NCBI RefSeq assembly: GCF_014518425.1
Contig: NZ_JACVCU010000001.1
Coordinates: forward strand, 744,001 to 808,000
Source: Terrabacter sp. MAHUQ-38
Lineage (GTDB): Bacteria; Actinomycetota; Actinomycetes; Actinomycetales; Dermatophilaceae
Direction of reading: 5' to 3'
Length of the DNA stretch: 64,000 nt
The notes beneath the pieces are model-generated. The model saw only the letters and a program-made list of their open reading frames with translations, was not told the origin of the DNA and made no database searches. Below are positions 1-64,000 of this stretch, one piece after another. A program made the position numbers and the translations under genes. Position 1 is the stretch's first letter. The number at the start of each line of letters is the position of its first letter.

Positions 1-354
1 TCCTCGCGCGCCTCGCGCACACCGTCGAGCCGCAGGCTCCCCGGCGTGCCGGGAGCGGCGGTCAGGGCGGTGTCACCGGCGGACCCCCACACGACGACTG
101 AGGGCCCGGCGGGAGCGCTCGTCCGGGGGAGCGGACCCGACGCCAGCGGACCCGTGGACATCCCATCCAGGCGGTAGCGGTACCCGTGGTACTCGACGAC
201 CTCCGGGATCTCGGCCAGGACGCGGGTGCCGTTCGCGGCCACTGCCCGTCGCGGGCCCAGCTCGTATGCCGACCCGGCCAGCCGCAGGGTATGCCGTACG
301 CAACAGCTGGGTGGAGCGCGTTGCCACGAAGTCGTCGAACGGCGCCTGTTCCAC
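1..354 (-). pseudogene. sigma-factor-like N-terminal remnant joined to an unknown open frame (partial)
   Basis: Reading leftward, a GTG at 354 with an AGGGGG-type ribosome site opens a frame encoding DDFVATRSTQLLRTAY, which resembles the N-terminus of SigE-group ECF sigma factors. The resemblance stops at about 290. A second minus frame stays open from about 300 to the left edge and encodes VVEYHGYRYRLDG followed by a Pro/Ser/Gly-rich stretch. Dropping one C near 288 would join the two frames, but the sigma helices expected next do not appear. I read this as a decayed or rearranged sigma gene. The second frame could instead be part of a real gene lying mostly outside the window. Confidence 0.3.
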
Positions 355-572
355 CGCGTGTCCCCCTGTCAGCGGCCCGGACAGGGCGTTGCCCGCCCCG
401 GCCCCGGTGCCCGTCGTCGTCGTCACAACCTGGTGGACCGGTTGGCCCCCACGAAAGGTTGCACGCCCACGGCCGGTACCTGAACCCATGCTGTGGGCCC
501 CGTGTGCCGGTCGTGTGAGAGCCGTCCGTCGTTTCGGCGTCGTGGCCCCGGTCAGGTCATACTGAGTGGCGG

Positions 573-591
573 CCCGAGACGGTTTCTCGGG
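573..591 (+). promoter_or_regulatory. hairpin in the leader just upstream of ponA
   Basis: A perfect 7-bp stem (CCCGAGA/TCTCGGG) with a 5-nt loop ends 12 bases before the first possible ponA start. It has no T-run, so it is more likely a leader structure than a terminator. No clear -35/-10 pair was found between 480 and 570; CATACT near 558 is a weak -10 candidate. Confidence 0.3.
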
Positions 592-603
592 TCTCATCGG
601 TGA

Positions 604-2823
604 ATGGAGCAGGTTGTGACGCAGAGCAGGCGCGAGGTCCGCGCTGCCCAGCTGGCGGCCGACAAGGGTCGGGCCAGAGGCAACGCCAACGGCAACGGTC
701 GCCGCAGTGCCGGCTTCGACGACGGTGACGGCGAGGGCCGAACCGGCTGGAGGAAGTGGGTCGTCGGCACCCTCAAGTGGGGCTCGATCGCGGCAGCCGT
801 CCTCTTCGTCCTCGGCGTCATCGGCGTGGTCGTCGCCTACAACCAGGTCGCCATCCCGCAGCCCAACGACCTCGCCAACAAGCAGGTCTCGATCGTCTAC
901 TACTCCGACGGCAAGACCGAGCTCGATCGCATCGCGGTCCAGGACGGCAACCGCGAGTCGGTGAAGCTGGAGAGGGTGCCGAAGTTCGTCCAGGAGGCCC
1001 ACATCGCGGCCGAGGACCGCACCTTCTACCAGAACAACGGCATCTCGGTCGGCGGCATCCTGCGTGCCGTCAAGACGAGCGTGACCGGTGAGGCCCAGGT
1101 CGGCGGCTCCACCATCACCCAGCAGTACGTCAAGAACTACTTCCTCACCCAGGACCGGACGCTCTCGCGCAAGGCCAAGGAGATCCTGATCGCCGTCAAG
1201 ATCGACGGCCAGCTGTCCAAGCAGGAGATCCTCGAGAAATACCTCAACACCATCTACTACGGCCGCGGCGCGTACGGCATCCAGAGCGCGGCGAAGGCGT
1301 ACTTCGGCAAGGACGTCAGCAAGCTCACGGTCGCCGAGGGCGCCGTCCTCGCGTCCGTCATCAACGCGCCGTCGCTCTACGACCCGGCCAACGGCGAGCG
1401 GGCCGAGGCGAACCTCACGAAGCGCTACGGCTACGTCCTCAACGGCATGGTGGAGGAGGGCTGGCTCAGCGAGGCCGACCGGGCCACGTACGACAGGCTG
1501 CCGAAGATCCAGCCCTACAAGGGCAACAAGTTCTCGGCCGGCCCCAACGGCTTCATCACCGCCCAGGTCAAGCGCGAGCTGGTCTCGACCGGCCTCTCGG
1601 AGCAGGACATCGACAACGGCGGCCTGCGCATCGTCACGACGATCGACAAGAAGGTCCAGGCCGCCGCGATCAACGCGATGAAGGACAACCTGCCCAAGAA
1701 GGTCACGGGCGGCCTCGTTGCCCTCAAGCCCGGGGACGGCGCGGTGGTCGCGATGTACGGCGGTGCCGACTACGCCAAGAACCAGTTCAACACCTCGACG
1801 CAGGCGATCATGCAGGGCGCCTCGAACTTCAAGCCCTTCGCCGTGCTCGCCGCGGTGCGGGACGGCATCTCCACGAAGACGAAGTTCGACGGCGACTCGC
1901 CGCAGGAGATCGACGACACGCGTGTCACGAACTTCGGTGAGCGCTCCTACGGCATGGTCGACATGCGCCGCATGATCGGCCGCTCCATCAACACCGCGTT
2001 CGTCAACCTCAACAAGGAGATCACCCCGGCGCTGACCCGTCAGGCGGCGATCGACGCCGGCATCCCCGAGAAGACGCCGGGCCTCGACGAGACCCTGACC
2101 AACGTCCTGGGCACAGCCTCCCCGCACGTCATCGACATGGCCTCGGCCTACTCGACGATCGCGTCACAGGGCGTGCGGTCCAAGCCGTACATCGTCAAGA
2201 AGGTCACGTCGACGACGGGCGACTTCAGCTACGAGGCCAAGCCGCAGACGCGTCGCGCCTTCGACAAGGACGTGACGGCCGACGTCACCGACGCGATGAC
2301 CTACACCGTCAAGGACGGCGGCACCGCGACGAAGCTCCAGCGGCTCGACCGCCCGATCGCCGGCAAGACGGGCACGTCGTCGTACGCCAAGTCGATCTGG
2401 TTCTCCGGCTTCGTGCCGCAGCTCGCCGTCTCGATCGGCATGTACAAGCCGGACGCCGACGGCAACCCGCTGACGCTGACCGACGCCGAGGACACCAACC
2501 TCACCGGTGGCACGGTGCCCGCTGACGTCTTCTACGACTTCATGAAGGCCGCCCTCGAGAACATGGAGGTCCAGGACTTCCCCGAGCGCGCGGGTGTCGG
2601 TGACGACAAGATCCCGACGCCGACGACGACGTTCACGCCCCCGCCGACGACGACCGAGGCTCCGACGACAACGGTCACGGAGACGCCGACCACGACCACG
2701 CAGCAGCCGACGAAGACCAACGGCACGGGCAAGCCCCAACCGACGACGACGACGGAGGAGCCGACGGTCACCATCCCGTTGCCGTTGCCATCGACGTCGA
2801 CCAAACCGGGCAACGGCCCATGA
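604..2823 (+). CDS. ponA: bifunctional class A penicillin-binding protein (PBP1)
   Basis: Membrane-anchored enzyme that polymerises lipid II (GT51 domain) and cross-links peptidoglycan (transpeptidase domain). Numbered from ATG 604, a cytoplasmic N-terminus precedes one transmembrane helix at 58-79. The GT51 motif EDRTFY has catalytic Glu137 and is followed by GGSTITQQ. Transpeptidase motifs are SNFK (Ser407), SIN (461-463) and KTGTS (588-592). A Thr/Pro-rich extracytoplasmic tail starts near residue 672. The position immediately before the GT87 gene and rpsF matches ponA1 in mycobacteria. GTG 616 is an alternative start and has GGAG six bases upstream, whereas ATG 604 has no obvious ribosome site. 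Confidence 0.95.
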   Translation: MEQVVTQSRREVRAAQLAADKGRARGNANGNGRRSAGFDDGDGEGRTGWRKWVVGTLKWGSIAAAVLFVLGVIGVVVAYNQVAIPQPNDLANKQVSIVYYSDGKTELDRIAVQDGNRESVKLERVPKFVQEAHIAAEDRTFYQNNGISVGGILRAVKTSVTGEAQVGGSTITQQYVKNYFLTQDRTLSRKAKEILIAVKIDGQLSKQEILEKYLNTIYYGRGAYGIQSAAKAYFGKDVSKLTVAEGAVLASVINAPSLYDPANGERAEANLTKRYGYVLNGMVEEGWLSEADRATYDRLPKIQPYKGNKFSAGPNGFITAQVKRELVSTGLSEQDIDNGGLRIVTTIDKKVQAAAINAMKDNLPKKVTGGLVALKPGDGAVVAMYGGADYAKNQFNTSTQAIMQGASNFKPFAVLAAVRDGISTKTKFDGDSPQEIDDTRVTNFGERSYGMVDMRRMIGRSINTAFVNLNKEITPALTRQAAIDAGIPEKTPGLDETLTNVLGTASPHVIDMASAYSTIASQGVRSKPYIVKKVTSTTGDFSYEAKPQTRRAFDKDVTADVTDAMTYTVKDGGTATKLQRLDRPIAGKTGTSSYAKSIWFSGFVPQLAVSIGMYKPDADGNPLTLTDAEDTNLTGGTVPADVFYDFMKAALENMEVQDFPERAGVGDDKIPTPTTTFTPPPTTTEAPTTTVTETPTTTTQQPTKTNGTGKPQPTTTTEEPTVTIPLPLPSTSTKPGNGP

Positions 2824-2830
2824 CGCCGCG

Positions 2831-4174
2831 GTGACCGAGCGGGTCGACGACCCGGTCGTACGGGCGGCCTCCGAGGTCATCGGTGGTCCCCGCGGACGGT
2901 ACGCAGCCGCACGCGAGCTCCCGTGGGTGCTCACGGCCGCCGTGCTGTCCGCCCTCACGGCGGTCACGGCCGGTCTCGGCATCCTGCTCCGTGCCCCCTG
3001 CCTGCGGACCGGCTTCACGGGCGACACCCAGTTCTGGAGCGCCTGCTACGCCGACCTGCCCACCGCCTACCGCGACGCGAACCTCAAGGCCGGCCTCGCG
3101 GCATACCTCCAGGGTGGCGACGGCGCGCCCGTCACCGGGCAGCCGCCGCTCACCGGGATCGTGCTGACGGCGATGGCGAGCCTGGGGCCCGACGACGGCT
3201 CGCTCAAGACGCGGGCCGCCTGGTACTTCGCGCTGTGGTCCGTGCTGCTGACGCTGCTGCTGCTCGCGACCGTGTGGCTCGTCGCGTCGTCGGCCGCCCG
3301 GCCGTTCTCCGCCGCGCACGTCGCGCTGTCGCCGGTCGCGGCGCTCGTCGGCTTCGTGTCGGCGGACCTGCTCGGCGTCATGCTGGCCAGCGCGGGCCTG
3401 TGGGCGTGGTCGCGCCGCAACCCGACGCTCGCCGGCGTGCTCCTCGGCCTCGCCATCGGGGCGCGCTCCTACCCCGTGCTCATCCTGCTCGCCATCGTCC
3501 TGCTGTGCGTGCGGTCCGGGCGGCTGCGCGAGATGGGCCGCACCGTCGGGTACGCGCTGCTGACCTTCGGGGCGCTGCTGTCGGCGATGTGGCTGCTCAA
3601 CAAGAACGCGGCAGCGTCGCCCTACCTGAACTGGGCGTCGGCCGGTGCCGGCTACGGCTCGCCGTGGCTGCTGCCGCAGCTCGCCGGGCACCCGCTGCCC
3701 GAGGGGGCCGTCACGGCGCTCGCGGTCGTCGGCTGGCTCGTCGCCCTCCTCGCGGGTGCGGTGCTCGCGCTCGCGTCGGCGCGGCGCCCGACCATCGCCG
3801 AGGTCTCGCTCGTCATGGTCGGCATCGTCCTCGTCACCGGCAAGTCGTTCACGGTGCAGAGCTCCCTGTGGCTGCTGCCGCTCGTCGCCTGGTGCGCCCT
3901 CCAGTGGCGCGACCACCTCGTCTGGGCGGGGGCCGAAGCGCTCAACTTCGTCGCCGTCTGGCTCACCATCGCGGCCACCAGCGTGCCCGACCGCGGCATG
4001 CCGGCCCCGTGGTACGCGTTCTTCTCGATGCTGCGCGTGGTCGCCGTGCTGTGGCTCGTCGCCGTCGTGTGGCTGCGCGCCCGTGAGAGGTGGAGCCGCT
4101 CGAGCGTCGAGCCCGACGACCTGGCCGGGCCGATGCGCGGCGCCGAGGACCACCTCATCGTCCGCTTCTCGTGA
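2831..4174 (+). CDS. GT87-type polyprenyl-phosphate-mannose-dependent glycosyltransferase, integral membrane
   Basis: About 447 residues with roughly ten hydrophobic helices. The first extracytoplasmic loop is rich in Asp and Tyr (GDTQFWSACYADLP), as in GT87/GT-C mannosyltransferases that use polyprenyl-phospho-sugar donors for cell-envelope glycans. It starts at GTG 2831, seven bases after the ponA stop, so the two are probably cotranscribed. A homologous membrane protein lies between ponA1 and rpsF in mycobacteria. The frame is open upstream inside ponA, but that part is antisense-like and Arg-rich and is excluded. The acceptor is unknown. Confidence 0.85.
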   Translation: MTERVDDPVVRAASEVIGGPRGRYAAARELPWVLTAAVLSALTAVTAGLGILLRAPCLRTGFTGDTQFWSACYADLPTAYRDANLKAGLAAYLQGGDGAPVTGQPPLTGIVLTAMASLGPDDGSLKTRAAWYFALWSVLLTLLLLATVWLVASSAARPFSAAHVALSPVAALVGFVSADLLGVMLASAGLWAWSRRNPTLAGVLLGLAIGARSYPVLILLAIVLLCVRSGRLREMGRTVGYALLTFGALLSAMWLLNKNAAASPYLNWASAGAGYGSPWLLPQLAGHPLPEGAVTALAVVGWLVALLAGAVLALASARRPTIAEVSLVMVGIVLVTGKSFTVQSSLWLLPLVAWCALQWRDHLVWAGAEALNFVAVWLTIAATSVPDRGMPAPWYAFFSMLRVVAVLWLVAVVWLRARERWSRSSVEPDDLAGPMRGAEDHLIVRFS

Positions 4175-4349
4175 GCGCACGCGTCGGCGTCTCCGATTTC
4201 TTCGTATGCCGGGTCGCCCGGTAGTCTTGCCCAGTTCGTCGTGTGCCCGGTTGCCTGTGGATTCGACCCGACCGATGTCGGTGAGGTCTGCGAGGCTGAA
4301 CCCGGCTGGACATCAGGCCGGGCCCCAGGCTCGCGACGGGACGAATGCA

Positions 4350-4404
4350 ACCCTCCTGTCACGAGAGAGACTCGTGACCGCCGAGACCAGAGGAGGTGGG
4401 TTAG
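4350..4404 (+). promoter_or_regulatory. putative S6:S18 ribosomal-protein leader upstream of rpsF
   Basis: A perfect 8-bp hairpin (GTCACGAG 4358-4365, loop AGAGA, CTCGTGAC 4371-4378) is followed by CCGCCGAG. It is enclosed by a second helix in which CCCTCCT (about 4351) can pair with the Shine-Dalgarno region AGGAGGTGGG at 4391-4400. A hairpin with nearby CCG elements that sequesters the rpsF ribosome site is the layout of the known S6:S18-binding autoregulatory leader. I infer feedback repression by the S6:S18 complex. Confidence 0.6.
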
Positions 4405-4408
4405 AAGC

Positions 4409-4696
4409 ATGCGTCAGTACGAACTCATGGTCATCCTCGACCCGGAGACCGAAGAGCGCACCGTCGACAAGACGATGGACAAGTTCCTCTCCGTCGTGAA
4501 GAGCGATGGCGGCACCGTCGACAACGTCGACATCTGGGGCCGTCGCCGTCTCGCCTACGACATCAAGAAGAAGTCCGAGGGCATCTACGTCGTCGTCACC
4601 ATGTCTGCTGAGCCGGCGACGGCCCAGGAGCTCGACCGCCAGCTGAACCTCAGCGAGTCGGTCATGCGCACCAAGCTGCTGCGCCCCGGCGCCTGA
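4409..4696 (+). CDS. rpsF: 30S ribosomal protein S6
   Basis: Encodes 95 residues beginning [16 protein letters not shown], typical bacterial S6, which pairs with S18 in the platform of the small subunit. The start at ATG 4409 was chosen by homology and by AGGAGG at 4391-4396; an open extension to 4241 is leader sequence. The protein ends RTKLLRPGA and lacks the acidic Glu-Glu tail that RimK extends in Escherichia coli. That matters because a RimK homologue lies at about 44-45 kb. It is followed by ssb after a 50-base gap. Confidence 0.97.
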
Positions 4697-4746
4697 TTCA
4701 GCGACCAGTTACTGAACCGCTCGATCAACCGACGAAGGACTGATCC

Positions 4747-5361
4747 ATGGCTGGCGACACCGTCATCACGATCATCGGCAACCTGACCGCCGACCCCGAG
4801 CTGCGTTTCACGCCGTCGGGTGCTGCGGTCGCGAACTTCACCGTGGCCTCGACGCCGCGGCAGTTCGACCGCCAGAGCAATGAGTGGAAGGACGGCGAGA
4901 CGCTGTTCATGCGCTGCTCGGTGTGGCGTGACGCGGCGGAGAACGTCGCCGAGTCGTGCCAGCGGGGCATGCGCGTGATCGTGTCGGGCCGGCTCAAGTC
5001 TCGTTCCTACGAGACCAAGGAAGGCGAGAAGCGCACCGTCGTGGAGATGGACGTCGACGAGATCGGCCCGTCGCTGCGCAGCGCGACCGCAAAGGTCAAC
5101 AAGACCCAGCGCGGTGGCGGCGGTGGTGGCTTCGGCGGCGGCCAGGGCAACCAGGGCGGCGGCTGGAGCGGTGGCGGCGGCCAGGCCGAGGACCCGTGGG
5201 CGACCGGCGGCTCCGCTGGTGGTGGCCAGGCCGGTGGCGGCCAGGGTGGCTGGGGACAGCCCGCTGGAGGCCAGCCCGCTGCTGGTGGCCAGCCCGCGGC
5301 CGGTGGCCAGCAGGGCGGTGGCTGGGGCCAGGCCCCCAGCTACGACGAGCCCCCCTTCTGA
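4747..5361 (+). CDS. ssb: single-stranded DNA-binding protein
   Basis: Encodes 204 residues. The N-terminal OB fold (about 1-110) begins [22 protein letters not shown] long Gly/Gln-rich flexible linker with GGQ repeats follows, ending in the acidic tip YDEPPF used to recruit replication and repair partners. It coats single-stranded DNA at forks. GAAGGA lies about eight bases before the start. Its place between rpsF and rpsR is the universal arrangement. Confidence 0.97.
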
Positions 5362-5447
5362 TCGTCGAGATCGACTCCTGATCGAGCAGGTCAGCACCGT
5401 CGTCCGGTGAGTCTGCCGGACGGCATACCGAAGAAGTTCAGAACCAT

Positions 5448-5468
5448 CCCGGGGCACGAAACCCCGGG
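5448..5468 (+). promoter_or_regulatory. intercistronic hairpin between ssb and rpsR
   Basis: A 7-bp G/C stem (CCCGGGG/CCCCGGG) with loop CACGAAA sits 26 bases upstream of rpsR. There is no U-tract. It could be a processing or stability element or a weak attenuator that sets rpsR-rplI levels separately from ssb. Confidence 0.4.
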
Positions 5469-5494
5469 CTCTCATCAAGAAGGAGAGCACCACG

Positions 5495-5731
5495 ATGGCA
5501 AAGCCCGTTGTGCGCAAGCCCAAGAAGAAGGCCAACCCGCTCAAGGCGGCGAAGGTCGAGAACATCGACTACAAGGACACTGCGCTGCTGCGCAAGTTCA
5601 TCTCCGACCGCGGCAAGATCCGTGCGCGTCGCGTGACCGGTGTGTCCGTCCAGGAGCAGCGTCTCATCGCCACGGCCGTCAAGAACGCCCGTGAGATGGC
5701 CCTGCTGCCCTACTCGAGCTCGGCTCGCTGA
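5495..5731 (+). CDS. rpsR: 30S ribosomal protein S18, cysteine-free form
   Basis: Encodes 78 residues with [26 protein letters not shown], hallmark S18. The CxxC zinc knuckle near the N-terminus of many actinobacterial S18 proteins is replaced by NPLKAA, and the protein contains no cysteine. It is therefore the zinc-independent type, although it sits in the main ribosomal operon rather than in a zinc-starvation locus. AAGGAG lies upstream of the ATG. Confidence 0.97.
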
Positions 5732-5757
5732 GCCCGTTCGGGAACGAGGAGAACACC

Positions 5758-6204
5758 ATGAAGCTCATTCTCACGCACGAGGTCTCGGGTCTCGGTGAGG
5801 CCGGCGACATCGTCGAGGTCAAGGACGGCTACGGCCGCAACTTCCTGCTCCCGCGTGGTCTCGCGACCCCGTGGACCAAGGGTGGCCAGAAGCAGGTCGA
5901 CGCCCTGACGAAGGGCCGTGAGGTCCGTGCGATCAAGGACCTCGACCAGGCCAAGGGTGTCCGGGGCCAGCTCGAGGCGACGTCGGTCAAGGTCCCGGCC
6001 AAGGCCGGCCAGTCGGGTCGTCTCTTCGGTGCCGTCAGCAACGGCGACATCGCCGCTGCCGTCAAGGCCGCCGGTGGCCCCGAGCTCGACAAGCGCAAGA
6101 TCGAGGTGAAGCAGGCCATCAAGACGCTCGGCACCTACGAGGCGACCGTCCGCCTGCACCCCGAGGTCGCGGCGACCCTCAAGTTCGAGGTCGTCTCCGC
6201 CTGA
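5758..6204 (+). CDS. rplI: 50S ribosomal protein L9
   Basis: Encodes 148 residues. The N-terminal domain ([34 protein letters not shown]) is followed by the connecting helix and C-terminal domain of L9. It is the last gene of the ribosomal block, 26 bases after rpsR, with GAGGAG ahead of the ATG. In many actinobacteria dnaB follows closely; here it is about 24 kb away. Confidence 0.97.
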
Positions 6205-6228
6205 GAGCACGCCAAGCAGCACGGCCGA

Positions 6229-6262
6229 AGGGCCGGGTTCCGCCCCCGCGGACCCCGGCCCT
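6229..6262 (+). terminator. strong hairpin terminator after rplI
   Basis: A 9-bp perfect stem AGGGCCGGG/CCCGGCCCT is extended by TCC/GGA around the loop GCCCCCGC, 24 bases after the rplI stop. There is no long T-run, which is common for high-G+C actinobacterial terminators. Confidence 0.7.
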
Positions 6263-6293
6263 CCGCCATGTCTCCACCCCCCACCAGACCAGT

Positions 6294-6399
6294 CGAGTGG
6301 TCACTCCCGTACGCGGGCCCGTCCGCGATTCCGCCGTCGAGTGGTCACTTCCGTACGCCGTCCGTCGCCGACTCCCCGTCGAGTGGTCACTCCCGTACG
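6294..6399 (+). repeat. three-copy array of a 20-bp palindrome-containing repeat (left array)
   Basis: CGAGTGGTCACTCCCGTACG occurs at 6294-6313, 6338-6357 (one mismatch) and 6380-6399, with starts 42-44 bp apart. Each copy contains GAGTG-GT-CACTC (5-bp arms) followed by the palindrome CGTACG. The same repeat occurs three times in the opposite orientation at 8141-8246, so the two arrays flank the genes between them. Too few copies and no spacer structure argue against CRISPR. Confidence 0.85.
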
Positions 6400-6409
6400 C
6401 GCAGTCGGG

Positions 6410-6448
6410 TTGTCCACAGCCCCACCGCCGCCGAACTGGTGATCCACA
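6410..6448 (+). promoter_or_regulatory. pair of DnaA-box-like sites
   Basis: TTGTCCACA at 6410-6418 is a perfect actinobacterial DnaA box. TGATCCACA at 6440-6448 differs by one base from TTATCCACA. They lie in the 318-bp gap between rplI and the next gene. Two sites alone do not make an origin. Confidence 0.4.
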
Positions 6449-6522
6449 GTGACGGCCGCGCCATCCGCCCCGTCACGGTGCCCGACCTAGCGTGACACCC
6501 ACCTAGTCAGGAGGGAGCGGGC

Positions 6523-7049
6523 ATGGACACGGCAGCGACACACTGGCTCGACCAGCAGGACCGCGTGGCGCGGAAGATGATCCGTGAGTACGGATGCTTC
6601 CTCCAGTACGTCTCCGGCGGGCATGGCGCCTCACGTGGAACCCCGTTCTGTTACACGACCGAGCTCTTCGGCCTCGGACAGCCGGAGCTTCTCGTCTTCG
6701 GTCTTGACCAGCTGAGTCAGCGGGTCTGCTCAACCACGTCTTTGCGCTGGTCCGCGACGGGCGCGAGCTGGTGCCGGGCGAGGAGCTCGAGTTTGCCGGT
6801 CACGACGAGCGCTACCTCGTCGAGAAGGTGCCCAACCCGGGGGAGATCCTCCTCACCGCCAACCGGCACTACGCCGGGGCCCTCGTGAAGTCCGTGCCGG
6901 CGTACCAGCTGACCTGGTCCGTGGACGGCGCGTTTCCTTGGGAGCCCGGCTACCCCTACCGCCCCGAGTCACAGCCACGACCCGGCACCTTCTCGGCGTT
7001 GGGCACCGACGGGGGCGATGCCGTCACGTGCACGTGCGGGCTCCACTGA
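6523..7049 (+). pseudogene. DUF4262 family protein, frameshifted
   Basis: Starts at ATG 6523 behind AGGAGG. The first frame encodes a DUF4262 N-terminal half (IREYGCFLQYV, FCYTTELFGLGQPELLVFGL). At about 6715-6720 the family match passes to the next frame (SAGLLNHVFALVRDGRELVPGEELEF) and runs to the stop at 7049. One base appears to be missing near DQLS/SAG. No slippery heptamer is visible, so this is a disrupted gene or a sequencing error rather than programmed frameshifting. Repaired, it would be about 175 residues. Function of the family is unknown. Confidence 0.7.
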
Positions 7050-7058
7050 CGGCACAGT

Positions 7059-8060
7059 ATGACGGGGATCGCTGACGCCGGCCGGCCCTTCCTCACTGTC
7101 GAGGGTCTGGCCGCTGGGCTCCCACGGCGGCTGCTGGACTCCGACCGCTTCGTCCGCCCGGCACGCGGCGTGCGAAGCATGTCACCGCCGCTGAGTCTGG
7201 TCGAACGCGCGCACGGGTTGACACCGGTGCTTCGGCGCGACGCCTCGTTCTCGCACGTAACGGCAGCACAGCTGCACGGGCTGCCTCTCTCGTATGCCGT
7301 CTCCGCCGACGAGCGTCTTCACTTCGTCCAACCCATCGACGCTCCACGTGTCAGGCGACCTGGGATCGTCTGCCACCGGGTGCTTCACGAACGGGCCGTG
7401 ATCGCGGTCGAGCATCTACGCGTCGTCGGGCTGGCCGACACCTGGGTCGACCTCGGCGAGCTCGTGGGCCGGGGCAGACCCGTTGGTCTCGATGACCTCA
7501 TTGTCGTCGGCGACGCCGTCGCGACGAGACTCGGGTCCGTGCGGCTGCGGCCGGTGGCGCTGGCCAAACGTGTGCGGCCGCGTGGCAAACGCACGCTGAT
7601 CGAAGCCTTGGCAGAGATCCGGGTGGGCTCCATGTCGCCGCAGGAGACCCTGACGCGCCTCATGCTCGTGCGTTGCGGTCTACCGGAGCCCAAGCTCAAC
7701 CAGGCCATCGTGAGCGCTGACGGCGTGTTCCTCGGAGTCGCGGACCTGAGCTGGGAGGAACAGAAGGTCGTCGGTGAGTACCAGGGCGAGGAGTTCCACT
7801 CGGGCGACGACCAGCGGGCGCGCGACGAAGTCCGACTCGCGGGCTTCAGGCGAGATGGCAGAGGCGTGGAAGAGATCTGGAAGTCTGACCTGGCCTCCAC
7901 ATCGGCGCGGCGGGCATGCGTCCTGCGCTTCGCCGAAGCCTTGAAGGTCGAGGAGTCGACCCTGGATCTCGCCAGCTGCGAACCTCGCTTCTTCTCACGC
8001 CACGCCATGGAGCTGGCGCTGCAGCGGGATGAGCGCCGTCAACGGCGTCGTGCGTGGTGA
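7059..8060 (+). CDS. DUF559/PD-(D/E)XK endonuclease-like protein with AbiEi-like N-terminus
   Basis: Encodes 333 residues. The N-terminal part resembles the winged-helix and recognition region of AbiEi-type proteins common in actinobacteria. The C-terminal part carries VADLSWEEQKVVGEYQGEEFHSG-like nuclease-fold spacing (Asp, then Glu-x-Gln and Glu-Tyr), as in DUF559/very-short-patch-like folds. Its biological role is not established. It starts nine bases after the broken DUF4262 gene and is flanked by the inverted repeat arrays, which suggests an inserted or mobile two-gene segment. No ribosome site is obvious at ATG 7059. Confidence 0.7.
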   Translation: MTGIADAGRPFLTVEGLAAGLPRRLLDSDRFVRPARGVRSMSPPLSLVERAHGLTPVLRRDASFSHVTAAQLHGLPLSYAVSADERLHFVQPIDAPRVRRPGIVCHRVLHERAVIAVEHLRVVGLADTWVDLGELVGRGRPVGLDDLIVVGDAVATRLGSVRLRPVALAKRVRPRGKRTLIEALAEIRVGSMSPQETLTRLMLVRCGLPEPKLNQAIVSADGVFLGVADLSWEEQKVVGEYQGEEFHSGDDQRARDEVRLAGFRRDGRGVEEIWKSDLASTSARRACVLRFAEALKVEESTLDLASCEPRFFSRHAMELALQRDERRQRRRAW

Positions 8061-8075
8061 CCGAACCCGACAAGA

Positions 8076-8093
8076 GCGGGGAACCTCCCCCGC
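8076..8093 (+). terminator. possible weak terminator after the endonuclease-like gene
   Basis: A 6-bp stem GCGGGG/CCCCGC with a 6-nt loop lies 15 bases after the stop codon. There is no T-tract, so support is limited. Confidence 0.35.
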
Positions 8094-8140
8094 CGGGCGT
8101 AGCCACCACTGCGCGCCAGGTGGTGACGGCATACGCCGGT

Positions 8141-8246
8141 CGTACGGGAGTGACCACTCGACGGGGTCGGCCGGGCGAACCTTCGTACGGGAGTGACCGC
8201 TCGACGGGGTCGCGCGGGCGAACCTTCGTACGGGAGTGACCACTCG
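8141..8246 (-). repeat. three-copy array of the 20-bp repeat, inverted (right array)
   Basis: CGTACGGGAGTGACCACTCG is found at 8141-8160, 8184-8203 (one mismatch) and 8227-8246. This is the reverse complement of the left array at a 43-bp period. The 23-bp inter-core segments are also nearly identical (GACGGGGTCG followed by a GGGCGAACC core), so the whole 43-bp unit was duplicated. The array ends 16 bp from the lacI-type stop codon. Confidence 0.85.
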
Positions 8247-8262
8247 ACGGGGTGGGTGGGGG

Positions 8263-9291
8263 TCAGGTGGAGCTGCGCTCGACGAGCTGGGTGTCGAGGG
8301 TGGTCACGCGCGGCGGTGACTCCCCGCCGAGCAGCCGCAGCAGGGTGTCGGCCATGACAACTCCCATCTCCTGCGCCGGCTGGGCGACCGTCGTCAGCCC
8401 GATCTTGCCCCGCGTCGCGTACTGGCTGTTGTCGAAACCGACGATGGCGACGTCGTCGGGCACCCGCAGCCCGCGCTCATCGAGCGCGAGCAACGCACCG
8501 CTCGCCATCAGGTCGCTGGCGACGAAGATCGCGTCGAGGTCGGGGTGCTCGTCGACGAGCGTCAACGCCGCCCGGATGCCGCCCGCCTCGGTGAAGTCGC
8601 CGCGGCCGACCCGGTGGTCCGAGAGCCCGGCGGCGGCCAGCGCGTCGCGCCACCCCAGCTCGCGGTCGACCGAGGCGGGCATGTCGGCGGGCCCGGTGAT
8701 CGTCGCGATCGCCCGTCGACCCCGGGCGATGAGGTGCTCGACGCCGCGCCGCGCGCCGGTGCGGTTGTCGACGTCGATGTAGTAGTCGCCGGGGTTGGCG
8801 ATGTCACCGAGCGGGCGGCCACCGAAGACGACCGGCAGCGAACGCCCGAGCGAGGCGAGGAAGTGGTCGCCCGAGTGGTGCGACACGACGAGGGCACCGT
8901 CGACGTTGCCACCGAGCAGGTAGCGCTTCGTCTTCTCGGACGGCGAGCTCGGGTGGGTGAGCTGCAGGTTGAGCACGTAGTCGCTGTCGTCGAGCCGCTC
9001 GCTGATGCCCTGGACGACGTCGGCGAAGTACGGGTCGCCGAAGAAGCGGTGCGCGTCCTCGGGCACGACGAGCGCGATCGACATGGTGGCCCGGGCGACG
9101 AGCGAGCGCGCCGCCCGGTTGGGCACGTAGTCCAGCTCGGCGATGGCCTTCTCGACCGTGGCGAGCACGTCGGGGCTGACCCGCGGCGACCCGTTGATGA
9201 CACGCGAGACCGTGGCCCGCGACACGCCGGCCACCCGGGCGACCTCCTCGAGGGTAGGTCGCCCGACGGGGGTGGCCGCCGCGTCGCTCAT
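8263..9291 (-). CDS. LacI-family transcriptional repressor of the beta-glucoside operon
   Basis: Encodes 342 residues. The N-terminal LacI helix-turn-helix is at about 13-33 (VSRATVSRVINGSPRVSP), followed by a periplasmic-binding-protein-like sensor domain with ASDLMASGALLALDERG and VGFDNSQYATRG. Last gene of the operon; its ATG overlaps the GH1 stop by four bases. It is the obvious candidate to bind the two palindromes upstream of the solute-binding protein gene, which would make the operon autoregulated. The inducer is probably a beta-glucoside such as cellobiose, inferred from the GH1 neighbour. Confidence 0.92.
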   Translation of the reverse strand: MSDAAATPVGRPTLEEVARVAGVSRATVSRVINGSPRVSPDVLATVEKAIAELDYVPNRAARSLVARATMSIALVVPEDAHRFFGDPYFADVVQGISERLDDSDYVLNLQLTHPSSPSEKTKRYLLGGNVDGALVVSHHSGDHFLASLGRSLPVVFGGRPLGDIANPGDYYIDVDNRTGARRGVEHLIARGRRAIATITGPADMPASVDRELGWRDALAAAGLSDHRVGRGDFTEAGGIRAALTLVDEHPDLDAIFVASDLMASGALLALDERGLRVPDDVAIVGFDNSQYATRGKIGLTTVAQPAQEMGVVMADTLLRLLGGESPPRVTTLDTQLVERSST

Positions 9292-10835
9292 GCCTGCGTG
9301 TCTCCTGCTGGTTCGGTCGGGGTGTCGGTGCCGCTCGTACCCAGTGGTGCCAGGGGTGCCGAGGGTGGAAGCAGCCGGCGCGTGGCGATGGTCCGGGCGA
9401 GGTCGAGAGCGCTCGCCTTGGGCGTGCGCACCTGGGTGTCGTAGTCGACTCGGACGATACCGAAGCGTTTGGCGTAGCCCCACGCCCACTCGAAGTTGTC
9501 GAGCAGCGACCAGTAGAAGTACCCGCGGACCGGCACCCCGGCGTCGAGGGCATCGAGGATGGCCCCGAGGTGCGCGCGCACGTATGCCGTCCGGTCGCGG
9601 TCCTCGACGAAGCCGTCCTCGTCGGCCACGTCGTCGAAGGCGGCACCGTTCTCCGTGACGTGCAGCGTGACCCCCGCCGGCCCGGTGTAGTCCTGGTGGA
9701 GCCGCACGAGCAGGCGGGTCAGACCCTCGGGCTGGATCTCCCAGTCCATCGACGTCACGGGCAGCCCGCGGGGGTGCCGGAACGACTCCTCGGCCGCCGG
9801 GAACGGCGAACGCGTGACGCGGCCTCCGTTGAGGTTGTCGGCCAGGACGCTGGCCGGCTTCGTGTGACCGATGGCCTCGCCGTTGTAGTAGTTGACGCCC
9901 AGGACGTCGATCGGCGTCGAGATGGCCTCGAGGTCTCCGTCCATGATCCGGTCCTCGAGTCCCAGGTGGCGCACGTCCTCGAGCAGGTCCGTCGGGTAGG
10001 CGCCTCGAAAGATCGGGTCGAGGAAGACCCGGTTCATCTGGGCGTCGACGCGCCGCGCGGCGTCCACGTCCCGGGGGTCCGAGGGGTCGACCGGGTCGGC
10101 CACCGTGAAGTTGAGCGTCAGGCCGAGCTCGAGCGACGAGTCTCGCGCCCGCAGCTCCTGCACAGCGCGCCCGTGGGCGAGCATGAGGTGGTGCGCGGCG
10201 GCGAGTCCGTCTGCGGGAGAGGTGCGCCCGGGCGCGTGCATGCCGGCGGTGTAGCCGAGGAACGCCGCGCAGAACGGCTCGTTGAGCGTCGTCCACGTGT
10301 TGACCCGGTCGCCGAGCCGGTCGTGCACGGCGCCGGCGTACTCGACGAACCGCTCGACGGTCTCGCGCGACGTCCACCCGCCCTTGTCCTCCAGGGCCTG
10401 CGGCAGGTCCCAGTGGTAGAGCGTCAGCCACGGCGCGATCCCGGCCTCGATGAGCGAGTCGACGAGCCGCTCGTAGAAGTCGAGACCCTTGGCGTTGACC
10501 GCCCCGCCGTCGGGGCAGACGCGTCCCCACGCCGTGGAGAAGCGGTACGACTGGACGCCGAGCGACTTCATCAGGGCGACGTCCGCGGCATACCGGTGGT
10601 AGTGCTCGCACGCGACGTCACCGGTGTCGCCGTCGACGACGGCGCCCGGCGTGTGCGAGAAGGTGTCCCAGATCGAGTCGGTGCGGCCGTCCTCGTGACG
10701 GGCCCCCTCGATCTGGTACGCGGCCGTGGCGACGCCGAGGACGAACTCGGCGGGCACCGGCCGCCCTTGCGGCGCAACGTTGTCGGCGCCAGGAGCGACG
10801 AGCGTGCTCTGGTGGTTCTGGGTCTGGGCGGTCAT
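9288..10835 (-). CDS. GH1 beta-glucosidase
   Basis: Encodes 515 residues, a full GH1 barrel with a longer Pro/Thr-rich C-terminal tail than usual. N-terminal FVLGVATAAYQIEGA, acid/base Glu186 in TLNEP, nucleophile Glu in VTENGAAF, and the terminal GYFYWSLLDNFEWAWGY signature are all present. There is no signal peptide, so it should hydrolyse imported beta-glucosides in the cytoplasm. Its ATG overlaps the stop of the upstream permease by four bases. The exact substrate (cellobiose, gentiobiose or others) cannot be read from sequence. Confidence 0.95.
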   Translation of the reverse strand: MTAQTQNHQSTLVAPGADNVAPQGRPVPAEFVLGVATAAYQIEGARHEDGRTDSIWDTFSHTPGAVVDGDTGDVACEHYHRYAADVALMKSLGVQSYRFSTAWGRVCPDGGAVNAKGLDFYERLVDSLIEAGIAPWLTLYHWDLPQALEDKGGWTSRETVERFVEYAGAVHDRLGDRVNTWTTLNEPFCAAFLGYTAGMHAPGRTSPADGLAAAHHLMLAHGRAVQELRARDSSLELGLTLNFTVADPVDPSDPRDVDAARRVDAQMNRVFLDPIFRGAYPTDLLEDVRHLGLEDRIMDGDLEAISTPIDVLGVNYYNGEAIGHTKPASVLADNLNGGRVTRSPFPAAEESFRHPRGLPVTSMDWEIQPEGLTRLLVRLHQDYTGPAGVTLHVTENGAAFDDVADEDGFVEDRDRTAYVRAHLGAILDALDAGVPVRGYFYWSLLDNFEWAWGYAKRFGIVRVDYDTQVRTPKASALDLARTIATRRLLPPSAPLAPLGTSGTDTPTEPAGDTQA

Positions 10836-11662
10836 CCCTTGACTGCTCCTTGCATGATGCCGGACACCAGCTGCTTGCCGGCGAAGACGAACAGGACGAT
10901 GAGGGGCAGTGCCATGAGGACGACCCCGTTGAGCACGAGCGAGTAGTCGACGAAGTACGCGGCCTGCAGCTGCTGCAGCGCGACCGGCAGCGTCGGGTTG
11001 CCGGGGTCGAGGATGATGAACGGCCAGAAGAAGTTGGTCCACGTCGCGATGAAGGTGAACAGGCCGAGCATCGCTGCGCCGGGGCGCGCGGCCGGCAGGG
11101 CGACCGACCAGAACGTCCGCAGCGTCGAGGCACCGTCGACACGCGAGGCCTCGATGAGCTCGTCGGGCAGAGCCTCCTGGAGGTACTGCGTCATCCAGAA
11201 GACGCCGAAGGCGCTCACCGCACTCGGGAGGATGACGGCCCAGACGCTGCCGATCCAGCCGAGCTTGCTCATGACGATGAAGAGCGGCACGATCCCGAGC
11301 TGCGTCGGCACGGCCATCGTCGCGATGACGAAGACGAGCAGCCCTGAGCGGCCACGGAAGCGCAGCTTGGCGAACGCGAACCCCGCCAGCGCGGAGAAGA
11401 GCACGACGAGCAGCGCGACGGTCGAGCTGACGAAGATGCTGTTGCCGAGCGCCTTCCAGAACGGGACCGTCGTGACGACCGTGGCGGCGTTCTCGAAGAA
11501 GTGCCCACCCGGCACGAACGAGTACGGGTCGCGCACGATGGCTGCCGAGTCCTTGCTGCCGATGACGAACGACCACCACAGCGGGAAGGCGGAGGCCAGC
11601 AGGACGACGAGGAGGAAGACGTATGCCGTGGGGCTGGCCTGGGTGCGTCGGGCGAGTCTCAT
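10832..11662 (-). CDS. ABC sugar transporter permease (MalG-like)
   Basis: Encodes 276 residues with six hydrophobic segments and the cytoplasmic EAA loop EASRVDGASTLRTFWSVALP. It is the second inner-membrane subunit of a CUT1-type importer. The start at ATG 11662 was chosen because it overlaps the upstream permease stop by four bases; the open extension to 11818 is antisense-like. No ATPase gene lies in the operon, so a shared MsiK-like ATPase elsewhere is inferred. Confidence 0.93.
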   Translation of the reverse strand: MRLARRTQASPTAYVFLLVVLLASAFPLWWSFVIGSKDSAAIVRDPYSFVPGGHFFENAATVVTTVPFWKALGNSIFVSSTVALLVVLFSALAGFAFAKLRFRGRSGLLVFVIATMAVPTQLGIVPLFIVMSKLGWIGSVWAVILPSAVSAFGVFWMTQYLQEALPDELIEASRVDGASTLRTFWSVALPAARPGAAMLGLFTFIATWTNFFWPFIILDPGNPTLPVALQQLQAAYFVDYSLVLNGVVLMALPLIVLFVFAGKQLVSGIMQGAVKG

Positions 11663-12690
11663 CGCTGTCCCTTCGAGGCGATCCGGCGGGTGACGAAGTA
11701 GTTCACGACCGCGAACAGGACGACGACGAGGAAGAGCATCCACGCGACGGCCGCGGCCCGGCCGAAGTTCTTCTGCGTCCAGCCGAGCTGGTAGAGGTAG
11801 ATGGTCAGCGTCTGCCACTGGCGGTCGGCGCCGCCGAGGCCGTACTGGTCGTACATCCGCGGCTCGTCGAAGATCTGCAGGCCACCGATCGTCGAGGTGA
11901 TGACGACGAAGATGATCGTGGCGCGCAGCTGCGGGATCGTGATCGAGAAGAACGTCCGGACGCGGCCGGCGCCGTCGATCATGGCTGCCTCGTAGTAGTC
12001 ACGCGGGATGGCCTGCATCGCGGCGAGGAAGATGAGGGCGTTGTAGCCGGTCCACCGGAAGTTGACCATGGTCGCGATCGCGAGGTGGCTGGGCACGACC
12101 TCCTTGTGCCACTGCACCGGGTCGATGCCGACGAGACCGAGCAGGTGGTTGACGAGACCGAACCTGTCACCGAAGAGGTCGCTGAAGATGAGGGCGACGG
12201 CGACGGGCGCCACGACGTAGGGGAGCAGGACCCCCATGCGCCAGAAGGTCCGCGCCCTGAGGCCGCTGTCGAGCGCCGCCGCGATGAGCAGCGCGAGGAT
12301 GATCTGCGGCACGCTCGAGAGCAGGAAGATGCTGATCGTGTTCTTCAGCGCGTTCCAGAAGTACGGCTGGGCCAGGACGTCGGTGTAGTTCTTGAGGCCC
12401 ACGAAGTTGCCCTGGCCGCCGATGAGGCTCCACTTGTGGAGCGAGACCCACGCCGTGTAGAGCAACGGGAAGAGCCCGACGACGGCGAAGAGGATGAAGA
12501 ACGGCGAGACGTACGCGTACGGCGAGGCCTTCTCGTCGAGCTTCGTCAGGCGCCTGCGCCAGGTCGGCCGGGGCCCCACCGGCGAGCGTCTCACGAAGTC
12601 GGGCGCTGTCTGCCCGGCCGGGTCGACGCCCGCGGTGCGGGGGCGCCCCGGCGAGGTGCCGGGTGGCTGTGCTGGGGACTGGACGGTCAC
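11659..12690 (-). CDS. ABC sugar transporter permease (MalF-like)
   Basis: Encodes 343 residues. A Pro-rich cytoplasmic N-terminus precedes six transmembrane segments and an EAA loop (EAAMIDGAGRVRTFFSITIP). The frame is open to 12771, but GTG 12690 is the more credible start because upstream residues are low-complexity and overlap the intergenic region. It pairs with the downstream permease and the upstream lipoprotein. Confidence 0.9.
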   Translation of the reverse strand: MTVQSPAQPPGTSPGRPRTAGVDPAGQTAPDFVRRSPVGPRPTWRRRLTKLDEKASPYAYVSPFFILFAVVGLFPLLYTAWVSLHKWSLIGGQGNFVGLKNYTDVLAQPYFWNALKNTISIFLLSSVPQIILALLIAAALDSGLRARTFWRMGVLLPYVVAPVAVALIFSDLFGDRFGLVNHLLGLVGIDPVQWHKEVVPSHLAIATMVNFRWTGYNALIFLAAMQAIPRDYYEAAMIDGAGRVRTFFSITIPQLRATIIFVVITSTIGGLQIFDEPRMYDQYGLGGADRQWQTLTIYLYQLGWTQKNFGRAAAVAWMLFLVVVLFAVVNYFVTRRIASKGQR

Positions 12691-12794
12691 GGTCGGTTCC
12701 GCTCGTCGGGCGGGTGGCCCGGTGCCGGGTGACGGGTCACCGGGCCACCCGCGGTCGGCGCTCAGCGGCATACCGCTGGCTGGTGGAGGGGCGG

Positions 12795-12827
12795 GACGGG
12801 GGCGGGTGGCGCGTACCCGCCCCCGTC
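12795..12827 (-). promoter_or_regulatory. intercistronic hairpin between solute-binding protein and permease genes
   Basis: A perfect 13-bp stem (GACGGGGGCGGGT/ACCCGCCCCCGTC) with a 7-nt loop lies 23 bases after the solute-binding protein stop. Such hairpins often protect the mRNA or partly terminate so that the binding protein is made in excess over the permeases. It has no U-tract. Confidence 0.65.
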
Positions 12828-12850
12828 TGTTCCCTGGGGATCGGGCGTGG

Positions 12851-14185
12851 TCAGCCCAGGGCCTTCACGTCGGCCACCCACTTGTCCCAGGACTCCTGCG
12901 GCGTGGAGCCCTGCTCGACGCGGGTCAGCGCCTGCTGCATCGCGTCGTTGATGGCGAAGTAGTGGGTGCCCTTGTACGGCGCGACGGTCACGGCCTTGGC
13001 GCGCTCGGCGAAGATCTCGCCGGTCGGGGCGTTGTTGAACGCCGCAACCTTGACCGAGAGCAGCTCGGGGCTGGTCAGTGCAGCCTGCTGGCTCGGGAAG
13101 GCGCCGACCTTCTTGAAGGCCTTGATCTGCTGCTCGGGGGCAGTCAGCCACGAGGCGAGGACCTGCGCCTCCTTCGGGTGCGCGCTCTGCTTGGGCACGA
13201 CGAGGTAGGAGCCGCCCCAGTTGCCGCCGCCACCGGGGAAGGTGTTGGCGACGTCCCAGCCCTTGACGCCCTTGGCGTTGCCCTCGATGACGCCGACCAT
13301 CCAGCCGGGGCAGAGCATGGTCGCGAAGCCGTCCTTCTGGAAGCTCGCGGTCCAGTCGTCGCCCCACTGCTGGAGCTTGGCCGAGAGGCCGTCGGTGATG
13401 CCCGCCTGCACGACCTGGTCGTAGATCTTCTTGACCTCTGCGCTGTCGGTCGCCGTGATCGTGTCGTCCTCGGGGTTCTCGTACGCGGCCTGGACCTGGT
13501 TGATCATGCCCTGGTACGTCGCGCCGAGGCTGTCGAAGAACGGGACCTTGGACTTCGCTGCGAACTGCTTGCCGGCCGCGAAGTAGCTGTCCCACGTCGT
13601 GCCGAAGAGCTTGGCGACCGACTCCCGGTCGCTCGGCAGGCCCGCCTTCTTGAACAGGTCGCTGCGGTAGCAGATGGCTTCGGGGCCGGAGTCGGTGCCG
13701 TAGCCGATGAGGTGGCCATCGGCGTCGGTGGCGGCCTTGGCCTTCCAGTCGAGCCAGCGGCCCTGGACGTCCGGGGAGGTGAGGTCGGTGAACTTGTCGG
13801 AGTACTGGAGCATCTCGGGCAGCCAGTCGACCTCGACGGCCTCGACGTCGGCCATGCCGCTGCCTGCCGAGAGCCGGGTGAAGAAGGTGTCGCGGGCCTC
13901 GTTGGAGGTCGCGGCCTTCTTGTGGGTGACCTTGATGTTCGGGTGCGTCTTCTCGAACTCGGGGATGAGCTCCTCATAGCCGAACTGGTTGAAGGTGGCG
14001 AGCGTCAGGGTGACCTGACCGCCGTCGCCCTGGCCGCCGGTGCTGCCGGCCTGGGTGGCAGGCCCGTCGCCACCCGAGCCGGAGCTGCACGCCGAGAAGG
14101 CCAGCAGCGACGCGGTGAGGGTGGCGAGAACTGCATGGCGTGAGCGCACGGAGGGCGCGCCGATCCGGGTGGAACGGGATGTCAT
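12851..14185 (-). CDS. extracellular sugar-binding lipoprotein of an ABC importer
   Basis: Encodes 444 residues. The signal peptide ends in a lipobox LAFSAC (Cys33), so the mature protein should be lipid-anchored outside the membrane. The rest is a type 1 extracellular solute-binding fold, with LATFNQFGYEELIPEFEKTHP near the mature N-terminus. It is the first gene of the operon; AAAGGAG precedes the ATG, and two LacI-type operators lie 36-81 bases upstream. The ligand is inferred to be a beta-glucoside from the downstream GH1. Confidence 0.93.
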   Translation of the reverse strand: MTSRSTRIGAPSVRSRHAVLATLTASLLAFSACSSGSGGDGPATQAGSTGGQGDGGQVTLTLATFNQFGYEELIPEFEKTHPNIKVTHKKAATSNEARDTFFTRLSAGSGMADVEAVEVDWLPEMLQYSDKFTDLTSPDVQGRWLDWKAKAATDADGHLIGYGTDSGPEAICYRSDLFKKAGLPSDRESVAKLFGTTWDSYFAAGKQFAAKSKVPFFDSLGATYQGMINQVQAAYENPEDDTITATDSAEVKKIYDQVVQAGITDGLSAKLQQWGDDWTASFQKDGFATMLCPGWMVGVIEGNAKGVKGWDVANTFPGGGGNWGGSYLVVPKQSAHPKEAQVLASWLTAPEQQIKAFKKVGAFPSQQAALTSPELLSVKVAAFNNAPTGEIFAERAKAVTVAPYKGTHYFAINDAMQQALTRVEQGSTPQESWDKWVADVKALG

Positions 14186-14220
14186 GGAGAGCTCCTTTGG
14201 TCTTCATCCCCTAGCGGGTG

Positions 14221-14266
14221 TGGGAGCGCTCTCCGTGCGTGGAACCGAACCATGAGAGCGCTCTCA
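14221..14266 (-). promoter_or_regulatory. two LacI-family operators controlling the beta-glucoside operon
   Basis: TGGGAGCGCTCTCC at 14221-14234 and the perfect palindrome TGAGAGCGCTCTCA at 14253-14266 match the actinobacterial LacI-family operator (central AGCGCT). Their centres are 32 bp apart, about three helical turns, which would place two dimers on one face of the DNA. They lie between the divergent operon and the iolC-like gene. Confidence 0.85.
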
Positions 14267-14488
14267 CGGGAGAGAGTGGACCTCCGACAGGGCATCGGTC
14301 AAGACCCGTGACCAATCCGTGATCCACGTCGCCCGAAGTGCGTCGCGGTGGGCGATGTGTGCGCGTGCTCGACCCACCGCGACGTCGGCTCGACGGCTAG
14401 CGTGGTGGGGTCGGGCGCCGTTCCAGGCGTCGACACGTGCACCGACACAGGCACCGACACAGGCACCGTCGCTGACCGGGAGGCTCCC

Positions 14489-15454
14489 ATGACCGCCTAC
14501 GACCTCGTCGCGCTCGGTCGGGTCGGCGTCGATCTCTACCCGCTCCAGCACGGGGTCACGCTCGACGAGGTGCGCTCGTTCGAGAAGTTCCTCGGCGGCA
14601 GCGCGGCCAACGTCACCGTGGCGGCGGCCCGCCATGGCAGGCGCGCCGCGCTCGTCAGCGCGACGGCCGACGACGCCTTCGGGCGCTTCGTCCACCGCGA
14701 GCTGCTCCAGCTGGGCGTCGACGACGCGCACGTGCAGACCATCGCCGGAGGACCCCCGACGCCGGTCACGTTCTGCGAGGTCTTCCCGCCCGACCACTTC
14801 CCGATCTGGTTCTACCGCTACCCGACCGCACCCGACCTGCTCATCACCGCGGATTCCATTCCGCTGCAGGCGATCCGGGAGGCGCGGGTCCACTGGTCGA
14901 CGGTCACCGGTCTCAGTCAGGAGCCGAGCCGGGCCGCCCATGTCGCCGCGTGGCAGGAGCGCGGGCGCGCCCCCCTCACGGTGCTCGACCTCGACTACCG
15001 CGCGGTCTTCTGGAGCGACGTGGACGAGGCCCGCAGGCAGGTGCGTGAGGCGGTCCGCAACGTCACGGTCGCGGTCGGCAACACGGAGGAGTGCGAGGTG
15101 GCGACGGGGGAGACCGATCCCGAGCGCGCTGCCCGCGCCCTGCTGGCGAGCGGGGTCGAGCTGGCCGTCGTCAAGCAGGGTCCGCGCGGCGTGCTGGCCA
15201 TGACGCAGGATGAGCGTGTCACCGTCAGCGCGTTCCCCGTCGACGTCGTCAACGGGCTCGGCGCGGGTGACGCCTTCGGTGGCGCGCTCGTGCACGGACT
15301 GCTCGAGGGCTGGGACCTCGAGCGCATCCTGCACTTCGCGAACGTCGCCGGCGCCCTCGTCGCGGGACGGCTCGAGTGCTCGACGGCCATGCCGACGACG
15401 GCCGAGGTCCAGGCCCTCCTGTCGGACGTCGAGGTGGCCGACGGCGCGATGTGA
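14489..15454 (+). CDS. iolC: PfkB-family sugar kinase, 5-dehydro-2-deoxygluconokinase-like
   Basis: Encodes 321 residues. LGRVGVDLYPLQHGVTLDEV, LGGSAANVTVAAARHGRRAAL and TPVTFCEVFPPDHFPIWFYR follow IolC closely. The PfkB signature NGLGAGDAFGGALVHG carries the catalytic Asp. IolC phosphorylates 5-dehydro-2-deoxygluconate in myo-inositol breakdown. No other iol gene is in the window, so the pathway role depends on genes elsewhere. ATG 14489 has GGGAGG six bases upstream; a frame open from 14348 includes a short CACCGACACAGG tandem repeat and is excluded. Confidence 0.8.
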   Translation: MTAYDLVALGRVGVDLYPLQHGVTLDEVRSFEKFLGGSAANVTVAAARHGRRAALVSATADDAFGRFVHRELLQLGVDDAHVQTIAGGPPTPVTFCEVFPPDHFPIWFYRYPTAPDLLITADSIPLQAIREARVHWSTVTGLSQEPSRAAHVAAWQERGRAPLTVLDLDYRAVFWSDVDEARRQVREAVRNVTVAVGNTEECEVATGETDPERAARALLASGVELAVVKQGPRGVLAMTQDERVTVSAFPVDVVNGLGAGDAFGGALVHGLLEGWDLERILHFANVAGALVAGRLECSTAMPTTAEVQALLSDVEVADGAM

Positions 15455-15475
15455 GCCGCGGGGCGGAAAGAGAAA

Positions 15476-15523
15476 ACCCGCCCCTGCTGGTCACGTCGCC
15501 GAACTCGACCAGCAGGGGCGGGT
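15476..15523. terminator. bidirectional terminator between the convergent iolC-like and MATE genes
   Basis: A perfect 17-bp stem (15476-15492 with 15507-15523, ACCCGCCCCTGCTGGTC and its complement) around a 14-nt loop. On the plus strand it is preceded by GAAAGAGAAA. It is the strongest hairpin in the window and starts 21 bases after the iolC-like stop. Confidence 0.9.
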
Positions 15524-15534
15524 GCCCTAGACCC

Positions 15535-15709
15535 GGTGATCCGACAGGGGGAGGAGATCACCGAGCCACAAAGGAGCAACTCACGAGAACGACTATGAGC
15601 GCCGGACCTTAAAGAACACTGGGAATGCCGTAGTAGTTGTCTCTGACCTGTTCGGCGTGCGGTCTGGGTGGCCTCGCCGGCATCGGCGGAGGCGCGCGCC
15701 CCGTGTCCC
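15535..15709. other. intergenic stretch with hairpin and a 5-codon ORF; no gene recognised
   Basis: Contains a 7-bp hairpin GGTGATC/GATCACC (15535-15562) and then AAAGGAG followed by ATG 15595, which opens only five codons before TAA. This could be a decayed 5' end. Nothing else is recognisable before the MATE gene stop. Confidence 0.4.
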
Positions 15710-17068
15710 TCAGCGCGCCCCGACGACCATCCAGTCGTCACGACGGGCGCGCCAGCCGAGCACGCACGCACGGATCACCATGAACGCGGTGAAGGCCGCC
15801 CACAGGACGATGACGTCCCGGGCCGGCTCGCCGCTCGGGCCGGCCGCGCGGACCGCGAGGATGAAGGGAAGGTACGCGACGAGCGTGATGACCATGCCCC
15901 AGGCGAGCCACGAGCCGTCGCCGGCGCCGATGAGCACGCCGTCGAGGACGAAGACGTAACCGGCGACGGCCTGGCCCAGCCCGACGACGATCAGCGCGGC
16001 CCCGAGCGCGTCGCGGACGGCGGGGTCGGTCGTGAAGAGCGCCGGGATGACGCCGTGCAGCGCGACGAGAACGAGCCCCAGCGCGAGCCCGCCCCAGACT
16101 CCCCAGCGGACCATCGTGCCCATCGCGACGCGTACGCCCTCTCGGTCACCGGCGCCGAGCGCGCGCCCGACGATCGCCTGCGCGGCGATGGCGAGCGCGT
16201 CGAGGGCGAAGGCCAGGAACGACCAGACCGTCAACGCCACCTGGTGCGCCGCGAGCGGAACGTCACCGAGCGATGCAGCCACCCACGTCGTGACCAGCAG
16301 CGTCGCGCGCAGCGCGAGGGTGCGGACGAGCAGGGGTATGCCGGTGCGCGCGGCCGCGAGGATCCGTGCAGGATGCGGTCGCAGCCGTGCCTCGCGCGTC
16401 TGGGCCTTGAGGAGCAGGACCGTGACGAGCGCGATGCCCATGCCGGTCTGCGCGATGACGGTGCCCCAAGCGGATCCGGCGATGCCCCAGCGCAGCCCGT
16501 AGACGAAGACGAGGTTGAGCACGATGTTGGCGCCGAAGCCGACGACCGACGCCACGAGCGGGGTGGTCGTGTCCTGAAGGCCGCGCAGGACGCCCGTGAC
16601 GGCGAGGATCACGAGCATCGCCGGGATGCCGAACGCCGAGATGCGCAGGTAGGTCGTCGCCTGCTCGATGGCCGCCGGGGAGGCGCCGAATGCTGCACTG
16701 ATCGGCCTCGCGGCCACGGCGACGACCGCTGCGGTGACCGTGCCCAGAGCCAGCGCCAGCCACAGGCCGTCCACCCCGGCACTGATGGCGGCTTCCTCGT
16801 CGCCGGCGCCGAGGTGGCGGGCGACGACGCTGGTCGTGCCGTAGGCGAGGAAGACGAAGATGCCGGCGGCGGTGACGAGCGCGGCGCTCGCCACTCCGAG
16901 CCCGGCGAGCTGGGCGGTGCCGAGGTGGCCGATGATCGCCGAGTCGGCGAGCAGGAACAGCGGCTCGGCGATGAGGGCGAGGAAGGCCGGGACGGCGAGG
17001 CGGAGGATCTCGCGCCGGTGGCCGGGAAGCCGGGTCGGGGGCCGGCTCGTCGGCTGGGAGGCGCTCAC
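15710..17068 (-). CDS. MATE family (DinF-like) multidrug efflux transporter
   Basis: Encodes 452 residues with twelve hydrophobic segments in two homologous halves. It begins RREILRLAVPAFLALIAEPLFLLADSAIIGHLG, which is characteristic of the DinF branch of MATE exporters. These exchange cationic drugs or metabolites for H+ or Na+. It starts at GTG 17068, overlapping the stop of the AlkD-like gene by four bases, so the two are translationally coupled. Confidence 0.93.
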   Translation of the reverse strand: MSASQPTSRPPTRLPGHRREILRLAVPAFLALIAEPLFLLADSAIIGHLGTAQLAGLGVASAALVTAAGIFVFLAYGTTSVVARHLGAGDEEAAISAGVDGLWLALALGTVTAAVVAVAARPISAAFGASPAAIEQATTYLRISAFGIPAMLVILAVTGVLRGLQDTTTPLVASVVGFGANIVLNLVFVYGLRWGIAGSAWGTVIAQTGMGIALVTVLLLKAQTREARLRPHPARILAAARTGIPLLVRTLALRATLLVTTWVAASLGDVPLAAHQVALTVWSFLAFALDALAIAAQAIVGRALGAGDREGVRVAMGTMVRWGVWGGLALGLVLVALHGVIPALFTTDPAVRDALGAALIVVGLGQAVAGYVFVLDGVLIGAGDGSWLAWGMVITLVAYLPFILAVRAAGPSGEPARDVIVLWAAFTAFMVIRACVLGWRARRDDWMVVGAR

Positions 17069-17775
17069 CGCAACGGCCCGAGGTGCTTGAGCGCCTCGCG
17101 GCGGGAGAGGCCGGCGAGGTCGGGGTGCTCGGCCACGAAGGCGCGCACCCAGTCCGGGTCGTGGCGGGCATGGTCGCGCAGGGCCCAGCCGATCGCCTTG
17201 CGGATGAAGAAGTCGCGGTCGTCGACGTTGGGTTCGATGACGTCAGCCAGGAGCTGCTGGTCGAGCCGCTCGCGGGCGCCGACCTGGCCGATGATCGAGG
17301 CGCGCCGCACCCAGAGCGAGTCGCTGCCGGACCAGTCGCGTAGCCGCAGTCCCTCGACGGCCGGGGCGGCCAGCAGCGTGTCGCGCACGAGGTGGGTCGC
17401 GATCTCGTCGACGACGTCCCACCAGGCCCCCGCGCGGATCAGGCTCTCCCACAAGGGCATCGCCTCGCTGTCGACCCACGATCGATAGGCGCGGTGGCGC
17501 GCGAGGGCGATCGCGGCATACCACTGCTCGCGGTGGGTGGCCCCCTGCCAGAGGTCCTCGATGGTGGCGAGCCACTGTTCGCGGGACTCCATGGCGAGTC
17601 CCGGGTCGCGCAACAGTGGACGGAGCGTGGCGGCGAGCTGCGGCGAGGTGAGGCCGAAGTACGGCATGGCGGACTTCATGTAGCGCTGCTGCCCGCGGGC
17701 CCGCTCCGCATCGGCTCGCGCGAGGAGCGCGGCCCGCACCTCCGACGCGAGGTCGGGGTGCGGGTCGGAGGCCAT
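17065..17775 (-). CDS. AlkD-like DNA alkylation-repair glycosylase
   Basis: Encodes 236 residues made of HEAT-like helical repeats. AGAWWDVVDEIATHLV matches the AlkD active-site segment, where Trp and Asp face the alkylated base. AlkD excises 3-methyladenine and 7-alkylguanine without base flipping. ATG 17775 was preferred over the longer frame from 17802 because MASDPHPDLASEVRAAL fits the family N-terminus. Cotranscription with a drug exporter suggests a defence role, but this is inference. Confidence 0.88.
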   Translation of the reverse strand: MASDPHPDLASEVRAALLARADAERARGQQRYMKSAMPYFGLTSPQLAATLRPLLRDPGLAMESREQWLATIEDLWQGATHREQWYAAIALARHRAYRSWVDSEAMPLWESLIRAGAWWDVVDEIATHLVRDTLLAAPAVEGLRLRDWSGSDSLWVRRASIIGQVGARERLDQQLLADVIEPNVDDRDFFIRKAIGWALRDHARHDPDWVRAFVAEHPDLAGLSRREALKHLGPLR

Positions 17776-17854
17776 GCGCCCAAGGTAGTCGGACGTGCCC
17801 ACGATGCCGCGCAGTGACCGAGCGCCGACTCGCCGGTCGGGTAGGCGCCGGGTC

Positions 17855-18487
17855 TCAGTCGACGGGCCGCTTGACCGCCCGGCCGAGGTAGCCGTAGGTC
17901 CACGGCCTCATCGCCCGGGGGAAGGGTCCGTAGGCGGTCTCGAGGCGCTCGAGCTCGAGCCCGCTGTCGGCGACGATCCGGTCGATCGGGCGCGTGAGGT
18001 GACAGCCGTCGAACGCGCGCTTCTGGAGCGGCTCGAGCCGGCGCTGCCATCGCCGGACCGACTCGTCGGGGGCGATGCCGTGCTCGAAGAAGTGCAGCGC
18101 GCCGCCCGGGCGCAGGACGCGGCGCACCTCCGCGAGAGCCAGCGGCAGGTCGGGGATCGTGCAGAGCGTGAACGTCGAGAGCACGGCGTCGGCGCTGTCA
18201 TCGGGCAGGTCGAGGTGCTGGCCGTCCAGGGACCCGCGCGTGACGGGGACCCGGCTCGCGGCCCGGCGTTGCTCCGACCGGCGCCAGGCGACGTCGGAGG
18301 GCTCGACGGCGACGACGCTCGTCACCTGCGGCGGGTACACGGTGGTGTTCGGTCCGCTGCCGAACCCCAGCTCGACGACGTCGCCACGCAGCCCGCGGCA
18401 GGCCTCGGCCCGCAGCGGCATGATCTTCGGGTCGTCGGATCCGGAGTCGACGAGCCGTGGGGTGACCTGCCGCGCCCAGAAGCCCAT
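17855..18487 (-). CDS. class I SAM-dependent methyltransferase
   Basis: Encodes 210 residues. Motif I VVELGFGSGPNTTVYP, acidic loop VAVEPSD, motif IV ADAVLSTFTLCTIPD and EVRRVLRPGGALHFFEHG define a UbiE/COQ5-like Rossmann methyltransferase. The substrate is unknown. It is 79 bases upstream of the AlkD-like gene on the same strand and may be cotranscribed with it. Confidence 0.88.
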   Translation of the reverse strand: MGFWARQVTPRLVDSGSDDPKIMPLRAEACRGLRGDVVELGFGSGPNTTVYPPQVTSVVAVEPSDVAWRRSEQRRAASRVPVTRGSLDGQHLDLPDDSADAVLSTFTLCTIPDLPLALAEVRRVLRPGGALHFFEHGIAPDESVRRWQRRLEPLQKRAFDGCHLTRPIDRIVADSGLELERLETAYGPFPRAMRPWTYGYLGRAVKRPVD

Positions 18488-18508
18488 GCCCCGAGCGTAG
18501 GCGCCGGC

Positions 18509-19144
18509 TCAGCCCGCCACGCGCGTCAGGGCCAGGAACTCGGCCCGCGAGCGTGAGTCCTCCCTGAGTGCCCCCAGAAGACTCGACGTGATGGTGGTGG
18601 TGCCCGGCGCCTGGACGCCGCGCAGGGTCATGCACAGGTGCTCGGCCTCCATGACGACTCCCACACCGACCGGGGACAGCTGGGCGCTCAGCCAGTCGGC
18701 GACCTGGACGGTCAGCCGCTCCTGCACCTGGGGGCGGGAGGCGAAGTGCTCGAGGACGCGGGCCAGCTTGGACAGCCCGAGGATGCGCGCGCCTGGGAGG
18801 TAGCCGATGTGGGCGGTCCCGACGAAGGGGAGCATGTGGTGCTCGCACAGGGACCGGACCGGGATGCTCCGCGCCACGATCAGCTCGTCGTAGCCGCCGT
18901 CGTTGGGGAACGTCGTCATCGAAAAGGGTCGCGGGCTGATGAGCTCGACGAACGACGCCGCCATGCGCTCGGGGGTGCGCGCGAGCGACTCCGTCTCGAG
19001 ATCGAGCCCGAGCGCCTCCAGCAGGATCCTCGCTCCGGTCGCGGCGCGGGCCAGGTCGGGCTCGGTGACTGCGCCGGTGCCCGACCAGTTCTTCCGGGTG
19101 CCGTGACGACGGTGGCTCGGGGCCGGCTCTGCTGACGTGTTCAC
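18509..19144 (-). CDS. folE: GTP cyclohydrolase I
   Basis: Encodes 211 residues. The zinc-site motif SLCEHHMLPFVG and the second ligand segment EHLCMTLRGVQ are intact, as is SKLARVLEHFASRPQVQERLT. It converts GTP to 7,8-dihydroneopterin triphosphate, the first step to folate or tetrahydrobiopterin. Translation starts at GTG 19144, overlapping the patatin stop by four bases. No other folate genes are adjacent, so this may be a second, condition-specific copy. Confidence 0.95.
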   Translation of the reverse strand: MNTSAEPAPSHRRHGTRKNWSGTGAVTEPDLARAATGARILLEALGLDLETESLARTPERMAASFVELISPRPFSMTTFPNDGGYDELIVARSIPVRSLCEHHMLPFVGTAHIGYLPGARILGLSKLARVLEHFASRPQVQERLTVQVADWLSAQLSPVGVGVVMEAEHLCMTLRGVQAPGTTTITSSLLGALREDSRSRAEFLALTRVAG

Positions 19145-20067
19145 GTGGTCAGTCCTTTCGTGGGTCCGGGGACGGGGACCGGCGCCCGTGTGGGGTGGCG
19201 GTCCGGCTGCGGCGGTCGGCCGTGGTGGGTGTGGAGAGCGAGGACACCGGGGTCGCCCGTCGCCTCGGGACGGGCCTCCAGCCACCGGAAGGTGGCGTCG
19301 GTGGCCCGGGCCACGAGCGCGGACGTCTGGCTGAAGTCGGCCGGCGAGATGGAGAGCGGACACAGCGGGGGAAGGACGTGCAGCCGGGCGCTGCCGACGT
19401 AGTCCCGCAACTGCGCACTGATCTGGCGGTGGAGCAGCAGGCTGAGCGCGGTGAGGACCGTGCCGAGCGCAGTCCTCGGTCCGGCTCCGGCGCAGGGGTA
19501 GCCGGCGGGCAGCAGGTAGATGTCGCTGACGCCGAGGGCCGCCGTGCGCCCGAGTAGGTCCAGTTCCCCGATCGCGCCGTCGACCAGCGTCCGGCCGTCA
19601 CGCACGACCGGTGGAAGCACGCCGGGGACGGCGGCACTGGCACGGACCGCACTGACGACCGGGCCGCTATCGAGCAGCAGGCCGTGGCCCGTGACGAGGT
19701 CCGTGGCCGTGACGAGGACGGGGATGCGTGCATCCTCGAGCGAGTCGTAGCCGAGGTTTCGTTCGAGCAGCCGCTCGAGCCCCGCACCCGAGAACAGTGA
19801 CGGTCGCGTGCCTCGAGCCGCGCCGAGCCAGCGCCGAAGGTCCACGGTGAAGACGTCCTGGCGACGCATCCGCTCCCAGAGGCGGATGAGCGTCTCCAGG
19901 CGCGCACCGGTGCTGCCCGGCCCGGCGAGGTAGGCGGCGTTGGCCGCTCCGACGGACGTGCCGACGAGCAGGTCCGGCTCGACCCCGTACGCGTGCAGCG
20001 CGGCCAGCATGCCCACCTGCACGGCTCCGAGGCTGCCGCCACCCGTCAGCACGAACGCCGTGCTCAC
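19141..20067 (-). CDS. patatin-like phospholipase
   Basis: Encodes 308 residues. The oxyanion loop GGGSLGAVQ, nucleophile elbow GTSVGA and the catalytic Asp in VDGAIGELDL form the Ser-Asp dyad of the patatin/RssA family. It is probably a lipid acyl hydrolase acting on membrane or storage lipids. The GTG start lies three bases after the DoxX stop. The C-terminal 30 residues are Pro/Arg-rich and low complexity. Confidence 0.88.
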   Translation of the reverse strand: MSTAFVLTGGGSLGAVQVGMLAALHAYGVEPDLLVGTSVGAANAAYLAGPGSTGARLETLIRLWERMRRQDVFTVDLRRWLGAARGTRPSLFSGAGLERLLERNLGYDSLEDARIPVLVTATDLVTGHGLLLDSGPVVSAVRASAAVPGVLPPVVRDGRTLVDGAIGELDLLGRTAALGVSDIYLLPAGYPCAGAGPRTALGTVLTALSLLLHRQISAQLRDYVGSARLHVLPPLCPLSISPADFSQTSALVARATDATFRWLEARPEATGDPGVLALHTHHGRPPQPDRHPTRAPVPVPGPTKGLTT

Positions 20068-20070
20068 GGT

Positions 20071-20532
20071 TCAGCCCCGACGCAACGGCCACAGGGTGGG
20101 CCGCGGGTCGTACCGCGTGGCCAGGCGTTGGAGGGCGACCGCGGCCATCAGCAGCCCGAAGTCGCGCAGCGCCACGTCGTAGAAGCCCTGCAGCAGAAGC
20201 AGGTTGACGATGATGCCGGCGAGCCACACAGCCACGACGAGGGCGCCCAGCCGTGGGTGGAAGGCCACGACGAGCCCGGCGACCACCTCGATCACGCCGA
20301 CGGCATACATCGTCTGGTGTGGGGAGAAGGGCAGCGGCTGCGACAGGGCGGGAGCGAGGTACTGGTCCCACTGCACGAGGACGTTCGTGAACTTGTCGAG
20401 GCCGAAGACGACCGGAGCGACGACGAAGGCGGTCCGCAGCACGGCATACGCCTGGTGGACGGCGTCACCCCGATGCGGCCGCGTGGGGGTTCCCGTCTCG
20501 TCGAGCGAGCGGTGGGTGCCGATGGTGACCAT
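20071..20532 (-). CDS. DoxX family membrane protein
   Basis: Encodes 153 residues with four hydrophobic helices. AYAVLRTAFVVAPVVFGLDKFTNVL and MYAVGVIEVVAGLVVAFHPRLGA are typical of DoxX-like proteins, some of which act with thiosulfate or thiol redox systems. GGAGGA precedes the ATG. It leads the DoxX-patatin-folE operon and is divergent from the sigma-factor operon. Confidence 0.88.
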   Translation of the reverse strand: MVTIGTHRSLDETGTPTRPHRGDAVHQAYAVLRTAFVVAPVVFGLDKFTNVLVQWDQYLAPALSQPLPFSPHQTMYAVGVIEVVAGLVVAFHPRLGALVVAVWLAGIIVNLLLLQGFYDVALRDFGLLMAAVALQRLATRYDPRPTLWPLRRG

Positions 20533-20655
20533 GGGTCCTCCTGGAGGGCGGTGAGGTGGGACGCTGACAGGGTGTTAGCGCGGGAAGGAGTCGCGCGTCT
20601 TACCGAGCAGGTCGCCGCCGGTAAGACCTGGCAGGCTGCGTACCGCAAACAGGGC

Positions 20656-20910
20656 ATGATCACCCGCCCGAGCCGTCCCCCCGCCTCGCCGGCTCCGTGC
20701 CAGTCGGCCGGCCCGCCGCTCGACGTCGTCGACTGGAGGTACTGCCGCCTGCGCGAAGCGGGGTTCCCGCCGGTGCTCGCCAGCACTCTGGCCCGCACGC
20801 GCGTCGACCTGCACGCCCTGCTGCAGCTGGTCGACGCCGGCTGCCCACCGGAGCTGGCGGCACGCATCCTGTCGCCACTCGACGACACCGGCGATCTCGA
20901 GGCCGGCTGA
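20656..20910 (+). CDS. small protein of unknown function leading a sigma/anti-sigma operon
   Basis: Encodes 84 residues from ATG 20656, with a Pro-rich N-terminus and then a helical segment (VVDWRYCRLREAGFPPVLASTLA, DLHALLQLVDAGCPPELAARILSPL). The frame is open upstream, and GTG 20551 behind GGAGG is a good alternative start that would leave only 18 bp between the divergent genes. The stop overlaps the sigma-factor ATG (TGATG), so it is coupled to it. No family is recognised. It may modulate the sigma/anti-sigma pair. Confidence 0.6.
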   Translation: MITRPSRPPASPAPCQSAGPPLDVVDWRYCRLREAGFPPVLASTLARTRVDLHALLQLVDAGCPPELAARILSPLDDTGDLEAG

Positions 20911-21656
20911 TGACGGCCGAGAGCTGGGACGACCGCCGGTCGGGCACGGCGGTGTCCGTCGGGGACCAGGACGCGAGGAACCGGCCTGAGCCGACCAACT
21001 GGGTGGCGGCGCTCGCGACGGACGGGCCGGAGCAGGCGGCGGCCCTGCGGGAGCTCCACGCGCTGATGATCCGGGCCGCAGGTCACCAGGTGTGGCGGAT
21101 GCGGGCATCGTTGCCCGACCCGTCACCCGCGGCCGTCGACGTCATCGTGAACCAGGCCGCGGACGAGGCCATGACCGCGCTGCTCGGGAAGCTGCACACG
21201 TTCGAGGGGCGCAGCCGGTTCACCACGTGGGCCTTCAAGTTCGCAATCCTCCAGGCGGCGACCGAAGTGCGCCGGCTGCAGTGGCAGCACCGCGAGGTCG
21301 AGCTGCGCGACCTCGACGTTCCCAGCGCACCAGCGCACGACAGCCCGGAGCTGTGCGCGGAGGGCACCGACCTCGCCGGCGCCGTGGCCGACGCGATGCG
21401 ACGCGTCCTGACCCCGTACCAACGGCGGATCGCGATCGCACTGCTCGTCGACGGTGTGCCGATCGACGTGCTGGCCGCCCGGTTGGGCACCAACCGGGGC
21501 GCGCTCTACAAGACGCTCCACGACGTACGCGTTCGGCTGAGAGCCGAGCTCATCGCCAGCGGCTACCTGTCACCGCCTCGAGCCGGCCCTCGTGATGCGG
21601 TCTCCTCCGACCATCGCTCCCGCGTGTCCCCAAACCCCACGGCAGGCACCTCATGA
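20910..21656 (+). CDS. ECF-type RNA polymerase sigma factor
   Basis: Encodes 248 residues. Region 2 is represented by DEAMTALLGKLHTFEGRSRFTTWAFKFAILQA and region 4 by LTPYQRRIAIALLVDGVPIDVLAARLGTNRGALYKTLHDVRVRLR. It is longer than usual at the N-terminus (about 60 residues before region 2). It overlaps the upstream small gene and the downstream anti-sigma gene, so all three are coupled. Promoter specificity is unknown. Confidence 0.9.
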   Translation: MTAESWDDRRSGTAVSVGDQDARNRPEPTNWVAALATDGPEQAAALRELHALMIRAAGHQVWRMRASLPDPSPAAVDVIVNQAADEAMTALLGKLHTFEGRSRFTTWAFKFAILQAATEVRRLQWQHREVELRDLDVPSAPAHDSPELCAEGTDLAGAVADAMRRVLTPYQRRIAIALLVDGVPIDVLAARLGTNRGALYKTLHDVRVRLRAELIASGYLSPPRAGPRDAVSSDHRSRVSPNPTAGTS

Positions 21657-21898
21657 GCACGACACCGCAGCCACGTCCGCCCGAGCTCCAGGCCGTCCAC
21701 GTCGACGCGCTGTTGCAGGACACCACGCCCTGGCTCTCGTGCGACGAGTGCTTCGAGCGGATGGACGCCTACGCCGAGGCGGCCGTCCGGGACCCCGGCA
21801 ACCGGGACGAGGCCATGGCCACGCACCTGCGCGGGTGCGCCGCCTGCGACGAGGAGGCGCAGTCTCTGATCCAGCTCCTCCGGGGCGGGGGCGCCTGA
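21653..21898 (+). CDS. zinc-finger (ZAS-type) anti-sigma factor, cytoplasmic
   Basis: Encodes 81 residues with an HxxxCxxC motif (HLRGCAACDEE) preceded by CDECFERMDAYAEAA, the signature of zinc-binding anti-sigma domains. There is no transmembrane segment, so it should bind its sigma in the cytoplasm, as redox-responsive ZAS proteins do. ATG overlaps the sigma stop by four bases. Thiol oxidation or zinc release as the signal is inferred from the family. Confidence 0.82.
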   Translation: MSTTPQPRPPELQAVHVDALLQDTTPWLSCDECFERMDAYAEAAVRDPGNRDEAMATHLRGCAACDEEAQSLIQLLRGGGA

Positions 21899-21940
21899 GC
21901 GCGGAGACCGTCGAACTGCCCGGACGGCGGTCGCGCCGGG

Positions 21941-22216
21941 TCAGGCGGGGGTGCCGAAGCGGACGGCGTTGCGCTCCCGGGCCCGCTGACGCTCGACCTC
22001 GCGGTCCTTGGGCGGGGCGGTCGTCGTCAGGTGCTCGAGGAGGTGCTGCGTCGCGTGCGCGACCGCCTCGACGGCCTCGTCGAACGCGTGCTGGTTGGCC
22101 TGGCTCGGCTTGGTGCTCCCGCTGACCTTGCGGACGTACTGCAGCGCTGCGGCGCGCACCTCGTCGGACGTCGCGGGCGGCTCGAAGTTGTGGAGCTGTC
22201 GGATGTTGCGGCACAT
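21941..22216 (-). CDS. DUF2277 family protein
   Basis: Encodes 91 residues beginning MCRNIRQLHNFEPPATSDEVRAAALQYVRKVSGSTKPSQAN, nearly the full DUF2277 signature, and ending TTAPPKDREVERQRARERNAVRFG. Function is unknown. It converges on the anti-sigma gene 42 bases away and is divergent from the ROK regulator. Confidence 0.92.
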   Translation of the reverse strand: MCRNIRQLHNFEPPATSDEVRAAALQYVRKVSGSTKPSQANQHAFDEAVEAVAHATQHLLEHLTTTAPPKDREVERQRARERNAVRFGTPA

Positions 22217-22288
22217 GCCTCGACTGTATGTCGTGCCACCCACCCCGTCCGGTCTTGTCGTCCGCCGGAGATTTCTCTGCCCAAAGGG

Positions 22289-22324
22289 TTGTCATTTAGG
22301 AGTTAGTAAACTTTACTAACTCCT
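22289..22324 (+). promoter_or_regulatory. promoter with overlapping 27-bp operator; probable leaderless start of the ROK regulator
   Basis: TTGTCA (22289-22294), a 17-bp spacer and TTTACT (22312-22317) form a good sigma-70-type promoter. The GTG start codon at 22325 lies seven bases past the -10, exactly where transcription would begin. A perfect inverted repeat covers 22298-22324: 13-bp arms, starting AGGAGTTAGTAAA, around one central C. TTAGTAAA/TTTACTAA cores are typical of ROK-family operators. No ribosome site is suitably placed, which supports a leaderless mRNA. Confidence 0.8.
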
Positions 22325-23452
22325 GTGACGACGACCACGCCCCGCGCCCGACGAGTCTCCCCACGGACTGCCGTGCTCCCGGCCCACGGCCGCCGGCACA
22401 ACCTCTCGCTCGTGCTCCAGATGCTCTACTCGGTCGGGGCGATGAGCCGCGCGGACCTTGCCCGCCGCCTCGGGATGAGCAAGGTGACCGTCTCCGACCT
22501 CGTCGCCGAGCTCATGGACAGCGGCCACGCGGTCGAGCTCGGTCCCTCGGACGTCGTGCGCCCCGGCAAGCCGGCGACCCTCGTCGACGTCAACCGCACC
22601 GGCCTGCAGGCGATCGGCGTCGACCTCGCCGCCCACGAGGTCCTCCGGGCCGCCGTGCTCGACCTCGACGGCAACATCCTCGTCCGAGCCGAGCGGCCGA
22701 TCGCCGACGACTCGGGCCAGGCCGTCGTCGACACCGTCCTCGACCTCGTCGCCGAGGTCGTCGCCGCGGCGACGGCGCCGCTGCTCGGCATCGGCGTCGG
22801 AACGCCCGGCATCGTCGGCCCGGGCGGCGTCGTCGGCACGGCCCCCAACCTGGGCTGGACCGATGTGCCGCTTCGCGACATCGTCGCCGACGCGACCGGC
22901 CTGCCCGTCTTCGTCGTCAACGACGCCGATGCCGCCGTCCACGCCGACCACACCCTCGGCGATGGCGGCGACGACCTCGTCCTCGTCAAGATCGGCCGCG
23001 GTGTCGGTGGCGGCCTCATTGTCGGCGGGCAGCGTGTGCGCGGCGCCCACTTCGCCTCCGGCGAGATCGGGCACGTCACCGTCGGCACCGACGGCGGCGC
23101 GACGTGCCGCTGCGGCAAGGTCGGCTGCCTCGAGACCTGGGTGTCCGCCCCGAACCTCGAGAAGGCCCTCGCCGCGGCAGGTGGCGACGAGCCGCTGCGC
23201 GAGGCCGGCGAGCGCCTCGGCATCGCCCTCGCCCCCGTCGTGGCCGCGCTCGACCTCTCCGAGGTCGTCCTCAGCGGGCCCGAGCACCTGCTCGCGGGCG
23301 TCCTGCGCGACGCCGTCGAGCAGACCCTCCGTGCGCGGCTGCTCGCCCGCACCACGACCGACCTCACCGTGCGTCTCGCGCACCACTCCGACGACATCGT
23401 GCTGCGCGGCGCCGCCGTGCTCGTCCTCTGGGACCAGCTCGGCGTCGCCTGA
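22325..23452 (+). CDS. ROK family transcriptional regulator of the amino-sugar operon
   Basis: Encodes 375 residues. The N-terminal winged helix (MSRADLARRLGMSKVTVSDLVAELMDSG) is followed by a ROK domain with ASGEIGHVTVG and the zinc motif CRCGKVGCLE. It resembles NagC/Mlc-type repressors that sense amino sugars or their phosphates. It lies first in the operon, and its own promoter overlaps a perfect operator, which predicts negative autoregulation of the whole cluster. Confidence 0.92.
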   Translation: MTTTTPRARRVSPRTAVLPAHGRRHNLSLVLQMLYSVGAMSRADLARRLGMSKVTVSDLVAELMDSGHAVELGPSDVVRPGKPATLVDVNRTGLQAIGVDLAAHEVLRAAVLDLDGNILVRAERPIADDSGQAVVDTVLDLVAEVVAAATAPLLGIGVGTPGIVGPGGVVGTAPNLGWTDVPLRDIVADATGLPVFVVNDADAAVHADHTLGDGGDDLVLVKIGRGVGGGLIVGGQRVRGAHFASGEIGHVTVGTDGGATCRCGKVGCLETWVSAPNLEKALAAAGGDEPLREAGERLGIALAPVVAALDLSEVVLSGPEHLLAGVLRDAVEQTLRARLLARTTTDLTVRLAHHSDDIVLRGAAVLVLWDQLGVA

Positions 23453-23590
23453 CCCGCCCCCACTCACCCGGCGCGGGGCTCTCGACCGCAGCCACCCGGC
23501 ATACCCCACCGGCCCGCAGGGCCACCCGAGACATCTCCCCTCCACAGGGAACAACCGGTCCGCACCGCGGCCCCTTCGAAAGGAACAGGA

Positions 23591-24949
23591 ATGAATAAGA
23601 CCCTCGGTCTGGCCGTGGCCACGACCACCGCGGCGCTCGTCCTCACCGCATGCGGTGGGGGTGCGACCGGCTCGGCGACAGCCCCGTCCGCCGGCGCGTC
23701 CGGCAACGCGGGCAAGACCATCACCCTCTGGCTCGCCGGCACCGACACCCCGAAGGAGCTGCGCACCTACCTGCAGGACACCTTCAAGGCCAAGACCGGC
23801 GCGACCCTCAAGATCGAGGAGCAGAGCTGGGGCGACCTCGTCACGAAGCTGACGACCTCGCTGCCCGACCCGAAGAACACGCCAGACGTCACGGAGATCG
23901 GCAACACCCAGAGCCCGACCTTCACCAACGTCGGTGCCTTCAGCGACGTCTCCGACCTCTACCAGGAGCTCGGCGGCAGCAAGCTGCTCCAGTCGTTCGT
24001 CGACGTGGGCTCGGTCGACGGCAAGCAGTACGCGCTGCCGTACTACTTCGGCTCGCGCTACATGTTCGCCCGCGCCGACCTCTGGAAGGAGGCCGGTGTC
24101 AACACGCCGACGACGCTCGACGAGTTCAACGCGGCGGTCAAGACCATCACGGCGAAGAACCCCCGCGGCATCAAGAACTTCAGCGGCTTCTTCCTCGGCG
24201 GCCAGGACTGGCGCAACGGCATCTCGTGGATCTTCGCCAACGGAGGTGACCTCGCCAAGCAGGAGAACGGCAAATGGGTCTCGACGCTCGCGGACCCCAA
24301 CACCGTCAAGGGCCTGACCCAGCTGCAGGACCTCTACCGGAACGCGTCCAAGGCACCGGCCGACGCCAAGGACCAGACGCCGTGGCTCTACGTCAACGAC
24401 GCCGACGAGATCCTCGACGAGAACCAGAAGGTCACGGGCAAGACGTCCCTCGCCGCCGCGACGATCATGGCGCCGGGCTGGGCGCACTGGTCGATCGGCG
24501 ACCTCAAGGAGAAGGACGGCAAGAAGGTCCGCGAGTGGAACGACAAGACGTTCGCCGCGTTCGTCCTGCCGGGTAACGACGGCAAGCCCGCGCCGGTGTT
24601 CGCCGGCGGCTCGAACATCGCGATCTCCAAGGCGAGCCAGAACCAGGAGCTCTCCAAGGAGCTGCTGAAGATCATCTTCTCGGCCGACTACCAGAAGAAG
24701 CTGGGGGGCGCCGGCCTCGGCCCGGCCAACAGCGACTACGTCAGCGCCCTCGGCGACGACCAGTTCGCCAAGGCCCTCGTCGACTCCGCCGCGAACTCCA
24801 AGCTGACGCCGGCCGCTCCCGGCTGGGCCACGGTCGAGTCGAAGATGATCATGGAGGAGTTCTTCTCCAAGATCCGCGACGCCTCCGACCTCACGGCGCT
24901 CGCGAAGGAGTACGACGCCAAGATCACGCCGCTGCTCAACCTCTCGTGA
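23591..24949 (+). CDS. extracellular solute-binding lipoprotein, amino-sugar ABC importer (NgcE-like)
   Basis: Encodes 452 residues. The signal peptide ends with lipobox LTAC (Cys21). The mature protein is a CUT1 binding fold with ITLWLAGTDTPKELRTYLQDTFK and FAGGSNIAISKASQNQELSKELL. AGGAAC precedes the ATG. The neighbours suggest N-acetylglucosamine or a GlcNAc-containing disaccharide as ligand. The 138-bp gap upstream contains no second operator. Confidence 0.92.
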   Translation: MNKTLGLAVATTTAALVLTACGGGATGSATAPSAGASGNAGKTITLWLAGTDTPKELRTYLQDTFKAKTGATLKIEEQSWGDLVTKLTTSLPDPKNTPDVTEIGNTQSPTFTNVGAFSDVSDLYQELGGSKLLQSFVDVGSVDGKQYALPYYFGSRYMFARADLWKEAGVNTPTTLDEFNAAVKTITAKNPRGIKNFSGFFLGGQDWRNGISWIFANGGDLAKQENGKWVSTLADPNTVKGLTQLQDLYRNASKAPADAKDQTPWLYVNDADEILDENQKVTGKTSLAAATIMAPGWAHWSIGDLKEKDGKKVREWNDKTFAAFVLPGNDGKPAPVFAGGSNIAISKASQNQELSKELLKIIFSADYQKKLGGAGLGPANSDYVSALGDDQFAKALVDSAANSKLTPAAPGWATVESKMIMEEFFSKIRDASDLTALAKEYDAKITPLLNLS

Positions 24950-25030
24950 CGGCGCCCGCCGCCTGACTCCACCCCCGGCGGCCGGGCGTCCACCCGCCCG
25001 GCCGTCGGACCCAGGCTCGAAAGGCCCGCC

Positions 25031-25978
25031 ATGACCTCGACGGCGATCGTCCCGCCCGACACCACCCACCAACCCCAGCCTGCCCCTCCTGCCAGGCGAC
25101 CCCGGCGGGCCATGCCCGCCGTGCTCGTCGTCCCGACGCTCCTCGTCCTCCTCGCCGCCCTGGGCTACCCCGTCGGCTGGCAGATCGTCACGAGCTTCCA
25201 GCACTTCGGGATGATGCAGCAGTTCGGTCAGCCGCCCGAGTGGGTGGGCCTGTCCAACTACACGGCGCTCCTGACCGACCCGAACCTCTGGGTCATCGTC
25301 GGCCGCTCGATCGCGTTCTGCCTCGTGTGTGCGCTCGTGACCGTCGCCGTCGGGCTCGCCCTCGCCATGCTCATGTATGCCGTCGGGCGGGGTCCCCGGG
25401 TCGTCCTGCAGGTCGCGCTGCTGCTGGCGTGGGCCATGCCCGTCGTCGCGTCGATGACGGTCTGGACGTGGATCGTCAACTGGCGCAACGGACTGCTCAA
25501 CTGGGCGCTCGAGCGCCTCGGCGTCGACGCGCAGGGGCACAACTGGCTCGTCGACCCGATCTCGTTCTTCGTCGTCGCTGCCGTCATCGTCGTGTGGATG
25601 AGCGTCCCGTTCGTCGCCCTGTCGATCTACGCCGGGCTCACCCAGCTCTCGCCGGAGGTCCTCGAGGCGGCCGAGATCGACGGGGCCGGCGGCTGGCAGC
25701 GACTGCGCCACATCATCCTGCCGCTCGTCGCACCGGTCATCTCGATCGTCCTGCTGCTCCAGCTCATCTGGGACCTGAGGGTCTTCACGCAGGTCAAGCT
25801 GCTCCAGGACGCCGGCGGCGTCGCCAACGACACCCACCTGCTCGGCACGTACATCTACCAGCTCGGCACGGGCGCAGGCGACTTCGGGATGGCCAGCGCC
25901 GTCTCGATCCTCATGCTCGTCATCACCGTCGCGGTCAGCTGGTACTACGTCCGCTCCCTCATGAAGGAAGAGTCCTGA
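25031..25978 (+). CDS. ABC transporter permease (MalF-like), amino-sugar importer
   Basis: Encodes 315 residues with six transmembrane helices and the EAA loop EAAEIDGAGGWQRLRHIILP that contacts the ATPase. GAAAGG precedes the ATG. The stop overlaps the next permease start (TGATG). No ATPase gene is present in the cluster, so a shared MsiK-type ATPase is inferred. Confidence 0.92.
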   Translation: MTSTAIVPPDTTHQPQPAPPARRPRRAMPAVLVVPTLLVLLAALGYPVGWQIVTSFQHFGMMQQFGQPPEWVGLSNYTALLTDPNLWVIVGRSIAFCLVCALVTVAVGLALAMLMYAVGRGPRVVLQVALLLAWAMPVVASMTVWTWIVNWRNGLLNWALERLGVDAQGHNWLVDPISFFVVAAVIVVWMSVPFVALSIYAGLTQLSPEVLEAAEIDGAGGWQRLRHIILPLVAPVISIVLLLQLIWDLRVFTQVKLLQDAGGVANDTHLLGTYIYQLGTGAGDFGMASAVSILMLVITVAVSWYYVRSLMKEES

Positions 25979-26850
25979 TGCGTACTCCGTTCCTCGCGGC
26001 GAAACAGCCGCGGTCCCGTCGGTCGGGACGCCGCGCCCTGCTGTCGGTGGTCGCCGTCGCCGTCGCCGTGGTGTGGGCGTTCCCGGTCTACTGGATGATC
26101 AACTCCGCCTTTCTCGACACGGTGACGCTGCAGCGCACGACGCCGACCTTCCTGCCCTTCGGTGGGTCGCTCGACAACTTCGCGACCGTCCTCGACGACG
26201 CGGGCTTCCTTCGGGCCCTGGGGATCTCGCTCACCGTCACGCTCATCACGGTCGCGGCGGCCATCGTGATCGCCTTCCTCGGGGCGCTCGCGATCAGTCG
26301 CTTCCGCTTCAGGGGCCGGCGCTCCTTCGTGCTCGCGCTGCTCCTCATCCAGATGCTGCCGGCCGAGGGTCTCTTCATCGCGCAGTACAAGATGATGAGC
26401 TCGGTCGGGCTGCTCAACAACGTGCTCGGGCTCGCCCTGCTCTACACGGCCGCGGTCGTGCCGTTCACGGTGTGGATGCTGCGCGGGTTCGTCGCCGGCG
26501 TGCCGATCGAGCTCGAGGAGGCCGCCATGGTCGACGGTCTGTCGCGGAGCAAGGCGTTCCTGCGGATCACCTTCCCGCTGCTGGCTCCCGGGCTCGTCGC
26601 GTCGGGTGTCTACGCGTTCCTGCAGGCGTGGAACGAGTTCACCGTCGCGCTGGTCGTCATGACCGAGGAGCAGTCGCGGACGCTGCCGCTGTGGCTGCGG
26701 GGTTTCGTGCAGGCCAGCGCTACCCGCGAGACGGACTGGGGCCAGGTGATGGCCGCCTCGACCGTCGTCGCGGTGCCGGTCATCATCTTCTTCCTCATCG
26801 TGCAGGGGCGGATGAGCAGCGGCCTCGTGGGCGGGGCGGTGAAGGGCTGA
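25978..26850 (+). CDS. ABC transporter permease (MalG-like), amino-sugar importer
   Basis: Encodes 290 residues with six transmembrane segments and the EAA loop EAAMVDGLSRSKAFLRITFP. ATG 25978 shares its A with the preceding TGA. The open extension upstream to 25240 is Arg-rich and lies antisense-like over the first permease, so it is excluded. The GH3 gene begins one base after the stop. Confidence 0.92.
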   Translation: MRTPFLAAKQPRSRRSGRRALLSVVAVAVAVVWAFPVYWMINSAFLDTVTLQRTTPTFLPFGGSLDNFATVLDDAGFLRALGISLTVTLITVAAAIVIAFLGALAISRFRFRGRRSFVLALLLIQMLPAEGLFIAQYKMMSSVGLLNNVLGLALLYTAAVVPFTVWMLRGFVAGVPIELEEAAMVDGLSRSKAFLRITFPLLAPGLVASGVYAFLQAWNEFTVALVVMTEEQSRTLPLWLRGFVQASATRETDWGQVMAASTVVAVPVIIFFLIVQGRMSSGLVGGAVKG

Positions 26851-26851
26851 C

Positions 26852-28273
26852 ATGGACACCTCACGAGAGGCGCTGCGGCGCCTCGTTACCGGCACGCTCA
26901 TGCCCGGGTTCGTCGGCACTTCCGTGCCCGGGTGGGTCGGGAGGGAGTATGCCGCCGGGCTGGCCTCCGTGTGCCTCTACGGTGCGAACATCGTCGACCC
27001 GGACCAGCTGGCCCGGCTGTGTGCCCAGCTGCGCGCGGCCGCGCCCGACCTGGTCGTCGCTGTCGACGAGGAGGGCGGCGACGTCACGCGCCTGCACTAC
27101 CCGACCGGCTCGACCCAACCGGGCAACGCCCTGCTCGGCCGTCTCGACGACACGGCCCTGACACGAGCCTCCGCGTCGGCCATCGGACACGAGCTCGCGG
27201 CATACGGCATCAACCTCGACCTCGCCCCGGTGGTCGACGTCAACTCGGCCGACGAGAACCCCGTCATCGGGGTGCGCAGCTTCGGCGCAGATGCGGCTGC
27301 GGTCGCGCGGCACTCGGCGGCCTATGTCGAGGGCGTGCAGTCGGTCGGGGTCGCCGCGTGCGCCAAGCACTTCCCGGGGCACGGGGACACCGTCATCGAC
27401 TCGCACCTCGACGTGCCGCACGTCCACGCCGAGGCACACGTGCTCGACACGCGTGAGCTCGAGCCGTTCCGCACGGCCATCGGGGCCGGGGTCGCCTGCG
27501 TCATGACGTCGCACGTCGTCGTCAGCGCGATCGACCCGGACCGGCCGGCGACCTTCTCGCCCCTCGTGCTCGGCGAGGTGCTGCGGGGCCGGCTCGGGTT
27601 CGAGGGCGTCATCGTCTCGGACGCCCTCGACATGGCAGGCGCCTCGGCGGAGACGGGGATCCCCGAGGCGGCGGTGCGCGCCCTCGCCGCCGGCTGCGAC
27701 CTGCTGTGCGTGGGGTCGGAGACGACGGAGGAGTGCTACCTCGCGGTGGTCGATGCCGTCGTGGACGCGGCCACGTCGGGACGGTTGCCGGTCGGTCGGC
27801 TCGAGGATGCGTCGGCACGGGTTGCACTGCTGTCCAAGGGGTTCGGCGCGCCCGGGCAGGCCGTCTCAGCTGACGCCGGTCTGTCGAGGTGGGGGAACGG
27901 GAGTCTCGTGGGCGGGTTCGCCATCGGTGACGCGGTGCAGCCCTGGCTCGACGCGGACGGCGACGCCGTCATCGTGCAGGTGGCGTCCGACGTCAACCTC
28001 GCGGTCGGCCGGGTCGCGTGGGGGCCGAGTGCGGCCGGCCTGACGACCGGCGAGGCCGACGTGCAGCCGGGGGCGAAGGTCGCCGTGGCGGGGCGCGGGC
28101 TCTCGGATGCGCACCCGCTGTGGGACGTCGTCGATCGTCTTCGCGCACAAGGGCATCCGACGATCGTCGTCGACTGCGGGTGGCCGCGGGGTGGCGCCGA
28201 CCTCGTCACGTTCGGCGGTTCGGTCGTCGTCGCGGAGGCGCTCGGTCGCTACCTCGGGGTGCGGCCGACATGA
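26852..28273 (+). CDS. nagZ: GH3 beta-N-acetylhexosaminidase (NagZ-like), cytoplasmic
   Basis: Encodes 473 residues. The NagZ histidine loop KHFPGHGDT (172-180) is followed by DSHLDVPHV, and the nucleophile is Asp257 in IVSDALDMAG. No signal peptide is present, so it should cleave imported GlcNAc-containing oligosaccharides, for example chitobiose or muropeptide fragments, into free GlcNAc. A C-terminal domain of about 130 residues after the barrel resembles the extra domain seen in actinobacterial GH3 enzymes. GH3 N-acetylglucosaminidases can act as phosphorylases through the same His-Asp dyad, so that activity cannot be excluded. Confidence 0.9.
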   Translation: MDTSREALRRLVTGTLMPGFVGTSVPGWVGREYAAGLASVCLYGANIVDPDQLARLCAQLRAAAPDLVVAVDEEGGDVTRLHYPTGSTQPGNALLGRLDDTALTRASASAIGHELAAYGINLDLAPVVDVNSADENPVIGVRSFGADAAAVARHSAAYVEGVQSVGVAACAKHFPGHGDTVIDSHLDVPHVHAEAHVLDTRELEPFRTAIGAGVACVMTSHVVVSAIDPDRPATFSPLVLGEVLRGRLGFEGVIVSDALDMAGASAETGIPEAAVRALAAGCDLLCVGSETTEECYLAVVDAVVDAATSGRLPVGRLEDASARVALLSKGFGAPGQAVSADAGLSRWGNGSLVGGFAIGDAVQPWLDADGDAVIVQVASDVNLAVGRVAWGPSAAGLTTGEADVQPGAKVAVAGRGLSDAHPLWDVVDRLRAQGHPTIVVDCGWPRGGADLVTFGGSVVVAEALGRYLGVRPT

Positions 28274-29349
28274 CCGCTCGGCTCAGGCTCGGCATCGACG
28301 TCGGCGGCACGAAGACGGCCGCGGCCATGGTGACCGAGGACGGGACTCTGCGCGCGATCCGGTCGGCGCCGTCGGGGCGAGGTCCCGGCGGGGTCGTCGA
28401 TGTCGCCGTGCGGCTGGCCAGCGAGGTGTTGAGGGAGGTGGGCGTCGACGTCGGCGGGGGAGCCGTGGGCGGCGACGGCGCGGCGCTCGGCGTGGCGGTC
28501 GGCGTGGCGGTCGGCGCGTGCATGCCCGGACTCGTCGACCCCGCAACGGGACTGGTCCGCCACGCGGTGAACCTCGAGGTCGACTCTCTCGACCTCGGCG
28601 GCGAGCTCACGGCTCGCCTCGGGGTGCCCGTCGCCGTGGAGAACGACGTCAAGGCGGCCGCTCTCGGGGCCTGGCGACTGCGGTCGACCGGCTCCTCAGA
28701 CTCTGTCCCGACGGCGCTCGCGTACCTCAACCTCGGCACCGGGTTGGCCTCGGCGGTCGTCCGTGACGGGGTCGTCGTCCGCGGGATCGACGGTGCTGCG
28801 GGCGAGATCGGGCACCTGCCGGTAGGGGGCGACGCGCCGTGCACCTGCGGCCAGGTCGGTTGCCTCGAGACGATCGCGTCCGGTTCGGCACTCGCCCGGC
28901 TGTGGCCCGAGTCGCGACGGCTTGCCCGCGACCCGTTCGCCGCAGCGGCCGCGGGCGACATCGTTGCCGCGGCCGCCGTCGACGTCCTCTGCACGGGCGT
29001 GGGCCTGGCCGTGCAGGTGCTCGCCCTCGCCTCGGGTGCCGAGCAGGTGGTGATCGGTGGCGGCCTCGCCGCGCTCGGCCGGCCGCTCCTCGACGGTGCC
29101 CGGGCCGACCTGCGCCGTCGGGCTCGCAGCGCCCAGCTCCTCGACGCGCTCGGGTTGCCCGACAGGGTCGAGCTGCTGCCTGCAGACCTCCCCGTCGCCG
29201 CGCTCGGTGCCGCCTGGCTGGGCACCGTCTCGCATCCTGCGGTCCGCGCCGCCCCGCCGGTCGCGGCGGGTGCGTGGCCGGGAGACGGGCCGGACGGCAT
29301 ACGGGGGCAGCGGGATGGCGCGACGGCCCGCGGTGGGAAGGTGGGCTGA
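28270..29349 (+). CDS. ROK family N-acetylglucosamine kinase
   Basis: Encodes 359 residues. The phosphate-binding loop LGIDVGGTKTAAAMV, GEIGHLPVG and zinc motif CTCGQVGCLET identify a ROK kinase without a DNA-binding domain. It probably phosphorylates GlcNAc released by the GH3 enzyme. ATG 28270 overlaps the GH3 stop by four bases. An unusual Gly/Val repeat region near residues 58-85 (VGVAVGVAVG) reflects short GTCGGCGTGGCG tandem repeats. The C-terminal 45 residues are low complexity. Confidence 0.88.
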   Translation: MTARLRLGIDVGGTKTAAAMVTEDGTLRAIRSAPSGRGPGGVVDVAVRLASEVLREVGVDVGGGAVGGDGAALGVAVGVAVGACMPGLVDPATGLVRHAVNLEVDSLDLGGELTARLGVPVAVENDVKAAALGAWRLRSTGSSDSVPTALAYLNLGTGLASAVVRDGVVVRGIDGAAGEIGHLPVGGDAPCTCGQVGCLETIASGSALARLWPESRRLARDPFAAAAAGDIVAAAAVDVLCTGVGLAVQVLALASGAEQVVIGGGLAALGRPLLDGARADLRRRARSAQLLDALGLPDRVELLPADLPVAALGAAWLGTVSHPAVRAAPPVAAGAWPGDGPDGIRGQRDGATARGGKVG

Positions 29350-30161
29350 TGGAGGTCCTGGTCCTGCCCACCCCCGAGGACGTCGCCCGTCGAGCGGCGG
29401 AGGTCGTCATCGCCGGTCTCGTCGACGCCGCGCGGGCCGAGCCCGTCCTCGGACTCGCGACGGGGTCGTCGCCGCTGGGGCTGTACGCGGAGCTCGCGAC
29501 CGCCGTGCGGAGCGGGCGGCTCGACCTGCGGTCGGCGCGCGGCTTCGCCCTCGACGAGTATGTCGGGCTGCGTGAAGGGCACCCGCAGTCCTACCGGGAG
29601 GTGCTGTTGCGGGAGGTGTGCCGGCCGCTCGGGCTGTCTCCGGACCGTCTGCACGTGCCGGACGGGTCAGGGCAGGACGAGGCGGCCCTCGTGGCCGCGG
29701 CGCAGGCGTACGAGCGACTCATCGCCGACGCCGGCGGTGTCGACGTGCAGATCCTCGGGATCGGCGCCAACGGTCACCTCGGCTTCAACGAACCCGGCTC
29801 GGCACTGTCGTCGCGGACCCGGGTCAAACGGCTGTCCGAACGGACGCGGAGCGACAACGCCCGCTTCTTCGACGGCCCCGACGACGTGCCGACGCACTGT
29901 GTCACCCAGGGGCTCGGCACCGTCCTCGACGCCCGGCGCCTCGTTCTCGTCGCGTCCGGCGCCGCCAAGGCGGAGGCCGTGGCAGCTGCGCTCGAGGGCC
30001 CGCTGTCCGCCTCGTGCCCGGGGTCGGTGCTCCAGTGGCACGCGGACGCCACGGCTGTCCTCGACGACGCCGCCGCGACGGGCTTGCGCAACCGTGACTA
30101 CTACGACGAGTCGGCCTCGGGATTGCCCGAACCGGTCACGCGCCGACCCAAGGCGTGGTAA
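29349..30161 (+). CDS. nagB: glucosamine-6-phosphate deaminase
   Basis: Encodes 270 residues. LGLATGSSPLGLYAEL, FALDEYVGLREGHPQSYR and ILGIGANGHLGFNEPGS are diagnostic for NagB, which converts glucosamine-6-phosphate to fructose-6-phosphate and ammonia. ATG shares its A with the preceding TGA. The deacetylase nagA, needed between the kinase and this step, is not in the cluster. Confidence 0.95.
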   Translation: MEVLVLPTPEDVARRAAEVVIAGLVDAARAEPVLGLATGSSPLGLYAELATAVRSGRLDLRSARGFALDEYVGLREGHPQSYREVLLREVCRPLGLSPDRLHVPDGSGQDEAALVAAAQAYERLIADAGGVDVQILGIGANGHLGFNEPGSALSSRTRVKRLSERTRSDNARFFDGPDDVPTHCVTQGLGTVLDARRLVLVASGAAKAEAVAAALEGPLSASCPGSVLQWHADATAVLDDAAATGLRNRDYYDESASGLPEPVTRRPKAW

Positions 30162-30202
30162 AGGCGGATTCACGGTTGGACAACGGGAGCCATCGCAGTG
30201 GT

Positions 30203-30377
30203 TGTGGAAAACCGCACAGGCCTGAGGATGTTGTCCTCCACACCCGGTGGACACACGTTTCCGCAGGTCGCCACGCACGAGGTCATGTGACCGGCACCAC
30301 AGCTGCACAGTTGTTCACACACCTTGTCCACACCTGTTGACGGCGTGTCGCCGGGGCCTGCCCACAGGTTGTCCACA
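30203..30377 (+). promoter_or_regulatory. cluster of DnaA boxes upstream of dnaB
   Basis: Two perfect boxes TTGTCCACA (30324-30332, 30369-30377), TTGTTCACA (30311-30319, one mismatch) and TGTGGAAAA (30203-30211, one mismatch, reverse strand) fall within 175 bp of the 386-bp gap between nagB and dnaB. Weaker half-sites lie around 30231 and 30359. It could regulate dnaB through DnaA or titrate DnaA. The dnaA and dnaN genes are absent, so it is not the usual oriC. Confidence 0.7.
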
Positions 30378-30547
30378 GGGATTGTTGTGGTTGCCGAGGA
30401 CCCGCCCTAGGGTTTGGCGGGTGCTCCTCGGGGAGGGCGGAACAGCCGGGTTGGGTAGGCCCGGCGCCGCCACTGTCATCGCCGCGATGTCTACTGGTGT
30501 CGACCGAGTTGCACCGATGTCATTCGCATGCAGGGGAAGGGGAGCAC

Positions 30548-33133
30548 GTGTCGCTCGACGAGCTGAGCACGAGCGCCTTCGCGTCGTCGACGCGTGACGG
30601 GGGGCCGCCAGACGACCGCCTCCCGCCGCAGGACGTCGGCGCCGAACAGTCCGTTCTCGGCGGCATGCTCCTGTCGAAGGACGCGATCGCCGACTGCGTC
30701 GAGCAGCTCAAGGGCACGGACTTCTATCGACCCGCGCACGAGCTCATCTACGACGCGATCCTCGACCTCTACGGTCGCGGCGAGCCCGCCGACGCCATCA
30801 CCGTCAGCGACGAGCTGACGAAGCGTGGCGACCTGGGGCGCGTCGGCGGTCAGGCGTACCTCCACCAGCTCATCGCGTCGGTCCCGACCGCCGCCAACGC
30901 GGGGTACTACGCCCAGATCGTCGCCGAGCGCGCCGTGCTGCGCCGTCTCGTCGAGGCCGGCACTCGCATCGTCCAGCTCGGCTACGCCCAGGGCGGCGGC
31001 GACGTCGAGGACATCGTCAACGCAGCCCAGGCCGAGGTCTACGCCGTCGCCGACAAGCGCGGCGGCGAGGACTACCACGCCATCGGCGACATCATCGAGG
31101 CCACGGTCGACGAGATCGAGGTCGCGTCCGGGCGATCCGGCGAGATGACCGGTGTCCCAACGGGATTCACCGACTTCGACGCCCTGACCAACGGCCTGCA
31201 CCCGGGTCAGATGATCGTCATCGCCGCCAGGCCGGCGATGGGAAAGGCGCTCGCGCTCGACACGCCGCTCCCGACGCCCGACGGCTGGACGACGATGGGG
31301 GAGGTCCAGCCCGGCGACCTCGTGCTCGGTTCCGACGGCCGACCGACCCAGGTCGTGGCTGCCACCGAGGTCATGGTCGACCGACCGTGCTACGAGGTGG
31401 AGTTCTCCGACGGGACGGTCATCGTCGCGGACGAGCAGCACCAGTGGTTGACGCGGTCGCGCTCGGAACGCCGGGCAGGGGGGCCCGGGTCGATCCGCAC
31501 GTCCCGCGAGATCGCGTTCTCGGTCCGCACCGAGACGGTTGAGGCGCGCCTCAACCATTCGATCCGGAACGCTCGCGCCCTCCAGCTCGACGAGCAGCCA
31601 TTGCCGGTTGCGCCGTACGTCCTCGGTGCGTGGCTCGCGGGCGGTACGAGCGCAGGGGCGTCCATCACGACCGCCGATCCCGAGCTGGTGGTGCGAATCG
31701 AAGCCGAGGGTCTCGTTGTGAAGCATCTCAGCGCGAAGATGCGCTACGCCCTGCAACTTCCCGAGGAGGTGATCGCGGTCCGGACGTGCGTCGTGTGCGG
31801 TGCCGAGTTCACGCCGCGGACCGCCCAGGTCAAGACGTGCGGCCGCTCCTGCGGCGGGCGTGCACAGGGAGTTGAGGGAACGAGCCTCGTCCCGCGGTGC
31901 GCCGACTGCGGTGCGCCGTCATCGGGAATGCGCCTATGCCAAGCGTGCCGTGAGGACCACGGCACGGTCACCGCGCTGCTGCGCGGTCTGGGCGTCCTTG
32001 CCGACAAGCACATTCCCCAGCAGTATCTGCGTGCCAGCGAGGCGCAGCGCCGGGACCTGCTTGCTGGCTTGCTCGACACCGACGGCACAGTCTCCGACGC
32101 CGGTTGCGTGCAGTTCACCGTGACCAACCGATCCCTCGCTCGCGGTGTCCGTGAGCTCGTCGTCAGCCTGGGCTACCGCTGCACCATCGCGACGCGCTCA
32201 GTGAAGGGCCGCACAGCGGAGTCGTCGACCGCGTACGACGTGAACTTCACCTGCGACGACGACGTGTTCTGGTTGCCTCGCAAGGCCCTTCGGCACAAGG
32301 AACTCCGCCGTGAGGTGCTCACTCGACGTGACTCACGGTTCATCACGGACGTGCGCCCGGTCGAGTCCGCGCCGGTGCGGTGCATCGAGGTGGCAGCCGA
32401 CGACCACCTCTACCTCGCGGGCGAGTCGATGATCCCGACGCACAACTCGACGATAGGTCTGGACATCGTGCGGTCGGCGGCGATCAAGCACAAGATGGCC
32501 GCCGTCGTGTTCTCGCTCGAGATGAGCCGCACCGAGATCACCATGCGTCTGCTCTCGGCCGAGGCCGGCATCCAGCTGCAGCACATGCGCAAGGGCACGA
32601 TGCGCGAGGAGGACTGGACCCGCCTCGCGTCGACGATGGGTCGGGTCTCGGACGCCCCTCTCTTCATTGACGACTCGCCGAACATGTCGCTCATGGAGAT
32701 CAGGGCCAAGTGCCGCCGGCTCAAGCAGCGCGAGAACCTCAAGCTCGTCGTCATCGACTACCTCCAGCTCATGAGCTCGGGCAAGCGCGTCGAGTCGCGT
32801 CAGCAGGAGGTCTCGGAGTTCTCGCGTGCGCTCAAGCTGCTCGCGAAGGAGCTCGAGGTCCCGGTCATCGCGATCTCGCAGCTGAACCGTGGTCCCGAGC
32901 AGCGCACCGACAAGAAGCCGGCCATGAGCGACCTGAGAGAGTCCGGCTCGATCGAGCAGGATGCCGACATGGTCGTGCTCCTGCACCGTGAGGCCGCCTA
33001 CGAGAAGGACTCACCCCGCGAGGGGGAGGCGGACCTCATCGTCGCCAAGCACCGAAACGGCCCCACTGACACGATCGTCGTGGCCTTCCAGGGTCACTTC
33101 AGCCGCTTCACCAACATGGCCAACAACTTCTGA
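30548..33133 (+). CDS. dnaB: replicative DNA helicase DnaB with an in-frame intein
   Basis: The precursor has 861 residues; mature DnaB after splicing would have 461. The N-terminal domain (PPQDVGAEQSVLGGMLLSKDAI) and RecA-like ATPase domain are normal, with the Walker A motif split as ARPAMGK/STIGLD by the intein. The later motifs LVVIDYLQLM and SQLNRGPEQR are present. GTG 30548 was chosen because GGGGAAGGGGAG lies directly upstream; the frame is open to 30497. It unwinds DNA at the replication fork. Without splicing the P-loop cannot form, so the intein makes helicase activity conditional on splicing. Confidence 0.97.
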   Translation: MSLDELSTSAFASSTRDGGPPDDRLPPQDVGAEQSVLGGMLLSKDAIADCVEQLKGTDFYRPAHELIYDAILDLYGRGEPADAITVSDELTKRGDLGRVGGQAYLHQLIASVPTAANAGYYAQIVAERAVLRRLVEAGTRIVQLGYAQGGGDVEDIVNAAQAEVYAVADKRGGEDYHAIGDIIEATVDEIEVASGRSGEMTGVPTGFTDFDALTNGLHPGQMIVIAARPAMGKALALDTPLPTPDGWTTMGEVQPGDLVLGSDGRPTQVVAATEVMVDRPCYEVEFSDGTVIVADEQHQWLTRSRSERRAGGPGSIRTSREIAFSVRTETVEARLNHSIRNARALQLDEQPLPVAPYVLGAWLAGGTSAGASITTADPELVVRIEAEGLVVKHLSAKMRYALQLPEEVIAVRTCVVCGAEFTPRTAQVKTCGRSCGGRAQGVEGTSLVPRCADCGAPSSGMRLCQACREDHGTVTALLRGLGVLADKHIPQQYLRASEAQRRDLLAGLLDTDGTVSDAGCVQFTVTNRSLARGVRELVVSLGYRCTIATRSVKGRTAESSTAYDVNFTCDDDVFWLPRKALRHKELRREVLTRRDSRFITDVRPVESAPVRCIEVAADDHLYLAGESMIPTHNSTIGLDIVRSAAIKHKMAAVVFSLEMSRTEITMRLLSAEAGIQLQHMRKGTMREEDWTRLASTMGRVSDAPLFIDDSPNMSLMEIRAKCRRLKQRENLKLVVIDYLQLMSSGKRVESRQQEVSEFSRALKLLAKELEVPVIAISQLNRGPEQRTDKKPAMSDLRESGSIEQDADMVVLLHREAAYEKDSPREGEADLIVAKHRNGPTDTIVVAFQGHFSRFTNMANNF
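31247..32446 (+). other. class 3 intein (400 aa) in the DnaB P-loop, degenerate LAGLIDADG endonuclease with zinc-finger insertion
   Basis: The intein begins with Ala1 (ALALDTPLPTPDGW) rather than Cys or Ser and ends THN before Ser+1. Trp67 (DEQHQWLT, block B), Cys379 (VRCIEV, block F) and Thr398 form the WCT triad of class 3 inteins, where the block F Cys starts splicing. A LAGLIDADG endonuclease is inserted: the first motif reads LGAWLAGGT, with the catalytic Asp replaced by Gly, and the second, LLAGLLDTDGT, is intact. Two cysteine clusters (Cys181/184/198/202 and 218/221/231/234) lie between them and look like zinc knuckles. Confidence 0.9.
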
Positions 33134-33282
33134 GCGACTGTTGCAACGATGCGCCGACGGGTGCCCACACGCGCGTCTTGCGCCGGCTGCATGGATGGCT
33201 GCGCTCCCGGCCTGTCCGGGCGGACACTGGGTGGGAGCAGGACCTGCTCTCGTCGGGTCCGCACGGCTGAGCAGGAGGCGGG

Positions 33283-34146
33283 GTGGCGGGCACGGCGGGT
33301 CGCCAACGCGGTGGGGGCCCGGCGCTGCGGCCGTCGGACCGTGGGCCGCGGCGCGTCAGCAGGATGATCGTCGCCGCGGCGCTGGTCGTGAGCCTTGCTG
33401 CCTGCACTGGGTCGCCGGGCAGAGGAGCGCCCGCGCCCAGCCCGGTGCCCGGCGGGGCGGTGACGCCGGCCACCACCCTCGACGAGACACCCGGGCCCGA
33501 GGCCGTTCCCCGCAGCTACCGGGTGCCTGAGGCTCCGCACGTCGTGGACCGCGACGCGTACGCCTTCCGGACCCTGAGCGCCGTGCGGCCCGGAGCGACG
33601 TACCGCTTGCGCATGCCGGGCAACCTCTATCCAGCAGCACCGCACTCCAACCTGGCCGTGGAGTTCACGCTCTCCGGCGACAGCTGGTGGCTCTTCGAGC
33701 AGGGAGTGGTGACGCAGCGGCCGTCCTACGTGCGGGAGGACGCCGGCGTCCGCGTCATGGAGCTGGACGCGATCCCGTACGGACCGTGCCAGGCCCAAGC
33801 GCGCCCGCTGGCAGACCCGGGACCGACTCCGGCCGACCTGGCGGGTGCCATTCTCTCGAGGTACCCGTTCACCGTGATCGAACGTGTTGCCCCGGTCGCG
33901 CGGTTCGGCGGGTCCGGCGTTCACCTGATCGCGCGGCTCGACGACCCGCGGGCGAGCTTGTGCGACAACAACGGCGTGATGACCTACCGGCCGATGGCGG
34001 GCCAGCACCAGCTCGTCGAGCTGTGGATCGTCACCGTCCACGGTGAGCGGGTGGTCATCGAGCGGTCGTGGTTCCCGGACACGAGCCCGCGTGTCGTAGC
34101 GGACCAGCAGCGCACGCTCGACTCGCTCCGCCTCGTGCGCGTCTGA
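33283..34146 (+). CDS. putative lipoprotein of unknown function
   Basis: Encodes 287 residues. A Gly/Arg-rich N-region precedes MIVAAALVVSLAAC, a lipobox with Cys41, so it should be lipid-anchored. The GTG at 33283 has AGGAGG four bases upstream; ATG 33364 is an alternative that gives a more usual signal peptide. The mature part (about 245 residues) has no family I recognise. It contains regular aromatic and Pro-rich segments (YRVPEAPHVVDRDAYAFRTLS). No adjacent gene explains its role. Confidence 0.7.
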   Translation: MAGTAGRQRGGGPALRPSDRGPRRVSRMIVAAALVVSLAACTGSPGRGAPAPSPVPGGAVTPATTLDETPGPEAVPRSYRVPEAPHVVDRDAYAFRTLSAVRPGATYRLRMPGNLYPAAPHSNLAVEFTLSGDSWWLFEQGVVTQRPSYVREDAGVRVMELDAIPYGPCQAQARPLADPGPTPADLAGAILSRYPFTVIERVAPVARFGGSGVHLIARLDDPRASLCDNNGVMTYRPMAGQHQLVELWIVTVHGERVVIERSWFPDTSPRVVADQQRTLDSLRLVRV

Positions 34147-34222
34147 CTGGCACGCGTTCATCCGCCGCGAGCGGGGCGCGACACGGAGGTTTCCTTACGC
34201 GCTGGATGGCAGAGTGGCGCGC

Positions 34223-34804
34223 ATGGTTGACCACTCTGCCGACAACGCCGCCCGTTCGGAATCCGGCTTGACGGACGACGACTTCGCGCCAGTCTGGGCT
34301 GCCGATGACCGGCCGCGAATCCCACGTGTCGCGAGCGAGCGCGAGGCGCTCACGGCCTACCTCGAGTACTACCGGGCGACGGTGGAGATGAAGTGCCGCG
34401 GCCTGACGCCCGAGCAGGCGCGGGCCCGCTCCATGCCGCCGTCGACGATGTCGCTGCATGGCCTCGTCAGGCACCTCGCCAGCGTCGAGCGTTGGTGGTT
34501 CCAGCAGAACTTTGAACGCCGCGACGTGCCGTTCCTGTTCTTCGCCGAAGGCCAGCCGGACCTCGACTTCAACCCGCCTGCGGACGCCGACTTCGCTGCC
34601 GACCAGCAGACGTGGCGCGCGGAGTGCGCGGTATCTCGGGAGATAGTCGCCGCACATCGGCTCGACGACACCGCCCGACCCTTGGACTGGTACGAGGACG
34701 TCGACCTGCGCTGGCTGGTACTCCGGATGATCACCGAGTACGCCCAACACTGCGGACACGTCGATCTGCTTCGCGAGGGTGTCGACGGTAGGACTGGCTC
34801 GTGA
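34223..34804 (+). CDS. DinB superfamily (DUF664) protein
   Basis: Encodes 193 residues. A four-helix metal-binding bundle is indicated by LHGLVRHLASVERWWFQQNF and the final MITEYAQHCGHVDLLRE, which supply the conserved His triad. Members include mycothiol- or bacillithiol-dependent transferases. ATG 34223 was chosen; GTG 34214 is three codons upstream. There is no adjacent partner, so the substrate is unknown. Confidence 0.85.
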   Translation: MVDHSADNAARSESGLTDDDFAPVWAADDRPRIPRVASEREALTAYLEYYRATVEMKCRGLTPEQARARSMPPSTMSLHGLVRHLASVERWWFQQNFERRDVPFLFFAEGQPDLDFNPPADADFAADQQTWRAECAVSREIVAAHRLDDTARPLDWYEDVDLRWLVLRMITEYAQHCGHVDLLREGVDGRTGS

Positions 34805-35328
34805 GCGCCGATCCAGCGGACTGCGGACCTCATGCATGCTTCTCCTGCGGGCACGATGGACAGGTGCGAGGGACGCCATTCACCGCACCCGCTACGGCGA
34901 GGCGACCGGCGTGCTGATGCCGGTCTCCGACATCGCCGACCGTGACCGATGCCGCCTGAAGCAATCCGGGCGGTAGACGCCCCCCGTCGGAGTACGCGCT
35001 CGACATCGACGTCGGGCCCTGTTGCAGGGGAAGACCGCAGGGGGGTCACCGGCCTCATCCCAGCCGTTGTCCCGCACCTGCGCGACGGCAACCCGACGAA
35101 GGTCCACGGCGTGCCGGCCGTGGTCGGCACCGTCCCCTCCCTGCTGAACGCCAACCCTGGCGGGGGCGCTGCCGCGGTCGCGTCCGACATGCGCGCCGAC
35201 TGCGGGCGGCATGTCGATCCGGGTAGATGCACCCCTCGGGTGCACTCGGAGTCGTTGGCACCCAACGCCTTTGTCCGACACGAGGTCCGAGACCGACTGG
35301 GTTGCGAAGCGGCGTTCGGAGACCCGCC
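34805..35328. other. 524-bp region without a recognisable gene
   Basis: Several open frames exist but none has a convincing start, ribosome site or family match. A plus-strand frame at 34949-35383 gives VTGLIPAVVPHLRDGNPTKVHGVPAVVG, which looks partly protein-like, but it overlaps the nitrilase gene antisense. The region may hold remnants of decayed genes. Confidence 0.4.
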
Positions 35329-36156
35329 TCAGAACAGGGTGCGCACCCGGCTGCGCTCGTCGGTGACCCGGCGCCCGTCGTAGATGTCGCCGGCTCGCGC
35401 CAATGCCCGCCAGGGCCGAGCAAGGTCGAGGGCGCCGCGCAGCGCGGGGTCTTCTCGATCCAGCGTTCCCACGACCAGCCCCGGCTCGCCGCCAACATCG
35501 GCAAGCACCTCGCCGTGCGGCCCGATGAGCCCGGAGTGGAACAGATGCGCGGTCTGCGCCGGCACCGACAAGCTCACCCAATAGTTGTGGATCGCAGCGT
35601 AGGCGCGGGCCTTGGTCGCATAGATCGCATCGACCGGATAGGCCGACAGCAGCAAGCAGTCAACGCCACGCTGGTCGTAGTCCGCGAAGAGCTCAGAGAA
35701 GTTGATCTCGATGCAGATCGCCATGCCGAAGCGGAAGCCGTCAACGTCGAAGACCACCGGCTCGAAGCCGGGCGTGTAGAACCGGGTGACCTCGGTGTGC
35801 GAGCACTTCCGCTTGTCGTAGCGGTCGACGAGCTTCCCCTCCTCGGAGATCACGTAGAGGCTGTTGTGCGGCCAGTTCGGCGACGTCAACGGGTGAGCAG
35901 ACCCGAGCACAACCCAGATCCCCAGCTCGCCTGCAAGCCTGGCGACATCCTCCAGCTCGGCGCGTGCGACCGCCCACTCGACGTCATCCCAGGCGGCCAC
36001 GTTCTCGACCGCGTAGCCCGACAGGAACCCCTCGGGGAAGTGAGCCAGCCGTGCGCCCGACGCCGCGGCCACCCGTAGCATCCGGCGCACCTCCGCACCG
36101 TTCGCGCGGGGATCAGCGGACGCGGTCGGCTGGCAGGTGGCGATCGCGAGGCTCAT
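35329..36156 (-). CDS. carbon-nitrogen hydrolase (nitrilase superfamily)
   Basis: Encodes 275 residues. The Glu-Lys-Cys triad is visible as Glu42 (HFPEGFLSGY), Lys115 (YDKRKCSH) and Cys148 (MAICIEINF). Such enzymes hydrolyse amides or nitriles in the cytoplasm; the substrate is not evident. It is divergent from the peptidase S51 gene, with 162 bp between starts. Confidence 0.9.
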   Translation of the reverse strand: MSLAIATCQPTASADPRANGAEVRRMLRVAAASGARLAHFPEGFLSGYAVENVAAWDDVEWAVARAELEDVARLAGELGIWVVLGSAHPLTSPNWPHNSLYVISEEGKLVDRYDKRKCSHTEVTRFYTPGFEPVVFDVDGFRFGMAICIEINFSELFADYDQRGVDCLLLSAYPVDAIYATKARAYAAIHNYWVSLSVPAQTAHLFHSGLIGPHGEVLADVGGEPGLVVGTLDREDPALRGALDLARPWRALARAGDIYDGRRVTDERSRVRTLF

Positions 36157-36318
36157 TTGCGCATCATGGCAGGCTCCCCTGACCATGGACGGCGCGGTCA
36201 GCCCACTTCTTCGCCCGCGGCCTCGTACGCTGCCGCTTGTCCGTCGAGATCCCGGATCTGCGCGGGCTCGCGACCCGAATCTCCTGGTGAGGCAACGACA
36301 AAGCCCAGGAAGGGCACC

Positions 36319-36975
36319 ATGAAGTTTCTTCTCACGTCCGGCGGCGTCACCAACACGAGCATCCGCGATGCCCTGGTCGACTTGCTGGGCAAGCCGATCG
36401 CAGACTGCGACGCGCTCTGCATCCCGACGGCGGAGTACGGCCACCCCAGCTGTACGCCGGCCTCGGCCTGGCGCTTCATCGCCGGCCAGACCCCGGGACC
36501 CATGTGCGACCTGGGCTGGAAGTCGGTCGGCGTGCTCGAGCTGACAGCGCTGCCCAGCATCGGCGAGGAGCGCTGGGTGCCCTGGGTCCGGGAGGCTGAC
36601 GTCCTGCTGGTGGACGGCGGCGACGCGACGTACCTGTGCCACTGGATGCGGCAGTCAGGGCTGGCGGACCTCCTGCAATCGCTGCCCGAGACGGTGTGGG
36701 TGGGGGTGAGCGCCGGAAGCATGGTGATGACCCCACGGATCGGTGACGACTTCGTCAACTGGACGCCACCTGAGGGAGGCGACAGAACCCTGGGCGTCGT
36801 CGACTTCTCGATCTTCCCGCACCTGGGTCACGAACTCATGCCGGAGAACACCATGGCCGAGGCGGAGAGATGGGCGGCCGACATCGCCGGACCGGCGTAC
36901 GCCATCGACGACCAGACGGCCATCAAGGTGACCGACGGCACCGTCCAGATCATCTCCGAGGGGCACTGGCAGTAG
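36319..36975 (+). CDS. peptidase S51 family (peptidase E/cyanophycinase-like)
   Basis: Encodes 218 residues. The nucleophile elbow WVGVSAGSMVM places Ser131 in GxSxG, and DVLLVDGGDATYLCHWMR is the typical upstream strand. Family members cleave Asp-X dipeptides (PepE) or cyanophycin; at this length PepE-like activity is more likely. AGGAAGGG precedes ATG 36319. Confidence 0.9.
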   Translation: MKFLLTSGGVTNTSIRDALVDLLGKPIADCDALCIPTAEYGHPSCTPASAWRFIAGQTPGPMCDLGWKSVGVLELTALPSIGEERWVPWVREADVLLVDGGDATYLCHWMRQSGLADLLQSLPETVWVGVSAGSMVMTPRIGDDFVNWTPPEGGDRTLGVVDFSIFPHLGHELMPENTMAEAERWAADIAGPAYAIDDQTAIKVTDGTVQIISEGHWQ

Positions 36976-37065
36976 TTCCCTTGATAGCCGCGCCCAACAG
37001 CGATCCGCTGGACAGGACACCCGTTCCTGCCCCGTCGGAACGGGGTGAGCTGGTGGGCTTGATGG

Positions 37066-37419
37066 TCACGGATCGTGGCGTCGGGTCCCCCGAACGAAGC
37101 CTGCAACGAAACCCAGAAGCAGAAGCCCGACAGCACCGACGACGACCGCCACCGTCCTGCGGCCGGTCACGACCACCAGACCCGGCACCGTCGCGGGCTC
37201 AGGTAGGGGCTCGTACGCGAACCAGCCGAACGCCGTCTCTCCTGGCTCTCCGGACCAGAGCACCCATGCGGTCACCAGGGTCGCGACGGCAAGGACGACG
37301 GGTCTGCGCGAGGTCCAAGAGCCGGCGTTCTCGCGGCTGGCGGAGCGGCACCGTCGGGAGCTGCACGTGCACTGTGTGGACGGCTTTGTCGCTGCTCGTG
37401 ATCTCGTTGGTCCCGCCAC
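37066..37419 (-). CDS. small membrane protein, uncertain N-terminus
   Basis: The C-terminal 75 residues are clearly protein-like: one hydrophobic segment (VVLAVATLVTAWVLW), a GWFAYEPLPEP loop, then a second (TVAVVVGAVGLLLLGFVAGFV) and a basic tail. The first 40 residues from ATG 37419 are Ser/Thr/Arg-rich and lie antisense to the DUF6069-like fragment, so the true start may be lost. Function is unknown. Confidence 0.5.
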   Translation of the reverse strand: MAGPTRSRAATKPSTQCTCSSRRCRSASRENAGSWTSRRPVVLAVATLVTAWVLWSGEPGETAFGWFAYEPLPEPATVPGLVVVTGRRTVAVVVGAVGLLLLGFVAGFVRGTRRHDP

Positions 37420-37580
37420 TCACCTCCGGGGCAGACACCGCGACCACCACCGCCCTCATCGGGCTACACCTCGTCGCTGCGACGGTGACGATCCCCGCCC
37501 TCACGCGGAGCCTTCACGCCCGCGCGGATCGAGACCGTCGCGGTCCGCGGCGCGTTCCGGAGACACGGCGGTCGGCGTGA
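37374..37580 (+). pseudogene. 3' fragment of a DUF6069-like membrane protein gene
   Basis: Encodes VWTALSLLVISLVPPLTSG and TTTALIGLHLVAATVTIPAL, matching the C-terminal half of DUF6069 family proteins. No N-terminal half is found upstream in any plus frame; that DNA encodes the divergent small membrane protein instead. I interpret it as a 5'-truncated gene. GTG 37374 could still initiate a short product. Confidence 0.5.
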
Positions 37581-37657
37581 TGCCGATTGCCGTGTCGCTC
37601 GCGCCCCGGCGTACTAGCGTGGTGGCGATCGTGATCCGTCGGCAGGAGGTGAGACCC

Positions 37658-37717
37658 ATGAACGCAGTATCCGCACCGGGTGCTCCCCCGCAGTCCACGA
37701 TGCCGCGACTGAGCTAG
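37658..37717 (+). CDS. 19-codon ORF with strong ribosome site upstream of the patatin-like gene
   Basis: ATG 37658 has GGCAGGAGG ending eight bases upstream, the best Shine-Dalgarno in the neighbourhood. It encodes 19 residues (MNAVSAPGAPPQSTMPRLS) and ends 45 bases before the patatin-like start. TACTAG near 37610 with TTGCCG 19 bp upstream could be its promoter. It could be a leader peptide or a remnant. The translation has no Cys and resembles no known RiPP precursor. Confidence 0.45.
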   Translation: MNAVSAPGAPPQSTMPRLS

Positions 37718-37762
37718 TCGCCACCGGGAGTGCCCACAGGCAACTCGCGAAAGGCGACTCCC

Positions 37763-38752
37763 ATGAACACAACACCTTCTTCATCTCTGCACTTCACGCC
37801 GACGACGGCCTCCGGCCGGCCGGTGCCCGACGAGGATCAGCCACAGCTCGACGCCACAAGGCGGGTACGCGCCGAAGGTGAGCGAGCGTTGGTCCTCGGT
37901 GGTGGAGGATCGGCAGGCAATGCGTGGGTGATCGGCGTCGTCGCCGGCCTGTTCGATGCCGGGTTGGACGTGACCGACGCCGACCTGATCGTCGGGACAT
38001 CAGCCGGGTCGACGGCCGCGGCCCAGATCACCAGCGCGACCACGATGGAACTGCTTTCCGGCATCCTCACCGCTGCGCCCCAGCAACGGACTGGCCCCGT
38101 CAGATCCCACGCCGGACCCTTTCCAGGGTCGGTGGTGAACCATGTGGAGCGAACGGGCGCGATCATCGCCGCCGCTGAGGATGCGGTCGACATGCGTCGC
38201 AGAATGGGTGCGGCAGCCCTGGAACTGGACGCCGCGTCGGACGGCTCCATGTCTGAGCGGTGGCGCGACACCGTCGCCGCACGGTTGCCGAGCCAGCACT
38301 GGCCGGAACGAACGGTGCTCATCACGGCGGTCGATGCCCGAACCGGTGAACCGGTCGCCTTCGACCGGCACAGCGGAGTCGACCTGGCGGACGCCATAGC
38401 CGCCAGCTGTGCAAGTGGCTCTCCCCACGCGATCGGCGGCAACCTCTACATCGACGGCGGCTACCGACGCAACGAGAACGCCGATCTGGCAGCCGGACAC
38501 GCACGCGTGCTGGTGCTGTCACCCTTCGCCGGGAGAACACGGCATCCGCGGGAGTGGGGCACACATCTTGCAGCGCAGGTCGACGAGCTGCTGGCACGCG
38601 GCAGCAGAGTCGAGACCATCTTCCCGGACAGCGACTCCGAGCACATGTTCGGTGCCAATGCGATGGATCCGTCGCTGCGTCCGCCCGCGGCTCGAGCCGG
38701 TTACGACCAAGGCAGAGCGCTTGCCGGGCAGCTCACCGAGTTCTGGCGCTGA
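37763..38752 (+). CDS. patatin-like phospholipase
   Basis: Encodes 329 residues. Oxyanion loop LVLGGGGSAGNAWVIG, nucleophile elbow LIVGTSAGS (Ser80) and IDGGYRRNENADLA for the catalytic Asp define the patatin family. It is unrelated in detail to the patatin at 19-20 kb. A 44-residue Pro/Thr-rich N-terminus precedes the domain. Probably cytoplasmic, acting on acyl lipids. Confidence 0.88.
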   Translation: MNTTPSSSLHFTPTTASGRPVPDEDQPQLDATRRVRAEGERALVLGGGGSAGNAWVIGVVAGLFDAGLDVTDADLIVGTSAGSTAAAQITSATTMELLSGILTAAPQQRTGPVRSHAGPFPGSVVNHVERTGAIIAAAEDAVDMRRRMGAAALELDAASDGSMSERWRDTVAARLPSQHWPERTVLITAVDARTGEPVAFDRHSGVDLADAIAASCASGSPHAIGGNLYIDGGYRRNENADLAAGHARVLVLSPFAGRTRHPREWGTHLAAQVDELLARGSRVETIFPDSDSEHMFGANAMDPSLRPPAARAGYDQGRALAGQLTEFWR

Positions 38753-38896
38753 CGCCCACGAAACCAGTCGACTCCAACAGGGGCAAGGAACCTGCTCCCC
38801 CTGCCACTTCCAAGGTACAGCGGAGAGGGGGGCTTGCGGCAAGGCACCCGTCGTGGCCCAGACTTTCCGGTCGTGCCGAGGAAAGCGAGGACTGAC

Positions 38897-40378
38897 ATGA
38901 ACGACGTGACGATCGTCGGAAGCGGGCCCACCGGCCTGATGCTGGCGGGAGAGCTGGCGTTGGCGGGGGTGGATGTCGTGGTCCTGGAGCGACGTTCGAC
39001 CCCGGACCTGATCGGCACTCGCGCCCGCGGGTTCCACTCGCGAACTCTGGAGATCTTCGACCAGCGCGGCATCGCCGACCGGTTCCTCGTCGCGGGACGG
39101 ACCAGTCAGGCGCTGAGCTTCGCCAACACCGCACTCGAGGTCGCGAGCCTTCCCACGCGGCATCCGTACACCCTCGGGCTGTCGCAGAGTCACATCGAGC
39201 GGATCCTGCGCGGGTGGGTCGAGGAGCTGGAGGTGCCGATTCATCGCGGGGTCGAGGTCATCGGCTTCGCCCAGGACGACGCGGGTGTCGACCTCCACCT
39301 CGCCGAGGGCGAGGCGCGGCGGACGGCATACGTGGTCGGCGCCGACGGTGGACGCAGCGTCATCCGCAAGACAGCCGGCATCGAGTTCGTGGGTGCGCGG
39401 GCGACCCGCAGCCATCTCATCGCCGAGGTCGAGGTGACCGAGCAACCGCCCACCGGCATCCGGCATGACGACGTCGGGATCCACGGCATCAACGTGATGG
39501 ACGACGGGAGGACGGCAGGGATCGTCGTGACCGAGCCCCAGATCGGCGCCGCCACCGAACCGACGCTCACGGATCTCAGCCGGGCACTGACAGCCGTGTA
39601 CGGCACGGACTTCGGGATCCACGATCCTTCGTTCATCTCGAGGTTCACCGATGCCACCCTGCAGGCGGCCGCCTACCGCTGTGGGCGGGTGCTGCTCGCC
39701 GGAGACGCCGCGCACACGCATCCACCTACCGGAGGGCAGGGGATCGGCCTCGGTGTACAGGATGCGGTCAACCTCGGGTGGAAGCTCGCCCAGGTCGTTC
39801 AGGGCGTTTCACCCGAGGCCCTCCTGGACACCTACTACGCGGAGCGGCACCCCACCACGGCTCGCGTCCTGAGGAATGTCATGACGCAAGCCCTCCTCCA
39901 GCGGGGCGACACGCGAACCGAGGCGATGCGCGACACGATCGCCGAGATGCTGAGCTTCGACGGACCGCGCACTCAGCTCGCCGGGCTCCTGTCCGGGCTC
40001 GACGTGGCCTACGACCTCGGTGACGGGCACCACCCCTTGCTGGGACGCCGCATGCCCGATCTCGACCTGTTCACAGCCCACGGCCCGCGGCGGGTCTTCG
40101 AGCTGCTTCACGACGCCCGGCCCGTGCTGCTCAACTTCGGCGAGCCCGGCAGCATCGAGCTCACCCCGTGGGCGAGCCGTGTCCAGCAGGTCCACGCCGA
40201 CCACACCGAGACGTGGGTGCTACCAGTCATCGGCACCGTCACTGCTCCCACCGCCGTGTTGATCCGGCCCGATGGTCACGTCGGGTGGGTCGGCAACGGA
40301 GCACAGACGGGACTCAAAGAAGCTCTGACGACCTGGTTCGGACCAGCCACGAGTCCGGATCCCGCCCCGGTGACCTGA
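38897..40378 (+). CDS. FAD-dependent aromatic monooxygenase (PHBH/rifampicin monooxygenase-like)
   Basis: Encodes 493 residues. FAD dinucleotide fold VTIVGSGPTGLMLAGELALAG, the DG motif VVGADGGRSVIRK and the GD motif LLAGDAAHTHPPTGGQGIGLGVQDAVNLGWKL are complete, and a thioredoxin-like C-terminal domain is suggested by the final 100 residues. Family members hydroxylate aromatics, tailor polyketides or inactivate rifampicin. No biosynthetic genes are adjacent, so detoxification is the simplest guess. It is one of only two genes in the 30-46 kb segment with a CGGCATAC motif. Confidence 0.9.
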   Translation: MNDVTIVGSGPTGLMLAGELALAGVDVVVLERRSTPDLIGTRARGFHSRTLEIFDQRGIADRFLVAGRTSQALSFANTALEVASLPTRHPYTLGLSQSHIERILRGWVEELEVPIHRGVEVIGFAQDDAGVDLHLAEGEARRTAYVVGADGGRSVIRKTAGIEFVGARATRSHLIAEVEVTEQPPTGIRHDDVGIHGINVMDDGRTAGIVVTEPQIGAATEPTLTDLSRALTAVYGTDFGIHDPSFISRFTDATLQAAAYRCGRVLLAGDAAHTHPPTGGQGIGLGVQDAVNLGWKLAQVVQGVSPEALLDTYYAERHPTTARVLRNVMTQALLQRGDTRTEAMRDTIAEMLSFDGPRTQLAGLLSGLDVAYDLGDGHHPLLGRRMPDLDLFTAHGPRRVFELLHDARPVLLNFGEPGSIELTPWASRVQQVHADHTETWVLPVIGTVTAPTAVLIRPDGHVGWVGNGAQTGLKEALTTWFGPATSPDPAPVT

Positions 40379-40439
40379 CCTGACGGGCTCAGTCATCCGT
40401 TCCGTGGGAAGTGGGCGGTTCAGTGGAAGAGTGCGAAGA

Positions 40440-40955
40440 GTGATCCTTCCGGACGTCCGCGATCCGCGCTTCGTGACCATCCGCCGCGGCGGGACCCTCA
40501 CGGACTCGGACCACCATCTGCTCGCTCTGTGGGCGGCGTCGTGCGCGGAGCACGTCCTCCACCTCTTCGAGTCGGCCCGGCCAGAGGACCCGCGACCACG
40601 CGACGCGATCGCGCAGGCTCGGGCGTGGGTGCGTGGCGAGGTCAAGATGATGCAGGCCCGGGCGGCAGGTGGCCATGCCATGGGCGCGGCCAGAGACCTG
40701 CGGGGCGCCGCACGGTTTGCAGCGTACGCCGCTGGTCAGGCCGCGTGCGTCCCTCACGTCGCTGCGCACGAGCTGGGTGCCGCCGCCTACGCGATCAAGG
40801 CCGCGCGTGCTGCCGTGCCGAACGGCCAGAGTGAGGCGGCCGGGCGGGGCGAGTGTCAGTGGCAGCGTGACCAGCTCCCGACCGCGATTCGCGAACTCGT
40901 CCTCGACGACCAGCGGCTGCGGAACGACATCTGCTGGTCGGTGTTCGACTGCTGA
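40440..40955 (+). CDS. putative immunity protein (Imm5-like)
   Basis: Encodes about 171 residues from GTG 40440, with GGAAGA nine bases upstream; the frame is open to GTG 40404. DPRFVTIRRGGTLTDSDHHLLALWAASCAEHVLHLFE followed by Ala-rich helices and HELGAAAYAIKA matches Imm5-like proteins, which are predicted to neutralise polymorphic toxins. No toxin gene was seen beside it, so it may be an orphan. The family assignment comes from recall of the pattern, not a search. Confidence 0.7.
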   Translation: MILPDVRDPRFVTIRRGGTLTDSDHHLLALWAASCAEHVLHLFESARPEDPRPRDAIAQARAWVRGEVKMMQARAAGGHAMGAARDLRGAARFAAYAAGQAACVPHVAAHELGAAAYAIKAARAAVPNGQSEAAGRGECQWQRDQLPTAIRELVLDDQRLRNDICWSVFDC

Positions 40956-41039
40956 GCCGCCTGTTGCGATGGGCCACGGCGCGCCCGTGTGTGAAGGTCG
41001 CCATGTGACATCAGAGGTCCGCGACGGAGCCGGATTCTC

Positions 41040-41282
41040 TTGTCGCTCTTGGTGTGCGCTCTCAGCCTGACCCTGGCGGCATGTTCGACTGCGCGCGTCC
41101 CGATGCCGGCCGACGATGCCACACCCGAGCAGGTTGTCCGGGCGTACGCAGATGCGGTCCACGCCGGTGACTGCGAAACGGCCGATGCACTCACAGACGG
41201 CCGTGCGCGTAGCTGGTGCGGCGATGTCGACATCAGCGCGCTGAAGGTGACCGAGAGGACGCAGGAGAACCGGGCCAGATGA
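41040..41282 (+). CDS. short lipoprotein, probably truncated
   Basis: A TTG at 41040 opens 80 residues with lipobox LTLAAC and then ATPEQVVRAYADAVHAGDCETADALT, typical of NTF2-like/DUF4878-type secreted proteins. Such proteins usually run on for 50-70 further residues; here the frame stops soon after the second helix (WCGDVDISALKVTERTQ). This suggests 3' truncation or a frameshift. The stop overlaps an ATG (41279) that opens the LanC-like frame. Confidence 0.5.
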   Translation: MSLLVCALSLTLAACSTARVPMPADDATPEQVVRAYADAVHAGDCETADALTDGRARSWCGDVDISALKVTERTQENRAR

Positions 41283-41371
41283 CCTGGCCGCCAGGACGAA
41301 CGGTCGATGGACTCACCGTCGCGCGCACCGCGGCGGCTCACTGCCGGGCAGCCGCGGGATACGGTCCGGAC

Positions 41372-42562
41372 ATGCAGCCCAGTGGTCGCAGACGTCGAGC
41401 CCACGCCACTGAGGACCTTGCCCGCTCCGCGGTCGACTGGATGCTCGCGAGTCCCGGGAAGGACTGGGAGCAGCCTTCGCTGTACCACGGTCGAGCGGGC
41501 GTCCTCCTGGCCCTGCAGGAGGCGCGTGCCCAGTTCGACGACCCGCGCTATGACGAGGCCCTCGAGCAGGGCTGTGACGCTCTGGCTGCCGACGTCGGCC
41601 AGGTCGAGGACTGCTCGCTGTACTTCGGGCTGACCGGGATCGCGTTCACTCTCCACGCCCTCGGCCGGGAGGCTGCTGCTCGCACGGCTCTTCGCCGCAT
41701 ACGTGAACGATCCGAGCGGGGTCGGTGGAGCACGATGTTCGAGCTGTTCGCCGGCAACGCCGGCGTGGGGTTGGGCGCCCTCCGCTGTGGTGACGTGGAG
41801 CTGGCCGTCGACGCTGTCACGCCATACGTGTCGACCGCGACCAGGACTGCGCACGGCGTGAACTGGCCGGTGCGGCCCACCCCGCCCCGGTCGCATCACA
41901 TCGCCCACGGGACCCTCGGCATCGTCTACGCCCTGGCCGCCGTCGGGCGAGCCGCAGACAGGACCGATCTGGTCGAGCTCGCGATCGAGGGAGCCGCCGA
42001 CGTCGTCGCTCGTGACGAAGCCGGCCCCGACGGCTTCCTGGTGCCCCACTCCGACCCGCCCCACCGTCCGGAGCTCATCGAGCGCTTCAGCCTCGGCTGG
42101 TGCAACGGGCCGGCGGGTGATGCCCAGGTGTTCCGGCTGCTCGGCCAGGTCACCGGGCAGGAGTCTTGGGGCCGACTCGCCGACCGGTGCTGGCGCACGG
42201 TCACCGCGTCCGGCCTGCCGCGACGGATCCGGCACGGGTTCTGGGACAACAACGGGCGATGCTGCGGGACCGCCGGCGTGCTGGCGCTGGCCTGTGACCG
42301 CATCGTCGAGGACGGCGACACCTTCGACTTCGCCGACGTCCTTGTGGACGATCTCGTCGCCCGAGCCAGCCGGGACCGATCCGGTGCACGCTGGTCCAAC
42401 TACGAGCACCGCGCGACACCCCCAGATCTCGAGCCCCGACCCGGATGGGCGATGGGCAGTGCCGGCATCGTGCGCGAGCTGCTCCGCTACTCCCGGCTCT
42501 GCACCGGCAGCTCGGACACCTACGCCGTCGCGTGGCCGGACCATCCATCGACGACGAGGTGA
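41372..42562 (+). CDS. stand-alone LanC-like (lanthionine synthetase C family) protein with CCG zinc motif
   Basis: Encodes 396 residues with seven Gly-rich turns of an alpha/alpha toroid, including YHGRAGVLLAL, LFAGNAGVGLGA, AHGTLGIVYAL, WCNGPAGD and WAMGSAGIVRELL. Zinc ligands are predicted as Cys244 (WCNG) and Cys297-Cys298 (CCG), where LanC normally has CHG. CCG occurs in some promiscuous LanM enzymes. The Tyr of the usual WCYG is Asn. LanC domains add Cys thiols to dehydroamino acids. No dehydratase or precursor gene was found nearby, so a peptide cyclase role is unproven. ATG 41279 is an alternative upstream start. Confidence 0.8.
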   Translation: MQPSGRRRRAHATEDLARSAVDWMLASPGKDWEQPSLYHGRAGVLLALQEARAQFDDPRYDEALEQGCDALAADVGQVEDCSLYFGLTGIAFTLHALGREAAARTALRRIRERSERGRWSTMFELFAGNAGVGLGALRCGDVELAVDAVTPYVSTATRTAHGVNWPVRPTPPRSHHIAHGTLGIVYALAAVGRAADRTDLVELAIEGAADVVARDEAGPDGFLVPHSDPPHRPELIERFSLGWCNGPAGDAQVFRLLGQVTGQESWGRLADRCWRTVTASGLPRRIRHGFWDNNGRCCGTAGVLALACDRIVEDGDTFDFADVLVDDLVARASRDRSGARWSNYEHRATPPDLEPRPGWAMGSAGIVRELLRYSRLCTGSSDTYAVAWPDHPSTTR

Positions 42563-42661
42563 CCGCACCTGCCAGGGCGAGGACGTCACCCACGGCGACC
42601 GCAACGGATCATCATCGGGCCTGCGCAGGAGATTGGCGCACGAGCGACGTAGCGTCGCAGG

Positions 42662-43315
42662 ATGCGCAACTTTCTGGTGACGGACGCGGTCCGCTCGTAC
42701 GCAGTTGACCATGGCAGCTGGCGCCCCGACCCGGTCGTGCGTGGGCTTCGGTCCGCCACCGCTGCGCTGGGCGATGTCGCGAAGATGCAGATCGGTGACG
42801 ACCAGGGCCAGCTGCTCACGATGCTCGCTCGGCTGATCGGTGCGCGTCGCGCCGTCGAGGTGGGGACGTTCACCGGCTACTCGAGCCTGTGCATCGCTCG
42901 TGGCCTGGTCGACGGCGGCTCGCTGCTGTGCTGCGACATCAGCGAGGAATGGACCGCGATCGCGCGGCGGGCCTGGGTCGAGGCCGGCGTGGCAGACCGG
43001 GTCGAGCTGCGCATCGCCCCGGCGCTCGACACCCTGCGTTCGCTGCCCGAGCGGCCCGAGATCGACCTCGTCTTCATCGACGCGGACAAGCCCGGGTACG
43101 CGGCGTACTGGGCGGAGCTGGTGCCGAGGGTGCGCCCCGGCGGGCTGCTACTGGCCGACAACGTGCTGTGGAGCGGCAGGATCACCGACGACGACGGGAC
43201 GGATGCGGACACGGCCGCCCTGCGCGCCTTCAACGACCTGGTGGCTGCCGACGACCGCGTCGAGTCAGTGGTCCTGACGGCGTTCGACGGGTTGACCATC
43301 GCGCGGCGGGTGTGA
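42662..43315 (+). CDS. class I SAM O-methyltransferase (CCoAOMT-like, family 3)
   Basis: Encodes 217 residues. AVEVGTFTGYSSLCIARGL is motif I, LVFIDADKPGYAAYW supplies the metal-binding Asp residues and LLADNVLWSGR is also conserved. These enzymes methylate vicinal hydroxyls of catechol-like substrates using a divalent metal. It follows the LanC-like gene by 99 bases on the same strand and may share its transcript. Confidence 0.92.
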   Translation: MRNFLVTDAVRSYAVDHGSWRPDPVVRGLRSATAALGDVAKMQIGDDQGQLLTMLARLIGARRAVEVGTFTGYSSLCIARGLVDGGSLLCCDISEEWTAIARRAWVEAGVADRVELRIAPALDTLRSLPERPEIDLVFIDADKPGYAAYWAELVPRVRPGGLLLADNVLWSGRITDDDGTDADTAALRAFNDLVAADDRVESVVLTAFDGLTIARRV

Positions 43316-43320
43316 AGGAC

Positions 43321-44043
43321 ATGAGCACTGACCTGTGCGCCCTCTGCATCGACGCGAACGACCCGCGTCGTCTCGCGCACTTCTGGGCCGGGGTCCTGGG
43401 CTGGCAGCCGGCCGACGACCCCCGCGAGGGCACTGCGCTCCTGCCGACCGATGACACCGGGTTCCAGATCCGGTTTCTCCGGACCGAGCAGGAGAAGGCC
43501 GGCCCGAACCAGATGCACTTCGATCTCACGAGCACGTCGCTCGAGGACCAGCAGCAGACGGTCGCGCGCGCGCTCGAGCTCGGCGCCCGGCACATCGACG
43601 TCGGCCAACGCCCGGAAGAGGGTCACGTGGTGCTCGCCGACCCCGAAGGCAACGAGTTCTGCGTCATCGAGCCCGGCAACAGCTTCCTTGCTGACTGCGG
43701 CTTCATCGGAGCGCTCTCCTCCGACGGGTCGCAGGAGGTCGGGTACTTCTGGAGCGAGGCGCTGGGCTGGCCGTTGGTCTGGGACCAGGACCAGGAGACG
43801 GCGATCCGCTCACCTCGCGGCGGTCCGAAGATCACGTGGGGCGGTCCACCGGTCGCGCCGAAGACCGGCAAGAACCGCCTGCATCTCGACCTCGCTCCAC
43901 CAGCCGGCGGTGACCAGCAGGCGGAGGTCGACCGACTCATCTCGCTCGGTGCGACCCGGACCGACATCGGACAGGGCGACGTCAGCTGGGTCGTCATGGC
44001 TGATCCCGACGGCAACGAGTTCTGTGTGCTCACCCCGCGGTAG
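43321..44043 (+). CDS. two-domain VOC (glyoxalase-like) protein
   Basis: Encodes 240 residues formed by two tandem glyoxalase/bleomycin-resistance-type modules. Each ends in a similar motif (VLADPEGNEFCVIEP at about 110; VMADPDGNEFCVLTP at the C-terminus). It starts five bases after the O-methyltransferase stop, so the two are likely cotranscribed. The substrate is unknown. Confidence 0.9.
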   Translation: MSTDLCALCIDANDPRRLAHFWAGVLGWQPADDPREGTALLPTDDTGFQIRFLRTEQEKAGPNQMHFDLTSTSLEDQQQTVARALELGARHIDVGQRPEEGHVVLADPEGNEFCVIEPGNSFLADCGFIGALSSDGSQEVGYFWSEALGWPLVWDQDQETAIRSPRGGPKITWGGPPVAPKTGKNRLHLDLAPPAGGDQQAEVDRLISLGATRTDIGQGDVSWVVMADPDGNEFCVLTPR

Positions 44044-44088
44044 GCCGGCCAGACCCCCGGCCGGGGGCCCGCTGATCCACCACGTGGT

Positions 44089-45282
44089 TCAGGCGACGGT
44101 GTGGATCGGCTCCTTCGGGAGCTTGCGCACCTTGGCCCGCCTGCGCCGGCGCTCGGGGATCATCGAGCGCATCTCCTCGAGTCGGCCGAAGCACAGCAGG
44201 CGGTCCTCGGGTTCGAGCACGACGCGGCGACGCGGGTTGGGGATCACCGACGGCCCGCGGTGCAGGGTCAGCACCTGGATGTCGCGCTCCTCGAGGCCGG
44301 ACTCGCCGATGGTCTGTCCGACGAGGTCCGCACCGGCGTGCACGACGAGCTCCGCGACGCCGTATCCCGTTGAGACGGTGAGGCGCTGGCGCACGTCGAT
44401 CTCCGGGAAGGCGACCTGCCCGGCGATGTGGTCGACGATCGCGCCGGCGACGTCGAGGTTCGTCGCGGCCTCGATGCCCTCGAGGCCGGGCGAGGAGTTG
44501 ACCTCCATGACGAGTGGACCGTCGTTGCCCTCGAGCATGTCGACCCCGGCGACGCGGAGTCCCATGATCTGAGCCGACCGCACCGCGGCCTGTTCGTAGT
44601 CCGGCGGCAGCTCGACCGGCTCGACGGTGCCGCCCCGATGCACGTTCGACCGGAACTCGTCACCGTTGGCCCGCCGACGCATCGCCGCGACGACCCGGTC
44701 GCCGACGACGAGGGCGCGGATGTCGCGACCGCGGCTCTCGGTGACGAAGCTCTGGATCAGGACGTTCTGCTTCGTGCTGTGCAGCGTCTCGATGATCGCC
44801 TCGGCGATCTTGATCTCCGGCGCGAGGATGACGCCGATGCCCTGCGTGCCCTCGAGCAGCTTGATGACGACCGGCGCGCCCCCGACCCGCTTGATGGCCG
44901 GGATCACGTCGGCGCGGTTGCGCACGAAGGTCGTCGCCGGCATACCGATGTTGTGGCGGGAGAGGATCTGCGTCGCGCGGAGCTTGTCGCGGGCGTTCGA
45001 GATGCCGTTCGCGGTGTTCGGCGTGTAGACGTCCATCTGCTCGAACTGCCGCACGACCGCCGTGCCGAAGTACGTGATCGAGCTGCCGATGCGCGGCAGC
45101 ACGGCGTCGTAGTCGGACAGCGGCCGGCCACGGAACTGCAGATCGGGCTCCGGCCCCGTCAGGTCGATGGCGAAGCGCAGCGTGTTGAGCACCCGCACCT
45201 CGTGGCCACGGTCGAGGGCTGCGGTGCGCAGGCGCTGCGTCGAGTAGGCACGCGGAGCGCAAGAGAGGATCGCGAGTTTCAT
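44089..45282 (-). CDS. rimK: RimK-family ATP-grasp ligase with C-terminal TrkA-C (RCK_C) domain
   Basis: Encodes 397 residues. Residues 1 to about 290 follow RimK: MKLAILSCAPRAYSTQRL, YDAVLPRIGSSITYFG, PVVIKLLEGTQGIGVILA and MEVNSSPGLEGIE. E. coli RimK adds Glu to the C-terminus of S6. An extra C-terminal segment of about 100 residues (VAELVVHAGADLVGQTIGES, IPNPRRRVVLEPEDRLLCFG) looks like the TrkA-C ligand-binding domain. ATG 45282 has AGGAA six bases upstream. It is divergent, 24 bp from the retropepsin-like gene. The S6 encoded here lacks an acidic tail. Confidence 0.9.
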   Translation of the reverse strand: MKLAILSCAPRAYSTQRLRTAALDRGHEVRVLNTLRFAIDLTGPEPDLQFRGRPLSDYDAVLPRIGSSITYFGTAVVRQFEQMDVYTPNTANGISNARDKLRATQILSRHNIGMPATTFVRNRADVIPAIKRVGGAPVVIKLLEGTQGIGVILAPEIKIAEAIIETLHSTKQNVLIQSFVTESRGRDIRALVVGDRVVAAMRRRANGDEFRSNVHRGGTVEPVELPPDYEQAAVRSAQIMGLRVAGVDMLEGNDGPLVMEVNSSPGLEGIEAATNLDVAGAIVDHIAGQVAFPEIDVRQRLTVSTGYGVAELVVHAGADLVGQTIGESGLEERDIQVLTLHRGPSVIPNPRRRVVLEPEDRLLCFGRLEEMRSMIPERRRRRAKVRKLPKEPIHTVA

Positions 45283-45306
45283 CCGGGTTCCTGCCAAGAT
45301 GGGCGG

Positions 45307-45783
45307 GTGTCTGGGCCGGCCTATTCAAGCACTCCCGTGGGATGGAGGGAGTGGGTCGCCCTGCCCGGCATCGGGCTGCCGTGGGTCAAGGCCAAGATCG
45401 ACACCGGAGCCCGCACGTCCACGCTGCACGCCGAGGACGTCGAGGAGTTCGACCGCGACGGCGAGCCGTGGGTGCGTTTCACCGTCCACCCGTGGCAGGA
45501 CTCGGCGGAGGACGCCCAGAGGGTCGAGTGCCCCATCCACGACCGGCGCAAGGTGCGCTCCTCGACGGGTCACGTGCAGCGCCGCCTCGTCGTGCGCATC
45601 GACCTGACCCTCGGTGGCCGCACCGTGCCTGCCGAGGTCACGTTGAGCAGGCGCCACCGGATGGGTTTCCGCATGCTCGTGGGCCGTGAGGCCCTCCGTC
45701 AGGGCTACGTCGTCGTCCCCGACCGCTCGTACGCGGCGGGCAAGCCGCCCAAGGACGTACGCCGCCGCAACCGCGGGCGCTGA
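45307..45783 (+). CDS. retropepsin-like ATP-dependent zinc protease (RimB/DUF785 family)
   Basis: Encodes 158 residues. WVKAKIDTGARTSTLHA carries the Asp-Thr-Gly catalytic triplet (Asp32), and GRTVPAEVTLSRRHRMGFRMLVGREAL is the second conserved half. Members adjacent to RimK are proposed to remove the glutamate tails RimK adds, acting as aspartic endopeptidases. The GTG start is divergent from rimK, so the two genes could share a promoter region. Confidence 0.88.
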   Translation: MSGPAYSSTPVGWREWVALPGIGLPWVKAKIDTGARTSTLHAEDVEEFDRDGEPWVRFTVHPWQDSAEDAQRVECPIHDRRKVRSSTGHVQRRLVVRIDLTLGGRTVPAEVTLSRRHRMGFRMLVGREALRQGYVVVPDRSYAAGKPPKDVRRRNRGR

Positions 45784-45832
45784 CCGGCGCCGTCCCAGCT
45801 CCGCCGGCCCGTCTCGTCGGCGAGTGATGGGT

Positions 45833-45877
45833 GGGAGATGCCCACTCGACGGGTGTCAGTTCGAGCGGGCACTTTCG
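45833..45877. repeat. degenerate inverted pair related to the 6.3/8.2-kb repeat
   Basis: GGGAGATGCCCACTCGACGG at 45833-45852 resembles the right-array form (GGGAGTGACCACTCGACGG). CGAGCGGGCACTTTCGT at 45862-45878 resembles the left-array form. The two face each other in the gap between the retropepsin-like and epimerase genes. This indicates a dispersed family rather than a one-off duplication. Confidence 0.6.
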
Positions 45878-45888
45878 TCGTCACGCCG

Positions 45889-46884
45889 TCACGTCGTGGC
45901 GTCGTGGATGGAGAGCAGGCGCTCCTCGGCCGCCGCGTCCATCGGGCCACCGGCGCGCCCCGTCCGGGGCTCCGGCAGCCCCTCGTGCTGGAGCCAGGCC
46001 CACGTGTCGGCCACCGTCTCGGGCATCGGCCGCGCCCGCAGCCCCGACGCGTATGCCGCGGACACGTCGCACGCGTGGAGTCCGACGTACTCGCCCGTCG
46101 GTGGCACCCAGATCGGCAGCTCGGTCCACGGCGACACCTCGGCGGCCTCGACCGTCGACGGCTCGACCCAGACGAGCTCGGCGTCGCTCTCGGTGACGGC
46201 GCGCACCTCGTCGAGCAGCGCACCCATCGTCGTGTGCCCGGCCTCGCTGGCCGTGTTGAAGGTGCCGACCGGCCGCGAGCCGAGCACCCAGTCGGCGATG
46301 TCGCGACAGTCCACGTACTGAAGTGGTCGGTCGTACGGGCCTGGTGCCGGCACGCGCCCACCCGAGGCAATCCGATTGAGCCAGAACGGCATCCGCCCCA
46401 CGTTCTCGTAGGGCCCGAGGATGAGCCCGGCCCGCGCCAGGGCGACGTCGCCGTCGAACTCCTCGAGAACCGCGAGCTCGCCGCCGCGCTTGGCGGCCGC
46501 GTAGTCGCCGCCGTCGGTCGACGACGGGTCGCCCTCGACCACGGGGGCGCTCTCGTCGGAGTCCGGCTCGAGCGGCCACGAGTACACCGAGCGCGACGAG
46601 ATGTACGTGTAGTGCGGAGTGCGCCCGCTGAGCAGCCGCGCCGACGTCTGCACCGCGACCGGCGCGTCCGACCACGTGTCGACGACAGCGTCCCACTCGT
46701 CGTCGCGCAGCACCTGCCGCATCGCGTCGGGATCGAGCCGGTCGGCGTGCCGGGCCTCGGCGCCCTCGACGGGGGTGCCGCTGACGCCGCGGGTCACAGT
46801 CGTCACCTCGTCGCCGCGGGCGACGGCGGTCTCGACGAACGCGCGGCCGACGTGGTGGGTGCCTCCGAGTACGAGAAGTCTCAT
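45889..46884 (-). CDS. NAD-dependent epimerase/dehydratase-like (extended SDR)
   Basis: Encodes 331 residues. The N-terminal Rossmann motif LLVLGGTHHVGRAFVETAV is followed by THYTYIS-type strand HYTYISSRSVYSW and a YAAAKRGGELAV segment in which YxxxK supplies the catalytic Tyr and Lys. These enzymes often act on nucleotide sugars or as reductases; the substrate is unknown. Confidence 0.88.
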   Translation of the reverse strand: MRLLVLGGTHHVGRAFVETAVARGDEVTTVTRGVSGTPVEGAEARHADRLDPDAMRQVLRDDEWDAVVDTWSDAPVAVQTSARLLSGRTPHYTYISSRSVYSWPLEPDSDESAPVVEGDPSSTDGGDYAAAKRGGELAVLEEFDGDVALARAGLILGPYENVGRMPFWLNRIASGGRVPAPGPYDRPLQYVDCRDIADWVLGSRPVGTFNTASEAGHTTMGALLDEVRAVTESDAELVWVEPSTVEAAEVSPWTELPIWVPPTGEYVGLHACDVSAAYASGLRARPMPETVADTWAWLQHEGLPEPRTGRAGGPMDAAAEERLLSIHDATT

Positions 46885-46999
46885 GCCTCGATCCTCGCCC
46901 GAGCGACGCCCGACGGCCAAGGACCCTTCGCTCTCGACGTAAGGCGGGCCCGGTCCCGCGTGCTCCCGCCCACCTCGGCGCTGTGCCGCCTACCCGCGC

Positions 47000-47437
47000 C
47001 TACTCCCAGTCAGCGATCCGTGCCGTCGGGGTGCGGCCCTCCGTGAGGTCGGCGACGTGCTGCGAGAAGCGCGGACAGGCGACGATGTCGTGCGCCCGGC
47101 ACCGCAGCGCGTGCTCGGTCATCTCCCGCGACCGTTCGATGGACCTCGCCCGCTCGTCGAGGCCGCGCAGGTGCGCCTCGAGCACCTCGTGGCGGCCGGC
47201 GGCCTCGCCGTCGAGGAGCACACCGATCTGCTCGAGCGTCATGCCGGCAGCCTTGTTGCGCAGGATGACTGCCACCCGGACGAGGTCGCCGTGCCCGTAG
47301 CGCCGGTAGCCCGACGCGTCGCGCTCGGGCGTCAGCAGGCCGAGGCTCTCCCAGTGCCGGAGGACGTTGGTGGGCAGCTCGAACCGGGCCGCCAGCTCGC
47401 CGACGGTCCAGCTCTGCTCACGATCGCTTGCCTTCAT
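47000..47437 (-). CDS. MerR family transcriptional regulator
   Basis: Encodes 145 residues. The MerR winged helix (WTVGELAARFELPTNVLRHWESLGLLTPERDASGYRRYG) is followed by a coiled-coil dimer helix and a C-terminal part with two cysteines (ALRCRAHDIVACPRF) that could sense thiol stress or metals. Its start codon lies inside a 20-bp palindrome that is probably its operator. It is divergent from the thioredoxin-reductase-like gene. Confidence 0.92.
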   Translation of the reverse strand: MKASDREQSWTVGELAARFELPTNVLRHWESLGLLTPERDASGYRRYGHGDLVRVAVILRNKAAGMTLEQIGVLLDGEAAGRHEVLEAHLRGLDERARSIERSREMTEHALRCRAHDIVACPRFSQHVADLTEGRTPTARIADWE

Positions 47438-47450
47438 GTCCACATGAAGG
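47431..47450 (+). promoter_or_regulatory. MerR operator in the divergent promoter region
   Basis: CCTTCATGTCCACATGAAGG is a perfect palindrome (9-bp arms, CC centre) of 20 bp. It spans the merR start codon and ends 47 bases before the reductase-like start. MerR-type regulators bind such dyads inside promoters with long 19-20-bp spacers. Translation of merR would be blocked when the site is occupied. Confidence 0.8.
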
Positions 47451-47497
47451 TACACGCTGGATCCCGAAGCAGCACAACGACAGCAAGGAGAGACCAC

Positions 47498-48397
47498 GTG
47501 CACACCGACGTCGCCATCATCGGGGGAGGACCCGCCGGCCTCCAGGCAGCCCTGACCCTCGGCCGCATCCACCGCGACGCCGTCCTCTTCGACGACGGCA
47601 CCTACCGCAACGCCACCGTGAGCCACATGCACAACGTCGTGGCGCACGACGGCACCCCGCCGGAGGAGTTCCGCGCGCACGCGCGCAAGCAGCTCGCGGC
47701 ATACGACACGGTCACGGTGCGGGAGGAGCGTGTCGACACGATCGAGGAGGTCGGCGGGATCTTCCACCTGCGCGTCGCGGACGGCTCGACCGTGACGGCC
47801 TATGCGCTCATCCTCGCCACGGGTGTGCGGGACGGGCTGCCGCCGGTGCCGGGGCTCGACGAGCTGTGGGGCGACTTCGTCGCGCACTGCCCGTTCTGCC
47901 ACGGCCACGAGCTCGGTGGACAGCGCGTCGGCATCCTCGGCGCGGCGGTGGCACCGCACCTGTCGGCGCTCCTCGGGCCGATCGCCTCGGAGCTCGTCGT
48001 CCTCGCGGACGGCGAGGACCTCCCCGACGAGTGGCACCCGGGTCCCGTGGTGCGCACCGAGCGGGTCGTCTCGGTCGAGCGGCACGGGGACGGCGTACGA
48101 GTGACGCTCGAGGGCGCGGACGGCGAGCAGGTGCACGAGCAGGTCGCAGGCCTCTTCGTGAAGCCTGCGCTGCGGCAGTCCACGGCGTTCGCGGAGCAGC
48201 TGGGCCTCGAGCTGAACCCCTCGGGTTGTGTGCGAGTCGACGAGTTCGGGCGGTCGAGCCGCGAGCGGGTGTTCTGCGCCGGTGACATGGCGCACCTCGC
48301 CGCGTACCCGATGCCGATGGCGTCGGTCGTCATGGCGTCGGCAGCCGGCCAGCTCGCGGCATCGGCGGCCACCATGGCGCTCCTGGCTCGTCCCTGA
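47498..48397 (+). CDS. thioredoxin-reductase-like FAD/NAD(P) oxidoreductase
   Basis: Encodes 299 residues. FAD motif VAIIGGGPAGLQAALTLGR and the dithiol HCPFCHG within the central domain resemble thioredoxin reductase. Final motif VFCAGDMAHLAAYPMPMASVVMASAAGQLAA also fits. It lacks a clear NADPH-binding GxGxxA in the second domain (VGILGAAVAPHLSALLG), so it may be an FAD-dependent disulfide oxidoreductase that uses another donor, as in ferredoxin-type or DUF-type homologues. AAGGAG is seven bases upstream of GTG 47498. Probably controlled by the divergent MerR. Confidence 0.88.
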   Translation: MHTDVAIIGGGPAGLQAALTLGRIHRDAVLFDDGTYRNATVSHMHNVVAHDGTPPEEFRAHARKQLAAYDTVTVREERVDTIEEVGGIFHLRVADGSTVTAYALILATGVRDGLPPVPGLDELWGDFVAHCPFCHGHELGGQRVGILGAAVAPHLSALLGPIASELVVLADGEDLPDEWHPGPVVRTERVVSVERHGDGVRVTLEGADGEQVHEQVAGLFVKPALRQSTAFAEQLGLELNPSGCVRVDEFGRSSRERVFCAGDMAHLAAYPMPMASVVMASAAGQLAASAATMALLARP

Positions 48398-48399
48398 GC

Positions 48400-48849
48400 T
48401 CAGCGGCGCCGAGGTCGGCGCGCCAGCAGCTGTCGGGCGCGGAGCGCGGCGAACACCCCGACCGCGCCGGTGACCGTGAGCAGCACCACCTGGTATGCCG
48501 TCAGCCAGCCCGTGAGGCGAGCGTTTCCCAGGCCTCCGTCGAAGAAGCCGGAGGCGATGCTCACGAAGCAGGCAAGCGCGAGCAGTCCAGCCGGGACCGC
48601 GCCCCACCGACGCCGCGTGGACACGGAGAGGTAGGTGAGGATCGCCTGTCCGGCCATCATCGGGACGGGTGCGGCGAGCAGGGCCGCGGCGCCCCAGGCC
48701 TCCGCCCACGTGTTGACACCGCTCGCGACGGCGAGGAGGCCGCCGCCGACGTCGACGCCGAGCAGGATGAGCTGCGCGGCGACGAGCTGCGTCGCGGGCC
48801 GCGACGGACGACTCTCGGTGCGCAGCGTCGGGTCGAGGGTGGTGGTCAT
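48400..48849 (-). CDS. integral membrane protein of unknown function
   Basis: Encodes 149 residues with four hydrophobic segments (TQLVAAQLILLGVDVGGGLLA, AAALLAAPVPMMAGQAILTYL, AVPAGLLALACFVSIASGFF, VVLLTVTGAVGVFAALRA) and a basic C-terminus. No family is recognised. It converges on the oxidoreductase, with the stop codons two bases apart. Confidence 0.75.
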   Translation of the reverse strand: MTTTLDPTLRTESRPSRPATQLVAAQLILLGVDVGGGLLAVASGVNTWAEAWGAAALLAAPVPMMAGQAILTYLSVSTRRRWGAVPAGLLALACFVSIASGFFDGGLGNARLTGWLTAYQVVLLTVTGAVGVFAALRARQLLARRPRRR

Positions 48850-49022
48850 GGCGTGGTCCTCACTCGTGGTCCGACCCGTCGGTCCGGGTCGCCTGTGACG
48901 AGCGTCCTCCGCGGTTCTTGCGACCGTCTTGGGGCCGACCAGGGGTGGGGCCGAGCGCGGAGGCGACGGGGTGGATGCCGCAATCAGCCCCGCCGCGCCG
49001 GCCCGCTGGCTACCTTGACGGC

Positions 49023-52000
49023 ATGCGCGTCTTCGTCCTCGGCGGGAGCCGGGTCGAGCGTGCGCCCGGCGCCCCTGCTGACGCCGACCAGGAGCACCTC
49101 GGCGAGCCCGCCGGCCTCCGCGAGCGCGTCGACCTGGGCGCGCGCAAGCCACGCTCGATCGTCGCAGCGCTCGCCATGCGTCCCGGACGTCCCGTCCCTG
49201 TGGACCTGCTGGCCGACCTCGTCTGGGCCGGCGAACCGCCACCGGCCGCGCACGGCGCCCTGCACGCGTACATCTCCGGTCTGCGCAAGGCCCTCGAGCC
49301 CGGGCGTCGAGGCCGGTCCGCGCCGTCCGTGCTCGGCAGGAGCGACCACGGCTACGTCCTGTCGGTGCCGAGGGACGCCGTCGACACGCACCGCTTCGCC
49401 GTCGCCGTGCGTGACGCGGAGCGGTCCCTTGCCCCGCTGGGCACGCAGTTCAGCACCGGGCTCGCGAAGGACTGGCCGTCGCGCACCGAGGTCGTGTCAA
49501 CGCTCGACCGGCTCGACGAGGCGCTCGCCCTGTGGGTGGGTGAGCCGTACGCCGACCTGCCCGACCACCCGGACGTGCTCGCGGAGCGTGCCTCCCTCGA
49601 ACGGTTGCGCGCCGCCGCCGAGGAGACCCGGCTGCTGGGCCTGCTCGCCCTTGGCGAACACGTCAACGTGCTCGCGACGACCGAGCCCCTGACCACGCTG
49701 CACCCGACGCGCGAGCGGCTCCACGCTCTCCACGCCCTCGCCCTCGTGCGCGGGGGACGGCAGGTCGAGGCGCTCGACCACCTCCGGGACGCCCGGGCGC
49801 ACCTCGCCGACGAGCTCGGGCTCGACCCCGGACCCGAGCTGCGCGACGCCGAGCAGGCCGTCCTGCGCCAGGAGCCGGGGCTGCTCGAGTGGCTCCGCCC
49901 CCACTCGTCGAGGTCTGGGGCACGGTCGCCGTCGCAGGAGCCATCGCCGGGCCGGGGCACGCTCGGTGATGCGACGTCGACCGCTGGGGCCCACGACGGC
50001 TCGGCTGTCGCCGACAGCGCAGGTGCGGCCGGCGCAGGCGCGTCGACGCCCCGTGGCGAGGAGCCGATCGGCCGCACGGACGAGCGGGTCGGACTCGAGC
50101 AGCTGCTCTCGGACGCGCTGTCCGGGCGCACCAGCTCCGCCCTGGTCGTCGGTGAACCGGGCATCGGCAAGTCGTGGCTCGTGCGCTACCTCACCGAGCG
50201 GGCCCGCGGGCTGGGCTTCGTCGTGGCCTCCGGCTCCTGCTCCCAGGACGACGGTGCCCCTCCGCTCTGGCCGTGGCTGTCGGTGCTCCATGCCCTCGAC
50301 GAGCAGGCGCCGGGTGGTGGTGACGACAAGCCCAGCGGGCTGGCCGAGATGGTCCCCGACACCACCGATCTCGGGCCGGGCCGGTCGGCGTTCCAGACGT
50401 GGCAGCGTGTCGCGTCCGCGGTGCTCGCGGCGTCGGCGCGCGTCCCCGTCCTCGTCGTCCTCGACGACCTGCACTGGGCCGACGATGCGACGCTCCGCGC
50501 CCTGCGCCACCTGCTCGAGGTCGCGCCGGAGACAGCCCGGCTCTTCGTCGTCGGGACGAGGAGGTCCCACCCTGAGCCGAGTGGTGCCCTCGCCGAGGTG
50601 GGAGAGGCGTTCGCCCGCAGGCAGGGTCTGCGCCTCGACCTCGTCGGCCTGCCGGGCGCGGATGCCGCCGAGCTCGTCCACTCGGTCGTCGCCGGAGTGC
50701 CAGCCGGCACGGTCAACGAGTGGCACACCCGCACGGGCGGCAATCCCTTCTTCCTGCTCGAGCTCGCCCGGCTGGGCGCTGCCGGCAGCACCGGCGTCCA
50801 CGGGGGAGGGGTGCCGGCGACCGTGCGCGAGGTCGTGATGCGGCGCGTGGCCCAGCTGCCGGGGGCGACCATCGCCGCGCTCGGCACCGCGGCGGTGGTG
50901 GGCCGGTCGTTCCGGGCCGAGACCGTCGCCGCCGCAGACCAGGATGACCCGGACGAGACCGCTGAGTCGCTCGAACCGGCCCATGCGGCAGGGCTGCTCG
51001 TGGACCATGAGGCTGACGGGTTCGCGTTCGCCCACGCCCTCGCACGCGAGGCCGTCTACCTCTCGATCCCGCAGCGTCGACGGGCCCGCCTGCACGCGCA
51101 GATCGCCCACGCGCTCGCGACCAACGAGTCGCTGCGTGCCGCGTTCACACCCGACGAGCTGACGGCCGAGCTGGCGCGGCACTGGCTCGCGAGTGGTCCG
51201 AGCCACGCAGAGCAGGCATGGCGGGCCGCGGGTGCCGCGGCCACCCAGGCGCGCAACGCCGCGGCGTACCGCGATGCCATGCGGATGCGGTCGGAGGCCG
51301 TCGCCGCGCACCGGCGGGTGCCCGGCGCGAGCCAGGAGGAGCGCTGGGACCTGCTGCTCGAGCTGGCCCGCGACGCCGCCTACGCGGCGCACTGGCCACA
51401 GGTCGTCGACGCAGCGCTCGAAGCGTTGGAGCTCGGTCGCTCACTCGGCTCGCCCGACCGCGTCGCTCGAGCCGCTGCCGCGATCTCGCACTACTGCGTG
51501 TGGATGCCGCACTCATGGCTCGAGGTCTTCGAGGACGCCATCGACGACCTGCGGTGGGCCCTGCGGACCCTGTCGGAAACCGACTCGCCGACGCGGGCCC
51601 TGCTGCTGCTGTCGCTCGCGGTCGAGCTCTACTACGACCAGAACGCCCCCGCCGAGCGGGCGGCCCTCGTCGATGCCGGCCTCGCGGTGGCTCGCCGCAT
51701 CGGCGACCCCGAGCTGCTCTCGTGGGCCACCCGCGCGGCCTGGATCGCGTCGTGGAGCCCGTCGCGTACCGAGGCCCGGCTCGGCATCGGAGCCGAGGGT
51801 GTCGCAGCCGCCCGAGCAGCGGGCGATCCTGTGGCAGAAGCGGTCTCACTCCTCACGCTCGCCACCGACCACCTCGAGCTGGGCCAGGTGGACGAGTGGA
51901 CGAGACTGGCAGGGCAGGCCGACCGCATCGCGCGCCGCGAGCGACTGCCGTTCGTGATCTACACGTACAACTGGGTCGAGCTGTGCCTCGCGGCGATGCG

Positions 52001-52592
52001 TGGGGACGACGGCGAGGCGCAGCGCCTGGCCACCGTGGCGCTCGACCTCGCGTCGCAGGTCGCCCTGCCCGCCGAGCATCTCGCCAAGCCGGTCATCGCT
52101 CTCATCGCCGGGGTGTGGCGGGTGCCGATCCGCACCGACGTGTCGTTCCTCCGGCTCCTGGCCCTCGAGCCGATGGCGCGCGCGACGGCGCACGCCCTGC
52201 TCGGACGGGCCGGGCGAGCCGACCTCGTCGAGGAGGAGGTGCGTGAGCACCCGTACGTGCGTGTGCACGAGAACTGGCAGACCCTGCTCACCGAGTGCCT
52301 CGAGGCCGAGGCCACGAGCTACATCGGCCACGAGGCCCTGGCGCGCCAAGCCGTCGCGGAGCTCGAGCCCTGGTCGGGCCGCATCGCCCTGTCGGGTGTG
52401 TCGGTCGTCATCGGCCCGGTCGACGGCTACCTCGCCCTCGCCCAGGTCACGGTGGGGGACCTGTCGGCCGGGCTGCGCAGCGCCGCACGCGCCTTCGCCG
52501 ACGCGGAGAGGTGGGGCTTCACGGCATACGCCGAGTGGCTGACCCGCAACCTCGAGCGCCTCGGCGTGGACGCCGAGACGCTCGCCCCCTGA
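49023..52592 (+). CDS. large BTAD-STAND ATPase transcriptional regulator
   Basis: Encodes 1189 residues. An OmpR/SARP-type DNA-binding region (RKPRSIVAALAMRPGRPVPVDLLADLVW) and a bacterial transcriptional activation domain with TPRs (to about 280) are followed by a low-complexity linker and a STAND NTPase with Walker A GEPGIGKS (377-384) and Walker B VLVVLDDLHWADD. The remainder is a helical TPR-like sensor. There is no C-terminal LuxR helix-turn-helix. ATG 49023 was chosen; an open extension to 48918 is not protein-like. The target is unknown. It may act on neighbouring stress genes. Confidence 0.9.
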   Translation: MRVFVLGGSRVERAPGAPADADQEHLGEPAGLRERVDLGARKPRSIVAALAMRPGRPVPVDLLADLVWAGEPPPAAHGALHAYISGLRKALEPGRRGRSAPSVLGRSDHGYVLSVPRDAVDTHRFAVAVRDAERSLAPLGTQFSTGLAKDWPSRTEVVSTLDRLDEALALWVGEPYADLPDHPDVLAERASLERLRAAAEETRLLGLLALGEHVNVLATTEPLTTLHPTRERLHALHALALVRGGRQVEALDHLRDARAHLADELGLDPGPELRDAEQAVLRQEPGLLEWLRPHSSRSGARSPSQEPSPGRGTLGDATSTAGAHDGSAVADSAGAAGAGASTPRGEEPIGRTDERVGLEQLLSDALSGRTSSALVVGEPGIGKSWLVRYLTERARGLGFVVASGSCSQDDGAPPLWPWLSVLHALDEQAPGGGDDKPSGLAEMVPDTTDLGPGRSAFQTWQRVASAVLAASARVPVLVVLDDLHWADDATLRALRHLLEVAPETARLFVVGTRRSHPEPSGALAEVGEAFARRQGLRLDLVGLPGADAAELVHSVVAGVPAGTVNEWHTRTGGNPFFLLELARLGAAGSTGVHGGGVPATVREVVMRRVAQLPGATIAALGTAAVVGRSFRAETVAAADQDDPDETAESLEPAHAAGLLVDHEADGFAFAHALAREAVYLSIPQRRRARLHAQIAHALATNESLRAAFTPDELTAELARHWLASGPSHAEQAWRAAGAAATQARNAAAYRDAMRMRSEAVAAHRRVPGASQEERWDLLLELARDAAYAAHWPQVVDAALEALELGRSLGSPDRVARAAAAISHYCVWMPHSWLEVFEDAIDDLRWALRTLSETDSPTRALLLLSLAVELYYDQNAPAERAALVDAGLAVARRIGDPELLSWATRAAWIASWSPSRTEARLGIGAEGVAAARAAGDPVAEAVSLLTLATDHLELGQVDEWTRLAGQADRIARRERLPFVIYTYNWVELCLAAMRGDDGEAQRLATVALDLASQVALPAEHLAKPVIALIAGVWRVPIRTDVSFLRLLALEPMARATAHALLGRAGRADLVEEEVREHPYVRVHENWQTLLTECLEAEATSYIGHEALARQAVAELEPWSGRIALSGVSVVIGPVDGYLALAQVTVGDLSAGLRSAARAFADAERWGFTAYAEWLTRNLERLGVDAETLAP

Positions 52593-52605
52593 CGTCGCGC
52601 GGACC

Positions 52606-53319
52606 TCAGGCGAAGGCGAAGGCCCGCCTCGTCGCGCGCTCGTAACGCCGCCGCGTCAGCTTCAGCAGGATGACGAACGGCCTCCCCGCCTCGGCGAGCA
52701 CCCGCTGCGCGACATCGCCCGGGACGCCGTCGGCGACCCACGGCACCATGAAGCCCATGAGCCTCGGTGGGTACGCCTTCTGCGCCGTGGCCTCGAAACG
52801 CTCGTTCTCCTCGACCGACACGACCCGCTGGAGGAAGGGCAGTGCCTGACCCTCCTCGTGCGCGAGGTGGTCGAGCAACGCGGCTCGCGCGGCCGTGACG
52901 TGGACGTCGAGGGCGTTGCGGTGGTCGGCGCACGGGTGCTCGCGCATCGCCGCGAACCCGTCGGTGCACGCCGTGAGTGCCGGGTCGATGACCGCGTGCT
53001 CGGCCTCCATGTCCTCGAGCATCCTCATTGCCGTCTCGTCGCCGAGCCGCTCGGCGTGTGCCGTGAGTACCGGCCACAGAGCGTCGTCCTCGACGGAGTG
53101 GTGGTGGTGGAGGATCTCGCCGTAGCGCGTCCAGCGGTGGGCAAGTGCTGCCCACGTGTCGGCGGCGCCGATCGGGGTGGCGCGCACGGACGCCTCGAAC
53201 CGGGCGAGGTCGCGGCGAAACGCGTGGTGCATGAGGTACATGCCGGTCTGGGCGTGCGGGCCGTTGGCGACGTGCGCCTGGCCGGGGAGCGAGATCTGCT
53301 CGGTTGTCGTGGCGGTCAT
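52606..53319 (-). CDS. hemerythrin HHE-domain protein
   Basis: Encodes 237 residues. MHHAFRRDLARFE, EILHHHHSVEDDALWPVL, EDMEAEHAVIDPAL and LLDHLAHEEGQALPFLQ supply the His/Glu ligands of a non-haem di-iron site. The C-terminal third (PPRLMGFMVPWVADGVP) is seen in actinobacterial oxygen- or NO-related hemerythrin-like proteins. It converges on the BTAD regulator (13 bp) and is divergent from a second hemerythrin-like gene. Confidence 0.9.
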   Translation of the reverse strand: MTATTTEQISLPGQAHVANGPHAQTGMYLMHHAFRRDLARFEASVRATPIGAADTWAALAHRWTRYGEILHHHHSVEDDALWPVLTAHAERLGDETAMRMLEDMEAEHAVIDPALTACTDGFAAMREHPCADHRNALDVHVTAARAALLDHLAHEEGQALPFLQRVVSVEENERFEATAQKAYPPRLMGFMVPWVADGVPGDVAQRVLAEAGRPFVILLKLTRRRYERATRRAFAFA

Positions 53320-53486
53320 GGTGGTCTCCCTGTCGTGGTGGGGCCGCCCTGTGCGGCTGCACCCAGACTCCGGGCCGTGTCTTGTGCCGCTCTAGGGATC
53401 CGCTTGGGGCGGCAGCGCCGTGGGGCCACCGCGCAGCCGCGCGGCATACGATGCGGGCAGCCCCACACTCGAAGGAGCTGTCACGT

Positions 53487-53999
53487 ATGCCGTCCGCCCC
53501 CTCGGGTCCCGAGCGCACCGCGGCCCTCGCCCACCAGCTCGCCGCGGTCCATGACGGGCTGCGTGTCCGGGTGCGCGACATCCGAGAGGCACTGGACCAG
53601 CACGACGGCGACGCAGCGGGAGCCGACATCGTCGACGGCACAAGGCTGCTCGAGCACTGCCTCGGCTTCTGCCACGGCCTGCAGGCCCACCACACGGGCG
53701 AGGACGACGGTCTCTTCCTGGCGCTGCGCACCGAACGCCCCGACCTCGCGCCGATGCTCGACAAGCTCATCGAGGACCACCACCTGATCGCGGGGATCCT
53801 TGCACGCGTGCACGGCATCGCGGGCCAGGCGGGCTCCGGCTTGGACGGCCCGGATCGCATCCGTCTCCGCGGCGAGCTCGACGGGCTCATGGCGATCATG
53901 GACTCGCACTTCGCCTTCGAGGAGCGGAGCATCGGCGCGGCGCTGGACGGCCTCACCGACCGGTCATGGACGGCGACGGCCCTCGACGCAGGTCGCTGA
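53487..53999 (+). CDS. hemerythrin-domain protein
   Basis: Encodes 170 residues. HQLAAVHDGLRVRVRDI, FCHGLQAHHTGEDDGLFLAL, LIEDHHLIAGIL and MDSHFAFEERSIGAAL give the seven-ligand pattern of a hemerythrin-like bundle. AAGGAG is nine bases upstream. The start codon lies inside a CGGCATAC-family motif (reverse complement). The two hemerythrin genes face away from each other across a 167-bp shared promoter region. Confidence 0.9.
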   Translation: MPSAPSGPERTAALAHQLAAVHDGLRVRVRDIREALDQHDGDAAGADIVDGTRLLEHCLGFCHGLQAHHTGEDDGLFLALRTERPDLAPMLDKLIEDHHLIAGILARVHGIAGQAGSGLDGPDRIRLRGELDGLMAIMDSHFAFEERSIGAALDGLTDRSWTATALDAGR

Positions 54000-54003
54000 C
54001 CCG

Positions 54004-55098
54004 TCAGCGCAGGTGCTTGGCGAGGAACGCCTCGGTGCGGCGGATCGAGGTGTCCCACTGCGGTGACGCGAGGGTGTGCCGACCGCCGGGATAGATGAAC
54101 AGCTCGACGTCCTTGCCCTTCGCCTTCAGGGCCGCGACCGACTCGCGCGACCACGCGAGGGGGCAGGACTCGTCGGCCGTGCCGTGGTGGATGAGGAGCG
54201 GCTCGATGACCCGGTCGAAGTACGTGCGCGGGCTCGTCGCCGCCCACTTCGCGGGTTGCGCCTCCGGCGTGCCCAGCCGGGCGATGACCTGACGGGCGGC
54301 CGACTGGCGCTGGTCATCGCGCCGGATCCACTTGTTGAAGTTGTCGACCGTGTCGGAGCTGACGGGGGCGTAGGCCACGGCTGCGTCGAAGACGCCCGGG
54401 CGGGCGACGAGCGCGGTGTAGACGACCCCGCCGCCCATCGACCGGCCGATGAGGGCGACCCGCTCGGGGTCGACGACCTGCGCCTTCTTCAGTGCCAGGC
54501 CCGCGTTGATGGCGTCGACCGTGTAGCCGACGCGAAGGTTCGCGCTGTTGCCCGGGTCCTTGTCGGACTGGGCATGGTTGCGGTAGTCGATGTGCAGCGT
54601 CACGTAGCCCCGGCGAGCGAGGTGGTCGCGCTCGCGGAGCATCGTCTCGCCGTTCGTGTAGGTCTCCGGGTCGACGTAGCCGTGCGCGAGCACCACGGCG
54701 GGGAACGGGCCCTTCCCGCGTGGGATGTTGATCCGCCCCGAGATCGTCAGGCCGTTGCTCTCGTAGGTGGCGAAGTACTGCCGGTACGCGCTCGTGCTGC
54801 CGCGCTCGCGGCCGAGCCTCAGGTTGCCACCGTCGTACCTCGTCGCGACGAGGGCGGCGATCGAGGCCGGGTCGGGCGTTGTCGGCCTCGCCGTCGGGCT
54901 CGCCGTCGGGGTGGGCTCTTCAGGTCCCGGTGTCGTCGGCACTCTCGACGTGCCCGACCCGCTCGGCGTGCTGGCGGATGCCGGCCCGACCGGTTCCGGA
55001 GAGCCGCCGCCGGTGTCGTCGGCCGGTCCGCTGCTCGTGCAGGCGCCCAGGAGCAGCGCGGCGGTCAGGCCGGCGACGGTCGCTCGAACGGGGCGCAC
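54004..55098 (-). CDS. secreted alpha/beta hydrolase (S9/prolyl-oligopeptidase-type esterase), lipoprotein
   Basis: Encodes 364 residues. Signal peptide with lipobox LLLGAC (Cys20), then a Pro/Ser/Thr linker, then an alpha/beta hydrolase domain. Nucleophile in ALIGRSMGGG, Asp in HHGTADESC, His in YPGGRHTLASP. It should act outside the cell as an esterase or peptidase. GTG start. It converges on the hemerythrin gene. Confidence 0.9.
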   Translation of the reverse strand: MRPVRATVAGLTAALLLGACTSSGPADDTGGGSPEPVGPASASTPSGSGTSRVPTTPGPEEPTPTASPTARPTTPDPASIAALVATRYDGGNLRLGRERGSTSAYRQYFATYESNGLTISGRINIPRGKGPFPAVVLAHGYVDPETYTNGETMLRERDHLARRGYVTLHIDYRNHAQSDKDPGNSANLRVGYTVDAINAGLALKKAQVVDPERVALIGRSMGGGVVYTALVARPGVFDAAVAYAPVSSDTVDNFNKWIRRDDQRQSAARQVIARLGTPEAQPAKWAATSPRTYFDRVIEPLLIHHGTADESCPLAWSRESVAALKAKGKDVELFIYPGGRHTLASPQWDTSIRRTEAFLAKHLR

Positions 55099-55168
55099 AC
55101 TCGAGTCTCGCCCGTCCGGTCCGGGATTCCCAGCCCACTCCCAGCCTTCGTGCCCGATCCGAGATCTT

Positions 55169-55216
55169 GGTTCGACGTATCCGCCGGTCGCGCGTGACCG
55201 GCGGATACATCGAACC
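55169..55216 (-). terminator. long near-perfect hairpin ending the ABC-exporter operon
   Basis: Arms of 21 bases (55169-55189 and 55196-55216, with one C/A mismatch, beginning GGTTCGA) enclose a 6-nt loop. It lies 18 bases beyond the permease stop and 70 bases upstream of the esterase gene. Confidence 0.75.
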
Positions 55217-55233
55217 GGGTGACCGACGGGGAG

Positions 55234-56034
55234 TCAGCGCTCGCGGCGGTACAGCTTCCGCGCCCAGAGGTAGCCGACCACGGTGATCCCCGCACTCCAC
55301 GCGACAGCGGCCGCAGCGGTGGCGCCGTCGACGGCGGTGCCGGATAGGAGCGTGCGCAGCGTTTCGATGATCGGCGTGAACGGCTGGTGCTCGGCGAACC
55401 AGGCGAGCGGGCCCGGCATCGAGTCGGTGGGCACGAAACCGCTGCCCAGGAAGGGCAGGAAGACGAGGAACATCGGCAGGTTGCTCGCCGTCTCGACGCT
55501 GTCGCTGACGAGGCCGAGAGCGACGGACAGCCAGGTCAGCGCCAGGGCCATCAGGGTCAGCAGGCCGACGAGCGCGAGCCACCCCAGGGCGCTCGCACCC
55601 GGTCGGTAGCCGAGCCCGACCGCGACGAGGAGCAGCGCGCCCATCGCGAGGAGCGACTGCACGACGCTGCCTAGCACGTGCCCGGCGAGCACCGACCCGG
55701 GCGAGATCGCCATGGTGCGGAAGCGCGCGACGATGCCCTCGGTCATGTCCATCGCGACACTGATCGCGGTGCCCTGCGCCGCCGCCGCGGCCGCCATGAC
55801 GACGATCGCCGGCGTCACGTAGTCGAGGTACGCAGCCCGCCCGTCCGCTCCGATGCCGCCCCCTCCGGGGAGGCCGGCGCCCAGCGTGCCGCCGAAGACG
55901 TAGACGAAGAGGAGCAGGAAGAGGATCGGCATGCCGACGAGAAGCACCGTCATGCTCGGGTAACGGCGCATGCGCAGCAGGTTGCGTCGCGCCATCGTGC
56001 GGGAATCTTTGAGTGCCAGCGAGATCGAGCTCAT
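55234..56034 (-). CDS. ABC-2 type exporter permease (DrrB-like)
   Basis: Encodes 266 residues with six transmembrane helices. MSSISLALKDSRTMARRNLLRMRRYPSMTVL and MDMTEGIVARFRTMAI are typical of daunorubicin-resistance DrrB-type permeases. It partners with the adjacent ATPase, whose stop overlaps its ATG by four bases. The transported drug or lipid is unknown. Confidence 0.92.
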   Translation of the reverse strand: MSSISLALKDSRTMARRNLLRMRRYPSMTVLLVGMPILFLLLFVYVFGGTLGAGLPGGGGIGADGRAAYLDYVTPAIVVMAAAAAAQGTAISVAMDMTEGIVARFRTMAISPGSVLAGHVLGSVVQSLLAMGALLLVAVGLGYRPGASALGWLALVGLLTLMALALTWLSVALGLVSDSVETASNLPMFLVFLPFLGSGFVPTDSMPGPLAWFAEHQPFTPIIETLRTLLSGTAVDGATAAAAVAWSAGITVVGYLWARKLYRRER

Positions 56035-56999
56035 CGTGCTGCCTTTCGGGTGTCGTCGGCCGCCACGCGGCCCGGTTCGGTGAGGGCGAGGAAGACGTCG
56101 TCGAGGTCGGGGCTGGTCACCTCCAGGCCGGAGGCGGGGACGTCGTGCTCGGCGAGGCGGTCGAGCATGCGACGCAGCCCGGGTATGCCGTCCGCCGCAG
56201 GGAGCGAGTACGTCGACGTCTCGTCGTGGCGGACGCCGTCGGGGAAGGCGCGCGCCGCCGCGTCGAGCCCGGCGGCGTCTGGCAGGTGGAGGTGGATCGC
56301 GCCGCCGGGGATGCGTCGCTTGAGCTCGGCCGGTGTGCCTTGGGCGACGATGCGTCCCCCGTCGAGCACCGCGACCGTGTCAGCGAGTGCGTCGGCCTCC
56401 TCCAGGTACTGGGTCGTGAGCAGGATCGTCGCACCGTCGGCGACGAGGCTCCGCACGATGTCCCAGAGGTCGCGTCGGCTGCGTGGGTCGAGCCCGGTGG
56501 TCGGCTCGTCGAGGAACACGACGCTGGGTCGACCCATGAGGGTCATCGCGAGGTCGAGCTTGCGCCGCATCCCGCCCGACAGCGTGGCCGCGGGCTTGGC
56601 GGCATACGGCAGCAGGTCGAAGCGCTCGCTCAGCGCGGCGGCGCGCGCCTGTCCGGTGGCGCGGTCGAGGCGAAGCAGGTCGGCCATGAGCCGCAGGTTT
56701 TCGCGCACGGTGAGAAGGCCGTCGACGGCGGAGAACTGGCCGGTCACACCGATCGACGACCGCACCGCGAACGGGTCCGCGGCGACGTCGTGTCCGGCGA
56801 CGGCCGCCCGGCCGCCGTCGGCCCTCATGAGCGTGGACAGGATGTTGACGGTCGTCGTCTTGCCGGCGCCGTTGGGGCCGAGCAGGGCGAGCACGGAGCC
56901 GGCCGGCACCGCGAGGTCGATGCCGTCGAGGACGACCCGGTCGCCGAACGACTTGCGCAGGCCGGTGAGCTCGATCGCGGGAGGACGTGGGTGGGACAT
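56031..56999 (-). CDS. ABC exporter ATPase (DrrA-like)
   Basis: Encodes 322 residues. Walker A GPNGAGKTT, signature LSGGMRRKLDLAMTL, Walker B VVFLDEPTTGLDP and the H-loop region LLTTQYLEEADALAD are complete, with a DrrA-type C-terminal domain ending in SPDLDDVFLALT. AGGGAA precedes ATG 56999. The next gene upstream on the same strand encodes an EXLDI protein. Confidence 0.94.
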   Translation of the reverse strand: MSHPRPPAIELTGLRKSFGDRVVLDGIDLAVPAGSVLALLGPNGAGKTTTVNILSTLMRADGGRAAVAGHDVAADPFAVRSSIGVTGQFSAVDGLLTVRENLRLMADLLRLDRATGQARAAALSERFDLLPYAAKPAATLSGGMRRKLDLAMTLMGRPSVVFLDEPTTGLDPRSRRDLWDIVRSLVADGATILLTTQYLEEADALADTVAVLDGGRIVAQGTPAELKRRIPGGAIHLHLPDAAGLDAAARAFPDGVRHDETSTYSLPAADGIPGLRRMLDRLAEHDVPASGLEVTSPDLDDVFLALTEPGRVAADDTRKAAR

Positions 57000-57154
57000 G
57001 TGGGTTCCCTTCTGGGATGGATGTTTTCGGGGTCGCCGGCATGGCCTCGTGGCGCGCTGGGTGCGGCGGGCAGGCTGGAGCGGCGCGTGGCGCCGGGTGG
57101 GCGCGATGCGAAGAGTGCGGTGGTGGTCTGACCCGGAGTCGGGCGAGTCAGTGA

Positions 57155-57673
57155 CTAGATGTCGAGGTCCTCGACGACGGGCTGCTCGGCGGCGGCCGCG
57201 ACGAGGTCGTACAGCTCCCGGGGGACCCGCTCGCGCAGGTCCTCGACGGACTCCAGCACCTCGAGCGTCGCCGTGGCAGAGGTCTGGCCCCAGGTCTGGT
57301 CCTGGCTGAGGTGCTTGCGCCAGCCGGTCGCCTTGCCGTCGGGGCCGGCCATGTGGATGTACTCGGGTGAGCGCTCCACGTGCAGGACGATCTTGCCGGT
57401 GCGGCTGCGGTAGACGTGGAACTGCTCGACGCGGTCCTTCGTCGAGCGGCCCCACTCGACGAGCAGGACGCCGAGGAAGCGCTGGCGCCGTCCCTTGCCG
57501 GCGCCGACGCGCACCGTGATCTCGTCGTAGCCCTCGAGCCTGCCCTCCTCGAGCTCGACGAGGCGACGGAGCCCACGGCTGATGGCCTGCGACAGGTTGC
57601 CCCCGGCCAGCTCCTGGGCCCGCTGGTAGAGGGGCAGGTCGGCGTCGGAGACGTAGATCGTCTTGTTGGGCAC
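57155..57673 (-). CDS. EXLDI family protein with ribbon-helix-helix-like N-terminus
   Basis: Encodes 172 residues. The last residues EDLDI form the family's EXLDI signature. The N-terminal 45 residues (KTIYVSDADLPLYQRAQELAGGNLSQAISRGLRRLV) have the strand-helix-helix pattern of Arc/MetJ-type DNA-binding proteins. The middle part is aromatic- and charged-rich (FHVYRSRTGKIVLHVERSPEYIHMAG). EXLDI proteins are often next to DrrAB-type transporters. An AT-rich dyad lies 25 bases upstream of its GTG, which suggests autoregulation. Confidence 0.8.
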   Translation of the reverse strand: MPNKTIYVSDADLPLYQRAQELAGGNLSQAISRGLRRLVELEEGRLEGYDEITVRVGAGKGRRQRFLGVLLVEWGRSTKDRVEQFHVYRSRTGKIVLHVERSPEYIHMAGPDGKATGWRKHLSQDQTWGQTSATATLEVLESVEDLRERVPRELYDLVAAAAEQPVVEDLDI

Positions 57674-57697
57674 GACGCCATCCTAGCCATGGCTGTG

Positions 57698-57723
57698 ACT
57701 ATACATATCCATATACGTATAAC
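57698..57723 (-). promoter_or_regulatory. AT-rich dyad upstream of the EXLDI gene (probable promoter/operator)
   Basis: The stretch CTATACATATCCATATACGT and the following bases is almost free of G/C in a 70% G+C region. It contains TATACATAT and ATATACGTATA half-sites around CC, and ATACGTAT is itself palindromic. It could hold the -10 region and an operator for the ribbon-helix-helix protein encoded immediately downstream. Confidence 0.6.
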
Positions 57724-57763
57724 GCAATGGTTCAGGAAGCGGTTCAGCAGGTCGAAGCGCGGC

Positions 57764-58426
57764 TCACAGGGCGGCGCCGAGCGGCGTCGCCGTGACGACG
57801 AGGTTCTGGTCGTAGCTGCGCGTCGCCCGGTCGAAGGTGCCCGTGCACGTCAGCAGCACAAGACGGTGCCCGACCCGCTGGTCGAAGGCCGGGCTCGAGG
57901 CCGACAGCGCGTCCTTGAAGACGGCGTCGACCGCCACGACGCGGTATGCCGCTGCATGACCCTCGCCGTTCAGCGTGATCGTCGCCCCGGGCCGGATGTG
58001 CAGGAGCCGCTCGAAGTAGCCGAGACCCTGGCGGGGAGCGTCCACGTGCCCGGCGATGACCGTCGCGCCGAACGGGTCACCGGCATACGCGCTGCCGTCC
58101 CACCAACCCACCCGACGGATGTCGTCCGGCACCCGCAGCTCGCCGCCGACGGTCCGGGCCGGGACGACCACCGCGGTCGCGCCGCCGGGCAGCACGACCT
58201 GCTCCGGGCGGAACCGCACGCGTTCGCTCGCAGCGGTCCGCGCGGTTCGTGCCGGCTCTGCCGTCGTCGGATCCTCGCTCGACGAGGCCGGTGTCGGCAC
58301 GCCCGTCGTCCGGGAGGCCTGGCTGGGCGCCTCGCCGGCGCAGGCCGCCGTCACGAGTGCGAGCACAAGCGAGCCGCCGATCACGCCCAGCCACGAGCGC
58401 GGTCGGCGGGTGGGCGAGGTTCTCAC
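57764..58426 (-). CDS. class F sortase
   Basis: Encodes 220 residues with an N-terminal membrane anchor or lipobox-like segment (VLALVTAAC), a Ser/Thr linker and a sortase domain. ATVIAGHVD carries the catalytic His, LLTCTGTFD the Cys, and RSYDQNLVV follows with the Arg. Class F sortases of actinobacteria lack LPXTG-locus neighbours. The GTG start overlaps the DUF4397 gene stop by four bases, so the two are coupled. It should act extracytoplasmically. Confidence 0.9.
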   Translation of the reverse strand: MRTSPTRRPRSWLGVIGGSLVLALVTAACAGEAPSQASRTTGVPTPASSSEDPTTAEPARTARTAASERVRFRPEQVVLPGGATAVVVPARTVGGELRVPDDIRRVGWWDGSAYAGDPFGATVIAGHVDAPRQGLGYFERLLHIRPGATITLNGEGHAAAYRVVAVDAVFKDALSASSPAFDQRVGHRLVLLTCTGTFDRATRSYDQNLVVTATPLGAAL

Positions 58427-59196
58427 CGCCGCAAGGGAACTCGCAGCAGAGGCGAGCTCGCCCCGGTGCTGTTCAGGGCGGCCTGGCCGCCCGTGCCCGT
58501 GTCGACGAGGCCGGGCGCGCCGGAGCCGGTGGAGGCCATGCCGAGGACCTGGACGACGACGCGCATCGTGCTGCTGCTCGGGTCACCGACCGCGAACACA
58601 CGGTTGAGCGAGCCGCCCTTGACGGTGAGGTCGAGCGGGCCGAGCACCACGGGCGACGTCGCGCCCGCGGGCACGATGTCCACGCGGTAGGTGCCGACTG
58701 GGACGACGAGGTTGAGCGCCTCACCGTTGGCGATGTTGGCGAAGAGCACCTTGCCGCCGACCCGGACGTCCGCCGGCGGCACGGCGGCGAGGTGGGCCAC
58801 GGTGACCGACGCCTTGCTTGCGGGGACCGGAGCCCTGGCGTTGTCGAAGAGTGTCAAGACGGGGGCGCCCGTCGGGTCGACGGGCAGGTGCAGGGCGGCG
58901 TCGGTGCTGCTGCCCGCCTTGACGTTGACCGTCCGCGCTAGCAGTCGCGACCCACCCGAGGTGAAGGTGAGCGTGTGACGCCCCGCGTCGACCGGGATCC
59001 GCCGGCTCAGCGTTGCGCCGGCCAGGCCGCGCGCCACGGTGTCCCCGTCGAGCGCGACGTCGACGGTGCGGCCCGGGAGCCCTTGCACCACGAAGAGCTC
59101 GCCTCCGTCGGCAGCGCCGGCCGGCGTCGCTGCGAACGCGAAGGCGCCTGCGCAGAGGGCAGCGAGAACCGTCGCCCAGGTATGGACGTGTCGCAT
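58423..59196 (-). CDS. secreted DUF4397 protein, possible sortase partner
   Basis: Encodes 257 residues. A classical signal peptide ends at about ATPAGAA, followed by two Ig-like DUF4397 repeats (GRHTLTFTSGG, GTYRVDIVPAG). There is no LPXTG plus membrane anchor. Near the C-terminus lies PGLVDTGTGG followed by a short tail ending in basic residues. The ATG at 59196 has GGGGGGAA upstream. Coupling to a class F sortase suggests it is the substrate or a binding partner, which is inference. Confidence 0.85.
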   Translation of the reverse strand: MRHVHTWATVLAALCAGAFAFAATPAGAADGGELFVVQGLPGRTVDVALDGDTVARGLAGATLSRRIPVDAGRHTLTFTSGGSRLLARTVNVKAGSSTDAALHLPVDPTGAPVLTLFDNARAPVPASKASVTVAHLAAVPPADVRVGGKVLFANIANGEALNLVVPVGTYRVDIVPAGATSPVVLGPLDLTVKGGSLNRVFAVGDPSSSTMRVVVQVLGMASTGSGAPGLVDTGTGGQAALNSTGASSPLLRVPLRR

Positions 59197-59360
59197 GTTC
59201 CCCCCATGCTGCTTCCCCACGCGACCCACATACCCATTCGGGAGCCCGCAGAAACATCACGTTCGGCATCCCCATAGACCCCGCGGATGGACGAGAATCG
59301 GGTCGAGGGACGCGGTCGGTACAGGGCCTCCGGGGGGACACGGGGCAAGCCGGCTGGGAG

Positions 59361-60230
59361 GTGGGGACGTTGGCGACGGCACATCCCAGTACTCGCCTGC
59401 GCCGACTCGCCGGCGTGCTCGGGCCCCTGCTGCTCGTGGTGGCGGCGCTGTGGGTGTACGCCGTCCTGCCGAGTGCGTCGGTCCTGCACAGCCGCGCCAC
59501 GGCCAGAGCCCCGACGGTGACCGTTGCCGGGCTGAAGGCGCCGACCCCGCCCGCCATTCCACCTGCCACTCCGCCTGCCACTCCGCCTGCCACTCCGCCT
59601 GCCTCTGCGCCGCCGCCCGCGGGCCGCACGCCGCCGCCCTCGCCGACGACCCCGGGCACGACCGGACGTCGCGTGACCGGACCGGGCGTGACCGAGCCCG
59701 GCATCCGGATCTCCACGACGATCGCGGCCGACGGCACGCTCCAGGTCTCGGAGCGGGTCCGGGTCGCTTCGGAGATCGGCCGCCTCGAGCTCGCACCTCC
59801 TGACCTCACTCTTGCCGGGGACGAGTTCAGCGGCGCCTACCCCAGTGCCACGCAGCTGCGGCTCGCCGTGGGTGGCCAGCCGATGGCCCTGACGTTCAGT
59901 GCCCTCACGGCCCCGCGCGCCATCGTCCTCGGGCTGCCCGTCCACACGTACGAGCTGCGCTACGTCCTGGTGGGGGCGTCGGTGCGCAGCGTCCCCTCGA
60001 AGGCCGGTCGGGCGCTGGCGGCCCTCGGCCCGGTGAGCCAGTCGCTGCCCCCGCCGTCGCCGGTGGTCCTCGTCACGCGGGGCAAGGCAGTGCGCAACCT
60101 CAGCTGCCCCCTTCTCAGCGGCAACGAGGTCGCCTGCTCCGACGGCGTCAGGGGTGCCATGAGCGTGCGCGAACCGCTCTCGCTGCGGTCTGCGCTCGTC
60201 ATCCTCCAGCTCGACCTGCCGAGGCCGTGA
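59361..60230 (+). CDS. membrane-anchored Pro-rich protein of unknown function
   Basis: Encodes 289 residues. A single transmembrane segment (LAGVLGPLLLVVAALWVYAVL) precedes a PPAT-repeat linker and an extracytoplasmic domain of about 150 residues with regular strands (TTIAADGTLQVSERVRVASEIGRLEL). The ORF is open to 59013. Starts at GTG 59361 or TTG 59370 (behind GGGAGG) are plausible. The stop overlaps the CopD ATG. No known family. Confidence 0.7.
   Translation: MGTLATAHPSTRLRRLAGVLGPLLLVVAALWVYAVLPSASVLHSRATARAPTVTVAGLKAPTPPAIPPATPPATPPATPPASAPPPAGRTPPPSPTTPGTTGRRVTGPGVTEPGIRISTTIAADGTLQVSERVRVASEIGRLELAPPDLTLAGDEFSGAYPSATQLRLAVGGQPMALTFSALTAPRAIVLGLPVHTYELRYVLVGASVRSVPSKAGRALAALGPVSQSLPPPSPVVLVTRGKAVRNLSCPLLSGNEVACSDGVRGAMSVREPLSLRSALVILQLDLPRP
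59562..59603 (+). repeat. 12-bp tandem repeat encoding PPAT linker units
   Basis: CCTGCCACTCCG is repeated three times exactly, followed by a partial fourth unit. It encodes the Pro-Ala-Thr-Pro linker between membrane anchor and external domain. Copy number could vary by slippage. Confidence 0.85.
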
Positions 60231-61108
60231 TGGACGGCCCGATCGGCGACCTGCTCGTCGGGGCCACCCGCGTCCTGCTCTACGTCGGCTTCGTGCTGCT
60301 CGCCGGCACCCTGTCGATCTGGGTCCTCGTCTGGCCCGAGGGGCACTACGACCGTCGTCAGCGGCTTCTCGTCGACGACGGCATGGTCCTGCTGGTCATC
60401 GCGACGGTGCTCGGCCCCGTCGTCACAGTGCTCCTGAGCGACGAGCCCGTGGGCGAGTCCCTCTCCGGCGAGGCTGGTGCGGCTGCGCTCCTTCGTCTGG
60501 CGGTCATCGCCGTCATCGCTGCCTGGCTGCCCGAGCTCGTGGACGGCCCGACCGTGGGCTGGCGGCGCATCGCGGTCGGAGCGATCGTCGTCGAGCTCTC
60601 CCTGACGATGGTGATCGCGTCCGACGCGATCACCGGACAGCTCGTCGCGCTCAAGGTCGTCGCGACGCTCGGGCACCTGCTCGCGGCGGCGGCGTGGCTG
60701 GGCGGGCTCGTCATCCTTGCCGTCATCATCATCCCCGGGCAGCACCTCGACCAGCTCGACGAGCTGCTCCCGTCGTTCTCGAAGGTGGCGTTCGTCAGCG
60801 TCGTCACCCTCGCCGTCACGGGGGCCGTTCACGCCGTCGCGCAAGCGGGCGGCCTCACGGTTCTGGTCTCGAGCCCGTTCGGCGTCGTCCTGTTCCTCAA
60901 GGTCGCGATCTTCAGCGGGATGCTCGTCCTCGGCAACCATGGCCGCCGCTACGTGATCGAGTTCGTGCTGCACCGTGCGCGCCCCCGCGGCGGGGTTGCC
61001 GCTGGTGCCGTGAGCACTCTCGCCGTCGTCATGGGCGCTGAGCTCGCAACGGCCGGTGCTCTGCTCCTCACGACGGCCGTCCTCGTCGCGGTGGCCCCGC
61101 TGGGCTGA
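60230..61108 (+). CDS. CopD family (copper-resistance-like) membrane protein
   Basis: Encodes 292 residues with eight hydrophobic segments. GATRVLLYVGFVLLAGTLSIWVLVWP and LGHLLAAAAWLGGLVILAVI match the CopD domain, which is often involved in copper uptake or insertion. ATG overlaps the previous stop. It converges on the GH76 gene. Confidence 0.85.
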   Translation: MDGPIGDLLVGATRVLLYVGFVLLAGTLSIWVLVWPEGHYDRRQRLLVDDGMVLLVIATVLGPVVTVLLSDEPVGESLSGEAGAAALLRLAVIAVIAAWLPELVDGPTVGWRRIAVGAIVVELSLTMVIASDAITGQLVALKVVATLGHLLAAAAWLGGLVILAVIIIPGQHLDQLDELLPSFSKVAFVSVVTLAVTGAVHAVAQAGGLTVLVSSPFGVVLFLKVAIFSGMLVLGNHGRRYVIEFVLHRARPRGGVAAGAVSTLAVVMGAELATAGALLLTTAVLVAVAPLG

Positions 61109-61141
61109 GTCCCGGGCCGGGAGAGCGGTCCCGCCTTTTGG

Positions 61142-62251
61142 TCACGCGAGGGTGGCCGCCGCCTCGAGGACGGTCCAGGCCTGGAGCTGTGGCGACAGCT
61201 CGAGCGGCCGCGTCGGCGGGGTTCCGCCGGGCTCGGTCGGGAAGGCCGAGGGGTCCCGCCGACCGGCGACCGGAACGCTCTGACGACCTCGCCACAGTGC
61301 GTCCGCGGTGTCGAGGACCAGGCGGCGGGCCGTGCCGCGCGCGTCGTCGTCGAGGCGCCGGCTGGACGCAGCGAGGGCGAGGTAGCGCACGAGGATCCCG
61401 GTGAAGAGCCCGCCGTCGCCGCCGCCGTGGGTGCGAAGCACGCGGGCCCCGTCGAGCTCCACGGTCAGCCGCGCGTCGACCGCGGCGACGAGGGCCGCGG
61501 CGCGCTCGAGACTGCGGTCGTCGCCGAGCGTGACGAGCGCGCCGAGGACCGTCCCCTGGTTGTAGGACCAGACGTCGCCGACGAGGACCTCCGTGCCCTC
61601 CCGCAGCCGTATGCCGTCGAGCACGAGTCCGCTCTCCTCGGACCACAGGCGCGCATACACCCAGTCGACGAGCCGGCAGGCCTCGTCGGTCTCGCCGAGA
61701 CGGGCGAGGTGCAGGGCCGCCGGGCCCGTGGCAGGGCTGTTCTTGAAGTCGTGGTCGCGGCTCCAGAAGAGGCCGCCGCCGACGTCGTCCGTGTGTGCTG
61801 ACCGCAGCTGCTCGGTGAGGTGTCGGACGGCGGACCGGATGCGGCGGCGTCTCGGCGTGCGGCCGAGCTCGTCGTGCAGTGCGGCCAGGCGGCCGGACGC
61901 GAGGGCGAGCCACGCCATGTCGTCGTAGAAGCCGTTGACCCAGCGCGCCCCGTTGCGCAGCCGGATCGTCGCGAGCAACCGGTCGCCTTGGCGGGCATGG
62001 CGTTCCGCGCCCGCGAGCTCGCCCGTCCGGATCGCCCGGAGCCCGGCGTCGACGACCGCGTCGAGGTAGTGCGCCTGCCACCAGTAGTGCCACTCCCCGC
62101 GGAGCCAGCCGAACGGTCGGGAGCCCGCGGGCGCGGGGTGCACGACCCGCGCGAGGTGCGTCCACGGCATGGGGCCCAGGCGACCGGCGAAGAGCGCCGA
62201 CACGGACCGCTCGGCCTCGGCGGCCCTGTCGTCGAGCGGAGTCGTGGACAC
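61142..62251 (-). CDS. GH76 family glycoside hydrolase (alpha-mannanase-like), cytoplasmic
   Basis: Encodes 369 residues. WVNGFYDDMAWLALA holds the paired catalytic Asp residues of GH76, and GGGLFWSRDH and NSPATGPAALHLARL are further family motifs. There is no signal peptide, which is unusual for an enzyme acting on polymeric alpha-1,6-mannan, so it may process imported or lipid-linked mannosides. GTG start at 62251. Confidence 0.88.
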   Translation of the reverse strand: MSTTPLDDRAAEAERSVSALFAGRLGPMPWTHLARVVHPAPAGSRPFGWLRGEWHYWWQAHYLDAVVDAGLRAIRTGELAGAERHARQGDRLLATIRLRNGARWVNGFYDDMAWLALASGRLAALHDELGRTPRRRRIRSAVRHLTEQLRSAHTDDVGGGLFWSRDHDFKNSPATGPAALHLARLGETDEACRLVDWVYARLWSEESGLVLDGIRLREGTEVLVGDVWSYNQGTVLGALVTLGDDRSLERAAALVAAVDARLTVELDGARVLRTHGGGDGGLFTGILVRYLALAASSRRLDDDARGTARRLVLDTADALWRGRQSVPVAGRRDPSAFPTEPGGTPPTRPLELSPQLQAWTVLEAAATLA

Positions 62252-62368
62252 GCTCGGACGGTATCGCGGGGCCGGCGTCGGCGGCCCGTGTGGAAGGGTC
62301 GGAAGCGGTGTCGAGATCGCGGCCGCGGCTCCGACGTCTCGCTCGACCGATGAGGACGGAGGACCGAC

Positions 62369-62764
62369 GTGAAGTACCTGCTCATGATCTGGAGCAACCC
62401 GCAGACCTGGGGCCACCCGATCTTCCTGCGCACGACCGAGGCGGCGGCGATGACCGACGACGAGCGTGCCGGCATGCTGCGCGACTTCGAGGAGCTGCTC
62501 GCCGAGATCAGCGAGTCGGGAGAGCTCGTCACCGGCCAGGCGCTCGCCGACCCGATCACGGCCCGGAGCGTGCGCGTGCGTGATGGGGAGAGCGTCGTGA
62601 CGGACGGACCGTTCGTCGAGTCGAAGGAGCAGCTGGCCGGCTACTTCGTCGTCGACTGCGCCAGCCCGCACCGGGCCGAGGAGATCGCCGGCCGCTTCCC
62701 CGACGCGCGGTTCGCCGTGGTCGAGGTGCGCCCGCTCATGGACGGCTCGGAGCAGGATCTCTGA
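62369..62764 (+). CDS. YCII-related (DGPF domain) protein
   Basis: Encodes 131 residues. Begins MKYLLMIWSNPQTWG and contains TDGPFVESKEQLAGYFVVDCAS, the DGPF signature. Such genes are commonly paired with ECF42-type sigma factors, as here. GGACGGAGGA precedes the GTG. Confidence 0.92.
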   Translation: MKYLLMIWSNPQTWGHPIFLRTTEAAAMTDDERAGMLRDFEELLAEISESGELVTGQALADPITARSVRVRDGESVVTDGPFVESKEQLAGYFVVDCASPHRAEEIAGRFPDARFAVVEVRPLMDGSEQDL

Positions 62765-62778
62765 CAGGAGTGGCCGGC

Positions 62779-64000
62779 ATGAGCGACGCGATCGCGACCG
62801 ACGAGCTGTGGCGCAGCGTGACCCCACAGGTCATCGGTGCGCTCGTGCGCCGCTACCGCGACTTCGACCGGGCTGAGGAGGCCGCGCAGGAGGCACTTCT
62901 CGCGGCCGCAGTGCAGTGGCCCGAGCAGGGCGTGCCCGACGACCCGAAGGCCTGGCTCATCCGGGTCGCGTCGCGCCGGCTCATCGACGGACTGCGCAGC
63001 GACGAGGCGCGGGTCCGGCGCGAGCTCGCCGACGCCACCCAAGCGCCCGCCGACGACCTGGTCGCACCGCCGCCGGATGCCGTCGGGGCTCCCGGGCACG
63101 ACGACAGCCTGACGCTGCTCCTCCTCTGCTGCCACCCGTCGCTCACGCCGCCCGCGCGAATCGCCTTGACCCTCAGGGCCGTCGGCGGGCTCACGACAGC
63201 CCAGATCGCCCACGCCTTCCTCGTGCCCGAGGCGACGATGGCGCAGCGGATCAGTCGCGCGAAGCAGCGCATCCGGGAGTCCGGCGCGGAGTTCCGGATG
63301 CCACCGCCGGACGAGCTCCCTGCCCGGATGAGCGAGGTGCTCCACGTGCTCTACCTCGTCTTCACCGAGGGCCACACCGCGAGCAGCGGGCAGCGGCTGC
63401 ACCGGATCGACCTGACAGCAGAAGCCATCCGGCTCACACGGCAGGCCCACATCCTGCTGCCCGACGACGGCGAGGTGGCCGGGCTGCTCGCCCTCATGCT
63501 GCTCACCGAGGCGCGCCGTCGCGCGCGGACGAACGCGGCCGGAGAGCTCGTGCCGCTCGCCGAGCAGGACCGCTCGCTGTGGGACACGGCATACATCCGG
63601 GAGGGCGTCGCCCTCGTGACCGATGCTCTGACGCGGACGCGCCTCGGGCCCTACCAGGTCCAGGCGGCGATCGCCGCCGTGCACGATGAGGCTCCCACGG
63701 CGGCGGACACGGACTGGGAGCAGGTGCTCACCCTCTACGGGGTGCTCGAGCGGCTCGCGCCCGGCCCGGTCGTGTCGCTCAACCGCGCCGTCGCGCTCGC
63801 GATGGTCGAGGGCCCGGCGGCCGGGCTGGCGGTGCTCGAGGATCTTGCCCACGACAAGCGTCTCGCCGGGCACCACCGCCTCCACGCCGTGCGCGCGCAC
63901 CTGCTCGAGCTGGCGGGCGACGCCGAATCCGCAAGGGAGAGCTACCTGCTCGCGTCCCGGCTGACCACGAGCATCCCCGAGCAGGACCATCTTCGACGCA
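62779..64000 (+). CDS. ECF42-type RNA polymerase sigma factor with C-terminal TPR extension (3' end cut by window)
   Basis: At least 407 residues. Region 2 is DPKAWLIRVASRRLIDGLRSDEARVRREL and region 4 GGLTTAQIAHAFLVPEATMAQRISRAKQRIRE. The long C-terminal helical domain (VFTEGHTASSG, SLNRAVALAMVEGP) is the DUF6596/TPR extension typical of ECF42. Starts at ATG 62779 behind CAGGAG, 14 bases after the YCII stop. Nearly complete at the right edge (SIPEQDHL). Confidence 0.92.
   Translation, partial: MSDAIATDELWRSVTPQVIGALVRRYRDFDRAEEAAQEALLAAAVQWPEQGVPDDPKAWLIRVASRRLIDGLRSDEARVRRELADATQAPADDLVAPPPDAVGAPGHDDSLTLLLLCCHPSLTPPARIALTLRAVGGLTTAQIAHAFLVPEATMAQRISRAKQRIRESGAEFRMPPPDELPARMSEVLHVLYLVFTEGHTASSGQRLHRIDLTAEAIRLTRQAHILLPDDGEVAGLLALMLLTEARRRARTNAAGELVPLAEQDRSLWDTAYIREGVALVTDALTRTRLGPYQVQAAIAAVHDEAPTAADTDWEQVLTLYGVLERLAPGPVVSLNRAVALAMVEGPAAGLAVLEDLAHDKRLAGHHRLHAVRAHLLELAGDAESARESYLLASRLTTSIPEQDHLRR

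What the first reader, a model, noticed from the sequence alone, without database searches (positions are those of the whole stretch)
264..63595. Window-wide over-represented 8-mer CGGCATAC, maintained across reading frames
Reading both strands by eye I find 34 copies of CGGCATAC/GTATGCCG, for example at 264, 289, 3099, 7289, 16335, 29286, 44939, 56190 and 61608. At 70% G+C about 2-3 copies are expected. I saw only two GCATAC hits outside this context (near 41,699 and 61,655). The motif forces rare codons in different frames: GCA-TAC, TAT-GCC, and ATA in the GlcNAc kinase, MATE, DrrA-like and GH76 genes. It therefore looks conserved as DNA rather than as protein. Hypotheses: a chromosome-organising or recombination signal, a methylation target, or a deamination product of a methylated GTACGCCG.
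Basis: partly seen in the sequence, partly recalled or inferred. Interest (0 to 1): 0.75.

Follow-up and report, generated by a model that had tools for sequence, protein, structure and literature searches.

The report
Actinobacterial DNA self-tag motif with dialects
Thousands of copies of one 8-letter DNA word mark the chromosomes of many members of one bacterial family, are kept even at the cost of rare codons, and change by a letter between relatives, which makes them look like the self-recognition tags that a few other bacteria use when taking up DNA.

Summary
CGGCATAC occurs 34 times in the window (shuffled mean 0.8) and 2,024 times in the genome, a Terrabacter relative (1018 and 1006 per strand; reversed control 142 and 167). 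It is kept as DNA: in motif-completing contexts tyrosine is TAT in 141 of 201 cases against 206 of 4055 elsewhere, and 32 of 63 ATA codons in the sampled genes lie in the motif. It shows no replication polarity, is in excess between genes, and its close intergenic pairs are mostly inverted, 35 of 39. It is confined to one family, where 91 of 168 genomes are rich in it. Relatives carry dialects: CGGCATCC, CGGCATTC, CGGCGTAC. Sites are conserved well beyond same-composition words and are sparser in strain-specific DNA. Deamination is not supported. Best explanation: an uptake-sequence system like DUS/USS, independently evolved; my searches found no report of one in actinobacteria. Competence genes are present, but ComEC and pilus genes also occur in motif-poor relatives, so the link to uptake is inferred, not shown.

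The parts
264..271 (-). motif CGGCATAC
289..296 (-). motif CGGCATAC (direct pair with 264)
3099..3106 (+). motif CGGCATAC
4204..4211 (-). motif CGGCATAC
5421..5428 (+). motif CGGCATAC
7292..7299 (-). motif CGGCATAC
8127..8134 (+). motif CGGCATAC
9582..9589 (-). motif CGGCATAC
10586..10593 (+). motif CGGCATAC
11621..11628 (-). motif CGGCATAC
12766..12773 (+). motif CGGCATAC
16336..16343 (-). motif CGGCATAC (within the MatE-family gene 15710-17068)
17514..17521 (+). motif CGGCATAC
20301..20308 (+). motif CGGCATAC
20442..20449 (+). motif CGGCATAC
23497..23504 (+). motif CGGCATAC
25375..25382 (-). motif CGGCATAC
26947..26954 (-). motif CGGCATAC
27198..27205 (+). motif CGGCATAC
29295..29302 (+). 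motif CGGCATAC
39324..39331 (+). motif CGGCATAC (only copy in the stretch 33135-43935 that did not align to two congeners)
44938..44945 (+). motif CGGCATAC
46051..46058 (-). motif CGGCATAC
47697..47704 (+). motif CGGCATAC
48493..48500 (-). motif CGGCATAC
52522..52529 (+). motif CGGCATAC
53442..53449 (+). motif CGGCATAC (inverted pair with 53485)
53485..53492 (-). motif CGGCATAC (inverted pair with 53442)
56183..56190 (-). motif CGGCATAC
56600..56607 (+). motif CGGCATAC
57944..57951 (-). motif CGGCATAC
58081..58088 (+). motif CGGCATAC
61609..61616 (-). motif CGGCATAC
63587..63594 (+). motif CGGCATAC

Best explanation
CGGCATAC is a DNA uptake sequence: a short non-palindromic self-tag recognised by a surface or cell-wall DNA receptor during natural transformation. 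The likely machine is a Flp/Tad-type pilus with ComEA and ComEC, as in Micrococcus luteus. Fragments that carry the tag are taken up more often and replace the homologous stretch, so tagged alleles spread by biased gene conversion (molecular drive) and fill the chromosome at roughly 0.4 to 1.2 copies per kb, on both strands, inside genes where synonymous or near-neutral changes allow it and between genes. When the receptor drifts in specificity, mostly at tag positions 5 and 7, the genome-wide tag follows and a new dialect arises. Shown: genome-wide excess, DNA-level maintenance, symmetry, inverted pairing, dialects, site conservation and turnover, presence of com and pilus genes.
For: Excess: 2,024 copies in 5.16 Mb against 309 for the word read backwards; 367 against a masked order-3 expectation of 6.6 in 824 kb. 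DNA-level maintenance: TAT 141 of 201 in xxG-TAY-GCC-G against 206 of 4055 in all other contexts; ATA 32 of 151 in CGGC-ATH-C against 0 of 558 in the three GGC contexts that miss the upstream C, the downstream C or both; GCA 77 of 155 in CG-GCN-TAC against 4-8% in the other three contexts. 32 of 63 ATA and 141 of 349 TAT codons of the sampled genes lie inside the motif. The Knoellia set shows the same (ATA 10 of 21 against 2 of 1503); the motif-low Janibacter and Phycicoccus sets do not (ATA 0 of 16 and 0 of 37, TAT 3 of 20 and 0 of 19). No polarity. Intergenic excess, 89 of 367 sites in 13.6% of the DNA; density 12.5 per 10 kb in convergent, 9.3 in tandem, 5.9 in divergent gaps. Close pairs under 60 bp with both copies between genes are mostly inverted: 6 of 8 in G000, 16 of 16 in the sisters G002 and G008 together, 3 of 3 in Knoellia loci, 10 of 12 in Tetrasphaera-like loci (the sisters share sites); three in G000 make stems of 15-18 bp with loops of 2-6. 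Dialects in whole genomes: CGGCATCC 2222/2258 in G066 and 1850/1966 in G052, CGGCATTC 1574/1561 in G183, CGGCGTAC 1181/1185 in G039; G067 and G183 hold two dialects at once. In this genome the one-base variants with the largest surplus are those with the dialect letters at positions 5 and 7. Conservation: 83 of 118 and 77 of 106 sites kept at 85% identity against 40-41% of same-composition 8-mers; 49 of 49 comparisons kept between seven Terrabacter-clade loci and Humibacillus xanthopallidus at 86-87% identity but 0 of 47 in motif-free Intrasporangium flavum at 84-87% (about 8 distinct sites). Density 5.1 per 10 kb in shared DNA, 2.7 in long unaligned runs inside the span (p 0.0007). comEA-comEC pair and a Tad locus with TadE- and TadG-like genes in this genome. 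Published DUS share inverted pairing and dialects (PMC3630211, passages); M. luteus needs Flp pili for transformation and has comEA and comEC (PMC6370729, passages).
Against: No uptake or transformation was measured, and I know of no competence test in Terrabacter. ComEC and pilus-platform genes do not track the motif: ComEC is in 71 of 72 genomes, motif-low ones included, and the one miss, the fragmented G178, is motif-rich; PF00482 is in 71 of 72, the miss being motif-low G014; I. flavum keeps both. No receptor was identified. In this genome the Tad locus beside prfB seems to have its tadA cut by a serine recombinase gene, though another adjacent T2SSF pair lies on C12. ComEA and ComEC pass Pfam cut-offs but fall below the stricter NCBIfam cut-offs of the full-length models. 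Spacing is not more even than random (CV 1.02, random 0.87-1.13). Under 100 bp, 8 of 21 close pairs in G000 are direct. Some other 8-mers of the same composition are kept as well as or better than the motif (top values 0.8-1.0 with n of 15 or more), and the two H. xanthopallidus loci, 94.7% identical, share only 9 of 11 sites. 59 of 168 genomes of the family have fewer than 50 copies on the forward strand, and only for some of them could I name a dialect.
Confidence: 0.6

Rival explanations
1. A HIP-like class of repeat: the motif is created and kept by a site-specific methyltransferase together with biased mismatch repair, with no uptake role.
For: Cyanobacterial HIP1 is likewise an over-represented octamer, and alternate HIPs replace it in some genomes where it is low, each with a matching methyltransferase (PMC4390886, abstract and passages), which parallels the dialects.
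Against: HIPs are palindromes; this motif is not. One-base variants are mostly at or above expectation rather than consumed, and losses hit several positions. Inverted intergenic pairing is not predicted. No methyltransferase was tested.
Confidence: 0.17
2. A binding site of a chromosome-organising or nucleoid protein, kept by selection on each copy.
For: Genome-wide, roughly random spacing, present in both orientations, good conservation of sites.
Against: Whole-genome changes of dialect between relatives are hard to reach if about 2,000 sites are individually selected, and easier under drive (inference). Density is lower in strain-specific DNA, and in I. flavum no site of those compared is left.
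Confidence: 0.13
3. A Chi-like recombination signal for a RecBCD/AddAB/AdnAB-type enzyme.
For: 8-mer, non-palindromic, over-represented, denser in shared DNA; Chi sites are more frequent in core genomes (PMC8022716, passages).
Against: Chi is polarised on the leading strand in E. coli (PMC8022716); here the best two-arm split explains only 54-56% of sites in three genomes, no better than permutation. The origin was not located; every split point was tried instead.
Confidence: 0.05
4. A mutational hotspot: deamination of methylated GTACGCCG, or very-short-patch-like repair.
For: CGGCGTAC is the precursor in 3 of 5 resolved gains (6 more are ambiguous), and CGGCGTAC is near background in some motif-rich genomes.
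Against: CGGCGTAC is in excess, not depleted, in this genome; other gains started from other letters; dialects at position 7 cannot arise by it.
Confidence: 0.03

Closest known systems
DUS of Neisseriaceae (read by the minor pilin ComP)
   Same: Short non-palindromic over-represented word, hundreds to thousands of copies, inside genes and between them, inverted pairs between genes, dialects differing by one or a few letters, a genome with two dialects, location in core DNA (PMC3630211 passages; PMC5031613 passages).
   Different: Different phylum and cell envelope, 8-letter core rather than 10-12, no CTG core, no ComP known here, uptake never measured. The reverse complement GTATGCCG(TC) shares ATGCCGTC with the DUS ATGCCGTCTGAA quoted in PMC5031613, probably by chance.
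USS of Pasteurellaceae
   Same: Over-represented self-tag, with dialects (PMC5031613); its receptor has only been predicted (PMC12616744, listing and two passages).
   Different: Unrelated sequence and host group; uptake bias is measured there, not here.
HIP1 and alternate HIPs of cyanobacteria
   Same: Over-represented octamer, replaced by other words in some lineages (PMC4390886).
   Different: Palindromic, tied to methyltransferases, and usually denser (1000-2000 per million bases; here about 400-1200). This motif is not palindromic and no methyltransferase link was tested.
Chi sites
   Same: Octamer enriched in the core genome.
   Different: Chi is polarised along the replicated arms; this motif is not.

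Membership tests
DNA uptake sequences (DUS/USS) | Short word far over-represented genome-wide | tested here: met
DNA uptake sequences (DUS/USS) | Both orientations, no replication polarity | tested here: met
DNA uptake sequences (DUS/USS) | Intergenic excess and inverted pairs between genes | tested here: met
   35 of 39 close intergenic pairs inverted; pairs are a minority of all sites; terminator function not tested
DNA uptake sequences (DUS/USS) | Dialects in related species | tested here: met
DNA uptake sequences (DUS/USS) | Denser in core than in recently acquired DNA | tested here: met
   one 464 kb stretch of one genome, unaligned DNA taken as a proxy for acquired DNA
DNA uptake sequences (DUS/USS) | Transformation machinery encoded | tested here: met
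   but equally present in motif-low genomes
DNA uptake sequences (DUS/USS) | Motif raises DNA uptake or transformation | not testable with these tools
   needs the bench
DNA uptake sequences (DUS/USS) | A dedicated sequence-specific receptor | not tested
   TadE/TadF/TadG-like genes are only candidates
HIP (highly iterated palindrome) | Palindromic word | tested here: not met
   CGGCATAC and its reverse complement GTATGCCG differ (direct)
HIP (highly iterated palindrome) | Matching methyltransferase | not tested
   no search made
Chi | Polarised on the leading strand | tested here: not met
Deamination or VSP product | Precursor depleted and one mutational route | tested here: not met
   but the precursor is near background in some other motif-rich genomes and is the commonest resolved source of gains

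The most novel reading that the evidence does not exclude
A third, independently evolved family of DNA uptake sequences, the first in Gram-positive bacteria as far as my searches show, spread through the Terrabacter-Knoellia-Intrasporangium-Flexivirga family with at least four dialects, read by an unknown receptor of a Flp/Tad-ComEA-ComEC machine and strong enough to account for half of the AUA and two fifths of the UAU codons in the sampled genes of a 71% G+C genome.
Probability: 0.55. Interest if true: 0.92.

Novelty: new variant of a known kind. Interest (0 to 1): 0.85.

Why it matters
Sequence-specific self-recognition in transformation is described for two proteobacterial families (PMC5031613, passages). 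A clear case in actinobacteria would show that it evolves repeatedly, on a different envelope and pilus type, and would give a large family with many natural gains, losses and dialect switches in which the open question of why uptake sequences exist (mate choice or by-product of drive) can be tested. It would also give a simple handle for transforming these bacteria, with a predicted word for many species.

Tried and rejected
Codon-pair preference: rejected by the context test and the intergenic copies. Deamination: rejected as the main cause. Chi-like signal: polarity test negative. Even spacing: not found. Presence or absence of ComEC or PF00482 as the driver: no discrimination. A dialect in motif-free I. 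flavum: none clear in 26 kb. Possible further words in G045 (CGTAGACC), G106 (CCGCATCG), G018 (CGGCGTCC) and G009 (CGGCATCC, moderate) were seen in 40-100 kb samples; of these only CGGCATCC was counted genome-wide. Finding the receptor by comparing pilus loci: stopped at ten loci, too few for a test. One search read only 2 of 21 intended stretches and was replaced. From then on, stretches L006 and L007 were dropped from the G000 counts because they overlap the contiguous stretch; L001 and L002 were not used. In one search the first long unaligned run (43.6 kb, 26 copies) was left out of my 2.7 per 10 kb because it lies beyond the fetched part of the relatives; with it the figure is 59 in 166.2 kb, 3.55 per 10 kb, and all unaligned DNA inside the span gives 3.57. 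The tree used 69 of the 80 named loci; I left out 11, most of them short contigs. One Fisher test (ATA) was given a slightly wrong total, so its p-value is not quoted. The counts of rich, middling and poor genomes were first made by hand and then confirmed from typed values. The reversed word is a rough control: for the dialects the spread of the other genomes counted is given too. Papers: none was read whole; I saw search listings, abstracts or passages as stated. No prior report: ten literature searches were run; those bearing on it are (the word itself: 3 papers, none about such a genomic repeat by title). Most subscription papers and all preprints are not covered.
Full report
OBSERVATION. 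The window lies in a genome whose nearest named relatives are Terrabacter and a Terracoccus, at 744,001-808,000 of a 1.5-Mb contig. The whole genome holds 1018 and 1006 copies on the two strands, the word read backwards 142 and 167. In 464 kb of it the word is the most over-represented 8-mer at order 3 (203 seen, 12.3 expected; 8.8 at order 2); at order 4 the overlapping word TATGCCGT ranks just above it. With motif copies masked, the order-3 expectation in 824 kb is 6.6 against 367 seen. GGCATAC is preceded by C in 203 of 214 cases. Just before the core, A stands in 47% and T in 3% of 367 copies; in four Intrasporangium loci this position is G in 88% of 33 copies.

IT IS KEPT AS DNA. With home-made gene calls over 824 kb (702 genes), 271 of 367 copies are in genes, 89 between genes, 7 on edges; non-coding DNA is 13.6%, so intergenic copies are in excess (p 5e-8). 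In genes it appears as TAT-GCC-G read antisense (141), GCA-TAC (77), GGC-ATA-C (32), ATG-CCG (15) and two other settings (3 each). Codon choice responds to the neighbouring letters. Tyrosine is TAT in 141 of 201 cases when this completes the motif and in 4-16% in each of the seven other contexts. Isoleucine is ATA in 32 of 151 cases in the completing context and in 0 of 558 in the three GGC contexts that fail at one or both flanks. Alanine is GCA in 77 of 155 cases against 4-8%. As a result 32 of 63 ATA codons and 141 of 349 TAT codons in these genes lie in the motif. A second Terrabacter and a Knoellia set behave alike; motif-low Janibacter and Phycicoccus sets do not (small numbers there).

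ARRANGEMENT. In contiguous 464, 400 and 400 kb of three Terrabacter genomes the strands carry 103/114, 102/113 and 100/105 copies, and no single split point reveals replication polarity. Spacing is random-like, with more close pairs than expected (18 under 100 bp, 9.8 expected). Between genes the density is 12.5 per 10 kb in convergent, 9.3 in tandem and 5.9 in divergent gaps (convergent against divergent p 0.02). Pairs under 60 bp apart with both copies between genes are inverted in 6 of 8 cases in G000, 16 of 16 in the sisters G002 and G008 (which share many sites), 3 of 3 in eight Knoellia loci and 10 of 12 in seven Tetrasphaera-like loci. Counting pairs under 100 bp wherever they lie, direct pairs are commoner (8 of 21 in G000). 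Three inverted pairs of G000 have stems of 15-18 bp and loops of 2-6 bases close to gene ends, as terminators do. Their terminator function is inferred.

DISTRIBUTION AND DIALECTS. In 168 genomes of the family (49 genera) the count is bimodal: 91 have at least 400 copies on the forward strand, 59 fewer than 50, 18 lie between. In a scan of 296 genomes of the class, the 288 outside the family have at most 196 copies per strand (G215, 7.5 Mb, reversed control 84/92). Named motif-rich loci include Terrabacter, Humibacillus xanthopallidus, Intrasporangium oryzae and calvum, Pedococcus, Knoellia, Phycicoccus elongatus Lp2, Metallococcus, Flexivirga and Leekyejoonella; named loci with 0-1 copies include Janibacter other than HTCC2649, the Phycicoccus jejuensis group, Mobilicoccus, Dermacoccus and Intrasporangium flavum. 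Several low or middling genomes carry a neighbouring word instead. CGGCATCC: G066 2222/2258, G179 1972/1977, G052 1850/1966 and, beside CGGCATAC, G067 1091/1104, among 72 genomes counted, the other 68 having 111-674 per strand. CGGCATTC: G183 1574/1561, the other 11 counted having 13-143. CGGCGTAC: G039, G040, G051, G111, G107 and G186 with 726-1309 per strand, the other nine distinct genomes counted having 66-576 (16 handles, G040 and G187 being one genome). G183 is G020 and G188 is G052 by identical hit places, so G020 holds CGGCATTC and also 509/516 CGGCATAC. On a tree of 69 anchor proteins the CGGCATAC label needs 12 changes, at least 9 of them forced by well-supported branches (single-gene tree, quick method): gains, losses or dialect changes happened repeatedly. 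In the window's genome the one-base variants with the largest surplus are CGGCATCC (199 against 82), CGGCGTAC (145 against 64) and CGGCATTC (42 against 12.5); CCGCATAC is also above expectation (18 against 4). The first three carry the letters at positions 5 and 7 that define the dialects, as expected of one reader with tolerant positions.

TURNOVER. Between genomes 85% identical, 83 of 118 and 77 of 106 aligned motif copies are intact, against 40-41% of 8-mers of the same composition (read the other way, 83 of 129); between sisters 93.5% identical, 156 of 179 against 69%. Single other 8-mers can reach such values too. Of eleven gains, five are resolved (three from CGGCGTAC, one each from CGGCCTAC and CGGCATCC) and six ambiguous; 14 losses hit positions 1, 2, 5, 6, 7 and 8. 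In a conserved stretch of about 10 kb, seven Terrabacter-clade loci keep 49 of 49 sites in H. xanthopallidus and 0 of 47 in I. flavum at nearly the same overall identity (about 8 distinct sites seen repeatedly); the two H. xanthopallidus loci share 9 of 11. Of 4 sites of Terrabacter Root181 or tumescens aligned to the CGGCATCC genome of Humibacillus DSM 29435, 2 read CGGCATCC. Copies are sparser in unshared DNA (33 in 122.6 kb of long unaligned runs inside the syntenic span, against 127 in 249.5 kb of shared DNA); a 22-kb stretch of lower G+C with restriction-like genes has 2.

HOW IT MOST LIKELY WORKS. A word that is non-palindromic, unpolarised, kept against codon preference, in excess between genes and there mostly inverted when paired, denser in shared DNA, and subject to whole-genome dialect change matches uptake sequences in most testable features. 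DUS of Neisseriaceae are described with inverted pairs associated with terminators, core-genome location, eight dialects and a genome with two dialects (PMC3630211, passages). Natural transformation that depends on Flp pili is known in another actinobacterium, M. luteus, which has comEA and comEC (PMC4322843, start of abstract in listing; PMC6370729, passages). The window's genome has a comEA-comEC pair and Tad loci. I therefore prefer uptake-driven biased gene conversion. What is missing is any measured uptake and any receptor; ComEC and pilus genes are also in motif-poor relatives, so if this reading is right it is the specificity, not the machine, that was lost or changed there.

RIVALS. 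The HIP-like reading (methyltransferase plus biased repair) also explains replacement by other words, but HIPs are palindromes with matching methyltransferases (PMC4390886); I did not test methyltransferases. A chromosome-organising protein explains conservation but not easily the dialect switches. Chi fails on polarity. Deamination fails on the precursor in this genome and on the dialects, though it may be one route.

VERDICT. I found no earlier report in the searches listed under Tried and rejected.

Noticed in passing
G079, G091, G114, G116 samples (L119, L211-L214, L120, L124, L125) and Janibacter loci L081, L088, L095: Janibacter and some other motif-poor genomes have GAAGGGGG / CGAAGGGG in excess (35 against 4.4 and 44 against 7.9 in 100 kb of G079): perhaps another repeated signal.
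   Followed up: partly
L227:3377-4801 (-) and 4840-5181 (+), G000:C13: A serine recombinase gene (Resolvase and Recombinase domains) lies next to what looks like the 3' part of tadA in the Tad locus beside prfB: an integrated element seems to cut this pilus gene.
   Followed up: partly
G000:C1:921288-945158 (L162, L163): Motif-poor stretch with SNF2-type helicase, type ISP specificity protein and PLD-helicase genes, and a C5 methylase at its edge (4 of 8 proteins scanned there had no match); resembles a DISARM-type defence island (name from recall).
   Followed up: partly
window:30497-33133 (+): DnaB helicase gene whose middle matches LAGLIDADG/homing endonuclease models, so probably an intein.
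   Followed up: no
window:33135-43935: Stretch not aligned to two congeners, with one motif copy; includes an FAD aromatic hydroxylase and a LanC-like gene.
   Followed up: no
window and L003: Overlapping 10-mers such as ACGGGAGTGA and CTCCCGTACG occur 5-6 times; origin not examined.
   Followed up: no
L034, L235, L243 (Humibacillus DSM 29435): Besides its dialect CGGCATCC, TGGCCACT/AGTGGCCA is in excess (17 against 1.3).
   Followed up: no
L096 (Flexivirga caeni), L060 (Metallococcus carri), L136 (G065): Second words CGCCATAC (14 and 11) and CGTCATAC (8) occur beside CGGCATAC: mixed or changing dialects.
   Followed up: no
reverse complement GTATGCCGTC: Shares ATGCCGTC with the neisserial DUS ATGCCGTCTGAA quoted in PMC5031613; probably chance.
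   Followed up: no
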